A stretch of DNA of 64,000 bases. It comes from Pseudomonas sp. B21-040 (GTDB taxonomy: Bacteria > Pseudomonadota > Gammaproteobacteria > Pseudomonadales > Pseudomonadaceae). Shown here piece after piece: positions 1 to 64,000 of this stretch (positions within the stretch are counted from its first letter, which is position 1; the number at the start of each line of letters is the position of its first letter). The notes beneath the pieces were generated by a model, which was not told where the DNA came from, searched no databases, and saw nothing but the letters and a program-made list of their open reading frames with translations. A program made the translations under genes and the position numbers. Where the stretch lies: the NCBI RefSeq assembly GCF_024748695.1, contig NZ_CP087176.1:2101501-2165500 (forward strand). Direction: 5' to 3'.

Positions 1-37
1 GTGTACTGTTCAGCTTCCATATCGTGGAGATCAGTTG

Positions 38-2185
38 ATGATTTACGAAGGTAAAGCCATCACGGTTAAGGCTCTTGAAAGTGGCATCGTCGAACTGAAG
101 TTCGACCTCAAGGGTGAGTCCGTCAACAAGTTCAACCGTCTAACCCTGAACGAACTGCGTCAGGCTGTAGACACCATCAAGGCAGATGCTTCGATCAAAG
201 GCGTGATCGTCAGCAGTGGCAAGGACGTGTTCATCGTCGGCGCCGACATCACCGAATTTGTCGAAAACTTCAAGCTGCCTGATGCCGAGCTGGTTGCTGG
301 CAATCTGGAAGCCAACAAGATTTTCAGCGATTTCGAAGACCTCAACGTCCCGACTGTCGCCGCAATCAACGGCATCGCCCTGGGTGGCGGTCTGGAGATG
401 TGCCTGGCGGCGGACTACCGCGTCATGTCCACCAAGGCCAAGATCGGTCTGCCGGAAGTCAAACTGGGCATCTACCCAGGCTTCGGCGGTACTGTGCGTC
501 TGCCGCGCCTGATCGGCGCCGACAACGCCATCGAGTGGATTGCCGCTGGTAAAGAAAACCGTCCTGAAGACGCGCTGAAAGTCGGCGCAGTGGACGCAGT
601 GGTTGCTCCTGAGAAACTGCAGGAGGCGGCCCTGGAACTGATCAAACGCGCCATTTCCGGTGAGTTTGATTACAAGGCCAAGCGTCAACCGAAGCTGGAA
701 AAGCTGAAGCTGAACGCAATCGAACAAATGATGGCTTTCGAAACCGCCAAAGGTTTCGTAGCTGGTCAGGCTGGCCCGAACTACCCGGCGCCGGTTGAAG
801 CGATCAAGACCATCCAGAAAGCCGCGAACTTCGGTCGCGATAAAGCGCTGGAAGTCGAAGCCGCCGGTTTCGTCAAACTGGCCAAGACCTCTGCCGCGCA
901 GAGCTTGATCGGTCTGTTCCTGAATGATCAGGAGCTGAAGAAAAAGGCCAAGGCCTACGACGAAATCGCCAAAGACGTGAAGCAGGCTGCCGTATTGGGC
1001 GCCGGCATCATGGGTGGCGGTATCGCTTATCAGTCGGCCTCCAAAGGTACGCCGATCCTGATGAAGGACATCAACGAGCACGGCATCGAGCAAGGCCTGG
1101 CTGAAGCCGCCAAGCTGCTGGTCGGCCGCGTTGATAAAGGTCGCATGACCGCCGCGAAAATGGCTGAAGTGCTCAACGGCATTCGTCCAACCCTGTCCTA
1201 CGGTGATTTCGGTCACGTGGACCTGGTGGTTGAGGCGGTTGTCGAAAACCCTAAGGTCAAGCAAGCCGTACTGGCCGAAGTCGAAGACAAGGTCAAAGAG
1301 GACACCATCCTCGCGTCCAACACCTCGACCATTTCCATCACCTTGCTGGCCAAAGCCCTCAAGCGTCCGGAAAACTTCGTCGGCATGCACTTCTTCAACC
1401 CTGTGCACATGATGCCGCTGGTTGAAGTAATCCGTGGCGAGAAGTCTAGCGAGCTGGCGGTTGCCACCACCGTTGCCTACGCCAAGAAAATGGGCAAGAA
1501 CCCGATCGTCGTCAACGACTGCCCGGGCTTCCTGGTTAACCGCGTACTGTTCCCGTACTTCGGCGGTTTCGCCAAGTTGGTCAGCGCCGGCGTGGACTTC
1601 GTCCGTATCGACAAGATCATGGAAAAATTCGGCTGGCCAATGGGCCCGGCGTACCTGATGGACGTGGTCGGCATCGACACCGGTCACCACGGTCGTGACG
1701 TGATGGCTGAAGGCTTCCCGGATCGCATGAAAGACGACCGCCGTTCGGCTATCGACGTGCTCTACGAAGCCAAGCGCCTGGGCCAGAAAAATGGCAAGGG
1801 CTTCTACGCCTACGAGACCGACAAGCGCGGCAAGCAGAAGAAAGTCGCCGATCCTTCGGTGCTGGAAGTGCTCAAGCCGATCGTTTATGAGCAGCGTGAA
1901 GTCACCGACGAAGACATCATCAACTGGATGATGATCCCGCTGTGCCTGGAAACCGTGCGTTGCCTGGAAGACGGCATCGTCGAGACTGCTGCCGAAGCCG
2001 ACATGGGTCTGGTCTACGGTATTGGTTTCCCTCCATTCCGTGGCGGTGCGCTGCGCTACATCGACTCGATCGGTGTTGCCGAGTTCGTTGCCCTGGCTGA
2101 CCAGTACGCTGATTTGGGCGCGCTGTACCACCCGACCGCGAAGCTGCGCGAAATGGCCAAAAACGGCCAGAGCTTCTTCGGTTAA
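38..2185 (+). CDS. fadB: Fatty acid oxidation complex subunit alpha FadB
   Basis: Multifunctional alpha subunit of the beta-oxidation trifunctional enzyme (enoyl-CoA hydratase, 3-hydroxyacyl-CoA dehydrogenase and isomerase), cytoplasmic, working with FadA. The 715-residue length is normal for the family. The N-terminal crotonase domain shows the oxyanion-hole region ALGGGLE and GLPEVKLG, with catalytic glutamates near residues 120 and 140. The NAD-binding motif [10 protein letters not shown] lies near residue 320, and the dehydrogenase catalytic His is in HFFNPVH (about residue 451). The ATG at 38 follows a GGAG at 25-28; the in-frame TTG at 35 is less likely. fadA follows after 29 bp, so the two form an operon. 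In P. aeruginosa this operon is repressed by PsrA, whose gene lies at 8972, but the fadB promoter is outside the window. Confidence 0.97.
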
Positions 2186-2199
2186 GCGCCCCCAACTAG

Positions 2200-3390
<1,191 letters not shown>

Positions 3391-3406
3391 GCGTTCCGTT
3401 GACGGA

Positions 3407-3437
3407 AGCCGGGGCCAAGTGCCCCGGTTTTTGTTTT
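3407..3437 (+). terminator. Rho-independent terminator of fadBA
   Basis: Stem CCGGGGC, loop CAAGT, stem GCCCCGG, then TTTTTGTTTTT. It lies 17 bp after the fadA stop codon. Confidence 0.9.
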
Positions 3438-3489
3438 TCTGAATTTATTTTTGTTTTTATTTTGAAAAGATTTGAGTGAGGGCCAAACC

Positions 3490-3726
3490 ATGCCGATACA
3501 ACCTGGGCTCTACCAACATTACAAAGGTCCGCAGTACCGCGTATTCAGTCTTGCGCGGCATTCGGAAACTGAAGAAGAAGTGGTCTTCTACCAAGCCCTG
3601 TATGGCGATTACGGCTTTTGGGTACGTCCCTTGAGCATGTTTCTTGAGTCGGTCGAGGTTGACGGCGAACAGGTGCCACGCTTTGCTTTGGTGCAAGCCG
3701 AACCGAGCCTTTTTTCGAAGCCATAA
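3490..3726 (+). CDS. DUF1653 domain protein
   Basis: Small protein of 78 residues that is almost entirely one DUF1653 domain, with the characteristic pattern GLYQHYKG, ARHSETEEE, YGDYGFWVRP and MFLESVEV. The biochemical function of the family is not established. The start is the ATG at 3490, preceded by GAGGG at 3478-3483; an in-frame GTG-type start at 3472 would add only six residues. It sits between fadA and topA, the same order I recall for P. aeruginosa PA3012. Confidence 0.85.
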   Translation: MPIQPGLYQHYKGPQYRVFSLARHSETEEEVVFYQALYGDYGFWVRPLSMFLESVEVDGEQVPRFALVQAEPSLFSKP

Positions 3727-3840
3727 GCTGAGTGCGCGCAAAACCCTGCGCTTGACCTCACCTTGTAGCCACTATATATAGCGGTGCCGCGTCAGGCGCC
3801 AACCGCCTTTCACTTCTAGAATTCAGGAATTTTCTGATCC

Positions 3841-6468
3841 ATGGGCAAATCGCTGGTCATTGTGGAATCCCCGGCTAAGGCCAAGACCATCAACAAGTAT
3901 CTGGGTAACCAATACGTGGTGAAGTCGAGTATCGGCCATATCCGAGACCTGCCCACCAGCGGTTCGGCTAGCGCCAGCAAAGAGCCAGCCGCGAAGCGCG
4001 GCAAGGCTGCCGCGGGCGAAGGTCCGGTGCTCTCGCCGAAAGAGAAAGCGCGCAAGCAGCTGGTCTCGCGCATGGGGGTCGATCCCGATCATGGCTGGAA
4101 AGCCAAGTACGAGATCCTTCCGGGCAAGGAAAAAGTCATCGAAGAGCTGCGCCGGCTCGCCAAAGATGCTGACACCATCTATCTCGCAACCGACTTGGAT
4201 CGCGAGGGGGAAGCCATTGCCTGGCACCTGCGCGAAGCCATCGGTGGTGACGACAGCCGCTACAAGCGCGTGGTGTTCAACGAAATCACCAAGAAGGCGA
4301 TTCAGGAAGCCTTCTCCAAGCCGGGCGAGCTGGACATCGACCGAGTAAACGCTCAGCAGGCGCGTCGCTTCCTCGATCGCGTGGTGGGTTACATGGTTTC
4401 GCCGCTGCTGTGGGCCAAAATCGCCCGTGGCTTGTCCGCCGGTCGCGTGCAGTCGGTTGCGGTAAAACTGGTGGTCGAGCGCGAACGTGAAATCCGTGCG
4501 TTCAACCCGGAAGAATACTGGGAAATCCATGCTGACCTCGGCACCGCCAAGGGCGCGACCGTGCGCTTCGACGTGGCTCGCGAGAAAGGCGAGGCCTTCA
4601 AGCCGCTCAACGAAGCCCAGGCCATGGCCGCGCTGGAAAAGCTCAAGGCTTCCAGCTACAGCATCGTCAAGCGCGAAGACAAACCGACCAGCAGCAAACC
4701 GTCGGCTCCGTTCATCACGTCCACCCTGCAACAGGCTGCAAGCAACCGCCTGGGCTTCGGCGTGAAGAAAACCATGATGATGGCCCAGCGTCTGTACGAA
4801 GCCGGCTACATCACTTATATGCGTACCGACTCCACCAACCTCTCGGCCGATGCCGTGACGATGGCGCGCACTTATATTGAAGGCGAGTTCGGCAAGAAGT
4901 ACCTGCCGGAATCCCCGAACGTCTACAGCAGCAAAGAAGGTGCACAAGAGGCTCACGAAGCGATTCGTCCCTCCGACGCCAATACCGAGCCAAGCAAGCT
5001 GTCGGGCATGGAACGTGATGCCGAGCGCCTCTACGAGCTGATCTGGCGCCAATTCCTGGCTTGCCAGATGTTGCCGGCGCAATACCTGTCGACCACGGTC
5101 ACCGTCGGTGCTGGTGATTTCGAGCTGCGTGCCAAGGGTCGCATCCTGAAGTTCGACGGTTACACCCGCGTCATGCCGCAAATTACCAAGCCGGGCGATG
5201 ATGATGTGTTGCCAGATATGGCTCAGGGCGATGCGATGAAGCTGATCAAGCTTGATCCGACCCAGCACTTCACCAAACCGCCGGCGCGCTACTCGGAAGC
5301 GAGCCTGGTTAAAGAAATGGAAAAACGCGGCATCGGTCGTCCTTCGACCTACGCAGCGATCATTTCCACCATTCAGGACCGTGGTTACGTCGCGCTGCAC
5401 AACCGTCGTTTCTATTCGGAAAAGATGGGTGACATCGTCACTGAGCGTCTGTCCGAGAGTTTCTCCAATCTCATGGACTACGGCTTCACCGCCGGCATGG
5501 AAGAGCACCTCGATGACGTGGCCCAGGGCGAGCGCGACTGGAAAAACGTACTGGACGAGTTCTACGGTGACTTCAAGAAGAAGCTGGAAGTAGCCGAAAG
5601 TCCAGAAAGTGGCATGCGTGCCAACCAGCCGGTCATGACGGACATTCCGTGCCTGACCTGTGGTCGCCCAATGCAGATTCGTACGGCCTCGACGGGCGTG
5701 TTCCTCGGCTGCTCGGGCTACAGTTTGCCGCCGAAAGAACGCTGCAAGGCCACCGTCAATCTGGTGCCCGGTGATGAGATTGCCGCGGACGACGAAGGTG
5801 AATCGGAGTCGCTGGTGCTGCGTGGCAAGCATCGCTGCCCGATCTGCAGCACGGCGATGGACGCATACCTGCTCGACGAGAAGCGCAAGTTGCACATCTG
5901 CGGTAACAACCCGGATTGCGATGGCTACGAAATCGAAGAGGGTACTTATCGCATTAAAGGCTATGAAGGTCCGAGCCTGGAGTGCGACAAGTGCGGCAGC
6001 GAAATGCAGCTCAAGACCGGTCGTTTCGGTAAGTTCTTCGGTTGCACCAACGCAACGTGCAAGAACACCCGCAAGCTGCTGAAGAGCGGTGATGCTGCGC
6101 CGCCGAAGATGGATCCGGTGAAGATGCCTGAGCTGAAGTGCGAGAAGGTCAACGACACCTATATCCTGCGCGACGGTGCTTCCGGCCTGTTCCTGGCGGC
6201 GAGCCAATTCCCGAAAAACCGCGAAACCCGTGCTCCGCTGGTCATGGAAATCGTGCCGCACAAGGACGAGATCGATCCGAAGTACCACTTCCTCTGCGAA
6301 GCGCCGAAGAAGGATCCGGACGGTCTCCCGGCGGTGATTCGTTATAGCCGCAAGACCAAAGAGCAGTATGTGCAGACAGAAGTCGACGGTAAGCCGACTG
6401 GCTGGAAGGCGTACTACGACGGCGGCAAGTGGAAGGTTGAAGACAAGCGTCCCGCTGCAAAGGCTTAA
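3841..6468 (+). CDS. topA: DNA topoisomerase I
   Basis: Type IA topoisomerase that relaxes negative supercoils by a transient 5'-phosphotyrosine single-strand break. 875 residues, matching the long gammaproteobacterial form. The N-terminal TOPRIM domain starts [14 protein letters not shown] and contains the acidic motif [10 protein letters not shown]. The catalytic tyrosine is Y326 in YITYMRTDS. The C-terminal third carries three Cys4 zinc ribbons starting near [16 protein letters not shown] and CDKCGSEM, followed by a further ribbon-like tail. A Ser/Ala/Lys-rich insertion lies at residues about 40-60. The gene is transcribed alone, with a terminator downstream. Confidence 0.97.
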
Positions 6469-6523
6469 AGGATAGTGGGCCGACGCCGTCGGCCAATGGG
6501 AGCAAGCTCCCTCGCCACATTAC

Positions 6524-6568
6524 AAAGGCCGCATGACAACCCTCGGGTTTTCATGCGGCCTTTTGTTT
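6524..6568 (+). terminator. Terminator downstream of topA
   Basis: Arms AAAGGCCGCATGA (6524-6536) and TCATGCGGCCTTTT (6551-6564) pair over 13 bp, followed by a T-rich tract. Confidence 0.88.
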
Positions 6569-6648
6569 TGTGCTTGCGGGAAGCGGAGGTGATCCACGAC
6601 ACTGTCTGACCTGTGTGAAGCAATTATTTCGTTGTGGAGACTGCCGTC

Positions 6649-7173
6649 ATGGCCCACGAACTCTATACCCGTACCAATCAGAAGATTTATTTCGCCGGTC
6701 TGTCGCTGGAGGCGCTCGCCAGAGCTGAAGAAGGGCGGGCAATGAACTCGCTGGCGCTGATCCAGGCGGGTCGCGAATCGGCGTTGTTTCACCTGTACGG
6801 TGCCTTGTTGGGGCTATGCCATGAAATCGCCGGGTTCTATCGTTTGCCTCAAGCTAATGCGCCTCGGGCTGAGTTGTTGCTGACTCGCGAAATACTCGAG
6901 ACCATCGCAATTCCTGAAATGGCTGAAATGGTCGAGCTCGCGCAAAACCCTGAAACCTGGCTGGCCAAGTTGTTGGCGGCCCATGCGGCGTTGTTTCAAC
7001 CTCCGCGCGCGCCGCACAAGCCTAAGGGTGACGTGACTCAGCCATTGATTCTGGCTGTTAACCTCGATGAAGAAGAGGCGCCAGAGGAACTGAGTCGGGA
7101 GGAGTTGGAAGGCTGGCGTCAGAACCTGAAAGGGCTGGCAATCCGGTTTCGAGAAGGGTTGAACGAGTGCTGA
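6649..7173 (+). CDS. Conserved Pseudomonas protein, DUF6586-like
   Basis: A 174-residue, probably cytoplasmic protein with no signal peptide or membrane segment. It is largely helical by composition (MAHELYTRTNQKIYFA at the N-terminus, a Glu-rich stretch near residues 143-160). I recall the corresponding P. aeruginosa gene PA3010 as a conserved hypothetical assigned to DUF6586, but the family assignment is from memory. The ATG at 6649 has a GGAG eight bases upstream; the GTG at 6634 is less likely. No function can be given. Confidence 0.75.
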   Translation: MAHELYTRTNQKIYFAGLSLEALARAEEGRAMNSLALIQAGRESALFHLYGALLGLCHEIAGFYRLPQANAPRAELLLTREILETIAIPEMAEMVELAQNPETWLAKLLAAHAALFQPPRAPHKPKGDVTQPLILAVNLDEEEAPEELSREELEGWRQNLKGLAIRFREGLNEC

Positions 7174-7324
7174 CGGATTAGCCGGTATGACGGATGCCTT
7201 GAAAGGTGTCCGCTCAAGGATGGGTGCTGAAAGATATTTCCTTGCCATGACATCTGGTCAAGTTGCCGAGCGAAGCCTGACCGATGCCTATATAATCCCC
7301 GCCTTTCGTGGAGAACAGACCTTT

Positions 7325-7558
7325 ATGCCAACGTCCTTTCTAGAAATTGTCGAGTTACCAGACGGTCGTATCGAGCTGCGCAGGGCCGAGGACGAGGGTT
7401 CTCTGGTCACTTTGGATTTCTCCGAGGATGCCAAAGCGTTCCTTCAAGGTCAGTACGTGGAAGTCGCCAAGGCGATGTTGAGCGTCGGTGTTCAGATGGC
7501 AGGGCGCCTGGTTGAAGGCGAATTTGATAAAGATCAGGGATCTCGCGTCCTTCATTGA
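7325..7558 (+). CDS. Small conserved hypothetical protein (PA3009-like)
   Basis: 77-residue acidic protein beginning MPTSFLEIVELPDGRIELRR. It has no membrane segment and no known motif. The frame stays open back to an ATG at 7187, but a TATAAT hexamer at 7291-7296 and a GGAG at 7310-7313 lie between, which favours the start at 7325. It occupies the same position as PA3009 between the topA neighbourhood and sulA-lexA. It converges on sulA, 91 bp away. Confidence 0.7.
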   Translation: MPTSFLEIVELPDGRIELRRAEDEGSLVTLDFSEDAKAFLQGQYVEVAKAMLSVGVQMAGRLVEGEFDKDQGSRVLH

Positions 7559-7649
7559 TCCCGCCCGTCGGATTGCAGGAATCGCTACAGATCGGCTTCT
7601 CTATCCTTGGAGAAGCCCCGCGCAGTTCAACGCGCGCATTGTTACTCGG

Positions 7650-8123
7650 TTAGCCCAATCGAATATTCAAGCTCTGTGCGTCCCCGGTTCGGGCGGCGCT
7701 GATCAACTGTTGCCGTGAAGTCGTGTTCAACGGATTGAGCCAGCTGACCACTGTGTGGCTGCGGCCCAGACGCAAGGCTTCGCAGGTCAACTGCTGGGCG
7801 CTTTGGGTGCCGCGAGGTTGCAACAGCAAGATGCGTTCGCGGTTAAGACCTGCATCCCGCAGCCAAGCCTGGGTCAGGCTCGCTGGCGGGGCAATCAATG
7901 TTAGCCAGCGTGCGTCCTGATCCTGGCTCAGCTCCCTGAGAATAGGTGCCAGAAGGTTCAGGCAGTTCCCGGCTGCACCACGTAGCGACAGCTCACTGAA
8001 GGCTTCGGGCTCGGCGCACCACGGCGACTCGACCACGTCTTTCAGGATCGGCGCCAATGGTTGCGCCATGAACGCCTCAAACAGCGGTAATTGGGCTTGC
8101 TGTGATGTGTGTGGGAACTGCAT
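7650..8123 (-). CDS. sulA: SOS cell division inhibitor SulA
   Basis: 157 residues, similar to SulA in having the SulA/RecA-like core (LNLLAPILRELS, WLTLIAPPASLT, ILLLQPRG). It blocks FtsZ polymerisation during the SOS response. The ATG has a very strong ribosome site AAGGAGG. It lies 10 bp after the lexA stop on the same strand, so it is co-transcribed with lexA and controlled by the LexA boxes at 8753-8787. It has no separate LexA box of its own in the short gap, unlike the E. coli arrangement where sulA is a separate unit. Confidence 0.88.
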   Translation of the reverse strand: MQFPHTSQQAQLPLFEAFMAQPLAPILKDVVESPWCAEPEAFSELSLRGAAGNCLNLLAPILRELSQDQDARWLTLIAPPASLTQAWLRDAGLNRERILLLQPRGTQSAQQLTCEALRLGRSHTVVSWLNPLNTTSRQQLISAARTGDAQSLNIRLG

Positions 8124-8133
8124 AAAGCCTCCT

Positions 8134-8742
8134 TTAGCGGCGAATCACGCCGACACTCAAGCCTTCAATCACCAGTTCCTGATCTTTCAGGTTCACTTCG
8201 ATAGGGGCAAATTCAGGGTTTTCGGCAATCAACCAGACCTTGCTGCCGTCACGCTTGAAACGCTTGACCGTCACTTCGTCGCCAATTCGAGCGACCACGA
8301 TTTGACCATTACGGGCTTCACGTGTGGTGTGCACGGCCAGCAGGTCCCCGTCGAAAATACCGACGTCTTTCATGCTCATGCCGTGAACCCGCAGCAAGTA
8401 GTCAGCGCGCGGATGGAAGAAGGCGGGGTTGATGTTGCAAGACTCTTCGATGTGCTGCTGGGCCAAAATGGGAGCACCGGCAGCGACTCGTCCAATGATT
8501 GGCAGCGTCGAGTCATCGGCCTTGGCTTCGAAGCCTGGAATACGAATGCCACGGGACGCGCCCGGAGTCATCTCGATAGCACCCTTGCGAGCGAGCGCCT
8601 TAAGGTGTTCCTCTGCTGCGTTGGGCGACTTGAAACCCAGTTCCTGAGCGATTTCCGCGCGGGTTGGTGGATAGCCGTTGTCTTCGAGGCAGCGTTTGAT
8701 GAAGGCCAGAATCTCTGCTTGGCGTGGCGTCAGCTTTAGCAT
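8134..8742 (-). CDS. lexA: LexA repressor
   Basis: SOS transcriptional repressor and self-cleaving S24 peptidase, 202 residues. The N-terminal winged helix (residues 1-65) starts [13 protein letters not shown]. The cleavage site lies between Ala88 and Gly89 in GRVAAGAP. The catalytic dyad is Ser123 (GMSMKD) and Lys160 (VTVKRF). It is the first gene of the lexA-sulA operon and is autoregulated through two LexA boxes immediately upstream. Confidence 0.97.
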
Positions 8743-8752
8743 TTTGATCGCT

Positions 8753-8787
8753 CTGTCTTTTTATACAGTGACTGGGATTATATACAG
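8753..8787 (-). promoter_or_regulatory. Two tandem LexA (SOS) boxes of lexA-sulA
   Basis: Box 1 at 8753-8768 is CTGTCTTTTTATACAG. Box 2 at 8772-8787 is CTGGGATTATATACAG. Both keep the CTG-N10-CAG ends of the gammaproteobacterial LexA operator; box 1 has the full CTGT/ACAG ends. They are separated by 3 bp and lie 10 to 45 bp upstream of the lexA start, the usual double-operator arrangement of an autoregulated lexA. Confidence 0.93.
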
Positions 8788-8912
8788 TGAAAGCGTCTTG
8801 GCAATGCCCCTTTTTTCACCGACTGCCGGACGGTCGATCGACCCGCTGATTGAAGCTTTGCCGTTGTATGGTTAAATAGCTGACCGACCATTCCCAAATC
8901 GAACTGCCAGGC

Positions 8913-8956
8913 TTGACAACGCATAGGCTGAAACGTATGTTTCAAACAAGTGTTTG
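8913..8956 (+). promoter_or_regulatory. psrA promoter with two PsrA-type operators
   Basis: A sigma70-like promoter, TTGACA at 8913-8918 and TATGTT at 8936-8941 with 17 bp spacing. Two adjacent palindromes cover the -10 and start region: GAAACGTATGTTTC (8930-8943) and CAAACAAGTGTTTG (8943-8956). The second is a perfect match to the published PsrA consensus (G/C)AAAC-N2-4-GTTT(G/C), so autorepression by PsrA is expected. Confidence 0.85.
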
Positions 8957-8971
8957 TCAGGCGGAGTAGCC

Positions 8972-9679
8972 ATGGCCCAGTCGGAAACCGTTGAACGTAT
9001 TCTTGATGCTGCCGAGCAGTTGTTCGCGGAAAAAGGTTTCGCTGAAACCTCGTTGCGTCTGATCACCAGCAAGGCCGGTGTCAATCTGGCGGCGGTGAAC
9101 TATCACTTCGGTTCCAAGAAAGCGCTGATTCAAGCGGTCTTTTCGCGCTTCCTCGGGCCGTTCTGCATTAGCCTCGATAAAGAGCTCGAGCGGCGTCAGG
9201 CCAAGCCCGAGAACAAGCCGACTCTTGAAGAGCTGCTCGAAATCCTCGTCGAGCAAGCCCTTGTCGTGCAGCCTCGTAGCGGCAATGATCTTTCGATCTT
9301 CATGCGCTTGCTGGGTTTGGCCTTCAGTCAGAGCCAAGGCCACTTGCGGCGTTATCTGGAAGACATGTACGGCAAGGTGTTCCGTCGCTACATGATGCTG
9401 GTCAACGAAGCCGCACCGCGCATTCCACCGATCGAGCTGTTCTGGCGCGTACACTTCATGCTCGGTGCCGCAGCGTTCAGCATGTCGGGGATCAAGGCCC
9501 TGCGCGCGATTGCCGAAACCGATTTCGGCGTCAACACCTCCATCGAGCAAGTCATGCGCCTCATGGTGCCGTTCCTGGCTGCCGGCATGCGTGCCGAAAC
9601 CGGTGTGACCGATTCCGCCATGGCGACCGCGCAGTTGCGTCCTCGCAGCAAGTCGGCCCCGGCTCCCGCCAAGGTTTAA
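8972..9679 (+). CDS. psrA: TetR-family regulator PsrA
   Basis: Long-chain fatty-acid-responsive TetR-family regulator, 235 residues. The N-terminal helix-turn-helix is typical (ILDAAEQLFAEKGFAE, then NLAAVNYHFGSKKALIQ, residues about 9-57). The C-terminal ligand/dimerisation domain is all alpha. In Pseudomonas, PsrA represses its own gene and the fadBA operon and activates rpoS. The ATG at 8972 has GGAG at 8963-8966. The operator pair at 8930-8956 directly precedes it. The C-terminus is Pro/Ala/Lys-rich and probably disordered. Confidence 0.92.
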   Translation: MAQSETVERILDAAEQLFAEKGFAETSLRLITSKAGVNLAAVNYHFGSKKALIQAVFSRFLGPFCISLDKELERRQAKPENKPTLEELLEILVEQALVVQPRSGNDLSIFMRLLGLAFSQSQGHLRRYLEDMYGKVFRRYMMLVNEAAPRIPPIELFWRVHFMLGAAAFSMSGIKALRAIAETDFGVNTSIEQVMRLMVPFLAAGMRAETGVTDSAMATAQLRPRSKSAPAPAKV

Positions 9680-9837
9680 CCGCTCACGGGTGGGCGCGGC
9701 AGCTGACATCCGCTAAGCTAGCCGCCCATGCCGACTCTCGTTTTGAACCCGTTCCCCATTTGTATCGCCGACCTGCCGGGCTTTGCCCAAGGCGGCGAAT
9801 TCGTGTGGGTCGGGTTTCTCGTTATCAAGGAATTTCT

Positions 9838-10848
9838 ATGACTGCTGGCCTGCAAGGCTCGTTGATGGTGGACGTCGCCGGTACCTGGCTGACGGCTGAA
9901 GATCGCCAATTGTTGCGCCAGCCCGAAGTGGGCGGCTTGATCATTTTTGCGCGTAACATTGAAACTCCACGCCAGGTGCGCGAGTTGAGTGCTGCGATTC
10001 GTTCAATTCGCCCCGATCTGCTGCTGGCGGTGGACCAGGAGGGCGGTCGCGTCCAGCGTTTGCGCCAAGGCTTTGTGCGACTGCCGGCGATGCGCGCCAT
10101 CGCCGACAATCCAAACGCCGAATACCTGGCCGAGCAGTGCGGCTGGATCATGGCCACCGAGGTGCTTGCCGTTGGCCTCGACCTCAGTTTCGCCCCGGTA
10201 CTGGATCTTGATTATCAGCGCAGCGCCGTCGTCGGAACCCGTTCCTTCGAAGGTGACCCCGAGCGCGCCGCGTTGCTGGCCGGTGCTTTTATCCGGGGTA
10301 TGAACAGCGCCGGCATGGCCGCTACTGGCAAGCACTTCCCCGGTCATGGCTGGGCTGAGGCGGATTCCCACGTCGCCATCCCGAACGATGAGCGCAGCCT
10401 CGACGAGATCCGCGCCAACGACCTGGTGCCGTTCGCCAAATTGAGCAAGCAACTGGCTGCCGTCATGCCGGCCCATGTTATTTACCCGCAAGTCGACTCC
10501 CAGCCTGCCGGCTTCTCTCGTCGATGGTTGCAGGACATCCTGCGCGGTGAGTTGCAATTCGATGGTGTGATCTTCAGCGACGACTTGTCGATGGCCGGTG
10601 CTCATGTGGTGGGCGATGCGGCCAGCCGGATCGAAGCCGCGCTGACCGCCGGTTGCGACATGGGCCTGGTGTGCAACGATCGCGCTGCTGCGGAGTTGGC
10701 GCTCAGCGCTGCCCAGCGGCTGAAGGTCAAACCGTCTGAGCGTATTGCGCGAATGCGCGGCCAGTCATACGCCAATACCGAATACCGTCAGAACCCGCGA
10801 TGGCTGACGGCTGTCGGCGCGCTCAAAGACGCTCAACTGATTGAATAA
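9838..10848 (+). CDS. nagZ: Beta-N-acetylhexosaminidase NagZ
   Basis: Cytoplasmic GH3 enzyme that removes N-acetylglucosamine from anhydro-muropeptides during peptidoglycan recycling, and so feeds the ampC-inducing signal. 336 residues, as usual. The GH3 landmarks are GGLIIFARN, AVDQEGGRVQR, KHFPGHG followed by DSH (the catalytic acid/base loop) and VIFSDDLSM (nucleophile Asp). The ATG at 9838 follows AAGGA at 9827-9831. The following phosphorylase gene begins 12 bp downstream, so the two are probably one transcript. Confidence 0.95.
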   Translation: MTAGLQGSLMVDVAGTWLTAEDRQLLRQPEVGGLIIFARNIETPRQVRELSAAIRSIRPDLLLAVDQEGGRVQRLRQGFVRLPAMRAIADNPNAEYLAEQCGWIMATEVLAVGLDLSFAPVLDLDYQRSAVVGTRSFEGDPERAALLAGAFIRGMNSAGMAATGKHFPGHGWAEADSHVAIPNDERSLDEIRANDLVPFAKLSKQLAAVMPAHVIYPQVDSQPAGFSRRWLQDILRGELQFDGVIFSDDLSMAGAHVVGDAASRIEAALTAGCDMGLVCNDRAAAELALSAAQRLKVKPSERIARMRGQSYANTEYRQNPRWLTAVGALKDAQLIE

Positions 10849-11598
<750 letters not shown>

Positions 11599-11626
11599 GG
11601 CAGGCTTTGCATCGAGTTGACCCAAT

Positions 11627-11686
11627 CGCGGGCAAGCCCACTCCCACAGGATTGATGTTGACCTTGTGGGGGCGGGCTTGCCCGCG
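11627..11686. repeat. REP-type inverted repeat (BIME-like)
   Basis: Two oppositely oriented copies of a Pseudomonas REP: CGCGGGCAAGCCCACTCCCA at 11627 onward, and its imperfect inverse ending CGGGCTTGCCCGCG at 11686. They lie between two convergent transcription units. Confidence 0.8.
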
Positions 11687-11712
11687 AAAGCAATCGATCA
11701 GACGCAGAGACG

Positions 11713-14406
11713 TCAGCGCTTCTCCAGCTTATCCGGCAGTGGCGCAAACAACGCTTCAATATCATCGTTCTGCAACTTCCAGTCCCCGGCCTTGCGTCCA
11801 TCCAGAACGCCGGCAGCCAGGTCGGATTTTTCTTTTTGCAGATGCTGAATCTTCTCTTCCACTGTGCCCCGGGCAATCATCTTGTAGACGAACACCGGTT
11901 TCTCCTGGCCAATTCTATAAGCCCGGTCAGTCGCCTGGTTTTCCGTTGCCGGGTTCCACCAAGGGTCATAGTGAATCACCGTATCCGCTTCGGTCAGGTT
12001 CAAACCAACACCGCCGGCCTTCAGGCTGATCAGAAAAATCTGACGCTTGCCGCTCTGAAATTCCTTCACCGGCGCACGTCGGTCGCGGGTTTGTCCCGTC
12101 AGCAGCGCGTACTCGACGCCACGCTTCTTCAGTTCGACTTCGATAAGCGCCAGCATTGACGTGAACTGCGAAAACAGCAGAATCCGCCGACCTTCTTCAA
12201 ACAATTCCTCAAGCATTTCCATCAAGCTGTCGAGCTTGCCCGATGTGCTGCCGCGAGACGGCAGGGCGGCATCGTTGACCAGGCGCAAATCACAGCACAC
12301 CTGACGCAGCTTCAGCAGCGCCTCAAGAATGATGATCTGGCTGCGCGCTACGCCTTTGCGGGTGATCTCGTCGCGGACCTTTTTGTCCATGGCCAGGCGC
12401 ATGGTTTCGTACACATCGCGCTGGGCTTCGTTGAGCTCGACCCAGTGAATGATCTCGGTCTTTGGCGGCAATTCTTTCGCGACCTGTTCCTTCGTCCTGC
12501 GCAAAAGGAACGGTTTGATCCGGCCGTTGAGGTGCGAAAGCCTGACTTCGCTTGCGCGTTTTTCAATCGGCACCCGGTAGTCGCTGTTGAAGCTTTTTAC
12601 ATCCCCCAGCCAGCCGGGCAGCAGGAAGTGAAACAGCGACCACAGCTCACCCAAATGGTTTTCCAGCGGTGTGCCACTCAGGCACAGGCGCTGGCGCGCA
12701 TTGAGCTCGCGGGCGGCCTGGGCTGCCTTGCTGTTGGGGTTCTTGATGTACTGCGCTTCATCCAGCACCAGTACGTGCAATGGCTGCGCGGCGAGGCGTT
12801 CGACGTCCTTGGGCAGCAGCGCATAGGTGGTCAGGATCAAGTCGTAATCGGCCAGATGGTCGAAATGTTTTTTGCGACTGGCGCCGTACAGTGCCAGCAC
12901 TTTGAGTTGCGGCGTGAAGTGCGCCGCTTCGTCGAGCCAGTTCGGGATCAGGCTGGTGGGCATCACCACCATGCACGGCCGATCCAGGCGCCCGGCATTT
13001 TTCTCGGTAAGAACATGCGCCAGGGTTTGTAGGGTTTTGCCCAGGCCCATGTCGTCCGCGAGAATCCCTCCGACCTCCAGTTGCCGTAACGACTGCATCC
13101 AGCTCAGGCCTTCCAGCTGATAGGGGCGCAGGGTTGCGTTCAAGCCTTCCGGTACGGTCGCGGTGTAGTCCTTGATGTCGCGAAGACGCTGGGCGAACGA
13201 GCGGATCTGTTCCCCGCCTTCCCACAGCAGCGGCATGTCTTCCAGCGGATTCAGGCGCGTGGCGTCAGCCTTGCTCAAGCGCAGCGTGGTTTCGCCGGGT
13301 TCTTGCAGATAGAACTCGCCGAGCGTCGCCAGTACCGGCTTCAAGCGCCCGAAGGGCAGGGCGACTTGCAGCGGGCCGTATTCGGAGTTCGGACGATTGG
13401 GAATGTTCACCAGAATCAGCTCGTCGTCGCGCCGGCGGGCCAGGCGCTCCGGGTTGAGGATTTCGGTGTGGGAGCGCATCAGGTTCAACAGGATCGGCAG
13501 TAAACTCAGGCGCTCGCCATTGACGATAATCCCCAGCTCGAGATCAAACCAGTCGCGCTCCGGTGCCTGCTCGACGGTGGCGTACCAGTCGTCCACGGCG
13601 GTCAGGTCGAAACCGAAGTCTTCGTCGATCTGCAATTCCCAACCTTGGGTGCGCAGCTTCGGCAGCTCATTCAGGGTGAACGTCAGCCAGGCACTGTCAT
13701 TGACCATCTCGTAGAGCTCGCCGGCGCTTTCCGGCAACGCTTTACTTTGCCGGGTGGCAATCTTGAAGCCAAGGATTCGCAGCTGTTCTCTGTAGGTTTG
13801 TTCGACGTCCGGGTGACGTTTTATCCGCAGCGTCTGGGTTTCCTGGCGAATCAGGATGTCGGTGTTCTTTTGTCCGCAGACGTATTCATCCAGATAGCTG
13901 AAAGACAACGCCGCGCGATGCTGGATATAGCGCTGCATTTTGCCGTTGCGCGGTTCGAAAGCGCTGAACTCGATACTCGCCAGCCACAGTCGCGGCACCG
14001 GTTGGACATTATCCACCAGGATTTGCGGAGGTGCTTTCGGGCTGCGGTTTTCCAGCACGGCCTGAAGTTTTTCCAGTAGCTCGGCGTCCTGCGCGGCGGC
14101 GGGGTAGTCCAGGGTTTCCTGGACCTTCAGCAGTACCGCTGCGCAATGTTTGCAGTTGTTGTGAACCGGGCAGGTGCACGTCGCGTCGACCATCAGCAAG
14201 GTGGCTTTGGCCGACTCGCGCAGGCGAATGGTCTGACGGTAAACGTTACCGCCAGAACCTTCGCACGCGGCGATAATCGTAGCATCGCCGACCTCGACGA
14301 TTCTGACGCGATTCTCCAGGGCGTAGCGACGGCCGCGCTCCAGGCTTTGCTCTTTGAACCGGCTGACCCAGGAAGGTCCCAGGGGTTTGCTCAGGGTCGA
14401 GGTCAT
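11713..14406 (-). CDS. SNF2/DEAD-like helicase with SWIM zinc finger
   Basis: 897-residue Swi2/Snf2 family ATPase. An N-terminal SWIM zinc finger (C77, C79, C85, H87 in CTCPVHNNCKH) is followed by about 300 residues without a recognised fold. The helicase core has Walker A DDMGLGKT (451-458), DEAQ (549-552), SGTPLEN (577-583) and a C-terminal helicase domain ending in the motif VI-like AYRIGQ. Such HepA-like proteins probably remodel protein-nucleic acid complexes; the specific role is unknown. The next gene on the strand (csiV-like) is only 11 bp upstream, so it probably belongs to the mfd-csiV transcript. Confidence 0.9.
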   Translation of the reverse strand: MTSTLSKPLGPSWVSRFKEQSLERGRRYALENRVRIVEVGDATIIAACEGSGGNVYRQTIRLRESAKATLLMVDATCTCPVHNNCKHCAAVLLKVQETLDYPAAAQDAELLEKLQAVLENRSPKAPPQILVDNVQPVPRLWLASIEFSAFEPRNGKMQRYIQHRAALSFSYLDEYVCGQKNTDILIRQETQTLRIKRHPDVEQTYREQLRILGFKIATRQSKALPESAGELYEMVNDSAWLTFTLNELPKLRTQGWELQIDEDFGFDLTAVDDWYATVEQAPERDWFDLELGIIVNGERLSLLPILLNLMRSHTEILNPERLARRRDDELILVNIPNRPNSEYGPLQVALPFGRLKPVLATLGEFYLQEPGETTLRLSKADATRLNPLEDMPLLWEGGEQIRSFAQRLRDIKDYTATVPEGLNATLRPYQLEGLSWMQSLRQLEVGGILADDMGLGKTLQTLAHVLTEKNAGRLDRPCMVVMPTSLIPNWLDEAAHFTPQLKVLALYGASRKKHFDHLADYDLILTTYALLPKDVERLAAQPLHVLVLDEAQYIKNPNSKAAQAARELNARQRLCLSGTPLENHLGELWSLFHFLLPGWLGDVKSFNSDYRVPIEKRASEVRLSHLNGRIKPFLLRRTKEQVAKELPPKTEIIHWVELNEAQRDVYETMRLAMDKKVRDEITRKGVARSQIIILEALLKLRQVCCDLRLVNDAALPSRGSTSGKLDSLMEMLEELFEEGRRILLFSQFTSMLALIEVELKKRGVEYALLTGQTRDRRAPVKEFQSGKRQIFLISLKAGGVGLNLTEADTVIHYDPWWNPATENQATDRAYRIGQEKPVFVYKMIARGTVEEKIQHLQKEKSDLAAGVLDGRKAGDWKLQNDDIEALFAPLPDKLEKR

Positions 14407-14417
14407 AGGGACTTCAA

Positions 14418-14984
14418 TCAGTCCGGAATTTCATCGGGGACTGGCCGAGGTGCAGGGGCGGTAAGCGAGGTGATCTTGATCAGCAAGCCGAGGTGGCCGT
14501 TGTCGAGGAAGTTCAGCTGGCCGTTCTTGGTATGGCTTTCTTGCTTGAGGCGCTCGCTGGCGGTGACCATGCCGTTGGCGTCGATCTGGTTAACCCAGAA
14601 ATCGGCGTCTACGTCGGTGAATCGTCCCAATTTCAGGTTCAGCGTGCCCTCGATCGGGAATTGGCCGAACTGTTCCTTGCCGTCGCTGATCGCGATTTTG
14701 CTCGGTGCTTCACCGAGTGTCTGTTGCCAGGCTTTGTGCAGCAACACGGTGTAGTCGGCGCTGGCGGTGAGTTTTTCCACTTCGCCATTCAGGCTTGGCG
14801 TACGCAGGCTGTCAGGTTTGATGCTTTGTGCGCCGGCGGCCCAGTCTTCCGGTGCTGCGCGGCTAACGATAGCAGGCACAGCGTTTTGGCGGACCAGAAT
14901 CATTTCGACCTGATACAGGTCATCGGCAAACGCCGTTGGAGCGACCAGGGTTGTCAGCAAGGTCAGTAAGCGAAACAGGCGCAT
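14418..14984 (-). CDS. CsiV-family periplasmic protein
   Basis: 188 residues with a clear signal peptide (MRLFRLLTLLTTLVAPTAFA, cleavage after residue 20), so it is periplasmic. The body resembles the CsiV family (VEMILVRQN near the N-terminus, a C-terminal GHLGLLIKIT strand). Vibrio and Shewanella CsiV proteins are peptidoglycan-associated partners of penicillin-binding protein 1A activation; whether that holds here is not known. The start at 14984 has GAAGGA upstream. It sits 10 bp after the mfd stop codon. Confidence 0.7.
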   Translation of the reverse strand: MRLFRLLTLLTTLVAPTAFADDLYQVEMILVRQNAVPAIVSRAAPEDWAAGAQSIKPDSLRTPSLNGEVEKLTASADYTVLLHKAWQQTLGEAPSKIAISDGKEQFGQFPIEGTLNLKLGRFTDVDADFWVNQIDANGMVTASERLKQESHTKNGQLNFLDNGHLGLLIKITSLTAPAPRPVPDEIPD

Positions 14985-14994
14985 GCGGCGTCCT

Positions 14995-17900
14995 TCAAGC
15001 AGTTTTCGGGATGAGGCACTCAAGCAGCGCCTCTACAGTATTAAAGCGCTCTTGCGGGCTTTCCATCGGGACCATGAATTTAAACATCGTGGCACCTTCG
15101 AATTTGTAGCGTTTGGGTTGGCCCTGAATCAGTTTGATCAGTGTCAGCGGGTCGACCGGCGTCTGCGCCGCGAACTCGATGCGGCCACCTTGCGGGCCGC
15201 CGTCGACTTTCTTGATGCCCAGCAGTTCGGCCTGCAGCTTCAGCGCGGTGATGCGCATCAGGTTCTTGGTCGGTTCCGGCAACAGGCCGAAACGGTCGAT
15301 CATTTCAACTTGCAAGTCTTTGAGGCCATCTTCATCGGTGGCCGAAGCAATGCGTTTGTAGAGAATCAATCGGGCGTGAACGTCCGGCAGATAGTCTTCG
15401 GGAATCAACGCCGGAACGCGCAGATTGACTTCCGGGCCACCGCCCAACGGCTGATCCAGGTTGGGTTGCTCGCCCTTGCGGATCGATTTCACCGCGCGCT
15501 CGAGCATTTCCATGTACAGCGTAAAGCCAACCGCCTGGATCTGCCCGCTTTGACCGTCGCCCAGCAACTCACCTGCGCCACGGATTTCCAGGTCGTTGGT
15601 GGCAAGCACGAAGCCCGCGCCGAGGTCCTGGGTGTTGGCAATCGCTTCCAGGCGTTTTTCTGCGTCCGGGGTAATTTGCTGGCGCGGCGGCGTCAGCAGG
15701 TAAGCGTAAGCCTGGTGGTGACTGCGCCCGACACGGCCGCGCAACTGGTGCAGTTGTGCCAGCCCGAATTTGTCGGCGCGCTCGATGATGATGGTGTTGG
15801 CGCTCGGCACGTCGATGCCGGTCTCGATGATGGTCGAGGCGATCAGCACGTTGAAGCGCTTGTGGTAGAAGTCGCTCATCACCTGTTCGAGTTCGCGTTC
15901 GCGCATTTGTCCGTGGCCGATGCCGATCCGCGCCTCTGGCACCAGTTCGGCGAGGTCGGCGGCGCATTTCTCGATGGTCTTCACGTCGTTGTGCAGGTAG
16001 TAAACCTGACCGCCACGCAGCAATTCCCGCAGCAGGGCCTCTTTGACCGTGCTCTTGTTCTGCTCCATGACGAAGGTGCGCACCGACAGGCGACGAGCCG
16101 GCGGGGTTGCGATGATCGACAGATCGCGCATGCCCGACACTGCCATGTTCAGCGTGCGCGGAATCGGCGTGGCGGTCAGGGTAAGAATGTCGACTTCGCT
16201 GCGCAACGCCTTCAGCTGTTCCTTCTGACGAACACCGAACCGGTGCTCTTCATCGATGATCACCAGCCCAAGGTTTTTGATCTTCACGTCATCTTGCAGC
16301 AACTTGTGGGTGCCGATGACGATGTCGATCTTGCCTTCGGCGAGATCCGCGACCGCGGCGTTCACTTCCTTGGTCGACTTGAAACGACTCATCACTTCCA
16401 CGGTCACCGGCCAATCGGCAAACCGGTCGCGGAAGCTGTTGTAGTGTTGCTGGGCGAGCAGGGTGGTCGGTACCAGAATGGCGACCTGACGACCGCCGTG
16501 CACGGCGATGAAGGCGGCGCGCATCGCCACTTCGGTCTTGCCGAAGCCAACGTCGCCGCAGACCAGGCGGTCCATCGGCTTCGGCGCGAGCATGTCGGCG
16601 CGTACCGCTTCAATGGTGGTTTGCTGGTCCGGGGTTTCTTCGAACGGGAAACCGGCGCTAAAGGTCGCGTAGTCGGCTTTCGGGTCTTCGAAGGCATAGC
16701 CTTCGCGCGCTGCACGACGTGCGTAGATGTCGAGCAGTTCGGCAGCCACGTCGCGCACCTGTTCGGCGGCTTTGCGTTTGGCTTTTTGCCAGGTTTCGGA
16801 GCCGAGACGGTGCAGCGGGGCCAAGGCATCGTCGCTGCCGGTGTAGCGAGCGATCAGGTGCAGGTTGGCCACCGGCACGTAAAGCTTGGCGCCTTCGGCG
16901 TATTGCAGCGTGAGGAATTCGGCCGCCTGATCGTCGATTTCCAGCGTCGCCAGCCCGAGGTATCGACCGACACCGTGATCGATATGCACCACCGGCGCGC
17001 CTTCGCGCAGTTCGGTGAGGTTCTTGATGACCGCATCGTTATTGGCGTCGGCGCGTTTTTCGCGACGACGGCGCTGCATCACTCGCTGACCGAACAGCGG
17101 GCTTTCGGCAACTAGCGCCAGCGCCGGATCATCGAGCACCAAGCCTTCGTCGAGCGGGGCAATGGTGATCGCCAGGCGTTCTTTGCTGGAGACAAAGTCC
17201 GGCCAGCTGTCGACGGTTTTCGGTCGCAGTTTCAGGCGTTCGAGTAATTCCAGCAGCACTTCGCGACGGCCCGCCGACTCGGCGGTAAACAGAACGCGTC
17301 CGGGGAATTCATCGAGGAAGCCGGCCAGTGCCGCCAATGGCTGAGTGGCCTTGGCTTCAATGGCCAGGTTTGGCAATTCCCGCGCCGGGAAGCGCTCTCG
17401 ACCGACACCGGTTTCCACGTCCTGTTGGCTGGCGACGACGCGGGGCCAGGTCTTCAGGCGTGCAAAGCAGTCTTCGACTGGAAGGAACAACTCGGCCGGC
17501 GGTAATAAAGGACGGGACGGGTCGACACGGCGTTCTTCGTAGCGATTGCGCACGTCGTTCCAGAAATTCTCCGCCGCCTGCTCGATGCCCGGCAGGGAAA
17601 ACACTTGCGTGTCCTGCGGCAGGTAATCGAACAGCGTCGAGGTTTCCTCAAAGAATAGCGGCAGGTAGTACTCGATACCTGCTGGTGTGATGCCACTGCT
17701 CAAATCCTGAAAGATCGGGCAGCGACGGAAATCGACATCGAAGCGCTCGCGAAAGCGTGCCTTGAAACGGGTGACCGCGTCTTTTTGCAGCGGAAACTCC
17801 CGCGCTGGCAGCAAGCGGACAGTGTCGACCTTATCGATGGAGCGCTGGTTTTCGGGATCGAATGTGCGCAGCGTCTCGATTTCATCATCAAACAGGTCGA

Positions 17901-18444
17901 TGCGGAACGGTAGTTTGCTGCCCATCGGGAACAGGTCGATCAGCGAGCCGCGCACGGTGAATTCGCCGTGCTCGTACACCGTGTCGACATAGCGATAACC
18001 GCTGGCTTCAAGCCGCGTGCGCATTTGTTCGACGTCGAGTTTCTGGCCAACATCCAGCACCAGGCTGCTGCCGAGCAGGAATTTGGTCGGCGCCAGGCGA
18101 TGCAGGGCTGTGGTGATCGGCACCACCAGAACGCCATGGTTCAGCTCCGGCAGCCTATATAAGGCAGCGATGCGCTGGGAAATGATGTCCTGGTGCGGCG
18201 AAAACAGATCGTAGGGCAGGGTTTCCCAGTCCGGGAAATGCAACACGGGCAAATCCGGGGCGAAGAAGCTCAGCTCCTGCTCCAGCCGTTCGGCGCTTTG
18301 GCTATCGGCGGTCAGCAGCAGGGTAAAGCGCTTGGCAGCGCTGGCAGCCTCGGCAATCGCCAGGCTGAGGGCAGCACCGGGCAGGTTGCCCCAATGCTGT
18401 TTACCTGCCGCGGCAGGGAGAAGCGGTAGACGCAGAACGGGCAC
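14995..18444 (-). CDS. mfd: Transcription-repair coupling factor Mfd
   Basis: 1149-residue Mfd, the ATP-dependent translocase that removes stalled RNA polymerase and recruits UvrA. Domains in order: UvrB-homology region (residues 1-350, LPVLHFPDWETLPYDLFSPH), RNA polymerase-interacting domain (near VVHIDHGVGRYLGL), RecA-like translocase with Walker A GDVGFGKTE and DEEH box (IIDEEHRFGV), and C-terminal TRCF domain. Full length compared with E. coli (1148). It is the first gene of an apparent mfd-csiV-SNF2 transcript and is divergent from gap. Confidence 0.97.
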   Translation of the reverse strand: MPVLRLPLLPAAAGKQHWGNLPGAALSLAIAEAASAAKRFTLLLTADSQSAERLEQELSFFAPDLPVLHFPDWETLPYDLFSPHQDIISQRIAALYRLPELNHGVLVVPITTALHRLAPTKFLLGSSLVLDVGQKLDVEQMRTRLEASGYRYVDTVYEHGEFTVRGSLIDLFPMGSKLPFRIDLFDDEIETLRTFDPENQRSIDKVDTVRLLPAREFPLQKDAVTRFKARFRERFDVDFRRCPIFQDLSSGITPAGIEYYLPLFFEETSTLFDYLPQDTQVFSLPGIEQAAENFWNDVRNRYEERRVDPSRPLLPPAELFLPVEDCFARLKTWPRVVASQQDVETGVGRERFPARELPNLAIEAKATQPLAALAGFLDEFPGRVLFTAESAGRREVLLELLERLKLRPKTVDSWPDFVSSKERLAITIAPLDEGLVLDDPALALVAESPLFGQRVMQRRRREKRADANNDAVIKNLTELREGAPVVHIDHGVGRYLGLATLEIDDQAAEFLTLQYAEGAKLYVPVANLHLIARYTGSDDALAPLHRLGSETWQKAKRKAAEQVRDVAAELLDIYARRAAREGYAFEDPKADYATFSAGFPFEETPDQQTTIEAVRADMLAPKPMDRLVCGDVGFGKTEVAMRAAFIAVHGGRQVAILVPTTLLAQQHYNSFRDRFADWPVTVEVMSRFKSTKEVNAAVADLAEGKIDIVIGTHKLLQDDVKIKNLGLVIIDEEHRFGVRQKEQLKALRSEVDILTLTATPIPRTLNMAVSGMRDLSIIATPPARRLSVRTFVMEQNKSTVKEALLRELLRGGQVYYLHNDVKTIEKCAADLAELVPEARIGIGHGQMRERELEQVMSDFYHKRFNVLIASTIIETGIDVPSANTIIIERADKFGLAQLHQLRGRVGRSHHQAYAYLLTPPRQQITPDAEKRLEAIANTQDLGAGFVLATNDLEIRGAGELLGDGQSGQIQAVGFTLYMEMLERAVKSIRKGEQPNLDQPLGGGPEVNLRVPALIPEDYLPDVHARLILYKRIASATDEDGLKDLQVEMIDRFGLLPEPTKNLMRITALKLQAELLGIKKVDGGPQGGRIEFAAQTPVDPLTLIKLIQGQPKRYKFEGATMFKFMVPMESPQERFNTVEALLECLIPKTA

Positions 18445-18545
18445 GGAAGGTTGAGCTCCAAGCGTTGCGACAAAGTCGGTAATTGTAGCGGTCCCGGGTG
18501 CCGCCTGTCAGTTGCAGACTGTGTCTATTACGCAGGTTTGGCGAA

Positions 18546-18609
18546 ATGTAGTGGTAAAGACAAAATTCGGCGGTTTTTTACTGGAAATGACTGGGTATGT
18601 AGTGGCAAA
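18546..18609 (+). promoter_or_regulatory. Direct repeats ATGTAGTGGYAAA upstream of gap
   Basis: ATGTAGTGGTAAA at 18546-18558 recurs as ATGTAGTGGCAAA at 18597-18609, start-to-start 51 bp, close to five helical turns. The arrangement looks like a two-site operator for a carbon-metabolism regulator. RccR (an RpiR-type, KDPG-responsive repressor of gluconeogenic genes in Pseudomonas) is a possible candidate from memory; its identity is not shown by the sequence. Confidence 0.45.
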
Positions 18610-18754
18610 ACCAATGAGTGTTACGGAGGGTTACGGATAAGGGCGCGCTGTCTCCAAAAAATTGACTGCGCTGAAAGCCCCGGTTTTATTGGGCTTTGGC
18701 GAGGCGTGATTTTTTTGAACAGGAAAATGTTACGGATCGCACGACAAGCGCGCA

Positions 18755-18783
18755 TTGCTACGGGAGGGAGTCGGCGGCATAAT
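18755..18783 (+). promoter_or_regulatory. Probable gap promoter
   Basis: TTGCTA (18755-18760), 17 bp, CATAAT (18778-18783). Transcription from about 18790 would give a leader of only about 30 bases before the GTG at 18823. Confidence 0.5.
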
Positions 18784-18822
18784 GTAGCCCCTTTTTTCTG
18801 CCCCTACATGTGGAAGGTTCCC

Positions 18823-20271
18823 GTGACTCAGAAGCCCGACCAGTGTCTTGGTGAATGGATCGACCGTGAAGCACTCGCAGAAGCGATGATTCCGCTTATC
18901 GGTCAGCTCTACCGCAATAACAACGTGGTGAGCTCGATCTATGGCCGCAGCCTGATCAACCGTTCAGTCATTGCGATTCTCAAAGCTCACCGCTTTGCTC
19001 GTCATCGTCAGTCCGATGACAGCGAATTGTCCGTCCACGAAACATTCCCGCTGCTCAAAGCGATGAGCGAGCTCAAGCTCGGCGCCGCTTCGGTAGACCT
19101 GGGCAAGCTTGCGGTCAAGTTCAAGACCGAAGGCAAAGGCCGTACTGCCGAGCAGTTCGTCCGTGAAGAACTGGCTGATGTGGTTGGTCAGCAAAACGTT
19201 GCCGCGCGCAAAGGCACCGACGTTGTCCTGTACGGCTTCGGTCGTATCGGCCGTCTGCTGGCGCGCATCCTGATCGAGAAAACCGGTGGTGGCGACGGCC
19301 TGCGTCTGCGCGCCATCGTTGTCCGCAAGGGCGCCGAGAACGATCTGGTCAAGCGTGCAAGCCTGCTGCGTCGTGACTCGGTTCATGGTCCGTTCGATGG
19401 CACCATCACCATTGATGAAGCCAACAGCACCATCACCGCCAACGGCAACCTGATCCAGGTTATCTACGCGAAAAACCCGACTGAAGTGGACTACACCCAG
19501 TACGGCATCAAAGACGCGCTGCTGGTGGACAACACCGGTGTATGGCGTGATGCCGACGGCCTGGGCCAGCACTTGGCTTGCCCGGGGATCGATCGCGTTG
19601 TTCTGACCGCGCCAGGTAAAGGCAAGCTGAAGAACATCGTTCACGGCATCAACCACGGTGAAATCACCGCTGATGACAAGATCGTTTCTGCCGCTTCCTG
19701 CACCACCAACGCCATCGTGCCGGTGCTGAAAGCTGTCAACGACAAGTTCGGCATCATCAATGGTCACGTTGAAACCGTTCACTCGTACACCAACGACCAG
19801 AACCTGATCGACAACTTCCACAAAGGCGATCGCCGTGGCCGTAGCGCCGCGCTGAACATGGTTATCACCGAGACCGGTGCTGCCACTGCTGCTGCCAAGG
19901 CTCTGCCTGAACTGGCTGGCAAGTTGACCGGTAACGCGATCCGCGTTCCGACGCCAAACGTGTCGATGGCCATTCTCAACCTGAACCTTGAGAAAGCCGC
20001 CACCCGCGAAGAGATGAACGAGTACCTGCGCTACATGGCGCTGCACTCCGATCTGCATAAGCAAATCGACTACGTCAATTCGCAGGAAGTGGTTTCCACC
20101 GACTTCGTTGGCTCGCGCCACGCAGGTGTTGTGGACGCTGAAGCGACCATTACCCAAGACAACCGCGTTGTTCTGTACGTTTGGTACGACAACGAGTTCG
20201 GTTACAGCTGCCAGGTAGTTCGCGTAATGGAAGACATGGCCGGTGTAAACCCGCCAGCTTTCCCGCGCTAA
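18823..20271 (+). CDS. gap: Glyceraldehyde-3-phosphate dehydrogenase, long form
   Basis: 482-residue GAPDH with about 125 extra N-terminal residues (VTQKPDQCLGEWIDREALAE...) before the Rossmann motif GFGRIGR. The active-site Cys293 lies in SAASCTTNAI, and the C-terminal NEFGYSCQ matches canonical enzymes. The extended form is known in Pseudomonas as a second GAPDH, besides the Gap-1 of the glucose cluster, and is linked to gluconeogenesis. The GTG at 18823 is preceded by GGAAGG at good spacing; many annotations would use ATG 18808. A strong terminator follows, so the gene is monocistronic. Confidence 0.93.
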   Translation: MTQKPDQCLGEWIDREALAEAMIPLIGQLYRNNNVVSSIYGRSLINRSVIAILKAHRFARHRQSDDSELSVHETFPLLKAMSELKLGAASVDLGKLAVKFKTEGKGRTAEQFVREELADVVGQQNVAARKGTDVVLYGFGRIGRLLARILIEKTGGGDGLRLRAIVVRKGAENDLVKRASLLRRDSVHGPFDGTITIDEANSTITANGNLIQVIYAKNPTEVDYTQYGIKDALLVDNTGVWRDADGLGQHLACPGIDRVVLTAPGKGKLKNIVHGINHGEITADDKIVSAASCTTNAIVPVLKAVNDKFGIINGHVETVHSYTNDQNLIDNFHKGDRRGRSAALNMVITETGAATAAAKALPELAGKLTGNAIRVPTPNVSMAILNLNLEKAATREEMNEYLRYMALHSDLHKQIDYVNSQEVVSTDFVGSRHAGVVDAEATITQDNRVVLYVWYDNEFGYSCQVVRVMEDMAGVNPPAFPR

Positions 20272-20290
20272 GCGCTATCCGCTGCAAATG

Positions 20291-20322
20291 AAAACGCCCC
20301 GACCTAGGTCGGGGCGTTTTTG
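20291..20322 (+). terminator. Terminator of gap
   Basis: Perfect palindrome of AAAACGCCCCGACCT and its complement (20291-20320), running into a T tract. Confidence 0.92.
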
Positions 20323-20398
20323 TTTGTGCGGTGATCATACCCTCATTTCTATCGCATAATGGCGGGCCTTGACGGCGTGTCTGGGCTTTTTTCAGGGG

Positions 20399-21424
20399 AT
20401 GCAGGATTTGTTGAAATGGCGGCTTTTCAGTCTCGTCACATTGATCGCCGCGTTGCCAGGCTGCGGCAACAGCGACTCCATGGAGAGTTTCGGCGGCCCG
20501 ACCATGGGCAGTACTTATTCGATCAAGTACGTGCGCCGCGAAGGTCTTCCCGCCCCAAAAGACGTCAAGGTCGAAGTCGAAAAAATCCTCGCTGAGGTCG
20601 ATCAACAAATGTCGACCTACCGCAGCGACTCGGACATCGAGCATTTCAACGATCTCCCTGCCAATCGCTGTCAAAAAATGCCTCCGCCCATCCTCAAGTT
20701 GATCCGTGTTGGCGAACAGCTGTCAGAGCAAAGCGAAGGCTCCTACGACTTGACGGTAGAACCATTGCTCAACCTTTGGGGGTTCGGCCCGCAGGCGCGA
20801 GCGGAAACTGTTCCCTCTGCTCAAGCGCAGGCAGAGGTTAGGCAGCGTGTCGGATACCAGCACCTGCGCATCGACGGTGATCAGTTGTGCAAGGATGCCG
20901 CCGTCGAAGTCGACTTCAACAGCATCGCCGCCGGTTATGCCGTCGACACCATTGCCGCAAAACTCGAAGCCATGGGTATCCACAATTACCTCGCCGAAGC
21001 CACGGGCGAACTCAAGGCTGCCGGCAAAAAAATCGATGGCTCAGCGTGGCGCGTCGCCCTGGAAGAGCCTCGTGACGACCAGCAAGTGGCGGAGCGCATC
21101 ATTGCTGTCGATGGCTATGGCGTTTCCACCTCCGGTGACTATCGCAATTATTTTCAGCAAGACGGAAGGCGTTATTCCCACACCTTCGATGCCCGCACTG
21201 GTGCTCCGGTCCTACACACTCTGGCGTCAGTAACGGTGATTCATCCTTCGGCATTGATGGCCGATGGACTATCGACGCTGTTGCTGATTCTCGGCCCTGA
21301 ACGGGGGTGGGACTATGCCCAGGCACATGACATCGGTGCATTCTTTGTGATTCGTGCCGATACAGGTTTCGTCACACGAACCAATCAGGCTTTCGAGCGG
21401 CTCAGCGGCGCAAAAACTGACTGA
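20399..21424 (+). CDS. apbE: FAD:protein FMN transferase ApbE (lipoprotein)
   Basis: 341-residue ApbE, which transfers FMN from FAD to a threonine of target flavoproteins such as NqrB/NqrC and RnfG. Typical motifs: GPTMGSTYSIKY at the start of the mature protein, DFNSIAAGYAVD (flavin/Mg site) and SGDYRNYF. The hydrophobic N-terminus ends in LPGC, a weak but plausible lipobox for export. The ATG at 20399 directly abuts an AGGGG, so the true start could be the TTG codons at 20408/20411. In PAO1 this position is preceded by the nqr operon; here that operon is missing. Confidence 0.9.
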   Translation: MQDLLKWRLFSLVTLIAALPGCGNSDSMESFGGPTMGSTYSIKYVRREGLPAPKDVKVEVEKILAEVDQQMSTYRSDSDIEHFNDLPANRCQKMPPPILKLIRVGEQLSEQSEGSYDLTVEPLLNLWGFGPQARAETVPSAQAQAEVRQRVGYQHLRIDGDQLCKDAAVEVDFNSIAAGYAVDTIAAKLEAMGIHNYLAEATGELKAAGKKIDGSAWRVALEEPRDDQQVAERIIAVDGYGVSTSGDYRNYFQQDGRRYSHTFDARTGAPVLHTLASVTVIHPSALMADGLSTLLLILGPERGWDYAQAHDIGAFFVIRADTGFVTRTNQAFERLSGAKTD

Positions 21425-21622
21425 GGACAATACGAAAGCTGGCGTTGTAGTGCAGGCAAAAGTAGCCTACGACGCGACCAAGGGTTAATGTGCGCGGCGT
21501 TGACGCTTCTATAGACTGTGTCCGGGTTCTGCACTGGCCCCAAATTGTTCCTTCACGCCACAGATTGGCGTGATTTAGCCGCAGGGTGCCGATGGCATCG
21601 CGGCCTGTTCTGAGGAGTACGC

Positions 21623-23017
21623 ATGGCTGTCTACAACTACGACGTGGTGGTGTTGGGTTCCGGCCCGGCGGGAGAAGGCGCGGCAATGAACGCCGCCAAA
21701 GCAGGGCGCAAGGTGGCGATGGTCGATAGCCGTCGCCAGGTCGGCGGCAACTGCACCCACCTAGGTACCATCCCGTCCAAGGCACTGCGTCACTCGGTCC
21801 GGCAGATCATGCAGTTCAACACCAACCCTATGTTCCGGGCCATTGGTGAGCCGCGCTGGTTCTCGTTTCCGGACGTACTGAAAAGCGCCGAGAAAGTCAT
21901 TTCCAAGCAAGTCGCTTCGCGCACCGGCTACTACGCCCGTAACCGCGTCGACGTATTTTTCGGCACCGGCAGCTTCGCCGACGAGCAAACCATCGAAGTG
22001 GTCTGCGCCAACGGTGTGGTCGAAAAGCTGGTAGCCAAGCACATCATCATTGCCACCGGTTCGCGTCCTTATCGCCCGGCGGACATCGATTTCCACCACC
22101 CGCGTATCTACGATAGCGACACCATCCTCAGCCTTGGCCACACCCCGCGCAAACTCATCGTTTACGGCGCCGGTGTGATCGGTTGCGAATACGCGTCGAT
22201 CTTCAGCGGTCTGGGTGTACTGGTCGAGCTGGTGGACAACCGCGGTCAGTTGCTGAGCTTCCTCGACTCCGAAATTTCCCAGGCGTTGAGCTACCACTTC
22301 AGCAACAACAACATCACGGTTCGCCACAACGAAGACTACGATCGCGTTGAAGGCGTGGACAGCGGTGTGATCCTGCACCTCAAGTCCGGCAAGAAGATCA
22401 AGGCCGACGCCTTGCTCTGGTGCAACGGCCGTACCGGCAACACCGATCAGTTGGGCCTGGAAAACATCGGCGTGAAGGTCAACAGCCGTGGCCAGATCGA
22501 AGTCGACGAGGCTTACCGCACCTGCGTACCAAACATCTACGGTGCCGGTGATGTCATCGGCTGGCCGAGCCTGGCGAGTGCCGCGCATGACCAGGGGCGT
22601 TCGGCTGCTGGCAGCATCGTCGACAACGGCAGCTGGCGCTTCGTCAATGACGTGCCGACCGGCATCTACACCATTCCGGAGATCAGCTCGATCGGCAAGA
22701 ACGAGCAGGAGCTGACTCAGGCCAAGGTGCCGTACGAAGTGGGCAAGGCGTTCTTCAAGGGCATGGCGCGGGCGCAGATTGCCGGTGAGCCGCAAGGCAT
22801 GCTGAAAATCCTGTTCCACCGTGAAACCCTGGAAGTGCTGGGCGTTCACTGCTTCGGTTATCAGGCGTCGGAGATCGTGCACATCGGTCAGGCGATCATG
22901 AACCAGCCGGGCGAACTGAACACGCTGAAGTATTTCGTCAACACGACGTTCAACTACCCGACCATGGCCGAAGCCTATCGGGTAGCGGCGTACGATGGCC
23001 TCAACCGGCTTTTTTGA
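21623..23017 (+). CDS. sthA: Soluble pyridine nucleotide transhydrogenase
   Basis: 464-residue FAD-dependent enzyme that transfers hydride between NADPH and NAD+. N-terminal dinucleotide fold [13 protein letters not shown]; the equivalent of the redox-active disulfide is [13 protein letters not shown], where the second Cys is replaced by Thr, as expected for SthA rather than lipoamide dehydrogenase. The second nucleotide fold is [13 protein letters not shown] and the C-terminal dimerisation domain is complete. The ATG follows TGAGGAG. The gene stands alone and converges on glpQ. Confidence 0.95.
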
Positions 23018-23059
23018 CGGGCTCCGGCCGGTGGCCTGAGCCGGCCGGGGAGACCGATT

Positions 23060-23782
23060 TCAGCAATTCTCGAGCGTGGCGCTGGCCAAACCGGGAAAGT
23101 CTGTAATCAGGCTGTCAACGCCGAAGTCGGCGAGTCTGCGCATCAACGCGGGCTCGTTGACTGTCCATACCGACACATGCAACCCCTGGCGCTGCGCCTT
23201 CTGCAGGCGCTCCGGCGTACACAGGGTCCAGTTCAACGCCAGAATCTCACAGCCGTAGCTTGCCGCAACCTTCAACGGGTCGAGCCAGGCGTATTCGGCC
23301 ACCAATCCGCGAGACACGTCCGGCACCAGGTCCAGCGCGGCTTTCAGCACTTCGCGTGAACTTGAGGTGATCGTGACCTTGTCGAGCAGACCGAAACGCT
23401 GAGCCATTTCACGAATCGCCAGTACCGTCGTCGCAGCGCGAGTGCGTGAGGCGCTCTTGACTTCCAGTTGCCAGTGATCGAAGTCGCACTTCTCGAACAA
23501 TTCTTCCAGCGTCGGGATAGGGCAGGGTTTGATCCAGCCCGGGCCACCCTTGCGTGCGTCGTAGGTCACCAATTCGGCCGCCGTGTGTTCGACGACTTTG
23601 CCGCGACGGTCAGTGGTGCGTTTGAGTGTCGGGTCGTGTATGACCATCAACTCATTGTCCATGGACAAGTGCAGGTCCAGTTCGCAGCGGCGCACGCCGT
23701 GCTTGAGGCATTCCTGAAAACTGATCAGGGTGTTTTCCGGTGCTTCGCCCTTGGCGCCGCGATGGCCGTAGATGAGGGTCAC
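23060..23782 (-). CDS. glpQ: Glycerophosphodiester phosphodiesterase
   Basis: 240-residue GDPD-family TIM-barrel enzyme that hydrolyses glycerophosphodiesters to glycerol-3-phosphate and an alcohol. Catalytic motifs: HRGAKGEAPENT at residues 7-18, ELDLHLSMD (metal-binding Glu/Asp) and VIHDPTL. There is no signal peptide, so it is cytoplasmic (UgpQ-like). It starts at a GTG with AAGGAAG upstream and is 14 bp downstream of the PilZ gene, so the two are co-transcribed. Confidence 0.9.
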   Translation of the reverse strand: MTLIYGHRGAKGEAPENTLISFQECLKHGVRRCELDLHLSMDNELMVIHDPTLKRTTDRRGKVVEHTAAELVTYDARKGGPGWIKPCPIPTLEELFEKCDFDHWQLEVKSASRTRAATTVLAIREMAQRFGLLDKVTITSSSREVLKAALDLVPDVSRGLVAEYAWLDPLKVAASYGCEILALNWTLCTPERLQKAQRQGLHVSVWTVNEPALMRRLADFGVDSLITDFPGLASATLENC

Positions 23783-23796
23783 GGTTCTTCCTTAAA

Positions 23797-24375
23797 TTAA
23801 ATGCCTGATTCGTTTTCGCGGGCCAGTCGTCGTTCCTGGGCCTGCTTTTGCAAAATATAGCGGGCGAGCAACTGCCGTTGAGCATCGGTCGGGCGTTCGA
23901 ACTCGGTGCCGATATCAAAGGCACCAGCCTTGCGGTCGCAATGGGTGACGCGGGCTCGCAGCAACAGGCCGAGGGCTTGCGGCATCAGCACCATTTTGAC
24001 GGACAGGTGTGCACCTACGGATATAGGTGTCGGGTGCTGGAAGTCGATGCCGCCTTCGGAAATGATCACCGGCTGCGGTTCGCCGATCTGTCCGAGCACG
24101 GTGATCGCGATCACCTGGCTCAGTAAATCGATACGTTTGTTCTGGGATTTCAGGAAGGCTGCGAGGTTGCGCTCGCGCTCACTGATCTGGCGTAACAGGT
24201 GTTGTGACTCGAATTCGCTCAGGTGCAGTTCGCTGAGCAAGTTGAATAGTGGAGAAGCATCCTGCAACACTTCCAGGCCTGCGGCCTCGGGAGCGGACAG
24301 GGTCCGAATTTCCAGTGCGATCGTGTCCTCGATACGGTAGTATTCGCGGCGATCTTCTTCATCTAATGTCGACAT
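23797..24375 (-). CDS. PilZ-domain protein
   Basis: 192-residue soluble protein. The N-terminal region (DRREYYRIED) gives an Arg-rich RxxxR-like motif, and the C-terminal half has the PilZ beta-barrel pattern (ISEGGIDFQHP, HLSVKMVL, DIGTEFERP). The D/NxSxxG motif is altered to ISEGGI, so c-di-GMP affinity is uncertain. It corresponds to PA2989 by position, divergent from lolC and upstream of glpQ. Confidence 0.75.
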   Translation of the reverse strand: MSTLDEEDRREYYRIEDTIALEIRTLSAPEAAGLEVLQDASPLFNLLSELHLSEFESQHLLRQISERERNLAAFLKSQNKRIDLLSQVIAITVLGQIGEPQPVIISEGGIDFQHPTPISVGAHLSVKMVLMPQALGLLLRARVTHCDRKAGAFDIGTEFERPTDAQRQLLARYILQKQAQERRLARENESGI

Positions 24376-24469
24376 GGCGAACCCATGGTAGCGGCGGTGG
24401 TCTGAGTGTAAAGCTGGTTATCGACCCCCGCCACAAGGACGTTCCTTTTCCCTCCGAACAAGCCCCGAC

Positions 24470-25720
24470 ATGTTCAGACCTCTCTTCGCATTTATTGGCA
24501 CGCGTTATACCCGTGCAAAGCGTCGCAATCATTTTGTGTCGTTCATTTCCCTGACCTCGATGATCGGACTCGCCCTTGGCGTAGTCGTGATGATTGTGGT
24601 GCTGTCGGTCATGAACGGCTTCGATCATGAGATGCGCACCCGTGTGCTGGGCATGGTGCCCCACGCGACCATCGAGTCCGGTGAGCCGATCAGCGACTGG
24701 CAAAGCCTGGCCGCCAAGGTCAAGCAGAACTCGCAGGTGACGGCCGTTGCGCCGTTTACTCAGATGCAGGGTTTGCTGACCAACAACGGCAAAGTCTCCA
24801 AAGTCCTGCTCAACGCCATCGATCCTGCGCTTGAACGGCAGGTCTCGATCATTGATAACTTCATGCAGCAGGGCAAACTCGACGATCTCGTTCCGGGCGA
24901 ATTCGGCATCGTTATCGGCGACAAGGCGGCAGCCAAGCTCGGCGCGGCTATCGGCGACAAACTGACGTTTGTCGCGCCAGAGGTCACCGTGACCCCGGCT
25001 GGCATGTTCCCGCGCATGAAACGCTTTACCGTGGTGGGCATTTTCCATGTGGGCGCCGGTGAGCTGGACGGCTACCTGGGCATCACCAACCTGCAGGACC
25101 TGGCCCGGCTGCACCGCTGGAAGCCGGATCAGGTCCAGGGCATCCGCTTGAAGTTCGACGACCTGTTCCAGGCGCCGCGCACCGCGTGGAGCATCGCCCA
25201 GCAACTCGGCGAGGACCGTTTCTACGCCCGTGACTGGACGCGCACCCACGGCAACCTGTATCAGGCGATCCGCATGGAAAAAGCCATGATCGGTTTGCTG
25301 TTGCTGCTGATTGTCGCCGTTGCTGCGTTCAACATCATTTCCACGCTGGTGATGGTGGTGAACGACAAGAAGGGCGACATCGCGATTCTGCGCACACTGG
25401 GCGCCACGCCGCGCACGATCATGGCAATCTTCATGGTGCAGGGTACGGTCATCGGTGTGGTCGGTACGCTGATCGGCGCTGTGGTCGGGATCTTCGCCGC
25501 GTTGAATGTCAGCGCCGCGATCTCGGCGCTTGAAGGCCTGATCGGCCACAAATTCCTTAACGCCGACGTGTACTTCATCGATTACCTGCCGTCGCAAGTG
25601 CAAAGCCAGGATGTGTTGATGGTCTGCGCCGCCGCGTTGGTCCTGAGTTTCCTCGCCACCCTGTATCCAGCCTGGCGTGCCGCGCGCACCCAGCCTGCGG
25701 AGGCGCTACGTTATGAGTGA
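24470..25720 (+). CDS. lolC: Lipoprotein-releasing ABC transporter permease LolC
   Basis: 416-residue MacB/FtsX-type permease with one N-terminal and three C-terminal transmembrane segments and a large periplasmic domain (residues about 50-270). With LolD and LolE it extracts mature lipoproteins from the inner membrane to LolA. The N-terminal [19 protein letters not shown] is almost shared with LolE, showing an old tandem duplication around lolD. The stop codon overlaps the lolD start. Confidence 0.93.
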
Positions 25721-26411
25721 GTCGGGCATGAGTGATAAAGCAATCTTGAGCTGCCGCAACCTGGGCAAATCCTACGAGGAAGGTCCGGAGTCGGTTGAGG
25801 TTCTGGCCGGTCTGCAACTGGAACTGCACCCGGGTGAGCGCGTAGCGATTGTCGGCAAGTCGGGTTCTGGCAAAAGCACCTTGCTCAATATGCTGGGCGG
25901 GCTCGATACGCCGACCAAGGGCAGCGTCTGGCTCGACGGTGAAGAACTGTCAGCGCTGAGCGAGAAGAATCGCGGCCTGCTGCGTAACCGCGCCCTCGGG
26001 TTCGTTTACCAGTTTCACCACTTGCTGCCGGAGTTCACGGCCCTGGAAAACGTCTGCATGCCGCTGCTGATCGGCAAGACGTCGATCCCCGAGGCGCGTC
26101 AGCGTGCCACGGCGTTGCTGGAGCGCGTAGGGTTGGGCCATCGTCTGGAGCACAAACCGGCCGAATTGTCCGGTGGTGAACGCCAGCGTGTGGCCATCGC
26201 TCGTGCCTTGGTGAACAACCCGGGCCTGGTGATGCTCGACGAGCCGACCGGCAACCTCGACTCCCACACAGCCCAGGGTATTCAGGATTTGATGCTGGAA
26301 CTCAGCACCTCGATGCGCACGGCGTTCCTGGTGGTGACCCACGACATGAACCTGGCCCGCCAGATGGATCGCGTCCTGCATTTGCAGGAAGGTTGCCTGA
26401 CACCCATCTGA
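25713..26411 (+). CDS. lolD: Lipoprotein-releasing ABC transporter ATPase LolD
   Basis: 232-residue ABC ATPase: Walker [12 protein letters not shown]-loop [11 protein letters not shown], signature LSGGERQR, Walker [12 protein letters not shown]. It drives lipoprotein release with LolC/LolE. The ATG at 25713 overlaps the end of lolC by 8 bases; a second ATG at 25728 (MSDKAILSC) is also possible and gives a product of 227 residues. Confidence 0.95.
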
Positions 26412-26476
26412 TTGGCCGAAACCCGGTGTGCTGAACAGTGCGTCGGGTCTTTAATTTTTATACGGTGCCCCAGCGA

Positions 26477-27721
26477 ATGTTCAGACCGTTATCGATCTTT
26501 ATCGGCACGCGCTATACCCGCGCCAAGCGCCGCAATCGCTTTGTTTCCTTCATCTCGATGACCTCGATGATCGGCCTCGCCCTGGGTGTGCTGGCGATGA
26601 TCGTGGTGTTGTCGGTCATGAACGGATTTCAGCGCGAAATGAGCTCGCGCATCCTTGGCATGGTGCCGCATGCAACCATCGTCGGCGTTAACCCGATCGA
26701 CGATTGGCAGCCCGTTGCGGCGGCCGCGATGAAAAACCCGGAAGTGACGGCCGCCGTGCCGTTCACCGAAATGGAGGGCATGCTGTCCTACAAGGGCTCG
26801 ATGCAGCCGATCCAGGTCAGCGGTGTCGATCCGGCACTCGAAGGCAAGGTTTCAATTGTCGCCAAGCACATTGTTCAAGGGCGCCTCGATGCCCTGAAGC
26901 CGGGTGAGTTCGGCGTGGTGATCGGTGAAATCACGGCCCGGCGCTTTCGCTTGAACGTCGGTGACAAGATCACCCTGATCGTGCCGGAAGTGAGTACTGC
27001 GCCGGGCGGGATTACCCCGCGCATGCAGCGCCTGAACGTGGTTGGCGTGTTCAAGGTCGGTGCCGAGCTCGACGGTTCGATGGCGTTGATCCACGTCGCC
27101 GATGCCGCGCAGATGCAGCATTGGGAGCCCAATCAGGTGCAGAGCGTGCGCCTGGCGGTGAAGGATTTGTACGCGGCGCCGCAAGTATCCAGCGATATCG
27201 CCAGTGGTTTGGGGGCTGCCTATAAGGCTGACGACTGGACCCACACCCAGGGCAGCCTGTTCAGCGCGATGAAGATGGAAAAAACCATGATCGGCCTGCT
27301 GTTGCTGATGATTGTCGCGGTGGCGGCGTTCAACATCATCGCCACCTTGATCATGGTGGTGAACGACAAAGGTGCGGATATCGCGATCCTGCGCACGATT
27401 GGCGCTACGCCTGGGCAGATCATGGCGATCTTCATGGTTCAGGGGACGGTGATCGGTGTTTTCGGGACCTTTATCGGCGGCGTGCTCGGCGTGATCGCGG
27501 CGCTGAACGTCAGTGAAATGGTGGGCTGGATCGAGCGGGTGAGCGGTCAGCACATCTTCAGTTCCGATGTGTACTTCGTCAGTAACCTGCCTTCGGAATT
27601 GCAGGGCGCCGATGTGCTGCTGATTTGCTCGGCGGGGTTCATCTTGAGCTTTCTGGCGACCGTCTACCCGGCCTGGCGTGCGGCGAAAATTGAGCCAGCT
27701 CACGCGTTGCGGTATTCGTAA
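26477..27721 (+). CDS. lolE: Lipoprotein-releasing ABC transporter permease LolE
   Basis: 414-residue permease, a close paralogue of LolC: both share RYTRAKRRN, [17 protein letters not shown] and the segment [20 protein letters not shown]. Topology is one N-terminal membrane segment, a periplasmic core and three C-terminal segments. The start at ATG 26477 is set by the similarity to LolC; no good ribosome site precedes it. The gap after lolD is 65 bp. It completes the lolCDE operon and is followed by a REP pair. Confidence 0.93.
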   Translation: MFRPLSIFIGTRYTRAKRRNRFVSFISMTSMIGLALGVLAMIVVLSVMNGFQREMSSRILGMVPHATIVGVNPIDDWQPVAAAAMKNPEVTAAVPFTEMEGMLSYKGSMQPIQVSGVDPALEGKVSIVAKHIVQGRLDALKPGEFGVVIGEITARRFRLNVGDKITLIVPEVSTAPGGITPRMQRLNVVGVFKVGAELDGSMALIHVADAAQMQHWEPNQVQSVRLAVKDLYAAPQVSSDIASGLGAAYKADDWTHTQGSLFSAMKMEKTMIGLLLLMIVAVAAFNIIATLIMVVNDKGADIAILRTIGATPGQIMAIFMVQGTVIGVFGTFIGGVLGVIAALNVSEMVGWIERVSGQHIFSSDVYFVSNLPSELQGADVLLICSAGFILSFLATVYPAWRAAKIEPAHALRYS

Positions 27722-27737
27722 CTCCTGAAATCGCCAT

Positions 27738-27826
27738 CGCGGGCAAGCCCGGCTCCCACAGTTGATCGAGTTGAATCACACATTTGTGAACGACTCAAAA
27801 CCCTGTGGGAGCCGGGCTTGCCCGCG
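27738..27826. repeat. REP pair in opposite orientation
   Basis: CGCGGGCAAGCCCGGCTCCC at 27738 onward pairs with GGGAGCCGGGCTTGCCCGCG ending at 27826. Both copies are near perfect. The element lies between the convergent lolE and copS. Confidence 0.88.
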
Positions 27827-27847
27827 ATGAGGCCGGTACTGCTGGCC

Positions 27848-29197
27848 TCAATCTCCCTTTGGCAACTCAATCACAAACAGCGTCCACCCATTCGCCGATT
27901 CGCAACGAATCTGCCCGCCATGGGCACGCACGATCGACTGCGTAATCGCCAACCCCAACCCCGCATGTTCGCTACTGCCTTCCTGGCGCGCCGGATCGGC
28001 CCGATAAAACCGGTCAAACAATCGCGGTAGCAACGCCCCGTCAATCCCATCGCCACTGTTCTCAACCACCAGGCTCAACCCTTTAGCCTCCTCGACAATC
28101 CGCACTCGAACCTCACCCTGGGCCGGTGTGAACCGCAACGCATTGTCCAGCAGGTTGGACAATGCCCGACGGAGCATGCTGCGATCACCCTCCAGATGCG
28201 CGGTGCCTTCCCGCGTGAGCGTCACCTGAGCGTCTTCCGCCAGCGGTGCAAAATACTCCAGCAACAGATCCACTTCCTGCGCCAGCTCCAGCGGCTCGCG
28301 TTTGGGCGTCAGCAATCCGTGATCCGCCTTGGCCAGGTACAACATGTCGTTGACCAGTTGCGCCATCCATTGCAGTTCTTCGAGGTTGCTGTGCAGCGCC
28401 TCGCGGTAGTCCTCGATGGGCCGGGGGCGGGTGAGGGTGACCTGCGTGTGGGTCAGCAGGTTCGACAGCGGCGTGCGCAATTCATGGGCGATGTCAGCGG
28501 AGAACGCGGAGAGCCGTTGAAAAGAGGCATCAAGGCGTCCGAGCATGGCGTTAAAGCTGTGGGCCAATTCCGCGAGCTCAGGCGGCATGTCTTCTTCGGG
28601 CAGTCGAGCATTGAGCGATTGCGCCGACACACCGCTGGCGACCGCGCTCATGCGCCGCAACGGGCGCAACCCGCTACGCGCAGCCCAGGCGCCGAGCAGG
28701 GCGGTGGCCAGGGCTGACAAACCCACGGTCAGCCAGATCAGGTGCTGCATGCGTTGCAAAAAGTGCTGGTGATGGGTGATGTCCAGCAATAACGTCAGTT
28801 GTGGGGAATCCGGTCTATCGTCAAACAATGGCGCAATCAGCACGCGGTAGTCGGTGCCGTCGTTGTTCAGGGTCGATAAACCGGGCTGTTGCGGGAGTTT
28901 TTCCGGCAGGTGCGCGGAACTGTCATACCAGCGCTGGCCGTCACTGCCGGTGATGCGCAGCGACAAATCAGCCTGGCGGCTGAGTTCATCTGCCAGTCTG
29001 ATTTCGCTCTCGCTGGATTGAATGTCCTGAAGCGCCCGGCGTAAACCAATCAATTTCCCGTCCAGCAATTGCTGATCGAGTTCGACGAAGTGCGCTTCGC
29101 TGGCACGGCTGAACAATACTCCGGCGAATAGCGAAACCACCGCCGTGCAGGCCGCAAACAGCAACGCCAGACGGCTGCTCAACGAAAGGTGCCGCAT
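27848..29197 (-). CDS. copS: Heavy-metal sensor histidine kinase CopS/CusS
   Basis: 449-residue membrane histidine kinase. Two transmembrane segments (about residues 8-30 and 155-177) flank a periplasmic sensor domain. A HAMP domain is followed by HisKA with the phosphoacceptor His in FSADIAHELRTPLSN and a HATPase domain with N-box NLLDNALRF and G-box GLGLAITQ. The family senses periplasmic Cu or Ag. Its start overlaps the copR stop as TGATG, so it is translationally coupled. Position and neighbours match copRS of P. aeruginosa PA2809-PA2810. Confidence 0.92.
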   Translation of the reverse strand: MRHLSLSSRLALLFAACTAVVSLFAGVLFSRASEAHFVELDQQLLDGKLIGLRRALQDIQSSESEIRLADELSRQADLSLRITGSDGQRWYDSSAHLPEKLPQQPGLSTLNNDGTDYRVLIAPLFDDRPDSPQLTLLLDITHHQHFLQRMQHLIWLTVGLSALATALLGAWAARSGLRPLRRMSAVASGVSAQSLNARLPEEDMPPELAELAHSFNAMLGRLDASFQRLSAFSADIAHELRTPLSNLLTHTQVTLTRPRPIEDYREALHSNLEELQWMAQLVNDMLYLAKADHGLLTPKREPLELAQEVDLLLEYFAPLAEDAQVTLTREGTAHLEGDRSMLRRALSNLLDNALRFTPAQGEVRVRIVEEAKGLSLVVENSGDGIDGALLPRLFDRFYRADPARQEGSSEHAGLGLAITQSIVRAHGGQIRCESANGWTLFVIELPKGD

Positions 29198-29877
29198 CAG
29201 GCTGCACGCTCTTCGAGGACGTAGCCCATGCCGCGCACGGTGTGTATCAGTTTGTTGGGGAATTCATCGTCGATCTTCAGACGCAACCGACGGATCGCGA
29301 CTTCGATCACATTGGTGTCGCTGTCAAAGTTCATGTCCCACACTTGCGAGGCAATCAGCGATTTGGGCAGGACTTCACCCTGGCGACGCAGGAGCATTTC
29401 CAGCAGGGCGAATTCCTTGGCCGTCAGGTCGATGCGCTGGCCGCCGCGCTCAGCGCGCCGCCGAATCAAGTCCAGGTGCAAGTCTGCCAGTTGTAATTGG
29501 GTTTCCTGAGGTGAGGCGTTGCCGCGACGCAGCAGGCTACGGACCCGGGCCAGCAGTTCGGAGAAGGCGAATGGTTTGACCAGGTAATCATCGGCGCCCA
29601 GTTCGAGGCCATGAACCCGATCTTCCACTGCGTCTCGTGCGGTCAGAAAAAGTACCGGTGTGTCCAGGCCATTACTGCGCACTGCTTGCAGAATCTGCCA
29701 GCCATTGCGGCCGGGCAGCATCACGTCGAGAATCAACAAGGCGTAGTCACCGCTCAGCGCCAGTTGTTGGCCGGTGTTGCCGTCAGCCACCAGTTCTGCG
29801 TTGAACCCGGCCTCGGTCAGGCCCTGACGCAGGTAGTGGCCGGTTTTCGGTTGGTCTTCGACGATCAGCAGTTTCAT
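29197..29877 (-). CDS. copR: Copper response regulator CopR/CusR
   Basis: 226-residue OmpR-type regulator: receiver domain with phosphoacceptor Asp in [10 protein letters not shown] and the conserved Lys in DYLVKPF, then a winged helix ending in VRGMGYVLE. The start is the ATG at 29877; two further codons upstream are TTG CCC. It is divergent from the cupredoxin gene, and the intergenic region holds a CopR/CusR-type box. Confidence 0.93.
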
Positions 29878-29935
29878 GGGCAACTCGAGATAAATGGAAC
29901 GAACGCTTTATACCGTGGGCAGCGTTAATTCAGGT

Positions 29936-29970
29936 CAACCTGACAAAGTTGTAATCTGGCTGTCAGGTTG
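29936..29970. promoter_or_regulatory. CopR/CusR-type operator between copR and cupredoxin gene
   Basis: The segment TGACAAAGTTGTAA (29941-29954) matches the core ACAA-N2-TTGT of the CusR/CopR box. It lies within a longer inverted repeat, CAACCTGACA (29936-29945) and TGTCAGGTTG (29961-29970), separated by 15 bp. It is placed to control both divergent genes in response to copper. Confidence 0.75.
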
Positions 29971-30032
29971 CGGGCAGTGACAGGAGTTTAGAGTTTTCCA
30001 CAGGCTGAACCTTATCTTGTTGGAGTACGACG

Positions 30033-30566
30033 ATGTTTTTGCGCAAATCTTTGCTGCCGGTGGTGTGTTTGTTGGCGCTGAACTCGCCAGTGTGGGCCGG
30101 CCCGGCAAACACCTACGATTTCGGCCAACCTGCGCCGGCGGCCAAGGCGACTCGCAGTGTTGAAGTGGTGATGGGTGATATGTCGTTCTCGCCCAAGGCC
30201 ATCGATATCAAGGCCGGTGAGACCATTCGTTTTGTGCTGGTGAATAAAGGCCAGTTGCTGCACGAATTCAACCTCGGTGATGCAGCGATGCATGCCAAAC
30301 ACCAGCAGGAAATGTTGCAGATGCAACAGAGCGGCATGCTGGCGCCTACCGCCATGAAGGAAATGGACCACAGCGCCATGGCCGAAATGGACCACTCATC
30401 CGGGCAGGGAATGAAGCATGACGACTCGAACAGCGTGCTCGTGGAGCCGGGCAAGACCGCCGAGCTGACCTGGACCTTCACCAAGGCCACCAACCTGGAA
30501 TTTGCCTGCAATATCCCTGGCCATTATCAGGCTGGCATGGTCGGCAAGTTGACTGTCAGTCAGTAA
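30033..30566 (+). CDS. Periplasmic cupredoxin-like copper-binding protein
   Basis: 177 residues with a signal peptide ending SPVWA (residue 22). The mature part is a plastocyanin-like fold. The type 1 site is visible as His in LLHEF and Cys, His, Met in CNIPGHYQAGM. An insertion of about 50 residues between the ligands is rich in Met, His and Asp (MKEMDHSAMAEMDHSS...), a likely additional soft-metal site. In P. aeruginosa the equivalent PA2807 is copper-induced through CopR. Role: periplasmic copper binding or tolerance. Confidence 0.85.
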   Translation: MFLRKSLLPVVCLLALNSPVWAGPANTYDFGQPAPAAKATRSVEVVMGDMSFSPKAIDIKAGETIRFVLVNKGQLLHEFNLGDAAMHAKHQQEMLQMQQSGMLAPTAMKEMDHSAMAEMDHSSGQGMKHDDSNSVLVEPGKTAELTWTFTKATNLEFACNIPGHYQAGMVGKLTVSQ

Positions 30567-30627
30567 GGACTCAATGGCGGGAGCAAAGGCTGGTAGAATC
30601 CGCTGATTCTTCAGTCAGGTTTCCGCC

Positions 30628-31458
30628 ATGCATCCCGCAGCCGAACATTCGCCGCTGGGCAAATCCAGCGAATACATCGCCACTTACACGCCGTCCTTGC
30701 TGTTCCCGATCCCGCGTACTGCGAAATGGGCCGAGTTGGGCCTGACGGCTGAAACCCTGCCGTATAAAGGCGTGGATTTCTGGAACTGCTTTGAGCTGTC
30801 GTGGCTGTTGCCGTCGGGCAAGCCCGTGGTGGCGATTGGCGAGTTCAGCATCCCGGCGGATTCGCCGAATATCATCGAATCGAAGTCGTTCAAGCTGTAC
30901 CTGAACTCACTGAACCAGACACCGTTTGCCGACACGGCAAGCCTTGAGGCGACACTGGCCAAAGACCTGTCGGCCGCTGCCGGCAAACCGGTCGGTGTGC
31001 GCATTCGCAGCTTGAAAGATGTCGAAGCCGAAGGCGTCGTGGCGCTGCCCGGCGTGTGCATTGATGACCTGGACATCAGCGTCAGCAACTACGAGCATCC
31101 GCGCCCGGAACTGCTGCGTTGCGATGAATCGCGCATCGTGGAGGAGAGCGTGCACAGCCATTTGCTCAAATCCAACTGCCCGGTTACCAGTCAGCCGGAT
31201 TGGGGCAGTGTGGCGGTGGAATACCGTGGCGCGGCACTGGATCACGCGAGTTTGCTGGAATACATCGTGAGCTTCCGACAACACTCGGACTTTCACGAGC
31301 AGTGCGTGGAGCGGATTTTCCTCGACTTGCAGCGGTTGTTGAAACCGGAGAAGTTGACGGTGTATGCGCGCTATGTGCGCCGTGGCGGGTTGGATATCAA
31401 CCCGTACCGCAGCACCGAAACCGTCCAACTGCCGAATCATCGGTTGGTGCGTCAATAA
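30628..31458 (+). CDS. queF: NADPH-dependent 7-cyano-7-deazaguanine reductase
   Basis: 276-residue bimodular (type II) QueF, which reduces preQ0 to preQ1 in queuosine biosynthesis. The N-terminal QueF signature [10 protein letters not shown] is present. The catalytic Cys is in [12 protein letters not shown] in the C-terminal half, with the Asp seven residues later. A terminator and a REP pair follow. Confidence 0.95.
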
Positions 31459-31466
31459 AAATCCAA

Positions 31467-31556
31467 TGTAGGAGTGAGCCTGCTCGCGATAGCTGACTGA
31501 CATTCAATATTGATGTCGTCTGATCCACCGGTATCGCGAGCAGGCTCACTCCTACA
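31467..31556. repeat. REP-type inverted pair, GAGCCTGCTCGCGA class
   Basis: TGTAGGAGTGAGCCTGCTCG (31467 onward) recurs as an exact inverse copy at 31533-31556. The repeat unit is a different sequence class from the GGGCAAGCCC repeats at 11.6 and 27.7 kb. Confidence 0.88.
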
Positions 31557-31584
31557 AGGGACTGCGTTTCAAATTGTGGAAATG

Positions 31585-31618
31585 AAAAAGCCCTGCCAGC
31601 GATGGCGGGGCTTTTTTG
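31585..31618. terminator. Bidirectional terminator between queF and DUF4404 gene
   Basis: AAAAAGCCCTGCCA, loop GCGA, TGGCGGGGCTTTTTT. The stem is 14 bp with one wobble pair and is flanked by A and T tracts on both sides, so it can serve both convergent genes. Confidence 0.85.
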
Positions 31619-31630
31619 CGTCTGGCGGGT

Positions 31631-31894
31631 TCAGATACCCATGTTACCCAAGGCTTGCGCGATGTTGCGCAGGGTGCCAGCCAGGGTAGGGTGTTCGAGT
31701 TCGAAGCGTTCAACTGCCAGGTTAACGCCATCGGCGAGGCTGGCGTCCTGGGTTTTGGTTTCTAGCTCAAGCTTGAGTTCGATCTGTTGCATCAGTTCAT
31801 GCAGGTTTTCGCGTTCGGATTCGGACAGTGGAGGATTCTGTTCCAATTGCTCGCGCAGGGCATTGAGCTGTTCTTGCAGTTCGCGGGCAGGCAT
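31631..31894 (-). CDS. DUF4404 family protein
   Basis: 87-residue acidic, helical protein (MPARELQEQLNALREQLEQN at the start) with heptad-like leucine spacing, suggesting a short coiled coil. It matches the DUF4404 family of small gammaproteobacterial proteins of unknown function. The ATG has GAAGGAAG upstream; an ATG further upstream at 31927 lacks such a site. Confidence 0.75.
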   Translation of the reverse strand: MPARELQEQLNALREQLEQNPPLSESERENLHELMQQIELKLELETKTQDASLADGVNLAVERFELEHPTLAGTLRNIAQALGNMGI

Positions 31895-32003
31895 GGCGTT
31901 CTTCCTTCTCTCGATTGGCACTGGCATAGACCACGGCAGCGCACCAAAGGTCTATGGCTGACCTTTAGATTAATCCACTCTCGCGCAACCTGCATGATCT
32001 CGG

Positions 32004-32624
32004 TCAGGGCTTTTCGCCCTTGAGTCGGCGCAGGCTGATATCGGCCAGGCAGGTGTCGAGTTCACCCAGGTGATCGATCACCGAATGCACGCCCAGGCCG
32101 AACAACTGCATCGTCGCCTTGCCGCGCAGGTGTTCACGTTCCTTTTGGCTCAATGCGTGCCATTCGCTGGGCGCCAGGCCGCAGAGCGAACCGCAGGACG
32201 CCAGGCCAATCGTCCACAAGCCGGCGTTCAAACCCGATTGCAACAAGCGTGGTTCGCCACTGACCAGCACGCAGCCATCCAGGCGATCGACATTCAACGC
32301 CATCAGGGCTTGCCAGCAAGCGTTTGGTGCAGGCCATGGATTGATTGTTGCCGGGTGTTGCGACGATGTAATCCAGGCCGGCAAGGTAACGGCCAGAGAA
32401 TGGCTGAGGGCAGGGGGTAGTTCATCGAGCCAGGCGCAGGGGATTTGCTGGCGCTGCAAACTGCGCAGGCTGTCCAGCGCGCCGGGCGTGGCTTCGGCGT
32501 GCTCCGCAGAATACGCCCCGTGCTGGCGCGTCCGGGCGCCGAAATCCACCAGGCAACCACTGAGGCCGAACAAGACGGCGGTCAAACTGGGGGCAGCGAG
32601 AGGCAAAGTTTCGGCGTGCGACAT
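32004..32624 (-). CDS. HAD-like protein, phosphonatase-type, probably catalytically inactive
   Basis: 206 residues similar in layout to phosphonoacetaldehyde hydrolase-like HAD proteins. The motif I position reads VLFGLSGCLVDFG, where active enzymes have DxDx(T/V): both the nucleophile and the acid/base aspartates are replaced (Gly and Ser). The rest of the fold (SGEPRLLQSGLNAGLWTIGL, VHSVIDHLGEL) is recognisable. The equivalent PAO1 gene (PA2803) is annotated as phosphonatase-like. A hydrolase function is therefore doubtful. Confidence 0.7.
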   Translation of the reverse strand: MSHAETLPLAAPSLTAVLFGLSGCLVDFGARTRQHGAYSAEHAEATPGALDSLRSLQRQQIPCAWLDELPPALSHSLAVTLPAWITSSQHPATINPWPAPNACWQALMALNVDRLDGCVLVSGEPRLLQSGLNAGLWTIGLASCGSLCGLAPSEWHALSQKEREHLRGKATMQLFGLGVHSVIDHLGELDTCLADISLRRLKGEKP

Positions 32625-32826
32625 ATCGGCGTCCCTGAAATAGCAACAAGGCTAGGCGGCGTGAGTGACAGTTGAGTGACATTGATGTGAAACGCTCTCA
32701 GTCAGCGCGAGTCATCTATAGTCGAAATGCGCGCGATGCTGCCTAAACCGGGTTTTCCGTCTTATACTAATCAGCTTAATGCCCGGGCCAAGTGCTCGCG
32801 CCAGTACAAATCCAAGGAGTTTTTCT

Positions 32827-33516
32827 ATGCGCTGGAGCAATCATTTCGCTCAGCTTTTTGTGTGTGCCAGCCTGTTGCTGGTTCCGTTTGTGGCTCAGGC
32901 TGCTTCGGAAGACGATCCTTGGGAAAGCGTTAACCGTCCAATCTATAAATTCAACGACGTCATCGACACGTATGCACTCAAGCCTGTGGCTCAGGGCTAT
33001 GAGTTCATCACGCCGCAGTTTCTGGAAGACGGCATTCACAACATGTTCCGCAACGTCGGTGACGTCACCAACCTGGTGAACAACATTCTGCAAGCCAAAC
33101 CGGCTGCAGCGGGCACCGACACTGCACGCATCATCTTCAACACCACGTTCGGCTTGCTGGGCTTCTTCGATGTGGGCACCAAGATGGGCCTGCAACGCAG
33201 CGACGAAGACTTCGGTCAAACCCTTGGCTATTGGGGTATGGGTAGCGGTCCTTACGTGATGCTGCCGCTGTTGGGTCCAAGCACCTTGCGTGATGCGCCG
33301 TCGAAGGTCGTCGACAGCTACACGGGCCCGTACCCGTACATCAACGACGTGCCGGTGCGTAACTCGGTCTTCGGCCTGAATATCGTCGACACGCGTGCCA
33401 GCTTGCTGTCGAGCGAAAAACTGATCACTGGGGACAAGTACACCTTTATCCGTAATGCGTATTTGCAGAACCGTGAGTTCAAAGTCAAAGACGGCCAGGT
33501 TGAAGACGATTTTTAA
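32827..33516 (+). CDS. mlaA: MlaA/VacJ-family outer membrane lipid asymmetry protein
   Basis: 229 residues: signal peptide (residues 1-25, ending VAQA) then the MlaA core with EDDPWESVNRPIYKFND, NNILQAKP, GLLGFFDVG and YVMLPLLGPST. It removes misplaced phospholipids from the outer leaflet and passes them to MlaC. The start has AAGGAG at 32813-32818. Unlike E. coli MlaA there is no lipobox Cys at the cleavage site. Alone in its transcript, ended by a strong bidirectional hairpin. Confidence 0.9.
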   Translation: MRWSNHFAQLFVCASLLLVPFVAQAASEDDPWESVNRPIYKFNDVIDTYALKPVAQGYEFITPQFLEDGIHNMFRNVGDVTNLVNNILQAKPAAAGTDTARIIFNTTFGLLGFFDVGTKMGLQRSDEDFGQTLGYWGMGSGPYVMLPLLGPSTLRDAPSKVVDSYTGPYPYINDVPVRNSVFGLNIVDTRASLLSSEKLITGDKYTFIRNAYLQNREFKVKDGQVEDDF

Positions 33517-33530
33517 TCTCGACCGGTAAA

Positions 33531-33565
33531 AACGAAGAAGGCGGCCATTGGCCGCCTTCTTCGTT
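33531..33565. terminator. Bidirectional terminator between mlaA and pilZ
   Basis: AACGAAGAAGGCGGCCA and its perfect inverse complement (33531-33565), preceded by an A tract and followed by TTT. Confidence 0.88.
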
Positions 33566-33575
33566 TGGATCCGGT

Positions 33576-33875
33576 TTATTTCATTTTCAAGATTGTAAGC
33601 CCGAGTTTCTGAGCATCACCGTCCAATGACTTCACCCACACCACCTCGGTGTCGGCTTCGAGCCCCTTCAACGCTGCGTGATCGGAATCGATGCGCACAT
33701 TGAGCCGGTCACCGACTTTGAACTCTCGTTTCGCTTCGACCTGCATACCACTGCTGGAAAGGTCGATGCAGACGGCTGGCACCTCATCGCCTTCATGAAT
33801 CAGCGACACATCGGCATCGACGCGCATGCGAATGAAATCACGCTTTTCGCTGTAGTCCCGACCGGTTTGACTCAT
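33576..33875 (-). CDS. PilZ-domain c-di-GMP-binding protein
   Basis: 99-residue single PilZ domain. The RxxxR motif is in KRDFIRMRV and the D/NxSxxG motif is CIDLSSSGMQVEA, both intact, so c-di-GMP binding is expected. Monocistronic. The order mlaA-pilZ-rssB-rssC-tal matches PA2800-PA2796. Confidence 0.88.
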   Translation of the reverse strand: MSQTGRDYSEKRDFIRMRVDADVSLIHEGDEVPAVCIDLSSSGMQVEAKREFKVGDRLNVRIDSDHAALKGLEADTEVVWVKSLDGDAQKLGLTILKMK

Positions 33876-34151
33876 GGGCTCGATCCTTCCATTGGGTTAC
33901 GGATTTGCCTGTTCTTATAACTCCCGGTGATTTGACAAGTAAAGACGCCAAGCGACCATCGGCGTGAGCTTGAAACGCCCCGCGGATGGGAGTACCGTCT
34001 GCGCCTTAGAAGGGCACCTCTGGTGTACGTGTGAGTAGGGCAAACGCTCGAAAACGGTGCAATAGAGAGGCTAGAAAGCGAATCCAGTAGTGTGAGCCGG
34101 GCTAAAGGCCTTGCCTGCTACGCCAACCTAATTCTGGCGCCGTTTGCCCAC

Positions 34152-35333
34152 ATGCCAAAAACCAGTGCCACGCTGCTGATAATCGATGATGACGAAGTAG
34201 TGCGCGCGAGCCTCGCGGCCTATTTGGAAGACAGTGGTTTCAGTGTCCTGCAGGCCAGTAATGGTCAGCAGGGTCTTCAGGTATTCGAGCAAGACAAGCC
34301 CGACTTGGTCATCTGCGATCTGCGCATGCCGCAGATGGGCGGACTCGAACTTATCCGCCAGGTCACCGAGCGGTCACCGCAAACCCCTGTGATTGTGGTT
34401 TCAGGTGCCGGCGTGATGAACGACGCGGTCGAGGCGCTGCGCCTGGGTGCAGCGGACTACCTGATCAAACCTCTCGAAGATCTGGCCGTGCTCGAGCATT
34501 CTGTTCGCCGAGCCCTGGATCGTGCGCGCCTGCTGCTGGAGAACCAGCGCTACCGCGAGAAGCTGGAAAAGGCCAACCGTGAGCTCGCTGCCAGCCTGAA
34601 CCTGCTCCAGGAAGACCAGAACGCCGGTCGCCAGGTACAGATGAACATGCTGCCGGTCAGCCCCTGGGCCATCGACGAGTTCCAGTTTGCTCACCAGATC
34701 ATCCCGTCGCTGTACCTGTCGGGTGATTTCGTTGACTACTTTCGGGTCGACGAGCGCCGGGTAGCCTTCTACCTGGCGGACGTTTCCGGTCATGGTGCTT
34801 CTTCAGCCTTCGTTACCGTGCTGCTGAAGTTCATGACCACGCGCTTGCTGTTTGAATCCAAACGCAGCGGCACATTGCCGGAATTCAAGCCTTCAGAGGT
34901 CCTTGGTCATATCAACCGGGGCCTGATCAGTTGTAAGCTGGGCAAACACGTCACAATGGTCGGTGGAGTCATCGACGAGGAGACAGGTTTGTTGACCTAT
35001 AGCATCGGTGGTCACCTGCCGTTGCCAGTGTTGTACACACCCGACAGTGTTCGTTATCTGGAAGGGCGCGGTCTGCCTGTAGGCCTCTTCAATGAAGCCA
35101 CCTACGAAGACCACGTACTGGAACTGCCGCCGACGTTCAGCCTGACGCTGATGTCTGATGGCATTCTGGATCTTTTGCCAGAACCCACACTCAAAGAAAA
35201 AGAAGCGGCGTTGCCCCAAAGGGTCAAGGCTGCGGGCGGCACCCTGGACGGGCTGCGGCAGGTTTTTGGATTGGCCACGCTTGGGGAGATGCCGGATGAT
35301 ATCGCCCTGTTGGTGTTGAGCAGGAATCTTTAA
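34152..35333 (+). CDS. rssB: RssB-type response regulator with PP2C-like phosphatase domain
   Basis: 393 residues: receiver domain (residues 10-125, phosphoacceptor Asp in VICDLRMPQMGG, conserved Lys in DYLIKPLED), a helical linker (about 130-175), then a SpoIIE/PP2C-type domain with YLADVSGHGASSAF and LMSDGILDLLPEP. In Pseudomonas, RssB works with RssC as a partner-switch controlling sigma-S stability or activity. The stop overlaps the next start as TAATG. No ribosome site precedes ATG 34152, so the start is uncertain; the frame is open to GTG 34092. Confidence 0.85.
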   Translation: MPKTSATLLIIDDDEVVRASLAAYLEDSGFSVLQASNGQQGLQVFEQDKPDLVICDLRMPQMGGLELIRQVTERSPQTPVIVVSGAGVMNDAVEALRLGAADYLIKPLEDLAVLEHSVRRALDRARLLLENQRYREKLEKANRELAASLNLLQEDQNAGRQVQMNMLPVSPWAIDEFQFAHQIIPSLYLSGDFVDYFRVDERRVAFYLADVSGHGASSAFVTVLLKFMTTRLLFESKRSGTLPEFKPSEVLGHINRGLISCKLGKHVTMVGGVIDEETGLLTYSIGGHLPLPVLYTPDSVRYLEGRGLPVGLFNEATYEDHVLELPPTFSLTLMSDGILDLLPEPTLKEKEAALPQRVKAAGGTLDGLRQVFGLATLGEMPDDIALLVLSRNL

Positions 35334-35815
35334 TGAGTACCGGTAGAATCCAGTTCGCCGAGCAGGACGGCACCTTCGTCCTGAAATTCGTCGGTGAAGT
35401 TCGCCTGACCCTGTGTTCGGCGTTGGATGCGACTATTGATCGGATCTTCACCGCGTTGAACTTCAATGCGATCGTGATCGACCTGACCGAAACCCGCAGC
35501 ATCGACAGCACCACGCTGGGCCTGCTGGCCAAGCTGTCGATCCTGTCGCGGCAAAAGGTCGGCCTGCTGCCGACCGTCGTCACCACCCACGAAGACATTA
35601 CGCGTCTGTTGGAGTCAATGGGCTTCGAGCAAGTGTTCAACATCGTTGACCAGCCCGTGCCCTGTCCCGAATGCCTGGACGACTTGCCAGACCAGGATCA
35701 GTCCGAAGAAGTGGTGCGGATCAAAGTCCTCGAAGCGCACAAAATCCTCATGGGTCTGAACGACTCCAATCGTGAAGCGTTCCATGACTTGGTAAATGCG
35801 CTGGAGCGACACTGA
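35333..35815 (+). CDS. rssC: STAS-domain anti-sigma factor antagonist RssC
   Basis: 160 residues with an N-terminal STAS domain (residues 1-105). The phosphorylatable serine region is TRSIDSTTLGLLAKL. A C-terminal tail carries a CPEC motif (PVPCPECLDD) and a helical end. It is the predicted substrate of the phosphatase domain of the preceding RssB, to which it is coupled by a one-base overlap. Confidence 0.85.
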   Translation: MSTGRIQFAEQDGTFVLKFVGEVRLTLCSALDATIDRIFTALNFNAIVIDLTETRSIDSTTLGLLAKLSILSRQKVGLLPTVVTTHEDITRLLESMGFEQVFNIVDQPVPCPECLDDLPDQDQSEEVVRIKVLEAHKILMGLNDSNREAFHDLVNALERH

Positions 35816-35820
35816 TTCCC

Positions 35821-35845
35821 TGTAGGAGCGAGCCTGCTCGCGATG
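35821..35845 (+). repeat. Single REP copy
   Basis: TGTAGGAGCGAGCCTGCTCG, the same class as the pair at 31467-31556, directly after rssC. Confidence 0.7.
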
Positions 35846-35872
35846 GCGTCCTGACAGTCACCAGACACATAC

Positions 35873-35907
35873 AAAAAAGGGCGAACCTGTGAGGGTTCGC
35901 CCTTTTT
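35873..35907. terminator. Bidirectional terminator between rssC and tal
   Basis: AAAAAGGGCGAACC, loop TGTGAG, GGTTCGCCCTTTTT: a 14 bp perfect stem with A and T flanks. Confidence 0.9.
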
Positions 35908-35925
35908 GCGTTGGCCTGTCAGCTG

Positions 35926-36852
35926 TTACAGCTTGGCCTGCAACAACGCCTCAAGCTTCTCCTGATCCCGGGCAAACTGACGAATCCCCTCAGCCAGTTT
36001 CTCGGTCGCCATCGCATCTTCGTTGGACAACCAACGGAACTGCGCTTCATTCAAGCTCAAGCGCGCTTCACCGGCATGCCCAGGTGACAACTTGCGTTCC
36101 AGCTTGCCAGTGTCAGCCGCCAGTTTCTCCAGCAGATCCGGGCTGATAGTCAGGCGATCACAGCCTGCCAGTTGCTCGATCTGGCCCAGGTTGCGGAAGC
36201 TCGCACCCATGACCACCGTCTTGTAGTCATTGGCCTTGTAGTAGTTGTAGATGCGTGTCACCGACTGCACGCCCGGATCATCCGCACCGGTATAGTCGTT
36301 GCCGTTGGCTTTCTTGTACCAGTCGTAAATCCGGCCCACGAACGGTGAAATCAGGAACACACCGGCATCCGCACACGCCGCTGCCTGAGCAAACGAGAAC
36401 AGCAGCGTCAGGTTGGTCTGAATCCCTTCTTTTTCCAGCGTCTCTGCCGCGCGGATACCTTCCCAGGTGGAGGCGATCTTGATCAGCACGCGGTCACGGC
36501 CAATACCGGCCTTGTCGTACAGCTCGATCAGACGGTGCGCACGCTTCAATACGGCGTCAGTGTCGAACGAGAGGCGTGCATCCACTTCGGTAGAAATACG
36601 ACCCGGTACAACCTTCAGGATCTCTTGCCCGACCGCTACGCCAAAACGGTCGCTGGCCAGGCCCACATCGCCCTTGCAGTCGTGAACGCAAGCATCCAGC
36701 AATTCGGCATACGCAGGAATTGCCGCGGCTTTGAGCAGCAGGGAAGGGTTGGTGGTGGCGTCCACCGGTTTAACGCGGGCGATAGCTTCGAAGTCGCCGG
36801 TGTCGGCAACCACGGTGGTCATTTGTTTAAGTTGTTCCAGCTTGGAAGTCAT
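35926..36852 (-). CDS. tal: Transaldolase
   Basis: 308-residue class I transaldolase of the non-oxidative pentose phosphate pathway. Schiff-base Lys in [12 protein letters not shown]-terminal [11 protein letters not shown], phosphate site [13 protein letters not shown]. The ATG at 36852 is chosen from family length; the frame is open further upstream. It is the last core gene before the exopolysaccharide locus. Confidence 0.96.
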
Positions 36853-37192
36853 GGGCGTGCTCTGTCCTGTGGGTCTAATGACATTACCCGAGCGCTGACA
36901 GCCACTCAAGGGCGCATGTACGTATCGATGGCCCCAGCGGCAACAACCTGAAAACAGGTGTTTGAAAGGTGAGGGGCGCGGTGTCGGTTTATACGATGCC
37001 AAAACGGGGCGCAGGTTCAACGTAACTGACCGTTGACCCCGCGCCAACAATGTCGCCGCCGGTTCTTACGGGCGGGCCTTTGATCGTTTAGCGCTGTTAA
37101 AAAGTGTCGATTTTGACCGTTATAATATGTCAAATAATCAAGGCCGATGAAGTGTAATGTGCTGCCGATTAACGTAGGTAGCGGATGGAAAG
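36853..37192. other. Intergenic region, border of the exopolysaccharide locus
   Basis: 340 bp. GC drops sharply after about 37090. It should carry the tal promoter (minus strand) and the promoter of the first accessory gene (plus strand). A TATAAT at 37121-37126 with a TTAAAA at 37097-37102 forms a plausible plus-strand promoter. The inverted repeat TTGAC-N11-GTCAA (37113-37133) encloses this -10 and could be an operator. Another small palindrome, ACCTG-AAAA-CAGGT, lies near 36947. Confidence 0.45.
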
Positions 37193-37576
37193 ATGACTTC
37201 ACAGGAAACACAAGTGTCTGGAGTTGTGGAGGCTTTCGATGACTTTATACTCGCTTATGTCTTGAAGAAGTTGACCGATGTATTGGAAGAGCTGATGGCG
37301 GTCTCGAAAAGAAACTACCCGGACAATATGAGTGGTGTGCTTGAGATGGGACGGGTTAAAGCCGCAGCGAAAATTCCCGTCTGGTTAAAAAGAGTGAAGT
37401 ACAGTGATCCCTGTAAAGTGACCCGCATGATGAAGGAGCAAATGGACGACGCGCATAAATGTAACCAGAACTTGCGCTTCGAAGCACAGGTCGTATTGCT
37501 GGAGGTGCTGGTGGAAGGGGCGCTGGCAATGAACGTGGCGTATTATTCCGAGTTTATTGGTAAGCGCCTGCATTAA
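37193..37576 (+). CDS. Protein of unknown function at the left end of the EPS locus
   Basis: 127 residues, starting MTSQETQVSGVVEAFDDFIL. No signal peptide or membrane segment. It is predicted helical and basic in the middle (KRVKYSDPCKVTRMMKEQ). I do not recognise the family. It has GGATGGAAAG just before the ATG. It is separated from the downstream wzb-wzc genes by a 176-364 bp gap, so it may be a separate unit. Coding is supported by length, ribosome site and codon pattern. Confidence 0.55.
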   Translation: MTSQETQVSGVVEAFDDFILAYVLKKLTDVLEELMAVSKRNYPDNMSGVLEMGRVKAAAKIPVWLKRVKYSDPCKVTRMMKEQMDDAHKCNQNLRFEAQVVLLEVLVEGALAMNVAYYSEFIGKRLH

Positions 37577-37616
37577 GTGAAGAGAGTATTTTTTCTATTG
37601 TGATTTTAATAGCGTC

Positions 37617-37647
37617 TTGACAGCGCGGACTTCCTGATGATTACGAT
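37617..37647 (+). promoter_or_regulatory. Possible promoter upstream of wzb
   Basis: TTGACA (37617-37622) with TACGAT (37642-37647) at a long 19 bp spacing. Weak evidence, but it is the only consensus -35 in the gap before the wzb-wzc genes. Confidence 0.25.
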
Positions 37648-37752
37648 GTTTGTCCGGGCGGGGGCGAAGTCAAAACAGGTGTGGCCAGTCATATACAGCG
37701 ATATCATCAACCCTCTTATGCAAACGCTCCAATGTTATTTTTTGTCGGGTAA

Positions 37753-37938
37753 ATGACGGCGGGATTGTTGTCGTTATTTTTGGTCCGGCTATTCTTGTTG
37801 GGCGTTTTTTGTATGTCGTGCTATTTAATGCACTTGTATTTTTATGATGGATTCATCTCTGAATGCGGGACCGATTTTGTCGGTTCACTCATGTCCCCGC
37901 TACACATTGGCCGAATCGACACTACACGGGAAGAGTAG
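37753..37938 (+). CDS. Possible small membrane protein upstream of wzb
   Basis: 61 codons beginning MTAGLLSLFLVRLFLLGVF. One long hydrophobic segment (residues 3-30) is followed by a polar tail. The stop codon is 2 bp before the wzb TTG, which would fit translational coupling. There is no good ribosome site, and the family is not recognised. It could be a chance frame. Confidence 0.3.
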   Translation: MTAGLLSLFLVRLFLLGVFCMSCYLMHLYFYDGFISECGTDFVGSLMSPLHIGRIDTTREE

Positions 37939-37940
37939 CC

Positions 37941-38381
37941 TTGTTCAGAAAGATTCTTATCGTATGCGTTGGTAATATTTGCCGAAGTCCAACCGCTGAA
38001 ATGTTGCTCCGCAACGCGCTGGATCCTTCAGATATCTCGGTGACCTCCGCGGGACTCAACGCGCGGGTGGGGGAGTCTATCGAGCCAAACGCACTTTCAG
38101 TTCTCGAAGAACAGGGTGGCGCCGCCCAAGAGTTTAAAGCGCGGCAGATCACTCCAGCCATTGTTAATGAGTCAGACCTCATTCTGGTCATGGAGAAAGA
38201 GCATGTAAAAGGCGTGCTGAGTATTGCCTCGCACGCGAGGGGCAAAGTGTTTCTTCTGGGGAAGTGGCAGAGTGAGCGCGAAATAAAGGATCCGTATCGT
38301 CAAGGAAAAGCTGCTTTTGTCCATGCCCATGCATTGATTGAAGATGCTGTTTGCTCATGGGCACAGCGCCTCGGACGTTGA
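37941..38381 (+). CDS. wzb: Low-molecular-weight protein tyrosine phosphatase Wzb
   Basis: 146 residues if the TTG at 37941 is used. This start gives the standard family N-terminus FRKILIVCVGNICRSP and has GGGAAGAG upstream. The P-loop is C9-x5-R15-S16 and the general acid is Asp117 in KDPYRQG. It dephosphorylates the tyrosine-rich tail of the co-polymerase Wzc and so controls polymerisation. The stop overlaps the wzc ATG (TGATG). Confidence 0.92.
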   Translation: MFRKILIVCVGNICRSPTAEMLLRNALDPSDISVTSAGLNARVGESIEPNALSVLEEQGGAAQEFKARQITPAIVNESDLILVMEKEHVKGVLSIASHARGKVFLLGKWQSEREIKDPYRQGKAAFVHAHALIEDAVCSWAQRLGR

Positions 38382-40648
38382 TGGATGATTTTCAGATTAG
38401 TATTAATGGTAAAAGAATAGACCTTATGCAGTTACCGTCAGTAGTCAGTGGCCGAGATAACGATAAAGACGAGATTGATCTTCTCGGTTTGCTAGGCACA
38501 TTGATAGATCACAAATGGTTAATAGGCGCCATTACCGGAGCGTTCATGGTGACCGGTGCCGCGTATTCGATTTTGTCGGCGCCCGTGTATTTGACAAACG
38601 CCCTGGTGCAGGTCGAGCCGAAAAAGAACGACATGTTGGGCTTTTCGGATATCAGCAGCATGCTGGGTGGGCAATCCCCGGCGGCTACCGAGATCGGAAT
38701 TATCAAGTCTCGCGCAGTCATCGGCAAAACAGTCGATGACCTGCGTCTGGATATTGTGATCACGCCGAACACCTTTCCCGTCGTGGGTGGTTTTATTGCG
38801 CGGCGATATAAAAGTACTCCCGGCCAAACTATTTCGCCTCCACTCCTTGGCATGAACAGTTTCGCCTGGGGTGGCGAGCAGCTTGAAATCGAAAAACTCA
38901 AACTGCCCGATGAACTGTTAGGTGAAAAACTGACCCTGATTGCCGGAGAGCAGAACCGCTTCAAGCTTTACGATGAAGAGGGTGGATTGTTGGCCGATGG
39001 AACCACAGGCGTCGCCGTGGTAGAGAACGGGGTCGAGGTGTTGGTCGCGAACATGATTGCGAACCCTGGCACTAAATTCGAAGTCGTACGCAACCCACGA
39101 ATTGTCACTATTCAGAATTACCAGGACATCCTTGAAGTCTCCGAACAAGGTAAGGAGTCGGGCATTATAAGTCTGGCGCTAGCCAGCACCGACTACTCCC
39201 TGGCTGTGAAAATCCTGAACAAGATTTCTACGCTTTATGTAGAGCAGAATGTGCAACGCACCTCTGCCGAGGCGGCTCAGAGCCTGGATTTCCTGCAGTC
39301 ACAGCTCCCTCAAGTCAAAGAGGATCTGGTCAAGGCCAGCAATGCGCTGAACAGCTATCAAACCCGCGGAAATACAGTAAATATCTCACTCGAAACCAAG
39401 TCTGTCCTGGAGCAGATGGTGGTTTTGGATACGCGCATCTCCGATTTAAAACTCCAGCAAGCAGAACTGGATCGAAAGTTCACCCGTGAGCATCCGGCCT
39501 ACCGCGCCTTGATGGCCCAGTTGGGGGATTTGAATAATCAGCGCCGCGGTTTGGAGAAGAAGGTTCAGGATCTTCCGGCAACGCAACAGGAGCTTTTGAA
39601 CCTCACTCGTGATGTGGAAGTGGCGACACAGATTTATACCCAACTGCTGAATAAATCCCAGGAGCTGGACATCGTAAGAGCGGGGGCGGTCGGGAATGCT
39701 CGATTGATCGATACCGCCGATGTCGACATCACATCCCCGGTCAAACCGCGCAAAGCCTTGCTCATTATTATTGCAACGTTGCTGGGCGGGTTTGTCGGCG
39801 TTGCCTTGGTGTTGGTGCGTAAATCGTTGAGCCGAGGACTTGAGGGGCCGGAAGCCATCGAACAACTCGGGCTGCCCGTCTATGCCTCTATTCCCTACAG
39901 CGCCCTGCAACAAGAAGAAGACAATAAAAAACTTCGGTTGGGCGATAGCGTCAACCGCCAGGCTTTCCTATTGGCGCTGCGCAACCCTACTGACCTGTCC
40001 ATTGAGTCGATACGCAGCCTGCGAACCTGTTTGCATTTTGCGGGGCTGGATGCGACCAACAACCGGATCATGATTTCCGGTCCGAGCCCGCAGGTGGGCA
40101 AAACGTTTGTTTCCTCTAACCTGGCCGCGGTCATTGCTCAAAGCGGGCAGAGGGTCGTACTGATCGATGCCGATATGCGCAAAGGTCACCTGCACAAAAC
40201 CTTGGCTACACCGATCAGCAACGGCTTATCCGATCTTTTAACCAAACGCTGCAGCATTGAGCAGGCAATCAATAGGCTCGAGGTTGATAACCTGCATTTC
40301 ATCAGTCGTGGACAGGTACCGCCTAATCCATCAGAGCTGTTGATGCATGCCAACTTCAGAGAACTCCTGGCAGAACTGAGTGAACTCTACGACGTCGTCA
40401 TCATCGATACGCCACCTCTTCTGGCAGTTACAGATGCTGCAATCGTTGGGCGTGAAGCTGCCATTAATTTGATCGTGACCCGCTTTGGTGTAAATCCGGC
40501 CAAAGAGATTGAATTGACAATTCGTCGGTTTGCGCAAAACGGTATCGAGTTGAAGGGCGCTATTTTTAATGGAGTCGAGAAGCGGGCATCCAGTTACTAC
40601 GGTAATGGCGCTTATTACAACTATGAGTACGCCTCTGACAAGTCCTGA
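38381..40648 (+). CDS. wzc: Polysaccharide co-polymerase / BY-kinase Wzc
   Basis: 755-residue inner-membrane protein that regulates polymer chain length and export. An N-terminal Wzz domain follows the first membrane segment (about residues 45-68). The periplasmic region contains long coiled coils (about 290-440), with a second membrane segment near 465-485. The cytoplasmic BY-kinase has Walker A SGPSPQVGKT (K574), Walker A' VVLIDADMRKG and Walker B VVIIDTPP. The C-terminus carries six tyrosines (Y739, Y740, Y745, Y746, Y748, Y750), the autophosphorylation cluster read by Wzb. Confidence 0.93.
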   Translation: MDDFQISINGKRIDLMQLPSVVSGRDNDKDEIDLLGLLGTLIDHKWLIGAITGAFMVTGAAYSILSAPVYLTNALVQVEPKKNDMLGFSDISSMLGGQSPAATEIGIIKSRAVIGKTVDDLRLDIVITPNTFPVVGGFIARRYKSTPGQTISPPLLGMNSFAWGGEQLEIEKLKLPDELLGEKLTLIAGEQNRFKLYDEEGGLLADGTTGVAVVENGVEVLVANMIANPGTKFEVVRNPRIVTIQNYQDILEVSEQGKESGIISLALASTDYSLAVKILNKISTLYVEQNVQRTSAEAAQSLDFLQSQLPQVKEDLVKASNALNSYQTRGNTVNISLETKSVLEQMVVLDTRISDLKLQQAELDRKFTREHPAYRALMAQLGDLNNQRRGLEKKVQDLPATQQELLNLTRDVEVATQIYTQLLNKSQELDIVRAGAVGNARLIDTADVDITSPVKPRKALLIIIATLLGGFVGVALVLVRKSLSRGLEGPEAIEQLGLPVYASIPYSALQQEEDNKKLRLGDSVNRQAFLLALRNPTDLSIESIRSLRTCLHFAGLDATNNRIMISGPSPQVGKTFVSSNLAAVIAQSGQRVVLIDADMRKGHLHKTLATPISNGLSDLLTKRCSIEQAINRLEVDNLHFISRGQVPPNPSELLMHANFRELLAELSELYDVVIIDTPPLLAVTDAAIVGREAAINLIVTRFGVNPAKEIELTIRRFAQNGIELKGAIFNGVEKRASSYYGNGAYYNYEYASDKS

Positions 40649-40752
40649 TGCGAGTTCTATCTACCAGGTAATCGGTTGGGAGTGAGTGGGTGATAACTCA
40701 CCACTCTTAATCGTGTTTTGCCTGCGACTAAGTTCATGGAGATAGGTGGATT

Positions 40753-41835
40753 ATGAAAAAAATATTACATGTGGCGGAAACTATCAAGGGTGGCGTTGCG
40801 ACGGTCATTCGTACGATATCAACCCCCCCTCGGGACCATGCTCTGAAGTATGAACTGGTTTATCTGGTTCCGTACGACCAGAAGAAAGAGTTGCATGGCA
40901 TTGATGAAAAAAACATCAGAACCTTTTCCCGAAACAAGCGCGATGTCATGTCCCTGTTGCGGTTTGCCTGGCAATTGGCCCGCGTGATCTTCAAGGAAAA
41001 ACCGGATGTCGTGCACTTGCACAGCACGTTTTCCGGGGTCATTGGCCGATGTGTCTGTCTGCTACTGCGCCCTTGGCGGTCACCTAAAATTGTCTACTGC
41101 CCGCACGCATTTTCCTTCTTGATGGAGAGCTCGCCAGTCAAGCAGAAAGTGTATTCGCTGGTGGAGCGACTCTTGCAGAAAGTAACGGACGTCATTATCT
41201 GCGTCAGTCAGTATGAAATGGATAAAGCCGCGTCGTTTGGTATTGATCGTCACCGCATGAAGCTGATCTACAACGGGATTCATTATAAAAGTGATGAGAA
41301 CAAGTCCAGCGAAAGCACGGACATTCAGCTTCTATTTGTAGGTCGACTGGATTACCAAAAAGGCTTCGATCTTTTGCTCAAGGCGTTTGCTGAAGTCGAG
41401 CGAACTGACTTGAGACTCACTGTCGTTGGGAGTGCTGTCAATGAAGACTTCGTCGAGTGCCCCGATATTGACGCCGTGGAGTACCTGCCTTGGGTGACTC
41501 CGGCTGAAGTCAACGAACTGTACAAAACGGCGGATGCCTTGATTGTTCCAAGTCGCTGGGAAGGCTTTGCCATGGTTCCCCTCGAAGGGATGGCCATGGG
41601 CGTGCCGGTGATTGCCAGTGACTGTACATCGCTTCCTGAATTGGTGACGGACAACATCACCGGCTACCTGTTCTCGACCGGCGACTACCAGGCCCTTGCC
41701 AGCATATTAGTGAATATCAAAAAACATAAGCTGCTTGAACTCGGTACAGAAAGCCGCAAGAAAGTGCGCGAGCGGTTCAGTGCAACGTTGATGATTCAGC
41801 AAACCTATGACGTGTACTCCGCTAAAACTTATTAA
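40753..41835 (+). CDS. Glycosyltransferase family 4 (GT-B)
   Basis: 360 residues, GT-B fold. The N-terminal acceptor domain starts KILHVAETIKGGVATVIRT with VVHLHSTFSG. The C-terminal donor domain has LLFVGRLDYQKGFDLLLKAF and the E-x7-E motif (E270, E278) in EGFAMVPLEGMAMG. It is the only clear glycosyltransferase in the locus apart from WcaJ, so it probably adds the second sugar. The ATG follows GGAGATAGG. The 104 bp upstream contain a weak GTGAGT/ACTCAC stem but no clear terminator. Confidence 0.88.
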   Translation: MKKILHVAETIKGGVATVIRTISTPPRDHALKYELVYLVPYDQKKELHGIDEKNIRTFSRNKRDVMSLLRFAWQLARVIFKEKPDVVHLHSTFSGVIGRCVCLLLRPWRSPKIVYCPHAFSFLMESSPVKQKVYSLVERLLQKVTDVIICVSQYEMDKAASFGIDRHRMKLIYNGIHYKSDENKSSESTDIQLLFVGRLDYQKGFDLLLKAFAEVERTDLRLTVVGSAVNEDFVECPDIDAVEYLPWVTPAEVNELYKTADALIVPSRWEGFAMVPLEGMAMGVPVIASDCTSLPELVTDNITGYLFSTGDYQALASILVNIKKHKLLELGTESRKKVRERFSATLMIQQTYDVYSAKTY

Positions 41836-41847
41836 GTAGACAATCAG

Positions 41848-42963
41848 ATGATGAACGTAACTATTTTGCATGGCTACAGTGCGTCCAGTTCGGGTGATGG
41901 TCTACTCGTGGATTTGGCAATAGCCACGGTGCAACGCAATTTTGGTGCCGGCACTTTAATCAACGTAGTTGCGTCAGACCCTCAATCATTTAGCTATCTT
42001 TCCTGTAAGCGATATGAGGCGCCGGTCATGGCGGCTAAGGGATTCGGAAGGGTGAGGGAAGCTATTTTCCTTAAACAGTCTTATGTCCCCCTTGCCGATC
42101 TTTTGAATACCAGCGATCTGGTTGTCGGGGTGGGCGGTGGGTACATGCGCTCAAAAAGTACCTTTGAACACTTCAAGCTGAAACTGGGTCATGCCAAACA
42201 GCTTGAAACCGCGATTTTGAGCAAGGTACCGACGGTTTACCTCCCACAAAGTATCGGTCCGTTCCATGGCGAGAGCAGCAAAATCGTAGAGCACTACGCC
42301 AGCGCCGATGCGGTATTTGTCAGAGACAACCGGTCTTCGGAAATTTTCCAGTCCAATGAGAATGTCTACTGGGCGCCGGACCTGGCGATCCAGGCGTTAG
42401 CGAAAAAGATACTGCTGCAGCCCAAGTTTATCCACTGTGCATCATCTCCTGCCGTGGTCTGTGTTGTTCTACGCAAGCCGTCGCACTGGAGCAAAGAGAA
42501 GAAAGTCGCCTACGTTGCAAACCTGAAGCTTCTATTGAGGAGATTAAGGGCGAAAAGCCAAGTGGTCTGCGCTGTGCAAAGCACCGTCTGCGGCAATGAC
42601 GATGGCGCGTTTTATCGCGAACTTGGCATTACCGAAGACCTGCTGCCTTTGAAGGCAACACTTGCGAAATATCAGCCGGATCTGGTTATTTCCGTGAGGT
42701 TACACGGGGCTATCGAGGCGCTCCTGGCCGGTGTACCCGCGTTCCATATCAGTTATGAACGCAAAGGTTTTGGGGCGTATCAGGACATGGGAGTGGAAGA
42801 CTGGGTGATCAACGAAGGCGATATCAATGTCGATACCATCATCGACACTGTTTACGCCCCCAACGCTCTATCGAGGTTTGCCAAGAAACTCACGGATACC
42901 TGTAAAGAAATCGAAGCCAAAACAGTGCTGATGGACAATATCATCAAAGGGGTTGTTCGATGA
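41848..42963 (+). CDS. Polysaccharide pyruvyl transferase family protein
   Basis: 371 residues of the CsaB/WcaK/ExoV-like pyruvyl transferase family: VVGVGGGYMRS, VYLPQSIGPF and the C-terminal SVRLHGAIEALLAGVPAFHISY signature region. It adds a ketal-linked pyruvate from phosphoenolpyruvate to a sugar, giving the polymer a negative charge. The first of two adjacent ATGs is taken. It overlaps wzx by four bases (ATGA). Confidence 0.88.
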   Translation: MMNVTILHGYSASSSGDGLLVDLAIATVQRNFGAGTLINVVASDPQSFSYLSCKRYEAPVMAAKGFGRVREAIFLKQSYVPLADLLNTSDLVVGVGGGYMRSKSTFEHFKLKLGHAKQLETAILSKVPTVYLPQSIGPFHGESSKIVEHYASADAVFVRDNRSSEIFQSNENVYWAPDLAIQALAKKILLQPKFIHCASSPAVVCVVLRKPSHWSKEKKVAYVANLKLLLRRLRAKSQVVCAVQSTVCGNDDGAFYRELGITEDLLPLKATLAKYQPDLVISVRLHGAIEALLAGVPAFHISYERKGFGAYQDMGVEDWVINEGDINVDTIIDTVYAPNALSRFAKKLTDTCKEIEAKTVLMDNIIKGVVR

Positions 42964-44180
42964 TATTTCGGTTGTTGCTTAGGGGGACTGCATTAGGCGC
43001 GAAGTTTTTGCTGGTGTTGGCCATCACTCATTACCTGGGTTATGACGCATTAGGCTTCTACGGCGTCGTGGTGATCGCTCCTTTGCTAGCCTCGAAGTTT
43101 TACAGCGTCGGGTTCAGCTCTGAAATCAATCGGTTGATCAGCATCGGGGGCAGCTCCCGATTCGTCATCGATAAAGTACTGGTCTTGTACTTGGCCGTCG
43201 GATCGTTGTTTTCGGTGGTCACAGTCATACTCTACTCACTCTTCAGCGATGTTCCGGCGAGCACCGCGTTGATCGCCTGCGTCATGCTGCTCCTGATCAC
43301 GGAGCATCTGTCCTTCGAAATTAACTCCTTTGTTTTTTCTGCGCAAAAAGCCAATTGGGGAGCGTTATTGTTCTTCATAAAAACCGGGCTCTGGGCGCTG
43401 ATTGCTGTGGGAGGGCTAATGACGGGCGTGGTGTCCAGCATTGCCAGTGTTCTTTGGTTATGGGTGATCAGCAACCTTCTGGTGATCGTGGCCGGATACT
43501 TTATTGTGGTGAATGTACATAAGGGGAGGGAGGTCAGTGCCCTCACGACGGCTTCTGTCTGGAAAGCCGGATTGCCCTTTTATCTGGGCGACGGTTTGAT
43601 GTTATTGAGTCAGTTTGCCGAGCGTTTTCTGATTGTGGACCTTGAGCCGTACGACAGCCTTGGCAAGTACGTGTATGCCTGGTCTGCCGCTAACACCCTG
43701 CAAGCGCTGTCTTTTGCCGTTGTTGCCGTCGTTGGCATTCCCGTGCTCGCCAAGCGTTATAAGAATAATCAACAGGCACTGACGGTCCGGCAACTGTTCT
43801 TCAATCAATGGGTGTTGCGCTCGCTGGTCGTTTCCTGCGCAGTTGCTGTGCTGATTTATGCCTTCTTTAATGTTGTGCTCGATTATGTGGACGCGGCAGT
43901 TCCGCGTCCGGATAACGGGGTTTTGTGCATCCTGATTTTCTCGTTTGCGCTGCGAGCAGTCGGCGACATCGTATGGGGAGGTCTTATTGCGTCGAAGAAC
44001 AATCGGGTGTCGTTGGCCAGTGCGGTGATTTGCCTGCTGATTTCACTGCCTGTCAGCTATGTCCTTATTAAACACTATTCAATTTATGGGGCGGCCTGGG
44101 GGAACGTTTTCTCGATTACGGTGCAGCTGGTCGTTGTTGCTTTGCTGGCCAGGTTTGCCCAGGCGAAGGGGGCGTTGTAA
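42960..44180 (+). CDS. wzx: Polysaccharide flippase Wzx
   Basis: 406-residue polytopic membrane protein with about 12 hydrophobic segments and the MATE/Wzx-like start RLLLRGTALGAKFLLVLAI. It flips the undecaprenyl-linked repeat unit across the inner membrane. The assignment rests on topology, weak family similarity and gene context. Coupled to both neighbours by ATGA and TAATG overlaps. Confidence 0.82.
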   Translation: MIFRLLLRGTALGAKFLLVLAITHYLGYDALGFYGVVVIAPLLASKFYSVGFSSEINRLISIGGSSRFVIDKVLVLYLAVGSLFSVVTVILYSLFSDVPASTALIACVMLLLITEHLSFEINSFVFSAQKANWGALLFFIKTGLWALIAVGGLMTGVVSSIASVLWLWVISNLLVIVAGYFIVVNVHKGREVSALTTASVWKAGLPFYLGDGLMLLSQFAERFLIVDLEPYDSLGKYVYAWSAANTLQALSFAVVAVVGIPVLAKRYKNNQQALTVRQLFFNQWVLRSLVVSCAVAVLIYAFFNVVLDYVDAAVPRPDNGVLCILIFSFALRAVGDIVWGGLIASKNNRVSLASAVICLLISLPVSYVLIKHYSIYGAAWGNVFSITVQLVVVALLARFAQAKGAL

Positions 44181-45283
44181 TGGCTTTATCTCTGCCTTCC
44201 ATAGAATTTCGCGGTACAAAGCTGGATTCGTCGATCTCACTCCTGATTTTGATGTGCGGTCTTTTTCTGTCCGTAGCAATGCCGCTGCTGGTTCACCGAG
44301 AACCGGGCCCGGATGCGATGACGTTGTGGTCGTCATACGCTCGTTCAGACTACTGCAATTTCTGGAATCCCTTTTCGCCAGACCGGTCTTCTTACGATTG
44401 CACTGCTTACGTGCTACGTCCCACCGGCATCAATCTGGACAATGCCTGGGCCTACGGGATGATGTGCAACTTGTTTCTCACGTCTATCCCGATCTTTATC
44501 TTCAGAAGAATACCGCTGACGATTTTTCTGACCCTGTGTCTGTGGGGGGTGGTCAGGTCGTTCTTTCTCGATAACCTGACCAAGGAAATCATTGTTTCGG
44601 TGGCGATGATTACCATCCTGGTTTTTTCATTTTCGAAGCAATACAGAGTGGGCTTTTTTCTCTCTGCGCTGTTTTACGGCATCTTGGTTCGACCCTACTG
44701 GATACTGTTTTCGCTGGTCTGGGTTGGCGTGTGTGTCATGAAGAAGCGTGTGTCACGTTTCAGCTTTTTCCTGATGTTGTTCACGTTCTATTTGGCCATC
44801 GCGACAGCGATTCAGATGCTCGCCGGCTATTCGGTTTCGTCCATTCGAGCCAATAGTAACGAGCAGCGCACACTGGGCGAAGAGGGCTCAAAGTCATTGA
44901 TTGTGTCGTGGATTAACGGCGGCGACTTCGTTTCGCAGGCCGTGGATTCGATGAGCATCTTTTTCAGGTTGTCTTTCCCGGTGGAGTTAATCCTTCTTTC
45001 CGGCCTGGGGCAGATCATCTTTGTCGTCCTGATGATGATGACCTCGTTGCTGATGTTCAAAATGATGACGTCGAGTCACTACAAGGGCTCAATCATCGAA
45101 CCCAAAGTCAAAGAGCTTATCGCTATTCCGCTGTCCTTTTTATTGGTGCAGGGCCTGTTTGAACCTGACTTCGGATCGTTTGCCCGACATTTCTCCATGG
45201 TGGTTCCGGTTCTGTTTGTGGGGCTGGGGTTGCAGTTGCGCTCAAAAAAACCTGAGTCGCTTGAATCAAGCGTCTTGAACTGA
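44180..45283 (+). CDS. wzy: Probable polysaccharide polymerase Wzy
   Basis: 367 residues with about 9-10 membrane segments and a large periplasmic loop (about residues 50-80, and SSIRANSNEQRTLGEEG near 215). Wzy proteins are poorly conserved. The call depends on topology, length and the position right after wzx with an overlapping start. It has no catalytic motif I can point to. Confidence 0.65.
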   Translation: MALSLPSIEFRGTKLDSSISLLILMCGLFLSVAMPLLVHREPGPDAMTLWSSYARSDYCNFWNPFSPDRSSYDCTAYVLRPTGINLDNAWAYGMMCNLFLTSIPIFIFRRIPLTIFLTLCLWGVVRSFFLDNLTKEIIVSVAMITILVFSFSKQYRVGFFLSALFYGILVRPYWILFSLVWVGVCVMKKRVSRFSFFLMLFTFYLAIATAIQMLAGYSVSSIRANSNEQRTLGEEGSKSLIVSWINGGDFVSQAVDSMSIFFRLSFPVELILLSGLGQIIFVVLMMMTSLLMFKMMTSSHYKGSIIEPKVKELIAIPLSFLLVQGLFEPDFGSFARHFSMVVPVLFVGLGLQLRSKKPESLESSVLN

Positions 45284-45295
45284 GGTTTGTGGTTT

Positions 45296-46333
45296 ATGCA
45301 AAGCAATAAGAAGTCGTTGGAAATAGAAACACTCAGAGGGCTGGCATGCCTGCTGCTGGTGCTCTATCACGTGATAGGGCCATTAGGCGGCGGATTGAAA
45401 ATCGACCTGGGATCACCTTTTCGAATCCTGGCCGATTCGATGGTGTACGTCCGGATGCCGTTGTTCACTTTTATATCGGGCTACATCTATTCGATTTACA
45501 AAATCAGAGGCAACGACTTTTCCGCTTACTGGCGTGGCAAGGTAAGAAGATTGATCGTGCCATTGTTTTTTGTCGGTATACCATTTTCGGTGCTGCAGGT
45601 TGTCGGGCCGGGGGTAAACAACGACTTCGGGTTAATAGACGCCTTGTTGTCGTTTTACGTGCCGATTAACCACTTCTGGTTCTTGCAGGCGGTTTTTATC
45701 ATCTTTATGTTTGTCGGATTTCTTCAGTGGCGCGGCTGGTTGCAGACGGCGACACGGTTGTACCTGTTGTTTTTGTTTTCCGCAGTGGTGTTCTTGATGC
45801 CGCTTTTTCCAGTCGATGCCTTTGGCATCAATGGCGCCATCTATTTGCTGCCGTTCTTCGTGACGGGGATGATTTGCCACGAAAAGGGCAATGAATTAAA
45901 GCAGTCCCTGAAAGTGATCGGGCCCGTCGTGTTCGTCTTGATATCGGTCGCACTGCTCTACATTGCCGCCGTGGATCGCGAGCTCATTGTCGATCGCAGA
46001 AGCCTTGTCGGATTGCTCGTTGGCTGTGCCTCCTGCATCGCGTTGTTGTCGAGTGACATGCGCTCGAAAGCGCTGATCTGGCTCGGTGGATATTCCTACG
46101 CGATTTTCCTCTTTCATGTTCTGTTTGCGGGCAGTTCACGGGTCGCGTTACGTCGCTTGGGTGTCACCGATGAAAGCGTTTTGGTTGTTGGCGGTGTGCT
46201 GTTCGGATTGTTGGGGCCCGTGGTGCTGTCGAATGTTTTCAGCCGTTTCGCCATCACATCGACTTTGTTTTTGGGCGAACGTGCGATCAGCAAAAAGACC
46301 CCGGCGAAAGGTCTGAACGTGTCTCGCACCTGA
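45296..46333 (+). CDS. Membrane acyltransferase family 3
   Basis: 345 residues with about 10 membrane segments. The N-terminus LEIETLRGLACLLLVLYHV has the family RG...H motif. It probably transfers an acetyl or succinyl group to the polysaccharide. The ATG at 45296 has TGAGG at 45281-45285. It is followed by an SGNH hydrolase, a common partner in O-acylation of exopolysaccharide. Confidence 0.88.
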   Translation: MQSNKKSLEIETLRGLACLLLVLYHVIGPLGGGLKIDLGSPFRILADSMVYVRMPLFTFISGYIYSIYKIRGNDFSAYWRGKVRRLIVPLFFVGIPFSVLQVVGPGVNNDFGLIDALLSFYVPINHFWFLQAVFIIFMFVGFLQWRGWLQTATRLYLLFLFSAVVFLMPLFPVDAFGINGAIYLLPFFVTGMICHEKGNELKQSLKVIGPVVFVLISVALLYIAAVDRELIVDRRSLVGLLVGCASCIALLSSDMRSKALIWLGGYSYAIFLFHVLFAGSSRVALRRLGVTDESVLVVGGVLFGLLGPVVLSNVFSRFAITSTLFLGERAISKKTPAKGLNVSRT

Positions 46334-46369
46334 ACACCAAAGCAGGTTTCCTGTTAGATAGATGAGCCA

Positions 46370-47506
46370 ATGGTCTATGTCGATGATGTGCGTCCTGTCC
46401 CGGCTCCGGTCATCGAGGTGAGAAGCTCACGCGAACCGCTTGCCGGACTGGGCAAGGGTAAAGCGGGGATGGTGCTGGACATCTCGGTGATTGGCGACAG
46501 CTATAGCGCCGGGCAGAACTTTTATCTGAATGGCCTCACTCAACGATTGGCGAAAGACTTTGGTTTCGCCGGGCCTGGTTATGTCGGGTTTAACCACGGC
46601 GTAGCGCTCGGCGGTACGAACTTCAAGTACACCCGCAGCAATCAGCAGTACTTCGGTGGTGATTGGAGCGTTTCCAGTCTTGGGCAAGCGAGCCCGGACA
46701 GTCGCACTGTTACCGGGAAGGCGGGTGCTTATCTTGAGATCGATTCCAGCCAGACGGCTGCGATTGATACGTCCATTGCCCACGCCAACTTACTCTACTT
46801 GGGAAACGGCAAAACCAGCGAGATGAGGTATCGGTGGACACCTTCAGGCCCGTGGCATCCATTGACGATAGCGGGGGCCGGTGTTCAGGAAGTGCAACTA
46901 AGTGTCCCCGCCAGTGCTGACTGGGCGCTAAGGCTCGAAGTGGTGAAAGGTGCGCCGACATTATTTGGCTTGTGGCTGGCCAATGACCGGGGCGGCATCA
47001 GGGTCTCCAAACTCGCTGCTTCAGGTGCCACCTCCGGTGACTTTTTTAAAAGCGACAACCAATGGCAGACCCAGTGGAAGGCCGTCGTTTCAAAGATACC
47101 GGCAGACGTTTACCTGATTATGTTGGGCGGCAATGATCAAGGGTTTGGCGTTAAGCCCAAGGATTATCTTGAGAACATGAAAGGCTTGGTGCAGATGGTT
47201 CGCGAGGTTCATCCGGCGGCGAGCATCAATGTGATCTTGCGTCAGGACACAACACGTTCCAGTACCTATCCGATGTCGGACTATGCCCAAGCACTTGAAC
47301 CGTGGGCGCGTTCGCAGAACGTCGCCTATTGGAGTTTGCAGTGTGCGTTCGGTGCCGACTTCAAACGCTATGCCAGTGACGGGCCGACCCCCATGATCGG
47401 CCCGGACAAGATTCACCCCATCCCGGGTTCGGGAGGTCGGCTTATTGCCGATTACTTCTATCGACTGCTTGTCGGTGAATTGCCGTGTGGTGCCGCTTCA
47501 AAGTAA
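46370..47506 (+). CDS. SGNH/GDSL hydrolase family protein
   Basis: 378 residues. SGNH blocks: block I VIGDSYSAG (nucleophile S44), GGND (block III) and a C-terminal Asp-x-x-His in GPDKIHP. The middle section (about 110-210) resembles a carbohydrate-binding beta-sandwich insertion. No signal peptide is visible at the chosen ATG, though one could be expected for a periplasmic enzyme. Likely role: O-acetyl transfer or removal on the exopolysaccharide together with the preceding acyltransferase. Confidence 0.78.
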   Translation: MVYVDDVRPVPAPVIEVRSSREPLAGLGKGKAGMVLDISVIGDSYSAGQNFYLNGLTQRLAKDFGFAGPGYVGFNHGVALGGTNFKYTRSNQQYFGGDWSVSSLGQASPDSRTVTGKAGAYLEIDSSQTAAIDTSIAHANLLYLGNGKTSEMRYRWTPSGPWHPLTIAGAGVQEVQLSVPASADWALRLEVVKGAPTLFGLWLANDRGGIRVSKLAASGATSGDFFKSDNQWQTQWKAVVSKIPADVYLIMLGGNDQGFGVKPKDYLENMKGLVQMVREVHPAASINVILRQDTTRSSTYPMSDYAQALEPWARSQNVAYWSLQCAFGADFKRYASDGPTPMIGPDKIHPIPGSGGRLIADYFYRLLVGELPCGAASK

Positions 47507-47510
47507 TCCT

Positions 47511-47918
47511 TCACCGTTCAAAGTGCTCCAGCTGACTCAGCAGTTCTGCGGTTTTCAGAGGCATGAGTTCGGGATCACACCGCGTTTCAACATTGATGAC
47601 GATCGCCGGGTCGCTGTAGCGAATGCGAACCCGGAATCGCCAATCGTTGAAAATCACTTTAAGCCCTTCGCGTTCATCGATATCCAGGGCCTTGTCGGCA
47701 TACAGACTTTTCAGGTGAGCCAGGAGGGAAAGCGGGTCCCTGATCGGGCGATGGATATCGCCCGAAGAGGGGAACACCCCGATACGTTCAACCAGCAGGG
47801 TTGTGCCCAGCCAGGCAGCAGTGTCGAAGGATAACGATGGCGCTTTTGACAGCCAGGCCATCATTCCGAAGTTGCTCGCTTTCAGTTCGGTGTCTACCGA
47901 GCGTTTTGCAGTGGTCAT
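47511..47918 (-). CDS. Stand-alone C-terminal phosphomannomutase-like domain
   Basis: 135 residues that line up with the last quarter of ManB/CpsG-type phosphohexomutases: ERIGVFPSSGDIHRP and EGLKVIFNDWRFRVR correspond to AAFPASGEIN and FADWRFNLRTSNTEP of E. coli CpsG. The N-terminal three domains, with the catalytic Ser and Mg site, are absent. The phosphate-binding loop RTSNTEP is replaced by RIRYSDP. It is therefore not an active mutase. It follows galU by 73 bp on the same strand and converges on the SGNH gene with 4 bp between stops. Confidence 0.65.
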   Translation of the reverse strand: MTTAKRSVDTELKASNFGMMAWLSKAPSLSFDTAAWLGTTLLVERIGVFPSSGDIHRPIRDPLSLLAHLKSLYADKALDIDEREGLKVIFNDWRFRVRIRYSDPAIVINVETRCDPELMPLKTAELLSQLEHFER

Positions 47919-47991
47919 AGTGGCCTGCCTGGATGAAAGAGTGTGACGGAGGGCTCCGCAAGGTGAGCGGTGAGTGTGCTGAGCCGATTGG

Positions 47992-48825
47992 TTAAAGGCC
48001 CTTGAGATACAGCTGCTCATAACAAAAGTTGGTGGCGTCGATATAGCCTTCTGCACCACCACAATCAAAGCGCAGGCCTTCGAACTTGTAGGCCAGCACG
48101 CAGCCATCTTGCGCCTGCTTCATCAGCGCGTCGGTGATCTGGATTTCGCCGCCCTTGCCGGGCTGGGTATCGGCGATCAAATCAAAAATGTCGGGGGTCA
48201 GAATGTACCGGCCGATGATTGCCAGATTGGACGGTGCGTCCTCGGGGGCGGGTTTTTCAACCATGCTGTTGACGCGGTAGATCCCTTCGGAAACCAGTTC
48301 GCCGGCGATCACCCCGTATTTGTGTGTCTGATCCCGCGGGACTTCTTGAATGGCCACGATCGAGCAGCGAAATTTATTGTAGAGCTTGATCATCTGCGCG
48401 AGCACACCGTCACCTTGCAGGTTCAGGCACAGGTCATCCGCCAGCACCACGGCAAAGGGTTCGTCACCGATCAAGGGGCGACCGCTGAGAATCGCGTGCC
48501 CCAGGCCTTTCATTTCGACCTGGCGGGTGTAGGCGAAGGTGCAGGTTTCTATCAGCTCTCGTGTGCCGGCCAGAAACTTTTCTTTCTCGGTGCCGCGAAT
48601 CTGGTGTTCCAGTTCATAGCTGATATCGAAATGGTCTTCCAGTGCGCGCTTGCCCCGACCGGTAACGATGGCCATGTTCTGCAAACCGGCGTCCCGTGCT
48701 TCTTCAACGGCGTATTGGATCAAAGGCTTGTTGACGATCGGCAGCATTTCCTTTGGCATTGCTTTTGTTGCAGGCAAGAAACGCGTGCCATAGCCGGCGG
48801 CGGGGAACAAGCATTTACGAATCAT
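47992..48825 (-). CDS. galU: UTP-glucose-1-phosphate uridylyltransferase
   Basis: 277 residues: the nucleotidyltransferase signature AAGYGTRFLPATKAMPKEML at the N-terminus, ADDLCLN, and GKGGEIQITDAL near the C-terminus. It makes UDP-glucose from UTP and glucose-1-phosphate. The ATG at 48825 is preceded by AGGAAAT; a second ATG at 48846 is possible. In this locus it supplies UDP-Glc, which GalE then converts to UDP-Gal. The housekeeping galU normally lies elsewhere, so this is probably a dedicated second copy. Confidence 0.93.
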   Translation of the reverse strand: MIRKCLFPAAGYGTRFLPATKAMPKEMLPIVNKPLIQYAVEEARDAGLQNMAIVTGRGKRALEDHFDISYELEHQIRGTEKEKFLAGTRELIETCTFAYTRQVEMKGLGHAILSGRPLIGDEPFAVVLADDLCLNLQGDGVLAQMIKLYNKFRCSIVAIQEVPRDQTHKYGVIAGELVSEGIYRVNSMVEKPAPEDAPSNLAIIGRYILTPDIFDLIADTQPGKGGEIQITDALMKQAQDGCVLAYKFEGLRFDCGGAEGYIDATNFCYEQLYLKGL

Positions 48826-49134
48826 AGATATTTCCTGGAAAGTCATTGTTCACAGCCACACAGAAGAGGGTGGCCATGAGTTTGGATGTTTTACGATGGT
48901 TGTACTTTAATACCTGAGGCGTGGTTTGATGGCAATTAATGGCATGTGCAGAATGGGGTAAATGTTATTAGTTGTCGGGTCTGCCTGTATTTGGTTAGTT
49001 TTAGTCGGTGTCTATTAATAGTGTCGGTTCTTGTGAAGTGCTAATAAGTCGTTGGCGTCAATTTCTTGCGTGCGCTAATTGCTTTAAATATGGCATGCAG
49101 TTGAATACTTCAATACCCCACTATGGACCGCTCT
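48826..49134. other. AT-rich divergent promoter region between galU and galE
   Basis: About 300 bp of clearly AT-rich sequence between divergent genes. It should hold both promoters. I see no clear consensus pair, terminator or palindrome. Confidence 0.4.
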
Positions 49135-50190
49135 ATGAAGATTCTGGTAACGGGTGGAACCGGTTATATCGGTTCGCACACCACTCTTGCGCTGCTTGAA
49201 GCAGGCTTCGAAGTGGTTGTGCTGGACAACCTTTGCAATAGCTCTGATGCCGCCCTTCATGCGGTTGAAGCCATTTGCGGAAAATCCGCCTTAATGATTC
49301 ACGGGGACGTGTGCGACAGAGCGTTGCTGGACCGGATTTTTCAGCAGCACTCCATTGATGCTGTTCTGCATTTTGCCGGGCTCAAAGCCGTAGGTGAAAG
49401 CGTGCGCAAGCCGCTTGAGTATTACGAAACCAACGTTTGCGGAAGCATTACGCTTTGCCAGGCGATGTCTGCGGCCGGTGTATTGCGGTTGGTATTCAGT
49501 TCATCGGCCACGGTGTATGGCGCGCCTGAGCAGATGCCGATTCGTGAAGACTTTCCGACGGGCACGCCCACCAATCCCTACGGGCAATCCAAGCTGATCA
49601 TCGAAAACGTATTGCATGACCTGTGTGCGGCGGACCCGCGCTGGAGCATCGCACTGTTGCGTTATTTCAATCCGATCGGTGCTCACGCAAGTGGGCAAAT
49701 GGGGGAAGACCCCAACGGTATTCCCAACAATCTGGTGCCGTACATCAGCCAGGTTGCCGTCGGCAGTCTGCAGGAGTTGTCGATATTTGGTGACGATTAC
49801 CCCACCGTCGATGGCACCGGCGTACGCGATTACATCCACGTCGTGGACTTGGCTGATGGTCATCTCAAAGCGTTGCAGTCGATCTCGGCGCGCACCGGGA
49901 TCAATATCTGGAACCTGGGCACTGGCGATGGTTACAGCGTTTTTGAAGTACTGCGGGCATTTGAGCAAGCGTCGGGGCGAGCGGTGCCTTATCGGATGAT
50001 GCCGCGACGCTCGGGCGACGTCGCCGAGTGTTGGGCCGACCCCTCTAAAGCGGCGAAGGAGTTGGGTTGGAAGGCCACACGGAATTTGCAGGAGATGATG
50101 ACCGATACCTGGCGTTGGCAATCGAATCATCCCGGGGATACGTCGATTGAAACTGATGGGCGGGCCTTCAACGGCCTGTTTTTCTGCTGA
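49135..50190 (+). CDS. galE: UDP-glucose 4-epimerase
   Basis: 351 residues from ATG 49135 (MKILVTGGTGYIG); the ATG at 49123 adds four residues and cannot be excluded. NAD-binding GGTGYIG, catalytic Ser region SSSATVYG, and Tyr-x3-Lys in NPYGQSK. It interconverts UDP-Glc and UDP-Gal, implying galactose in the polymer. A 102 bp gap separates it from the yjbE-like gene. Confidence 0.93.
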   Translation: MKILVTGGTGYIGSHTTLALLEAGFEVVVLDNLCNSSDAALHAVEAICGKSALMIHGDVCDRALLDRIFQQHSIDAVLHFAGLKAVGESVRKPLEYYETNVCGSITLCQAMSAAGVLRLVFSSSATVYGAPEQMPIREDFPTGTPTNPYGQSKLIIENVLHDLCAADPRWSIALLRYFNPIGAHASGQMGEDPNGIPNNLVPYISQVAVGSLQELSIFGDDYPTVDGTGVRDYIHVVDLADGHLKALQSISARTGINIWNLGTGDGYSVFEVLRAFEQASGRAVPYRMMPRRSGDVAECWADPSKAAKELGWKATRNLQEMMTDTWRWQSNHPGDTSIETDGRAFNGLFFC

Positions 50191-50292
50191 ACTGTTATAT
50201 CAGGCTTCGATGTTATTTATGGTCGGGAAAATTGACTGGAAACCCATCCGGCAAGTCCGTAGATATAAAGAACTCGCAGGAAGGAGTTTGAT

Positions 50293-50529
50293 ATGAAAAA
50301 GATGATGGTAATAGCCTTGTTGTCCATGATGAGCAGCTGGGTACTCGCCGTAGAAGAACCTCTCACTCTGGAAACAAAAGTGTTGGGTGACGTGACCGCT
50401 GGACAAGCCGTACTGGCAAGTACCGCACTGGTTGCCGGTGCCGTGGCCGCCTCCAACAGTGGTGGAAGTTCCAATGGCGGCACCACCGGGACAACAGGTA
50501 CTACCGGGACGACCGGCACCAGTAACTAA
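50293..50529 (+). CDS. yjbE: YjbE/GfcA-like Thr-Gly-rich secreted protein
   Basis: 78 residues: a signal peptide (residues 1-19, ending WVLA), an Ala/Val-rich region, then a C-terminal Gly-Thr repeat (GGTTGTTGTTGTTGTSN). This is the layout of E. coli YjbE and GfcA, the small Thr-rich proteins that open the yjb and group 4 capsule operons. Function unknown, needed with YjbF-H for polymer production. Strong AAGGAG upstream. A terminator separates it from wza and may attenuate the downstream genes. Confidence 0.72.
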   Translation: MKKMMVIALLSMMSSWVLAVEEPLTLETKVLGDVTAGQAVLASTALVAGAVAASNSGGSSNGGTTGTTGTTGTTGTSN

Positions 50530-50550
50530 GAAATTTCGCAGGTGTAATGC

Positions 50551-50586
50551 AAGATTGCCCGGCTAACACTGGGCGATCTTGTTTTG
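50551..50586 (+). terminator. Terminator or attenuator between yjbE-like gene and wza
   Basis: AAGATTGCCC, 10-base loop, GGGCGATCTT (10 bp stem with one G-T wobble), followed by GTTTTGTATTT. It would terminate most yjbE transcripts, giving high yjbE and lower wza-yjbFGH expression. Confidence 0.75.
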
Positions 50587-50615
50587 TATTTGCCCTTGAA
50601 TAGCGTAGTGCCTTT

Positions 50616-51725
50616 ATGATTCGTAGTGTTCCTTTTTTAATGCTGGCAAGTATTGCTTTGCAAGGTTGCATGTTTTCGCCGGGTCAACATCTGAGCACCA
50701 GTGATATCACTCGCGAAGGGGCCAGCGAAAGCAGTCGGGTCGAGCTGATTCCAATTACCCCCAAGCTCATCGCCATGGACAGGGCCGCACCGATCGATAA
50801 GCCACTGCCCGCGGAATTACTGACGGCACCCGCCGAGTACCGCATCGGTAATAACGATGTCTTGTACATCACGGTGTGGGATCACCCCGAGTTGACTGCA
50901 CCCTCAGGGGCGCAGCAGCAGATCGATGCAAACGGACGACTTGTCCGTTCCGATGGCACGCTCTACTACCCCTATATCAAGGAAGTCCAGGCCGCCGGCA
51001 AAACCATCCAGCAACTGCGATCCGATATCGCAGAAAAGTTGTCGACCTTCATCTCTGATCCGCAAGTGGATGTCGCCGTGTTGCGTTTTGCCAGCCAGAA
51101 AGTGGTGGTGTCGGGCGCCGTATTGAAAGCAGGTCCTCAAGCGATTTCCACCACCCCGCTCAATGTTGTTGAAGCCTTGGGTTCCGCCGGCATTGACCCG
51201 CTGAATGCTGACTTGTCCGGGTTGCTGTTGACGCGAAACGGGCGGGTGTATCCGCTCAACCTTGATGCGCTCAATCAACAGGATGCGGCGTTGCAAAAGG
51301 TCTACCTCAAAGGCGGCGATCAGTTGTACCTGCCGTACAACGACAGCAAAAAGATTTATGTAATGGGCGAGGTCAATCAGCCACGCGCGTTGACGTTCAA
51401 GACACGCACCATGAATCTTTCTGACGTTATAGGTTCGGTAGGGGGATTGAATCAGGCCACCTCGAACGGCAACGCCGTGTACGTCATCAGGGGCGTAGAA
51501 AACCTCGATGTAGAACCCGCCAAAATCTTTCAGCTGCAAGCTGAGTCGCCTGCCGCCATGGCACTCGCCACTCACTTCGATGTTCGCCCCCAGGACATCG
51601 TTTATGTGGGACCTGCCAACGTCACCCGCTGGAACCGCTTCATCAGTCAATTGGTGCCTTCGGCCGCGATTCTGGGCATTGGCGCTGCCGCACAAAACAA
51701 CTTAAGCGAAGCTAACAACCGATAA
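50616..51725 (+). CDS. wza: Outer membrane polysaccharide export protein Wza
   Basis: 369 residues, lipoprotein: signal peptide with lipobox ALQGC (Cys18). The Poly_export/SLBB architecture starts YRIGNNDVLYITVWDHPELT. Two SLBB domains follow (about residues 165-330), and a C-terminal helix near the end (TRWNRFISQLVPSAAILGI) forms the octameric outer-membrane barrel. It is the export channel that docks with Wzc, whose gene is 10 kb away at the other end of the locus. Confidence 0.93.
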   Translation: MIRSVPFLMLASIALQGCMFSPGQHLSTSDITREGASESSRVELIPITPKLIAMDRAAPIDKPLPAELLTAPAEYRIGNNDVLYITVWDHPELTAPSGAQQQIDANGRLVRSDGTLYYPYIKEVQAAGKTIQQLRSDIAEKLSTFISDPQVDVAVLRFASQKVVVSGAVLKAGPQAISTTPLNVVEALGSAGIDPLNADLSGLLLTRNGRVYPLNLDALNQQDAALQKVYLKGGDQLYLPYNDSKKIYVMGEVNQPRALTFKTRTMNLSDVIGSVGGLNQATSNGNAVYVIRGVENLDVEPAKIFQLQAESPAAMALATHFDVRPQDIVYVGPANVTRWNRFISQLVPSAAILGIGAAAQNNLSEANNR

Positions 51726-51739
51726 GGTCTGGTCCAACT

Positions 51740-52405
51740 GTGAGAGCGTTGAGAGTTAGCGTCTGCTTGATGGCGGCGTTGCTGTTGTGTGGATGTAATC
51801 CGCTGATGAAGGCCACGCTGGCGAACTTCAAAGCCGTGGCCGGCGGACCTGATGATCTGGAGTTGACCCCGGCTCAAGTAGCCGAAGTTCACTACCCCCA
51901 ACTCAAATTGACCACCCCTTCCGGCGTAGGGGTGTTGGCGATGGTGCGTGAACGAGGTGACTTGCAGTACTGGGTCGCGTCCGGCAAGCAGGTGTTGTTG
52001 CTGCGCGATGGCCTGGCAATTCGCAGTGTCGGTCTTGGCGTCGGAGGGGATCTGGACGGGACCCGTTTTGAAGCGGTCTCGCCATTCAAACAGGGGCTTC
52101 ATCGGCTGCCCGATGGGTACACCAGCCAGCGCTGGATCGATCTTTATCATGGCTACGAAGTGGGTGTCGTCGTGAACAGTCGCTTCACGCGACACCCCAT
52201 GGAAACCATCAGGATTCTGGACAAGGAATACGCTGTGATGCGTGTTGATGAGCATATTGATGCGCCGCTTATTGGACTGCACGCGACCAATCATTATTGG
52301 GTCAATCCGGATAACGGTTTCATCCTGCAGAGCGAGCAGCAACTGACAGCGCAACTCAGGGTGACGATCGTTCAACTGACCTCTGAACGCAGGGCTGTCC
52401 GTTGA
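51740..52405 (+). CDS. yjbF: YjbF/GfcB family lipoprotein
   Basis: 221 residues, GTG start at 51740. The signal peptide ends in lipobox LCGC (Cys19). The rest is a beta-rich periplasmic protein of the YjbF/GfcB family (VLAMVRERGDLQYWVA, GLGVGGDLDGT). Required for group 4 capsule or yjb polymer in E. coli, biochemical role unknown. The last bases overlap the TTG start of the next gene (TTGA). Confidence 0.85.
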   Translation: MRALRVSVCLMAALLLCGCNPLMKATLANFKAVAGGPDDLELTPAQVAEVHYPQLKLTTPSGVGVLAMVRERGDLQYWVASGKQVLLLRDGLAIRSVGLGVGGDLDGTRFEAVSPFKQGLHRLPDGYTSQRWIDLYHGYEVGVVVNSRFTRHPMETIRILDKEYAVMRVDEHIDAPLIGLHATNHYWVNPDNGFILQSEQQLTAQLRVTIVQLTSERRAVR

Positions 52406-53163
52406 AGTTTCCCAAGGTGTTATGGACGTGCCTGTGGTTGATCTCCGGCGGCGTGAGTGCAGCTGTCACCGTCAGCGGTGACGTGCGCAATCCGGGAGTG
52501 GTCGAACTGCAACCCGATGGTCGAGTGCTGGACGTGATCCGCGTCGCGCAACCCAATCCTGAAGGCTACTGGATGGCGGCAGGGTGGCTGCGACGGTCAT
52601 TGCTCGAAGAGCAGACTCGGCTTAAAGCCGGAGTCTTGTTCGACTTGAAGGTGTTGCAACGTACCGCGTTGCTCCTGGAGCGAACCAGCCGGGCGACGTT
52701 GGCGTTGCGGATGTACGAGCAAGTCAGCTACTTGCCCGTCACGGGGCGCCAGGTGGCCGTCCTGGATCCGGTCGCGGTAGAGGTCGGGTTCGCTCGCAAT
52801 TTCCGCCTCGCTGACGGCGACAGCCTGATCTACCCGATGCGCTCCAGTGTGGTTGAAGTGCTGGGTGCTGTCGCCGAACCGTGCCGGCTCGCGTATCGCG
52901 CGATGCAGGAGGCGCGTGACTACCTGCAAGGGTGTGCACCGCTTGCCGATGCTGAAGCCGATTACCTCTGGATCATTCAGCCCGATGGCGTTATCCGCCG
53001 GGTCGGCATTGCGCCGTGGAATCGCGAAAGCGGGCAGGTGCCTGCCGCGGGCAGCAAAATCCTGGTCCCTATCAAAAACGATGATCTTAATCCGCCTATA
53101 CCTGAACTGAATCAGCAGTTGGCCGAATTTCTTGCCACGCAACTGGCTGAGGTGGTTCCTTGA
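52402..53163 (+). CDS. yjbG: YjbG/GfcC family periplasmic protein
   Basis: 253 residues from a TTG start overlapping the previous stop. Signal peptide ending GVSA (residue about 19). GfcC-like domains: a ubiquitin-like SLBB fold at the front (VTVSGDVRNPGVVELQPDGR) and a second after residue 110. The GfcC structure resembles Wza domain 2/3, suggesting interaction with the export channel. It overlaps yjbH by four bases, again through a TTG. Confidence 0.83.
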   Translation: MKFPKVLWTCLWLISGGVSAAVTVSGDVRNPGVVELQPDGRVLDVIRVAQPNPEGYWMAAGWLRRSLLEEQTRLKAGVLFDLKVLQRTALLLERTSRATLALRMYEQVSYLPVTGRQVAVLDPVAVEVGFARNFRLADGDSLIYPMRSSVVEVLGAVAEPCRLAYRAMQEARDYLQGCAPLADAEADYLWIIQPDGVIRRVGIAPWNRESGQVPAAGSKILVPIKNDDLNPPIPELNQQLAEFLATQLAEVVP

Positions 53164-55238
53164 ATTTACGTTTTGCAGCGGTATTGTTGTTGCCATGTGG
53201 TTTGGTTCATGGAGAACCGCGATTTACTCAGAGTGATTTTGGCGGTGTGGGCTTGATGCAGACACCGACTGCCCGGATGGCTCCGGCCGGCGAGCTGAGC
53301 GTGAATGCCAGTCGAACCAGTCCCTATAGTCGTTACAGCGTTTCACTGCAGCCATTTGAATGGCTGGAAGGCTCGTTTCGCTATACCGCGATCACCAACC
53401 GTAAATATGGCCCCGAGTCGTTGAGTGGTGACCAGAGCTATAAAGACAAGGCTGTGGACGTCAAGCTGCGCCTTTGGCAAGAAAGCCATTGGGCACCTGA
53501 ATTGGCCGTGGGTTTTCGCGACGTTGGTGGTACTGGTCTGTTTTCCAGCGAATACGTGGTGGCCAACAAGCGCTATGACGACTTTGATTTCAGCGCGGGT
53601 GTTGCCTGGGGTTATCTGGGGAATCGAGGCGATTTTGAAAACCCGCCAGGTTGGGTGGATGACCGCTTCAATACTCGGCCACAAAGCGAAGGCACGGGCG
53701 ACGTCAATACCAACGCCTACTTCCGTGGTCGACCCTCTTTGTTCGGTGGCGTGACCTACCAGACGCCCTGGGACCCGCTCAGTCTCAAACTCGAGTACGA
53801 AGGCAACGACTATAAAAACGAGCCGAAGGACAACCACATCAAGCAAGACTCGCCCATCAACATTGGCGCAGTGTTCAAGCTGACCGATTCGGTTGATCTA
53901 AGCGCTGGCTGGGAGCGTGGCAATACGGCCATGTTCGGCATCACCCTGCACACCAACTTCGTCAGCCGCAAGGCGCCGGCCAAGACCTACGATCCGCCAG
54001 CGGAGCGCCTGCCGGCGCATGCACCCGCGACTGCGCCGGATCAAGTCAACTGGGCCAACGTGTCCCAACGGCTGCAAAAAAATGCGGGCTACAACGTTGA
54101 GCGCATTGCCCAGCGCGGCTCAGAGTTATTGGTGTACGGCGAACAGTCGAATTATTTCTATTCGGCAAAAGCCGTCGGCCGGGCCAGCCGGATTCTGGAC
54201 AACAGTGTTAACGACGATATCGACTGGTTTACCGTGGTCAACAAGCGCTACGACATGCCGCTGGACGAAACCAGTGTGCCTCGCGAGACCTTTCGCGAGG
54301 TGGTCAACAATGAGGAGCCATTGCACAGTCTGCACCGTGCGACTGAGGTCAATAACCCGCTCCCGCGCACGGAGACCACGCTCTATACCGGGGCGCTCGA
54401 TCCATTCAAATATGGCATCGGGCTGGGCTACAAACAGAACGTGGGCGGCCCTGATGGGTTGCTCTATCAGTTGACTGCCGATGTGGACGCCGAGTACCGC
54501 TTCACGCGCAATATCTGGTGGAGTGGCCTGCTCAGTACCAATCTGGCCAACAACTACGATCACTTCACCTACGACGCGCCAAGTGGTTTACCCCGGGTGA
54601 GGACGGACCTGCGCAAGTACCTGACGACCTCGGATGTCACCATGCCGACGTTCCAACTCAATCACGCTGAACGGCTGGATAAAGACCTGTATGGCATGGT
54701 CTATGGCGGCTACCTGGAGTCGATGTTTGCCGGCGTTGGCGGTGAGGTACTGTTTCGTCCAATGGGGCAGCGCTGGTCTGTCGGCGCGGACCTGAATTTC
54801 GTGCGTCAGCGCGAGTTTGACCAAGGCTTCGGCCTGCGGGATTACTCGACCGTTACGGGCCACATCACCGGTTATACCGACTTGCCTTTCGAGGCTCAGG
54901 CGGCTGTCAGTGTCGGTCGTTACCTGGCGCGGGATTGGGGCGCTACGGTCGATCTGTCACGGGAGTTCGCCAATGGTGTGCGATTCGGGGCCTGGGCCAC
55001 GTTGACCACCGCAACGAGTGAGGAATACGGCGAGGGCAGTTTCGACAAGGGCATTTACATCTCCATACCGTTCGACGAAATGATGAGTATGTCGACGATG
55101 CGTCGCGCCAATATCGTCTGGTCCCCACTGACCCGGGACGGTGGTGCACGGCTCAATCGCAGTTACTCGTTGCACGCCATGACCGATAGCCGTGACACCG
55201 ATCTGTTCTACCGCAACTTTGACAAGATCACTGAGTGA
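53160..55238 (+). CDS. yjbH: YjbH/GfcD family outer membrane protein
   Basis: 692 residues from a TTG start, with a signal peptide cleaved about residue 19 (LVHGEPRF). The YjbH family is predicted to form one or two outer-membrane beta-barrels and is the last gene of yjbEFGH and gfcABCD. The start GGVGLMQTPTARMAPAGEL is characteristic, and the C-terminal half has long alternating beta strands. It probably assists polymer export alongside Wza. Confidence 0.88.
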   Translation: MNLRFAAVLLLPCGLVHGEPRFTQSDFGGVGLMQTPTARMAPAGELSVNASRTSPYSRYSVSLQPFEWLEGSFRYTAITNRKYGPESLSGDQSYKDKAVDVKLRLWQESHWAPELAVGFRDVGGTGLFSSEYVVANKRYDDFDFSAGVAWGYLGNRGDFENPPGWVDDRFNTRPQSEGTGDVNTNAYFRGRPSLFGGVTYQTPWDPLSLKLEYEGNDYKNEPKDNHIKQDSPINIGAVFKLTDSVDLSAGWERGNTAMFGITLHTNFVSRKAPAKTYDPPAERLPAHAPATAPDQVNWANVSQRLQKNAGYNVERIAQRGSELLVYGEQSNYFYSAKAVGRASRILDNSVNDDIDWFTVVNKRYDMPLDETSVPRETFREVVNNEEPLHSLHRATEVNNPLPRTETTLYTGALDPFKYGIGLGYKQNVGGPDGLLYQLTADVDAEYRFTRNIWWSGLLSTNLANNYDHFTYDAPSGLPRVRTDLRKYLTTSDVTMPTFQLNHAERLDKDLYGMVYGGYLESMFAGVGGEVLFRPMGQRWSVGADLNFVRQREFDQGFGLRDYSTVTGHITGYTDLPFEAQAAVSVGRYLARDWGATVDLSREFANGVRFGAWATLTTATSEEYGEGSFDKGIYISIPFDEMMSMSTMRRANIVWSPLTRDGGARLNRSYSLHAMTDSRDTDLFYRNFDKITE

Positions 55239-55244
55239 CTGCGG

Positions 55245-55277
55245 GCGATCTACAGGGCAATCAGCGCTGTAGATCGC
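55245..55277 (+). other. Stem-loop after yjbH
   Basis: GCGATCTACAG, 11-base loop, CTGTAGATCGC: an 11 bp perfect stem, 6 bp after the yjbH stop. No T tract follows, so it may stabilise the 3' end or be a rho-dependent end rather than a classical terminator. Confidence 0.5.
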
Positions 55278-55472
55278 ACCCGGATCAACCGCAAGATGTG
55301 GCGCAGAGTTCTCTGCGCTATCTCCCCCCAAGACACCAATGCAACACTGAGCCCGGGAATCCCTGAGGTGGTTGGTCGTACTTGAGTGGCCATCAGAGAG
55401 CCCAATCGGCGCCCACGAAAAAGGGGACTTGCATCCCCTTGTCGAGCTTGCCTGTGTCCAACTACCAAGCCA

Positions 55473-56867
55473 TCAGTAAATATCTTTAGACAGCAGGGTG
55501 AAGGGCGTCTTCACCAGGATCTTCAGGTCCAGCCACAACGACCAATTGTTGATGTACTTGAGGTCGATCTCGACGCGTTTCTGCATCTTGTCGAGGGTGT
55601 CGGTCTCGCCGCGGCAACCGTTGATTTGAGCCAGCCCGGTAATCCCCGGTTTGATTCGGTGGCGCGCCATGTAGGCGAGAATTTTCCCTGAGTAGTAATC
55701 ATTGTGTGCAACGGCGTGCGGACGTGGTCCGACAAGCGCCATTTGGCCTTGCAATACATTGAACAGTTGCGGCAGTTCATCGATCGAGGTGCGGCGGATA
55801 AAACGTCCCACTGAAGTAATCCGTGAATCGTTACGACTGGCTTGCTTTACTTCATGATCATCGTGCACGCGCATCGAGCGAAACTTCCAGACCTGGATCA
55901 CCTTGCCGTTCCAGCCGTGACGGTCCTGCTTGAAGAACACCGGGCCAGGCGAGTTGAATTTCACGGCCAAGGCAATGAGCAACAGTAGTGGGCTCAGCAG
56001 AACAATGGCCAAGAGCGCAACGCCCTTTTCCAGCAGGCTTTTACTCAATGCAGCGGTGGGCTGGCTGGTCAACGGGCTTTCATTCAAGTAAATCGCCGGC
56101 AAGCCGTCCACGATACTCACAGAATGATTAAGCAGTGTCAGGCTATTCAAGTCCGGCACCCAGACCACGTCTACGTTAGCTCCCAGCAAATCGATATACA
56201 TGGCTTCGATTTTTGCCGCTTCACTCAGGGGCAGCGTAATGTACAAGCGTCGGATGTCATGGACTTTGATCAATTCCAGCAGTTGCTCTTGCGGACCCAC
56301 AATACGCGGTGAACCCATTCCCGGCGGGAGCGAGGTATCCGTGCTGACCAGTCCCACGAGTGGGGAGTGTTCCAGGCTACGAAGGTTCCTGGCCAGTCCC
56401 AGCGCCAGCTCGCCAGTACCCACGATCAGGGTCTTATGCTCGCGTTGTAGTGACCTTCGATAGTATTGCGAGAATCCGTGCAGTGGGACGTACAGCAGGG
56501 CTTGCCCGATGTAGCCGCATGCGGCCCATATCAGGATAAGTTGACGAGAAAACAATTCGTCAGCCTTACAGATAAACGCCACACAGGCTAACGCGGCCAA
56601 GGTCATTGACCACCCCATCAGCAATCGTCCCAAGCCTGTCAGGTAGTTATCCTTTTTTGCATAGACACCACACCACGAATAGGCGGGAACCGAGGCAAGC
56701 ACAGTAAGAATTGCGCACACTCGATAATAAAACTCTACCGTTCCGGTCTTGTAATAAACCAATGAAAATAACAGGGCAATAACAAAGCCCTGACCCAGTG
56801 CCCATTGTCCCCAGAAGGTCAATCCTTTGAGGTGGGTATTTCGATTGATACGAAGATTGTTAACCAT
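55473..56867 (-). CDS. wcaJ: Undecaprenyl-phosphate glucose phosphotransferase WcaJ/WbaP family
   Basis: 464-residue initiating phosphoglycosyl transferase (polyprenol-phosphate hexose-1-P transferase). Four N-terminal membrane segments, a CoA-binding-like middle domain (TLIVGTGELALGLARN) and a reentrant-helix C-terminal sugar transferase domain with KFRSMRVH, RTSIDELPQLFNVLQG and VGPRPH. It loads the first sugar, probably glucose-1-P from UDP-Glc, onto undecaprenyl phosphate. It is transcribed against the rest of the cluster, in its own unit. The ATG at 56867 has GGGGAT upstream. Confidence 0.92.
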   Translation of the reverse strand: MVNNLRINRNTHLKGLTFWGQWALGQGFVIALLFSLVYYKTGTVEFYYRVCAILTVLASVPAYSWCGVYAKKDNYLTGLGRLLMGWSMTLAALACVAFICKADELFSRQLILIWAACGYIGQALLYVPLHGFSQYYRRSLQREHKTLIVGTGELALGLARNLRSLEHSPLVGLVSTDTSLPPGMGSPRIVGPQEQLLELIKVHDIRRLYITLPLSEAAKIEAMYIDLLGANVDVVWVPDLNSLTLLNHSVSIVDGLPAIYLNESPLTSQPTAALSKSLLEKGVALLAIVLLSPLLLLIALAVKFNSPGPVFFKQDRHGWNGKVIQVWKFRSMRVHDDHEVKQASRNDSRITSVGRFIRRTSIDELPQLFNVLQGQMALVGPRPHAVAHNDYYSGKILAYMARHRIKPGITGLAQINGCRGETDTLDKMQKRVEIDLKYINNWSLWLDLKILVKTPFTLLSKDIY

Positions 56868-57213
56868 GCGATATCCCCAAAATACGTCCATTTGCGCGTC
56901 GACAGACAACAGCCAAAGTTGATGAAATAGGCGTTATTATTTTTATAAGTTGGCAAAACATTGACGACCGAAACGCCACTGTGCGGCGTACTCGTCAGTG
57001 AATAGGTTAAATTATTGGGGAGAGGGCTGTCTGACGACTTCTAACGAGTAGTTAGTTTCTGCGTCCATTAGCCTGGACGGTAAAGTGTTAGAAATAGTCG
57101 ATAATGTGCGGAGGGCGGCGGAGTATTACTAGAGGAGTTTGTTTTGGCGCCAACGAGGGACTAGTGTGCTTTTTATTTTTGTAATGCACGATCAGTCTGG
57201 TTGTTATGTTTAC
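56868..57213. other. AT-rich intergenic region upstream of wcaJ
   Basis: About 345 bp between wcaJ and the 3' end of the winged-helix gene, both on the minus strand. It should carry the wcaJ promoter. I see only a loose TATAAA-like element on the minus strand near 56955 and no terminator for the upstream regulator operon. Confidence 0.4.
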
Positions 57214-57888
57214 TCAGTTGAGGCCTTTTCCTCGAATGATTTTTTGTATAAGGCAGTAGCCGCGGTTCCTGACCGCGCGGAAAAGACGCTCGCCATTGCT
57301 GGCATTTTTAAACTTTTCCTGTAATCGGCTAAGGCACATTTCGAGACCTCGATAATATTCGGGCTCTCTGCCAATGCTCCGAATAAGATCATCCTTGCTG
57401 ACCACGCGATCGTCATGGTGCAACATTCTTTTGACCAGTGTGGCCTCCAGGCCCGTCAAGACAATCTCGATGTCATCTTTGATTAAGGCGCCGTTGCCAT
57501 TGCTCAGTCGCCAGGCATCTGCATAGGGGGTGTGCGGTTTGGCCGTTTTGGAGAGGGTGTCTCTGGTTTCAACTGCAAGTGAATGGATGTTGTCAAACCG
57601 AGAATCGGAATGAGCCACTAGCCATTCGGATTCAAACATCGAAAGTATGCGTTGCGTATCGTGTTTAATAACAGGTGGGACAATGTTGTCCAAGTGAGGG
57701 GGAATGAATTCCATGAGTTTAGGGGCGGAAGAGGGCATGACAACACCTTCGACAAACATTTTTGCCTGTGACGTGCCAAATGAGTTGTATCGCTCGCTTG
57801 ACAGTAATTCCTCAAGCTCAAGTTGTAATGCCGGGCTATGAGTAACTACGACAAAATATTTTCTGGGGAGGGGTGTGCGGCTTTCCAT
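57214..57888 (-). CDS. Winged-helix (OmpR/PhoB-type) DNA-binding protein
   Basis: 224 residues. The C-terminal about 95 residues form an OmpR-type winged helix (IEIVLTGLEATLVKRMLHHD, SKDDLIRSIG, SRLQEKFKN, RLFRAVRNRGYCLIQ). The N-terminal 125 residues are not a recognisable receiver domain: there is no phosphoacceptor Asp pattern. No membrane segment. Start ATG 57888 has AGGAGAG. Third gene of the minus-strand regulatory set; the middle gene lies 29 bp upstream. Confidence 0.7.
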   Translation of the reverse strand: MESRTPLPRKYFVVVTHSPALQLELEELLSSERYNSFGTSQAKMFVEGVVMPSSAPKLMEFIPPHLDNIVPPVIKHDTQRILSMFESEWLVAHSDSRFDNIHSLAVETRDTLSKTAKPHTPYADAWRLSNGNGALIKDDIEIVLTGLEATLVKRMLHHDDRVVSKDDLIRSIGREPEYYRGLEMCLSRLQEKFKNASNGERLFRAVRNRGYCLIQKIIRGKGLN

Positions 57889-57917
57889 GTCTTCTCTCCT
57901 GAAGTGCACTCTCGGTT

Positions 57918-58709
57918 TTAATTTAAAAGTATGTCGGCGGGGGAGTAGTGGCTCCCTTGGAAGTAATCAAAGGGCAGTGCACGGGCCAATATATGGCTGG
58001 CGGCATGCTCGACTCTGTCAGCTATAAAGACGACTTTTGTAGTGTGAGTCAGCATGGTCATACGTTCATGCAGTCGATTGAATAACTCGGGGTTGCCAGT
58101 CAGTTTAAGGCCAGAGTCTAGGGTTGAAAGGGAGATTTTTATATAGTCGAATAGATTCAGGGTTGTAAAGATTTCGATACTTTCGTCGTGGATGTTATAG
58201 CCATCGAAAGCGATTTCTATGCCGTGATCTTTCAACAGATATACGTTGTTGAGGATTTTCTTTTTGTCGGTGAAGCTGATCGCCGAAAGAGGCAGCTCAT
58301 TGAGAGCGATAGCCAATGTCTGACCGAAATTGCGCAGCGCATCGTTGCACTGTATCAACTCTTCGGTGAGGGCCGCACTGGTGAGATCTGATTGTGCTAC
58401 GCATACAAAACGTCGGCTTAAGTACTTGTTTTCGCTAGTGGCATTTTGATCTTTTAGCGAGAAGGCAATCAGTCGAGTATGCATGAGTACTTCACTGTAG
58501 ATGCCACTCATCTGATGCAGCGGTGGCGTACAGGATGCACGAGTAGGCGAAACCTGACTGTCGTCAAGTTGTATTCTGATCTCACTGCCAAATGGGCAGT
58601 CATCGCGAGCGAGGATCAGTTGTCGAGACAAGTAATGACTTGCACGATTGACGTGAGACACGCTTCCCGTTGCGTTCATACAGCAGTAACTCCCTTGCAC
58701 ATTAATCAT
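57918..58709 (-). CDS. Degenerate EAL-domain protein
   Basis: 263 residues. The C-terminal part keeps the spacing of an EAL phosphodiesterase (GIEIAFDGYNIHDES for ALDDFGTGYSS, FDYIKIS for ELKID, VVFIADRVE for VAEGVE, FDYFQGSHYSP for YVQGYxFS). The EAL motif itself is lost and the DD pair is D169-G170. A c-di-GMP phosphodiesterase activity is therefore not expected; c-di-GMP or protein binding is possible. The start overlaps the upstream stop (TGATG); an alternative ATG at 58679 has GGGAG upstream. Middle of three regulatory genes. Confidence 0.6.
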   Translation of the reverse strand: MINVQGSYCCMNATGSVSHVNRASHYLSRQLILARDDCPFGSEIRIQLDDSQVSPTRASCTPPLHQMSGIYSEVLMHTRLIAFSLKDQNATSENKYLSRRFVCVAQSDLTSAALTEELIQCNDALRNFGQTLAIALNELPLSAISFTDKKKILNNVYLLKDHGIEIAFDGYNIHDESIEIFTTLNLFDYIKISLSTLDSGLKLTGNPELFNRLHERMTMLTHTTKVVFIADRVEHAASHILARALPFDYFQGSHYSPADILLN

Positions 58710-59449
58710 CAGGCGGTCGAGATCAGACCCCTGATTAAACGATATCCATGACCACGAATACTTTGAATAGCGTTCGTGCCATACAGGCCTTTTATTTTTC
58801 CGCGAAGGCGGCTAATGGACTTTTCCAAGGCCCTTGGATCATAAAAAGTTATATTGAGGCCCATGATTATGGCGATTTCATCATGACTCAATATTTGGTT
58901 TTTAGTTTCGGAGAATGCTTCAAGAATCTTCATTTCAGAAAACGAAACATCTAGTTTTTTACAGTCTCCGATCAGACACATGCGAGTCGGATCCAGGAGT
59001 AGATTATGCTGCTTTTTCCATTCGGCGCTATTAAAAAACTCGGAAATCACGTCCGGGTTTTCCTCAGTTACAGTGTCAAATTTAATGCAGTGATCGGCTC
59101 CGGCAAGATAGTATTTCATCTTGTTGAAGGTGCCTTTTCCGGTGATGGCTACTACAATAATAAGTGCATGGTTACCGGCGCGAATGTTTTCAACCAAGGT
59201 GAGGCTTTCAGCAAACGCCTGAGGGATGTCAATGACAATAAAAACTGCGCGATACGAGTGGAGGTCCTTGTTTTGTTTGAAGGGGTTGCTGTAGCACATC
59301 GTATCAACGGATATATCATCGGTGACGTGGTGTACTACTAAAGTCTTAAAGCTCTCCACTAACGTATGGGTCCGTCCGATGGTGAGAATACCGGTCATTT
59401 CCTTTGTATGGTTGTGACGGGTAGTCGTTATTTTCCTTGTAAGCATCAT
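58709..59449 (-). CDS. Receiver-like/winged-helix transcriptional regulator, divergent
   Basis: Up to 246 residues. The first about 130 have the strand pattern of a receiver domain, with YRAVFIVIDIP for the phosphoacceptor strand (D74), a Thr in VVAITGKG and Lys123 in AGADHCIKFD, but without the usual Asp pair near the start. The C-terminal 95 residues are an OmpR-type winged helix (VSFSEMKILEAFS, ISRLRGKIKGL, IRGHGYRLIR). No histidine kinase is nearby. The start is uncertain: ATG 59449 has no ribosome site; ATG 59398 is also possible. Confidence 0.65.
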   Translation of the reverse strand: MMLTRKITTTRHNHTKEMTGILTIGRTHTLVESFKTLVVHHVTDDISVDTMCYSNPFKQNKDLHSYRAVFIVIDIPQAFAESLTLVENIRAGNHALIIVVAITGKGTFNKMKYYLAGADHCIKFDTVTEENPDVISEFFNSAEWKKQHNLLLDPTRMCLIGDCKKLDVSFSEMKILEAFSETKNQILSHDEIAIIMGLNITFYDPRALEKSISRLRGKIKGLYGTNAIQSIRGHGYRLIRGLISTA

Positions 59450-59947
59450 GCTTTGACTCGGCTGGGTGCTGACATTTGAATGTTAAAGCACCAATTCTCA
59501 TTTGTGACTGACAATTGGTAACATTTCATTGGTTTTCCTAGCGGACGGCATAGTTTTTTTTAACATTGCTGGTGAGGAAGACGTGAATCTTTGCGCTCGT
59601 GTGTGGGAGGTGACGATTGAGGAGGGAGTGTCATTGTGCCATCTTTTGCTGTGATGTCCTGCATTTTCAGATCGATTCGCTATGGGGTCGGTTAATGCTG
59701 CTGTTACTTGGATTGTTGTTGGGGTGCTATGAATTACCATTGCGTGATTGCTTAATTGGTTAGTTTGAGTTTTTCTACGGTCATGATCTATCCGCTTTGT
59801 GCCGATACATAACATCGAGTATGTTATTTGTGGCGCTGGACAATTATTAACATTGGGTTTTAATTTTGGAGTGGATGCGGTTTACTTTCTCCTTGGCGAT
59901 ACATTAAAAAGCACGTCAGTGTGTGCTTTTGACGATGAGGGGGAGCA
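59450..59947. other. AT-rich 498 bp divergent region with inverted repeat
   Basis: Promoter region for the regulatory trio (minus) and uppP (plus). Strongly AT-rich. A perfect inverted repeat ATAACAT-CGAGT-ATGTTAT lies at 59809-59827, a good candidate operator, about 120 bp upstream of uppP. No coding sequence convinces me here. Confidence 0.45.
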
Positions 59948-60781
59948 ATGGATTTTTTGACTACCGTAAAGGTATTGATTTTAGGGGTGGTCGAAGGGCT
60001 GACGGAGTTTTTGCCCATATCAAGTACTGGGCACCAAATTATTGTTGCAGACTTGCTCGATTTTGGCGGCGAACGAGCGATGGCTTTCAATATCATTATT
60101 CAACTGGGCGCCATACTCGCGGTCGTCTGGGAGTTTCGTCGCAAGATCCTCGAGATCATCACAGGCTTGCCGACTCAACGTAATGCACAACGTTTTACTT
60201 TGAACTTATTGATCGGTTTTCTACCGGCCGTTGTCCTGGGCGTGTTGTTCGCCGATAAGATCCATGAATATCTGTTTAATCCAATCACCGTGGCGGTGGC
60301 ATTGGTAGTGGGCGGCATCATCATGTTGTGGGCTGAGCGACGAGAACATGTGGTGTATGTCGATCACGTTGATGATATGCGCTGGACCGACGCCCTTAAA
60401 GTCGGCTTCGCCCAATGCCTGGCGATGATCCCGGGCACCTCACGTTCTGGATCGACCATTATTGGCGGACTGCTGTTTGGGCTGTCACGCAAGGCCGCAA
60501 CCGAGTTTTCGTTCTTCCTGGCAATGCCAACCATGGTCGGTGCCGCGGTCTACTCAGGCTACAAATATCGGGAACTGTTCCAGGCCGGCGACCTGCCGGT
60601 GTTTGCCTTGGGTTTCGTGACCGCGTTCTTTTTCGCCATGATTGCTGTGCGCGGCTTGCTCAAGTTCATCGCCAGCCACAGTTACGCTGTATTTGCCTGG
60701 TACCGGATCGCATTCGGTTTGTTGATTCTGGCAACGTGGGTAGTCGGTTGGGTTAACTGGACTGAAGCGGCAGCACTCTGA
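59948..60781 (+). CDS. uppP: Undecaprenyl-diphosphatase UppP (BacA)
   Basis: 277-residue integral membrane phosphatase that converts undecaprenyl pyrophosphate to undecaprenyl phosphate. Family signatures: [16 protein letters not shown] with catalytic Glu16 and Glu20, and PGTSRSGST near residue 174. About eight membrane segments. The ATG has GGGGGAG upstream. Placement at the end of a Wzx/Wzy locus suggests it supplies carrier lipid for the exopolysaccharide. A terminator follows. Confidence 0.95.
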
Positions 60782-60788
60782 TACGTGC

Positions 60789-60818
60789 ACCAGGCTGAAG
60801 ACATACAGCCTGGTTTTC
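60789..60818 (+). terminator. Terminator of uppP
   Basis: ACCAGGCTG, loop AAGACATA, CAGCCTGGT, then TTTTCG. A 9 bp perfect stem, 7 bp after the stop codon. Confidence 0.82.
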
Positions 60819-60839
60819 GTAAATCCAGACGGCTAACCG

Positions 60840-61850
60840 TTAACGTCCCTCAAGTAACTCCGCTGCTTGATCCAGCAACGCCAAAGGCTCTTTGGCCTTG
60901 TGAATATCCACCGACAACAGCTGCCGAAACTTGCGCGCCCCCGGAAACCCGGTGCCCAGCCCCAGCACATGCCGAGTGATGTGGTGCATCGAACCGCCCG
61001 CATCAATGTGCGCCGCTATATAAGGCCGCAACTGCGCCAGCGCCTCGGCCCGAGTGATCACCGGTGCCGTACTGCCAAACAGTTGCTGATCCACTTCAGC
61101 CATCACATAAGGATTGTGATAAGCCTCGCGGCCCAGCATCACGCCGTCGAACGTTTGCAAATGTTCATGGCAGGCTTCCAGCGACTTGATCCCGCCGTTG
61201 AGAATAATCTCCAGGTCCGGAAAATCCTTCTTCAACTGCGCTGCCACGTCATAACGCAGGGGCGGAATGTCGCGATTCTCCTTCGGCGACAACCCCTCCA
61301 AAATCGCAATTCGCGCATGCACGGTAAAACTCGTGCACCCGGCATCCCGCACTGTGCCGACGAAATCACACAGTTGCTCGTAACTGTCCCGCCCATTGAT
61401 ACCGATGCGGTGCTTCACCGTCACCGGAATCGACACCGCATCACGCATCGCCTTCACACAATCAGCCACTAACTGCGGATGCCCCATGAGCACCGCGCCG
61501 ATCATATTGTTCTGCACCCGATCACTCGGGCAGCCGACATTCAGATTCACCTCGTCGTAACCGTGCTCCTGTGCCATGCGGGCGCAGGCGGCAAGGTCCA
61601 ACGGGACACTGCCGCCGAGTTGCAGGGCGAGCGGGTGCTCGGCTTCGTTGTGACGCAGGAAGCGATCGTGATCACCGTTGAGCAGCGCGCCGGTGGTGAC
61701 CATTTCGGTGTAGAGCAGGGCGTTTTTCGACAATAGGCGTAGGAAAAAACGGCAATGGCGGTCAGTCCAATCCATCATGGGGGCAACGCTAAACCGTCTA
61801 GACACCGCAGAGCCTTTGTTTACATGGGGTGTAGCAAGATTCTGTATCAT
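60840..61850 (-). CDS. dusA: tRNA-dihydrouridine(20/20a) synthase DusA
   Basis: 336-residue FMN-dependent tRNA modification enzyme. RRFSVAPMMDWTDRHCR at the N-terminus, NLNVGCPSDRVQ with the active-site Cys, VTVKHRIGI and NGGIKSLE are all canonical. The first 15 residues (MIQNLATPHVNKGSA) are not family-like. A GTG at 61805 with AAAGG eight bases upstream would give the usual short N-terminus. The unusual extension may come from DNA of the element inserted next to it. In PAO1 dusA directly follows tal. Confidence 0.92.
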   Translation of the reverse strand: MIQNLATPHVNKGSAVSRRFSVAPMMDWTDRHCRFFLRLLSKNALLYTEMVTTGALLNGDHDRFLRHNEAEHPLALQLGGSVPLDLAACARMAQEHGYDEVNLNVGCPSDRVQNNMIGAVLMGHPQLVADCVKAMRDAVSIPVTVKHRIGINGRDSYEQLCDFVGTVRDAGCTSFTVHARIAILEGLSPKENRDIPPLRYDVAAQLKKDFPDLEIILNGGIKSLEACHEHLQTFDGVMLGREAYHNPYVMAEVDQQLFGSTAPVITRAEALAQLRPYIAAHIDAGGSMHHITRHVLGLGTGFPGARKFRQLLSVDIHKAKEPLALLDQAAELLEGR

Positions 61851-61897
61851 TTTGCTCTACGTGTTTGAGGCCGGTTTTCGGGGGTAAAACGGCGTTT

Positions 61898-61945
61898 TGT
61901 ACCAGTGACTGGTACAATGTACCAGTCAATTTTGCAATTGTACCA
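61898..61945. repeat. TGTACCAGT repeats between dusA and integrase
   Basis: The perfect palindrome GTACCAGT-G-ACTGGTAC lies at 61899-61915. TGTACCAGT recurs directly at 61918-61926, and TTGTACCA at 61938-61945, just ahead of the integrase ribosome site. These look like operator or integrase/excisionase arm-type sites at the element end. Confidence 0.55.
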
Positions 61946-61953
61946 AGGTGACC

Positions 61954-63077
61954 ATGGCCACGATCAGAGCAAGGAAACGCGCCGACGGCAGCGTCAGCTA
62001 CACCGCACAGATACGCCTGTCTCGTGATGGTGCGCAAGTTTACCAAGAGAGCCAGACCTTCGCTCGAAAAGAGGCCGCGAAGGCCTGGGTTCGTAATCGC
62101 GAGGCCGAGTTGGATCAGCCAGGCGCCATCGAGCGAGCAAACCGCACGGGCGCGACGGTCAAGGAAATGATCGAGCGCTACTTGGCCGAAATGAAGAAAG
62201 TTCGACCTCTGGGCAAAACCAAGCTCGCCACGCTCAATGCCATCGGCGAGTCATATTTCGGCGAGCTGAATGACAAAGACATCAACAGCCAGAAGTTGGT
62301 GGAGTATGCGCTGTGGCGTATGGGGAAAGAGGGCGGAGACGTCAAACCCCAGACCGTCGGTAACGATCTCTCCCATCTGGGTGCAGTGCTTTCAGTGGCT
62401 CGCCCAGCGTGGGCTATGAGGTTGACCCGCAGGCGATGGGTGATGCCCGAAAGGTATTGAAAAAATTGGGCTACAACATGCGCAGCCGCGAGCGCGACCG
62501 CCGTCCTACGCTGGATGAACTTGGTCGACTGCTGACGTATTTTCAAGGCATCCAAGCCCGCCGTCCGACGGCTATTAACATGCTTAAAGTAGCTGGGTTC
62601 GCGCTGTTCTCAACACGCCGGCAAGAGGAAATCACTCGGATTAAGTGGGCCGATCTGGATGAGGTTGGCCATCGTGTACTGGTTCGCGACATGAAGAACC
62701 CTGGTCAGAAGATCGGCAATGACGTCTGGTGCCATTTACCACCAGAAGCCTGGGCCATTCTTCAATCCATGCCCAAAGAGCGGCCCGAGATCTTTCCATA
62801 CAATGCAGAGTCAGTGTCCATGTCCTGGGCAAGAGCTTGCCAGTTTCTCGAAATAGTAGACCTGCACTTTCATGACCTGCGGCACGAAGGAGTCAGTCGG
62901 CTGTTTGAAATGGACTGGGACATTCCCCGAGTGGCGAGTGTTTCGGGGCATCGAGACTGGAACTCAATGCGCCGCTACACGCATTTACGTGGCCGAGGTG
63001 ATGCCTATGTTAAGTGGGCGTGGAAGGAAAAAATCTTGCAGGCGCCGGTGACACTCGGCGCCCGACTGTTCAAATAA
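61954..63077 (+). pseudogene. Tyrosine-type site-specific integrase, frameshifted (dusA-associated type)
   Basis: Two overlapping frames together make one integrase of about 373 residues. The first (61954-62460) holds the N-terminal arm-binding and core-binding region (MATIRARKRADGS, GVxx-type KTKLATLNAIGE). The second holds the catalytic domain: Arg in STRRQEEITRIKW, HDLRHEG (H-x-x-R), SGHRDW and the nucleophile Tyr in MRRYTHL. The frame changes at a GGG run at 62411-62413: one extra G would restore ARPAWGYEVDPQAM. AAGG precedes the ATG. If real, integrase is inactive; a sequencing error is the alternative. Confidence 0.85.
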
Positions 63078-63354
63078 TTCTGCTATTGCGCAGTGCGCTG
63101 TTTAACTGGTTGCTCTCTTTGATCGCAGCAGCGCGCTGCACATCCAGATAGTCGGCAAGGTCGGTAATGTGGACGCCTTTGGCGCTCTTCTGGCTCGCTT
63201 CCATTCGTGTGATCGGAATTCTTATTTGTCCTGCCATCACCTTGCGCTGGAACATGTCAGTGGTGAGGTGGGTGAAGTAGTCCTTGCAGACGCGGTCGAG
63301 GGGAATGACGACTTGGCCATTGTATTGAGCCATGAGGACGAACAGAGTTTTCAT
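63070..63354 (-). CDS. PrtN-family pyocin activator-like protein
   Basis: 94 residues beginning MKTLFVLMAQYNGQVVIPLD and matching the PrtN family (pyocin activator protein) along its length: VCKDYFTHLT, ITRMEASQKSAKGVHITDLADYLD. In P. aeruginosa PrtN activates R/F/S pyocin genes after RecA-dependent loss of PrtR. Here it is more likely an element-encoded regulator. AAGGAAC precedes the ATG. Its 3' end overlaps the integrase 3' end by 8 bp, convergently. Confidence 0.85.
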   Translation of the reverse strand: MKTLFVLMAQYNGQVVIPLDRVCKDYFTHLTTDMFQRKVMAGQIRIPITRMEASQKSAKGVHITDLADYLDVQRAAAIKESNQLNSALRNSRII

Positions 63355-63383
63355 TGCGTTGTTCCTTCAACTGAGTTGAGCCG

Positions 63384-64000
63384 TTACGCCTTCTGGAACA
63401 CCCAGCAGCGCACAGTGGTTGGTTTCTTGGCCATCGAGTTGTTCGACGCTTGGGACGCGCGGACAATGCTGTAAATGGCTTTATTGATGTCCAGTAACTT
63501 GTGGCTACGGCTATCGACAAGCAACGCCCGCAGCGTCTTTAGGTCAGCCAAGTTCTGTCGATGCTCACCGGCTTTTTCGGCAAACTCGTTGAGGTTGATG
63601 GCGATGAGTTTCGAATCGGTGCTGTGATTGACCTGCGGGCCTTCTCCCAGGCTTTCGAGGTATTCATAGACCTCCCAGAATTCCGCCACCAGCGGATGGT
63701 CAGCGCTGATCGCAGATTGTCGCTCCAACGCCATGGCGGTGAGTTGCCGGTAAGTTGTGACCACCTGGTTCTCATCCAGCGGACAAATCAGACGCAGGCA
63801 ATCAACCAGGGCCATCATCTGGCTGTGGTTCTTGATAATCCGCTCCACGCGGATTTCCTTGATCTGTCGCAGTCGCCCCTCGTGCACGAGCACACGCTCG
63901 GCGAATTTCGACAAGACCTGCGGTTCAGCACGCACCGCCAGCACCAGAAAGTGGCTGAGCTGTTCAACCGGAATTACGTTGAGATTGTCGGCGGCTGCGC
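63384..64000 (-). CDS. Unrecognised element gene, 5' end outside the window
   Basis: The frame continues to the window edge (…NLNVIPVEQLSHFLVLAVRA at its upstream part), so the product is longer than the 205 codons visible. The visible part is soluble, helical and has no motif I recognise (VDCLRLICPLDENQVV, AEFWEVYEYLESLGE). It lies 29 bp upstream of the prtN-like gene on the same strand and is probably co-transcribed with it. Likely a phage or island protein. Confidence 0.6.
   Translation of the reverse strand, partial: AAADNLNVIPVEQLSHFLVLAVRAEPQVLSKFAERVLVHEGRLRQIKEIRVERIIKNHSQMMALVDCLRLICPLDENQVVTTYRQLTAMALERQSAISADHPLVAEFWEVYEYLESLGEGPQVNHSTDSKLIAINLNEFAEKAGEHRQNLADLKTLRALLVDSRSHKLLDINKAIYSIVRASQASNNSMAKKPTTVRCWVFQKA

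Follow-up and report, generated by a model that had tools for sequence, protein, structure and literature searches.

The mucoid polymer of Pseudomonas fluorescens Pf0-1 is described, in the published passages considered here, as RsmE-controlled and as glucose-based or glucose-rich; three transposon insertions lay in one polysaccharide cluster, and a deletion mutant of Pfl01_3834, for which the primers were named galE, was non-mucoid (PMC4748119, PMC9578434). The function of the GfcABCD/YjbEFGH proteins is given as still open in the corresponding passages on these proteins (PMC8592465, PMC11494523). Here we analyzed an exopolysaccharide (EPS) locus of Pseudomonas sp. B21-040 in a 64,000-nucleotide stretch of DNA (hereafter the window) from a single-contig genome of 6.75 Mb. 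The locus shares the GfcB, GfcC, GfcD, and Wza/Wzb/Wzc families with the E. coli group 4 capsule operon gfcABCDE-etp-etk and with yjbEFGH, as these are presented in the passages cited (PMC8592465, PMC9603273, PMC11494523). Unlike in the E. coli gfc/yjb systems, wza was located between yjbE and yjbF and wzb-wzc about 10 kb away, and the locus had its own sugar cassette with WcaJ, and other regulators. The order gfcABCDE-etp-etk did not occur in the locus, where the genes ran yjbE-wza-yjbF-yjbG-yjbH with wzb-wzc apart. A preliminary description of this DNA had claimed a polysaccharide locus whose YjbEFGH-type module departs from the E. coli order, and genes matching PF11102, PF06251, and PF06082 bore this out. 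To what is published on Yjb proteins in Pseudomonas loci we add a wider frame, a repeated upstream element, two regulators, the exchange of sugar cassettes, and a GT-C reading of the presumed polymerase.

Gene organization and chromosomal site

The locus extended from wzb at 37.9 kb to uppP at about 60.8 kb of the window. A plus-strand run from 37.9 to 47.5 kb encoded Wzb and Wzc, then a GT4 glycosyltransferase and a pyruvyl transferase, next two membrane proteins, and finally an AT3 acyltransferase and an SGNH protein; it was followed by a small orf and galU on the minus strand, by galE, a yjbE-like gene, wza, yjbF, yjbG, and yjbH on the plus strand, and by wcaJ on the minus strand. Beyond the end of the preliminary description, genes for two regulators (RegA and RegB) and an EAL-like protein between them were found on the minus strand, and then uppP/bacA (59948..60781, plus strand, PF02673), which forms the far boundary of the site. 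The genes named earlier were present, with galU on the minus strand, orf127 outside the locus, and the locus running further than described. We consider it fairly likely, as one joint estimate for the whole of our best explanation, that this is a lipid-carrier-dependent EPS locus at a fixed chromosomal site between tal and uppP within the host's group. As a locus member, orf127 (37193-37576) was rejected; it was matched in only 6 of 69 related loci and had no Pfam match. It adjoined tal in a few relatives, including one where the sugar genes differed (L095, 47%).

In the plus-strand run, wzb (37941..38381) encoded a low-molecular-weight tyrosine phosphatase (PF01451), with a proposed TTG start (37863 in the ORF list) and a ribosome-binding site in the DNA. 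The tyrosine autokinase/co-polymerase gene wzc (38381..40648, proposed ATG start) was assigned by family match, and the GT4 glycosyltransferase (40753..41835), the sole one found in the locus, by family match and PDB relatives by sequence. These were followed by the polysaccharide pyruvyl transferase (41848..42963, PF04230), the Wzx flippase (42960..44180, by fold), the GT-C-like presumed polymerase (44180..45283), the AT3 membrane O-acyltransferase (45287..46333, PF01757), and the SGNH/GDSL protein (46370..47506, PF13472), in which no signal peptide was seen.

The galU gene (47992..48846, minus strand) matched TIGR01099, and galE (49123..50190, plus strand) matched TIGR01179. The small conserved orf beside galU (47511..47918, minus strand; ORF 47511-48107 with a proposed start at 47918) had no Pfam match and was matched in 66 of the 69 loci, with coverage of at most 0.85 in 55 of these; by eye it looked similar to the final domain of phosphosugar mutases, for example AlgC. 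On the plus strand, the yjbE-like gene (50293..50529) encoded a 78-amino-acid protein with no Pfam match, whose Thr/Gly-rich tail was read by eye, and wza (50616..51725), assigned by family match, an outer-membrane export protein. Proteins of the GfcB, GfcC, and GfcD families were encoded by adjoining, overlapping genes: yjbF (51740..52405, PF11102), yjbG (52402..53163, PF06251 and PF20616), and yjbH (53160..55238, PF06082, 830.8 bits). The polyprenyl-phosphate hexose-1-phosphate initiator was WcaJ (55473..56909, minus strand), an undecaprenyl-phosphate glucose-1-phosphate transferase scoring above the cut-off of the glucose-specific equivalog TIGR03023. A second, different EPS cluster was observed in the same genome near 4.01 Mb (L107, G000:C1:4006000-4025900), containing a BBP2_2 barrel, a Wzc-like protein, a sugar transferase, a UDP-sugar dehydrogenase, WecG, two GT4 proteins, Wzy_C, and GT2.

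Conservation of the locus

The 69 related loci were obtained by a scan with the presumed polymerase, and all were from Pseudomonas; the nearest named ones were those of P. mucoides P154a, 'P. brassicacearum' 38D7, and P. arsenicoxydans E3. In 66 of the 69, all 15 genes from wzb to yjbH were present with order and strands kept, and in one of them (L008) the 15 genes were 84-98% identical to those of the window. The exceptions were L015 and L017, which ended at contig edges, and the divergent, rearranged L076; in L047, wzc and wza had partial matches only. The rearranged cassette of L076 (Pseudomonas sp. TH10) showed 46-80% identity where matched. Of 298 Pseudomonas genomes sampled across the genus, 42 contained the presumed polymerase; identity was at least 75% in 41 of them and 26% in the other (G037), so that the protein was nearly always either closely matched or absent. 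Further sequence was fetched for 16 of these 41 carriers, and wcaJ, RegA, RegB, and uppP were found in every one.

Predicted polymer and presumed polymerase

A MOP-superfamily Wzx flippase was recognized by its fold, and Wzc, Wzb, and Wza were also present. The locus had been called a complete Wzx/Wzy system; this holds for Wzx, whereas the protein presumed from its position to be the polymerase is GT-C-like and belongs to no known family. The window protein had no Pfam match at E≤10. Its structure model (pLDDT 85.8, pTM 0.86) resembled GT-C enzymes of the ArnT/OST/Emb kind with moderate scores, and the first 32 rows of the fold comparison were all GT-C enzymes or complexes containing one. An alternative is that this protein acts in the periplasm to attach a side sugar, with polymerization or further sugars supplied from elsewhere and a repeat that is not a disaccharide. 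We judge this unlikely: no polyprenyl-phosphate sugar synthase was recognized in the locus, the ORFs scanned there offered no other polymerase candidate, and OST/PglB, which have the same fold and use pyrophosphate-linked oligosaccharides, were also among the fold matches.

In the proposed pathway, WcaJ would load glucose-1-phosphate onto undecaprenyl phosphate, and the single GT4 enzyme would add one sugar. GT4 enzymes are retaining, and the sugar would probably be alpha-galactose, with UDP-Gal coming from GalE. The pyruvyl transferase would confer acidity and AT3 would acylate; Wzx would flip the disaccharide, the GT-C-like protein would polymerize it, and Wzc/Wzb with Wza and YjbFGH would export the product. 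Because there is one GT4 enzyme besides a glucose initiator and GalE supplies UDP-Gal, we predict from the gene content a pyruvylated Glc-Gal disaccharide repeat resembling marginalan. An acidic polymer, as proposed earlier, is supported through the pyruvyl transferase alone, since no UDP-sugar dehydrogenase was matched (UDPG_MGDP_dh) in any locus ORF scanned. If the prediction is true, the question of the polymerase could be studied on a conveniently simple, two-sugar repeat.

Two sets of published data bear on this prediction. The description of the Pf0-1 polymer as glucose-based speaks partly against a 1:1 Glc:Gal repeat. Pseudomonas sp. BGI-2 carries the locus (L012), and the passages on its EPS report Glc, Gal, and GlcN, with the authors favoring a mixture and proposing no major acetyl groups (PMC7026135). 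That a carrier makes an EPS of these sugars counts in favor of our explanation; the GlcN, the likely mixture, and the proposed lack of major acetyl groups count against the predicted repeat. A further glycosyltransferase, encoded outside the locus, might also contribute, and the cluster near 4.01 Mb has several.

Repeated upstream element and the regulators RegA and RegB

A 17-base element was found before the transcription units of the locus. The first copy, TGTTATTNNTNGTCGGG (37733..37749, plus strand), precedes the wzb operon, where it is conserved, and was located by an exact-match genome search; the second (37772..37788, plus strand) follows 39 bases after the first. Further copies were present in the galU/galE intergenic region (48963..48979, plus strand, with a weaker copy at 48993-49009) and, by genome search and profile, before yjbE (50211..50227, plus strand). 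The 6.75 Mb genome contained three exact matches of TGTTATTNNTNGTCGGG, all before transcription units of the locus, and two one-mismatch copies elsewhere. Upstream of wzb, the pattern GTTATT...nGTC occurred in 69 of 70 sequences (the 69 loci and the window), the remaining one, L076, having no such element before wzb. Two copies were present in 60, spaced 38-39 bases apart in 58 of these, at a near-constant distance from wzb. A profile built from the wzb sites only was then applied to the galU-galE and galE-yjbE intergenic regions; a score of at least 15 was reached in 65 of 66 galU-galE regions (best of 330 shuffles, 14.7) and in 57 of 66 galE-yjbE regions (best of 330 shuffles, 12.2). In 13 genomes picked as locus carriers, GTTATTTTTNGTCNG had 30 matches, all inside the locus, and the same sequence read backwards had 7. 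Two genomes, G005 and G049, had the locus and no exact GTTATTTTTNGTCNG match; in G005 (L079), RegB was interrupted by a transposase gene that by eye was ISL3-like.

RegA (57214..57909, minus strand, PF00486) is an orphan winged-helix regulator and was beside wcaJ in all 16 genomes fetched for that check. RegB (58709..59449, minus strand, PF00486 and alignment), near yjbH, consists of a receiver-like part and a winged helix. Both have a C-terminal winged helix of the OmpR type. The receiver part of RegB was without an acidic pair, judged against the canonical motif, and its AGAD was invariant across 16 aligned sequences. From these alignments RegB may work without phosphorylation, but 12 of the 16 sequences retain D at the candidate phospho-aspartate (E, E, N, and G in the others), so that phosphorylation may still occur. 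The open reading frame between the two conserved regulators encoded a degenerate EAL-like protein (57918..58709, minus strand; PF00563 from profile position 89 only), in which no ExLxR was found. Of 16 relatives, three (L079-L081) had this gene at full length, eight had a fragment of it, and five gave no match; the gap at its position was inspected in nine of the 13 fragment or unmatched relatives, and the frames contained stops.

RegA and RegB, an atypical OmpR-type pair, are the probable regulators working through the element that precedes wzb, galE, and yjbE. As neighbors of an element private to the locus, they would be its simplest readers. The element might instead be part of a promoter or be bound by a global regulator, with RegA and RegB acting elsewhere. 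Its near-constant distance before a conserved GTGnTAyTTAATGC would suit such a role, as would the two one-mismatch copies outside the locus and the fact that DNA binding by RegA and RegB is a prediction. A global regulator would be expected to have its site outside the locus as well, yet all of the GTTATTTTTNGTCNG matches in the 13 genomes were inside; RegB co-occurs with YjbH across the genus, as described below, and copies scoring at least 15 were present in stretches of five of the nine sampled genomes that have the frame without this polymerase (L097, L100, L101, L102, and L106; a count made without a shuffle control). A promoter part or global regulator is thus somewhat unlikely in our estimate. 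If RegA and RegB read the element, their one-locus regulon would show private control in a particularly clear form.

Recurring frame with different sugar cassettes

Among the 298 Pseudomonas genomes, RegB (E≤1e-20) was found in 76 and YjbH in 79; both were present in 73 genomes, which are related and do not count as independent events. Three genomes had RegB only, and six (G038, G172, G208, G220, G231, and G251) had YjbH without RegB at this threshold, possibly with another type of regulator. The RegB profile (E≤1e-25) matched none of 273 other gammaproteobacterial genomes. RegB and YjbH shared one contig in 64 of the 73 genomes, within 12 kb in 62 of these, and were split over contigs in the other nine; in G274 and G245 they were 18-20 kb apart with sugar genes in between.

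The presumed polymerase was absent at 75% identity from 32 of the 73 genomes, nine of which were sampled. All nine had wza-yjbFGH, wcaJ (cut by the end of the stretch in G037), a RegA-like gene, and RegB together, the RegA-like matches being partial in five. The uppP flank was unchanged in G274, G245, and G088; in addition, G274 showed tal and G245 showed galU. The G274 cassette contained a WecG-type glycosyltransferase, a UDP-sugar dehydrogenase, a UDP-GlcNAc 2-epimerase, a hexapeptide transferase, and a weak flippase match; that of G245, a 2-epimerase, a flippase, a pyruvyl transferase, a weak Wzy_C match, GT4, WecG, and a MurB-like protein; and that of G088, ManC, a dehydrogenase, an epimerase, a hexapeptide transferase, and a flippase. 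As judged from gene content, Wza-YjbFGH, WcaJ, and RegA/RegB form a frame found repeatedly within the genus, with the sugar cassette exchanged in the three genomes annotated. A comparable exchange is known from capsule serotype loci. We tentatively propose, at somewhat below even chances, a serotype-like EPS family of Pseudomonas' own, with a constant Wza-YjbFGH/WcaJ frame, two phosphorylation-independent regulators reading a locus-only operator, and exchangeable cassettes, one of them with a GT-C polymerase of the ArnT/OST type rather than a WaaL-type Wzy. With the same YjbFGH-Wza frame serving different polymers in soil and plant pseudomonads, the need for YjbH could be tested against the polymer.

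Comparison with known systems

Judged from gene sets and named carriers, it is very improbable that the locus is merely a renamed Pap, Pea, Peb, Psl, or alginate cluster. The gene sets of alginate and Psl differ from it. Pap of P. ogarae F113, compared by its description, is likewise a Pseudomonas lipid-carrier-type EPS locus, and the host likewise belongs to the P. fluorescens group; as described in the passages at hand, Pap has three glycosyltransferases, a UDP-glucose dehydrogenase (UGD; PapA, of the UDP-glucose/GDP-mannose dehydrogenase type), and deacetylases, whereas a pyruvyl transferase and a Yjb protein are both absent from its table (PMC7716237, PMC10850567). The locus ORFs scanned gave no deacetylase match and, as glycosyltransferases, one GT4 only. 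The earlier suggestion that the locus may be Pap is thus contradicted. Pea is reported also in the mandelii subgroup (PMC7716237), a point in its favor; named carriers of the present locus include P. koreensis (L040 and L043) and many others, a subgroup that those passages do not name for Pea.

The predicted gene products, with WcaJ, one GT4, a pyruvyl transferase, and AT3, would be compatible with marginalan of P. marginalis, in which a Glc-Gal disaccharide repeat bears pyruvate and succinate. We know of no gene cluster for marginalan, and P. marginalis was absent among the 69 named loci.

The locus is probably a relative of the mucoid polymer cluster of Pf0-1, compared by its published description, rather than of Pap. 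Like the locus, the Pf0-1 cluster is a polysaccharide cluster with a gene handled as galE, a name taken from primers only; in Pf0-1 this gene is needed for mucoidy. Unlike for the locus, the passages on Pf0-1 mention no YjbEFGH, RegA/RegB, or element. Pfl01_3834 presumably lies near 67% of the Pf0-1 chromosome by gene number, on our assumed gene total, and galE of the locus lay at 66-71% in nine hand-picked relatives. This map hint is weak because it fits the picked relatives and not all carriers: in other single-contig genomes the locus was at 92% (G111), 83% (G034), 55% (G100), 35% (G049 and G029), and 2% (G213), and at 32% in the genome of the window. If the link to Pf0-1 holds, the present locus would provide a gene-by-gene anatomy for the well-studied mucoid polymer of that strain.
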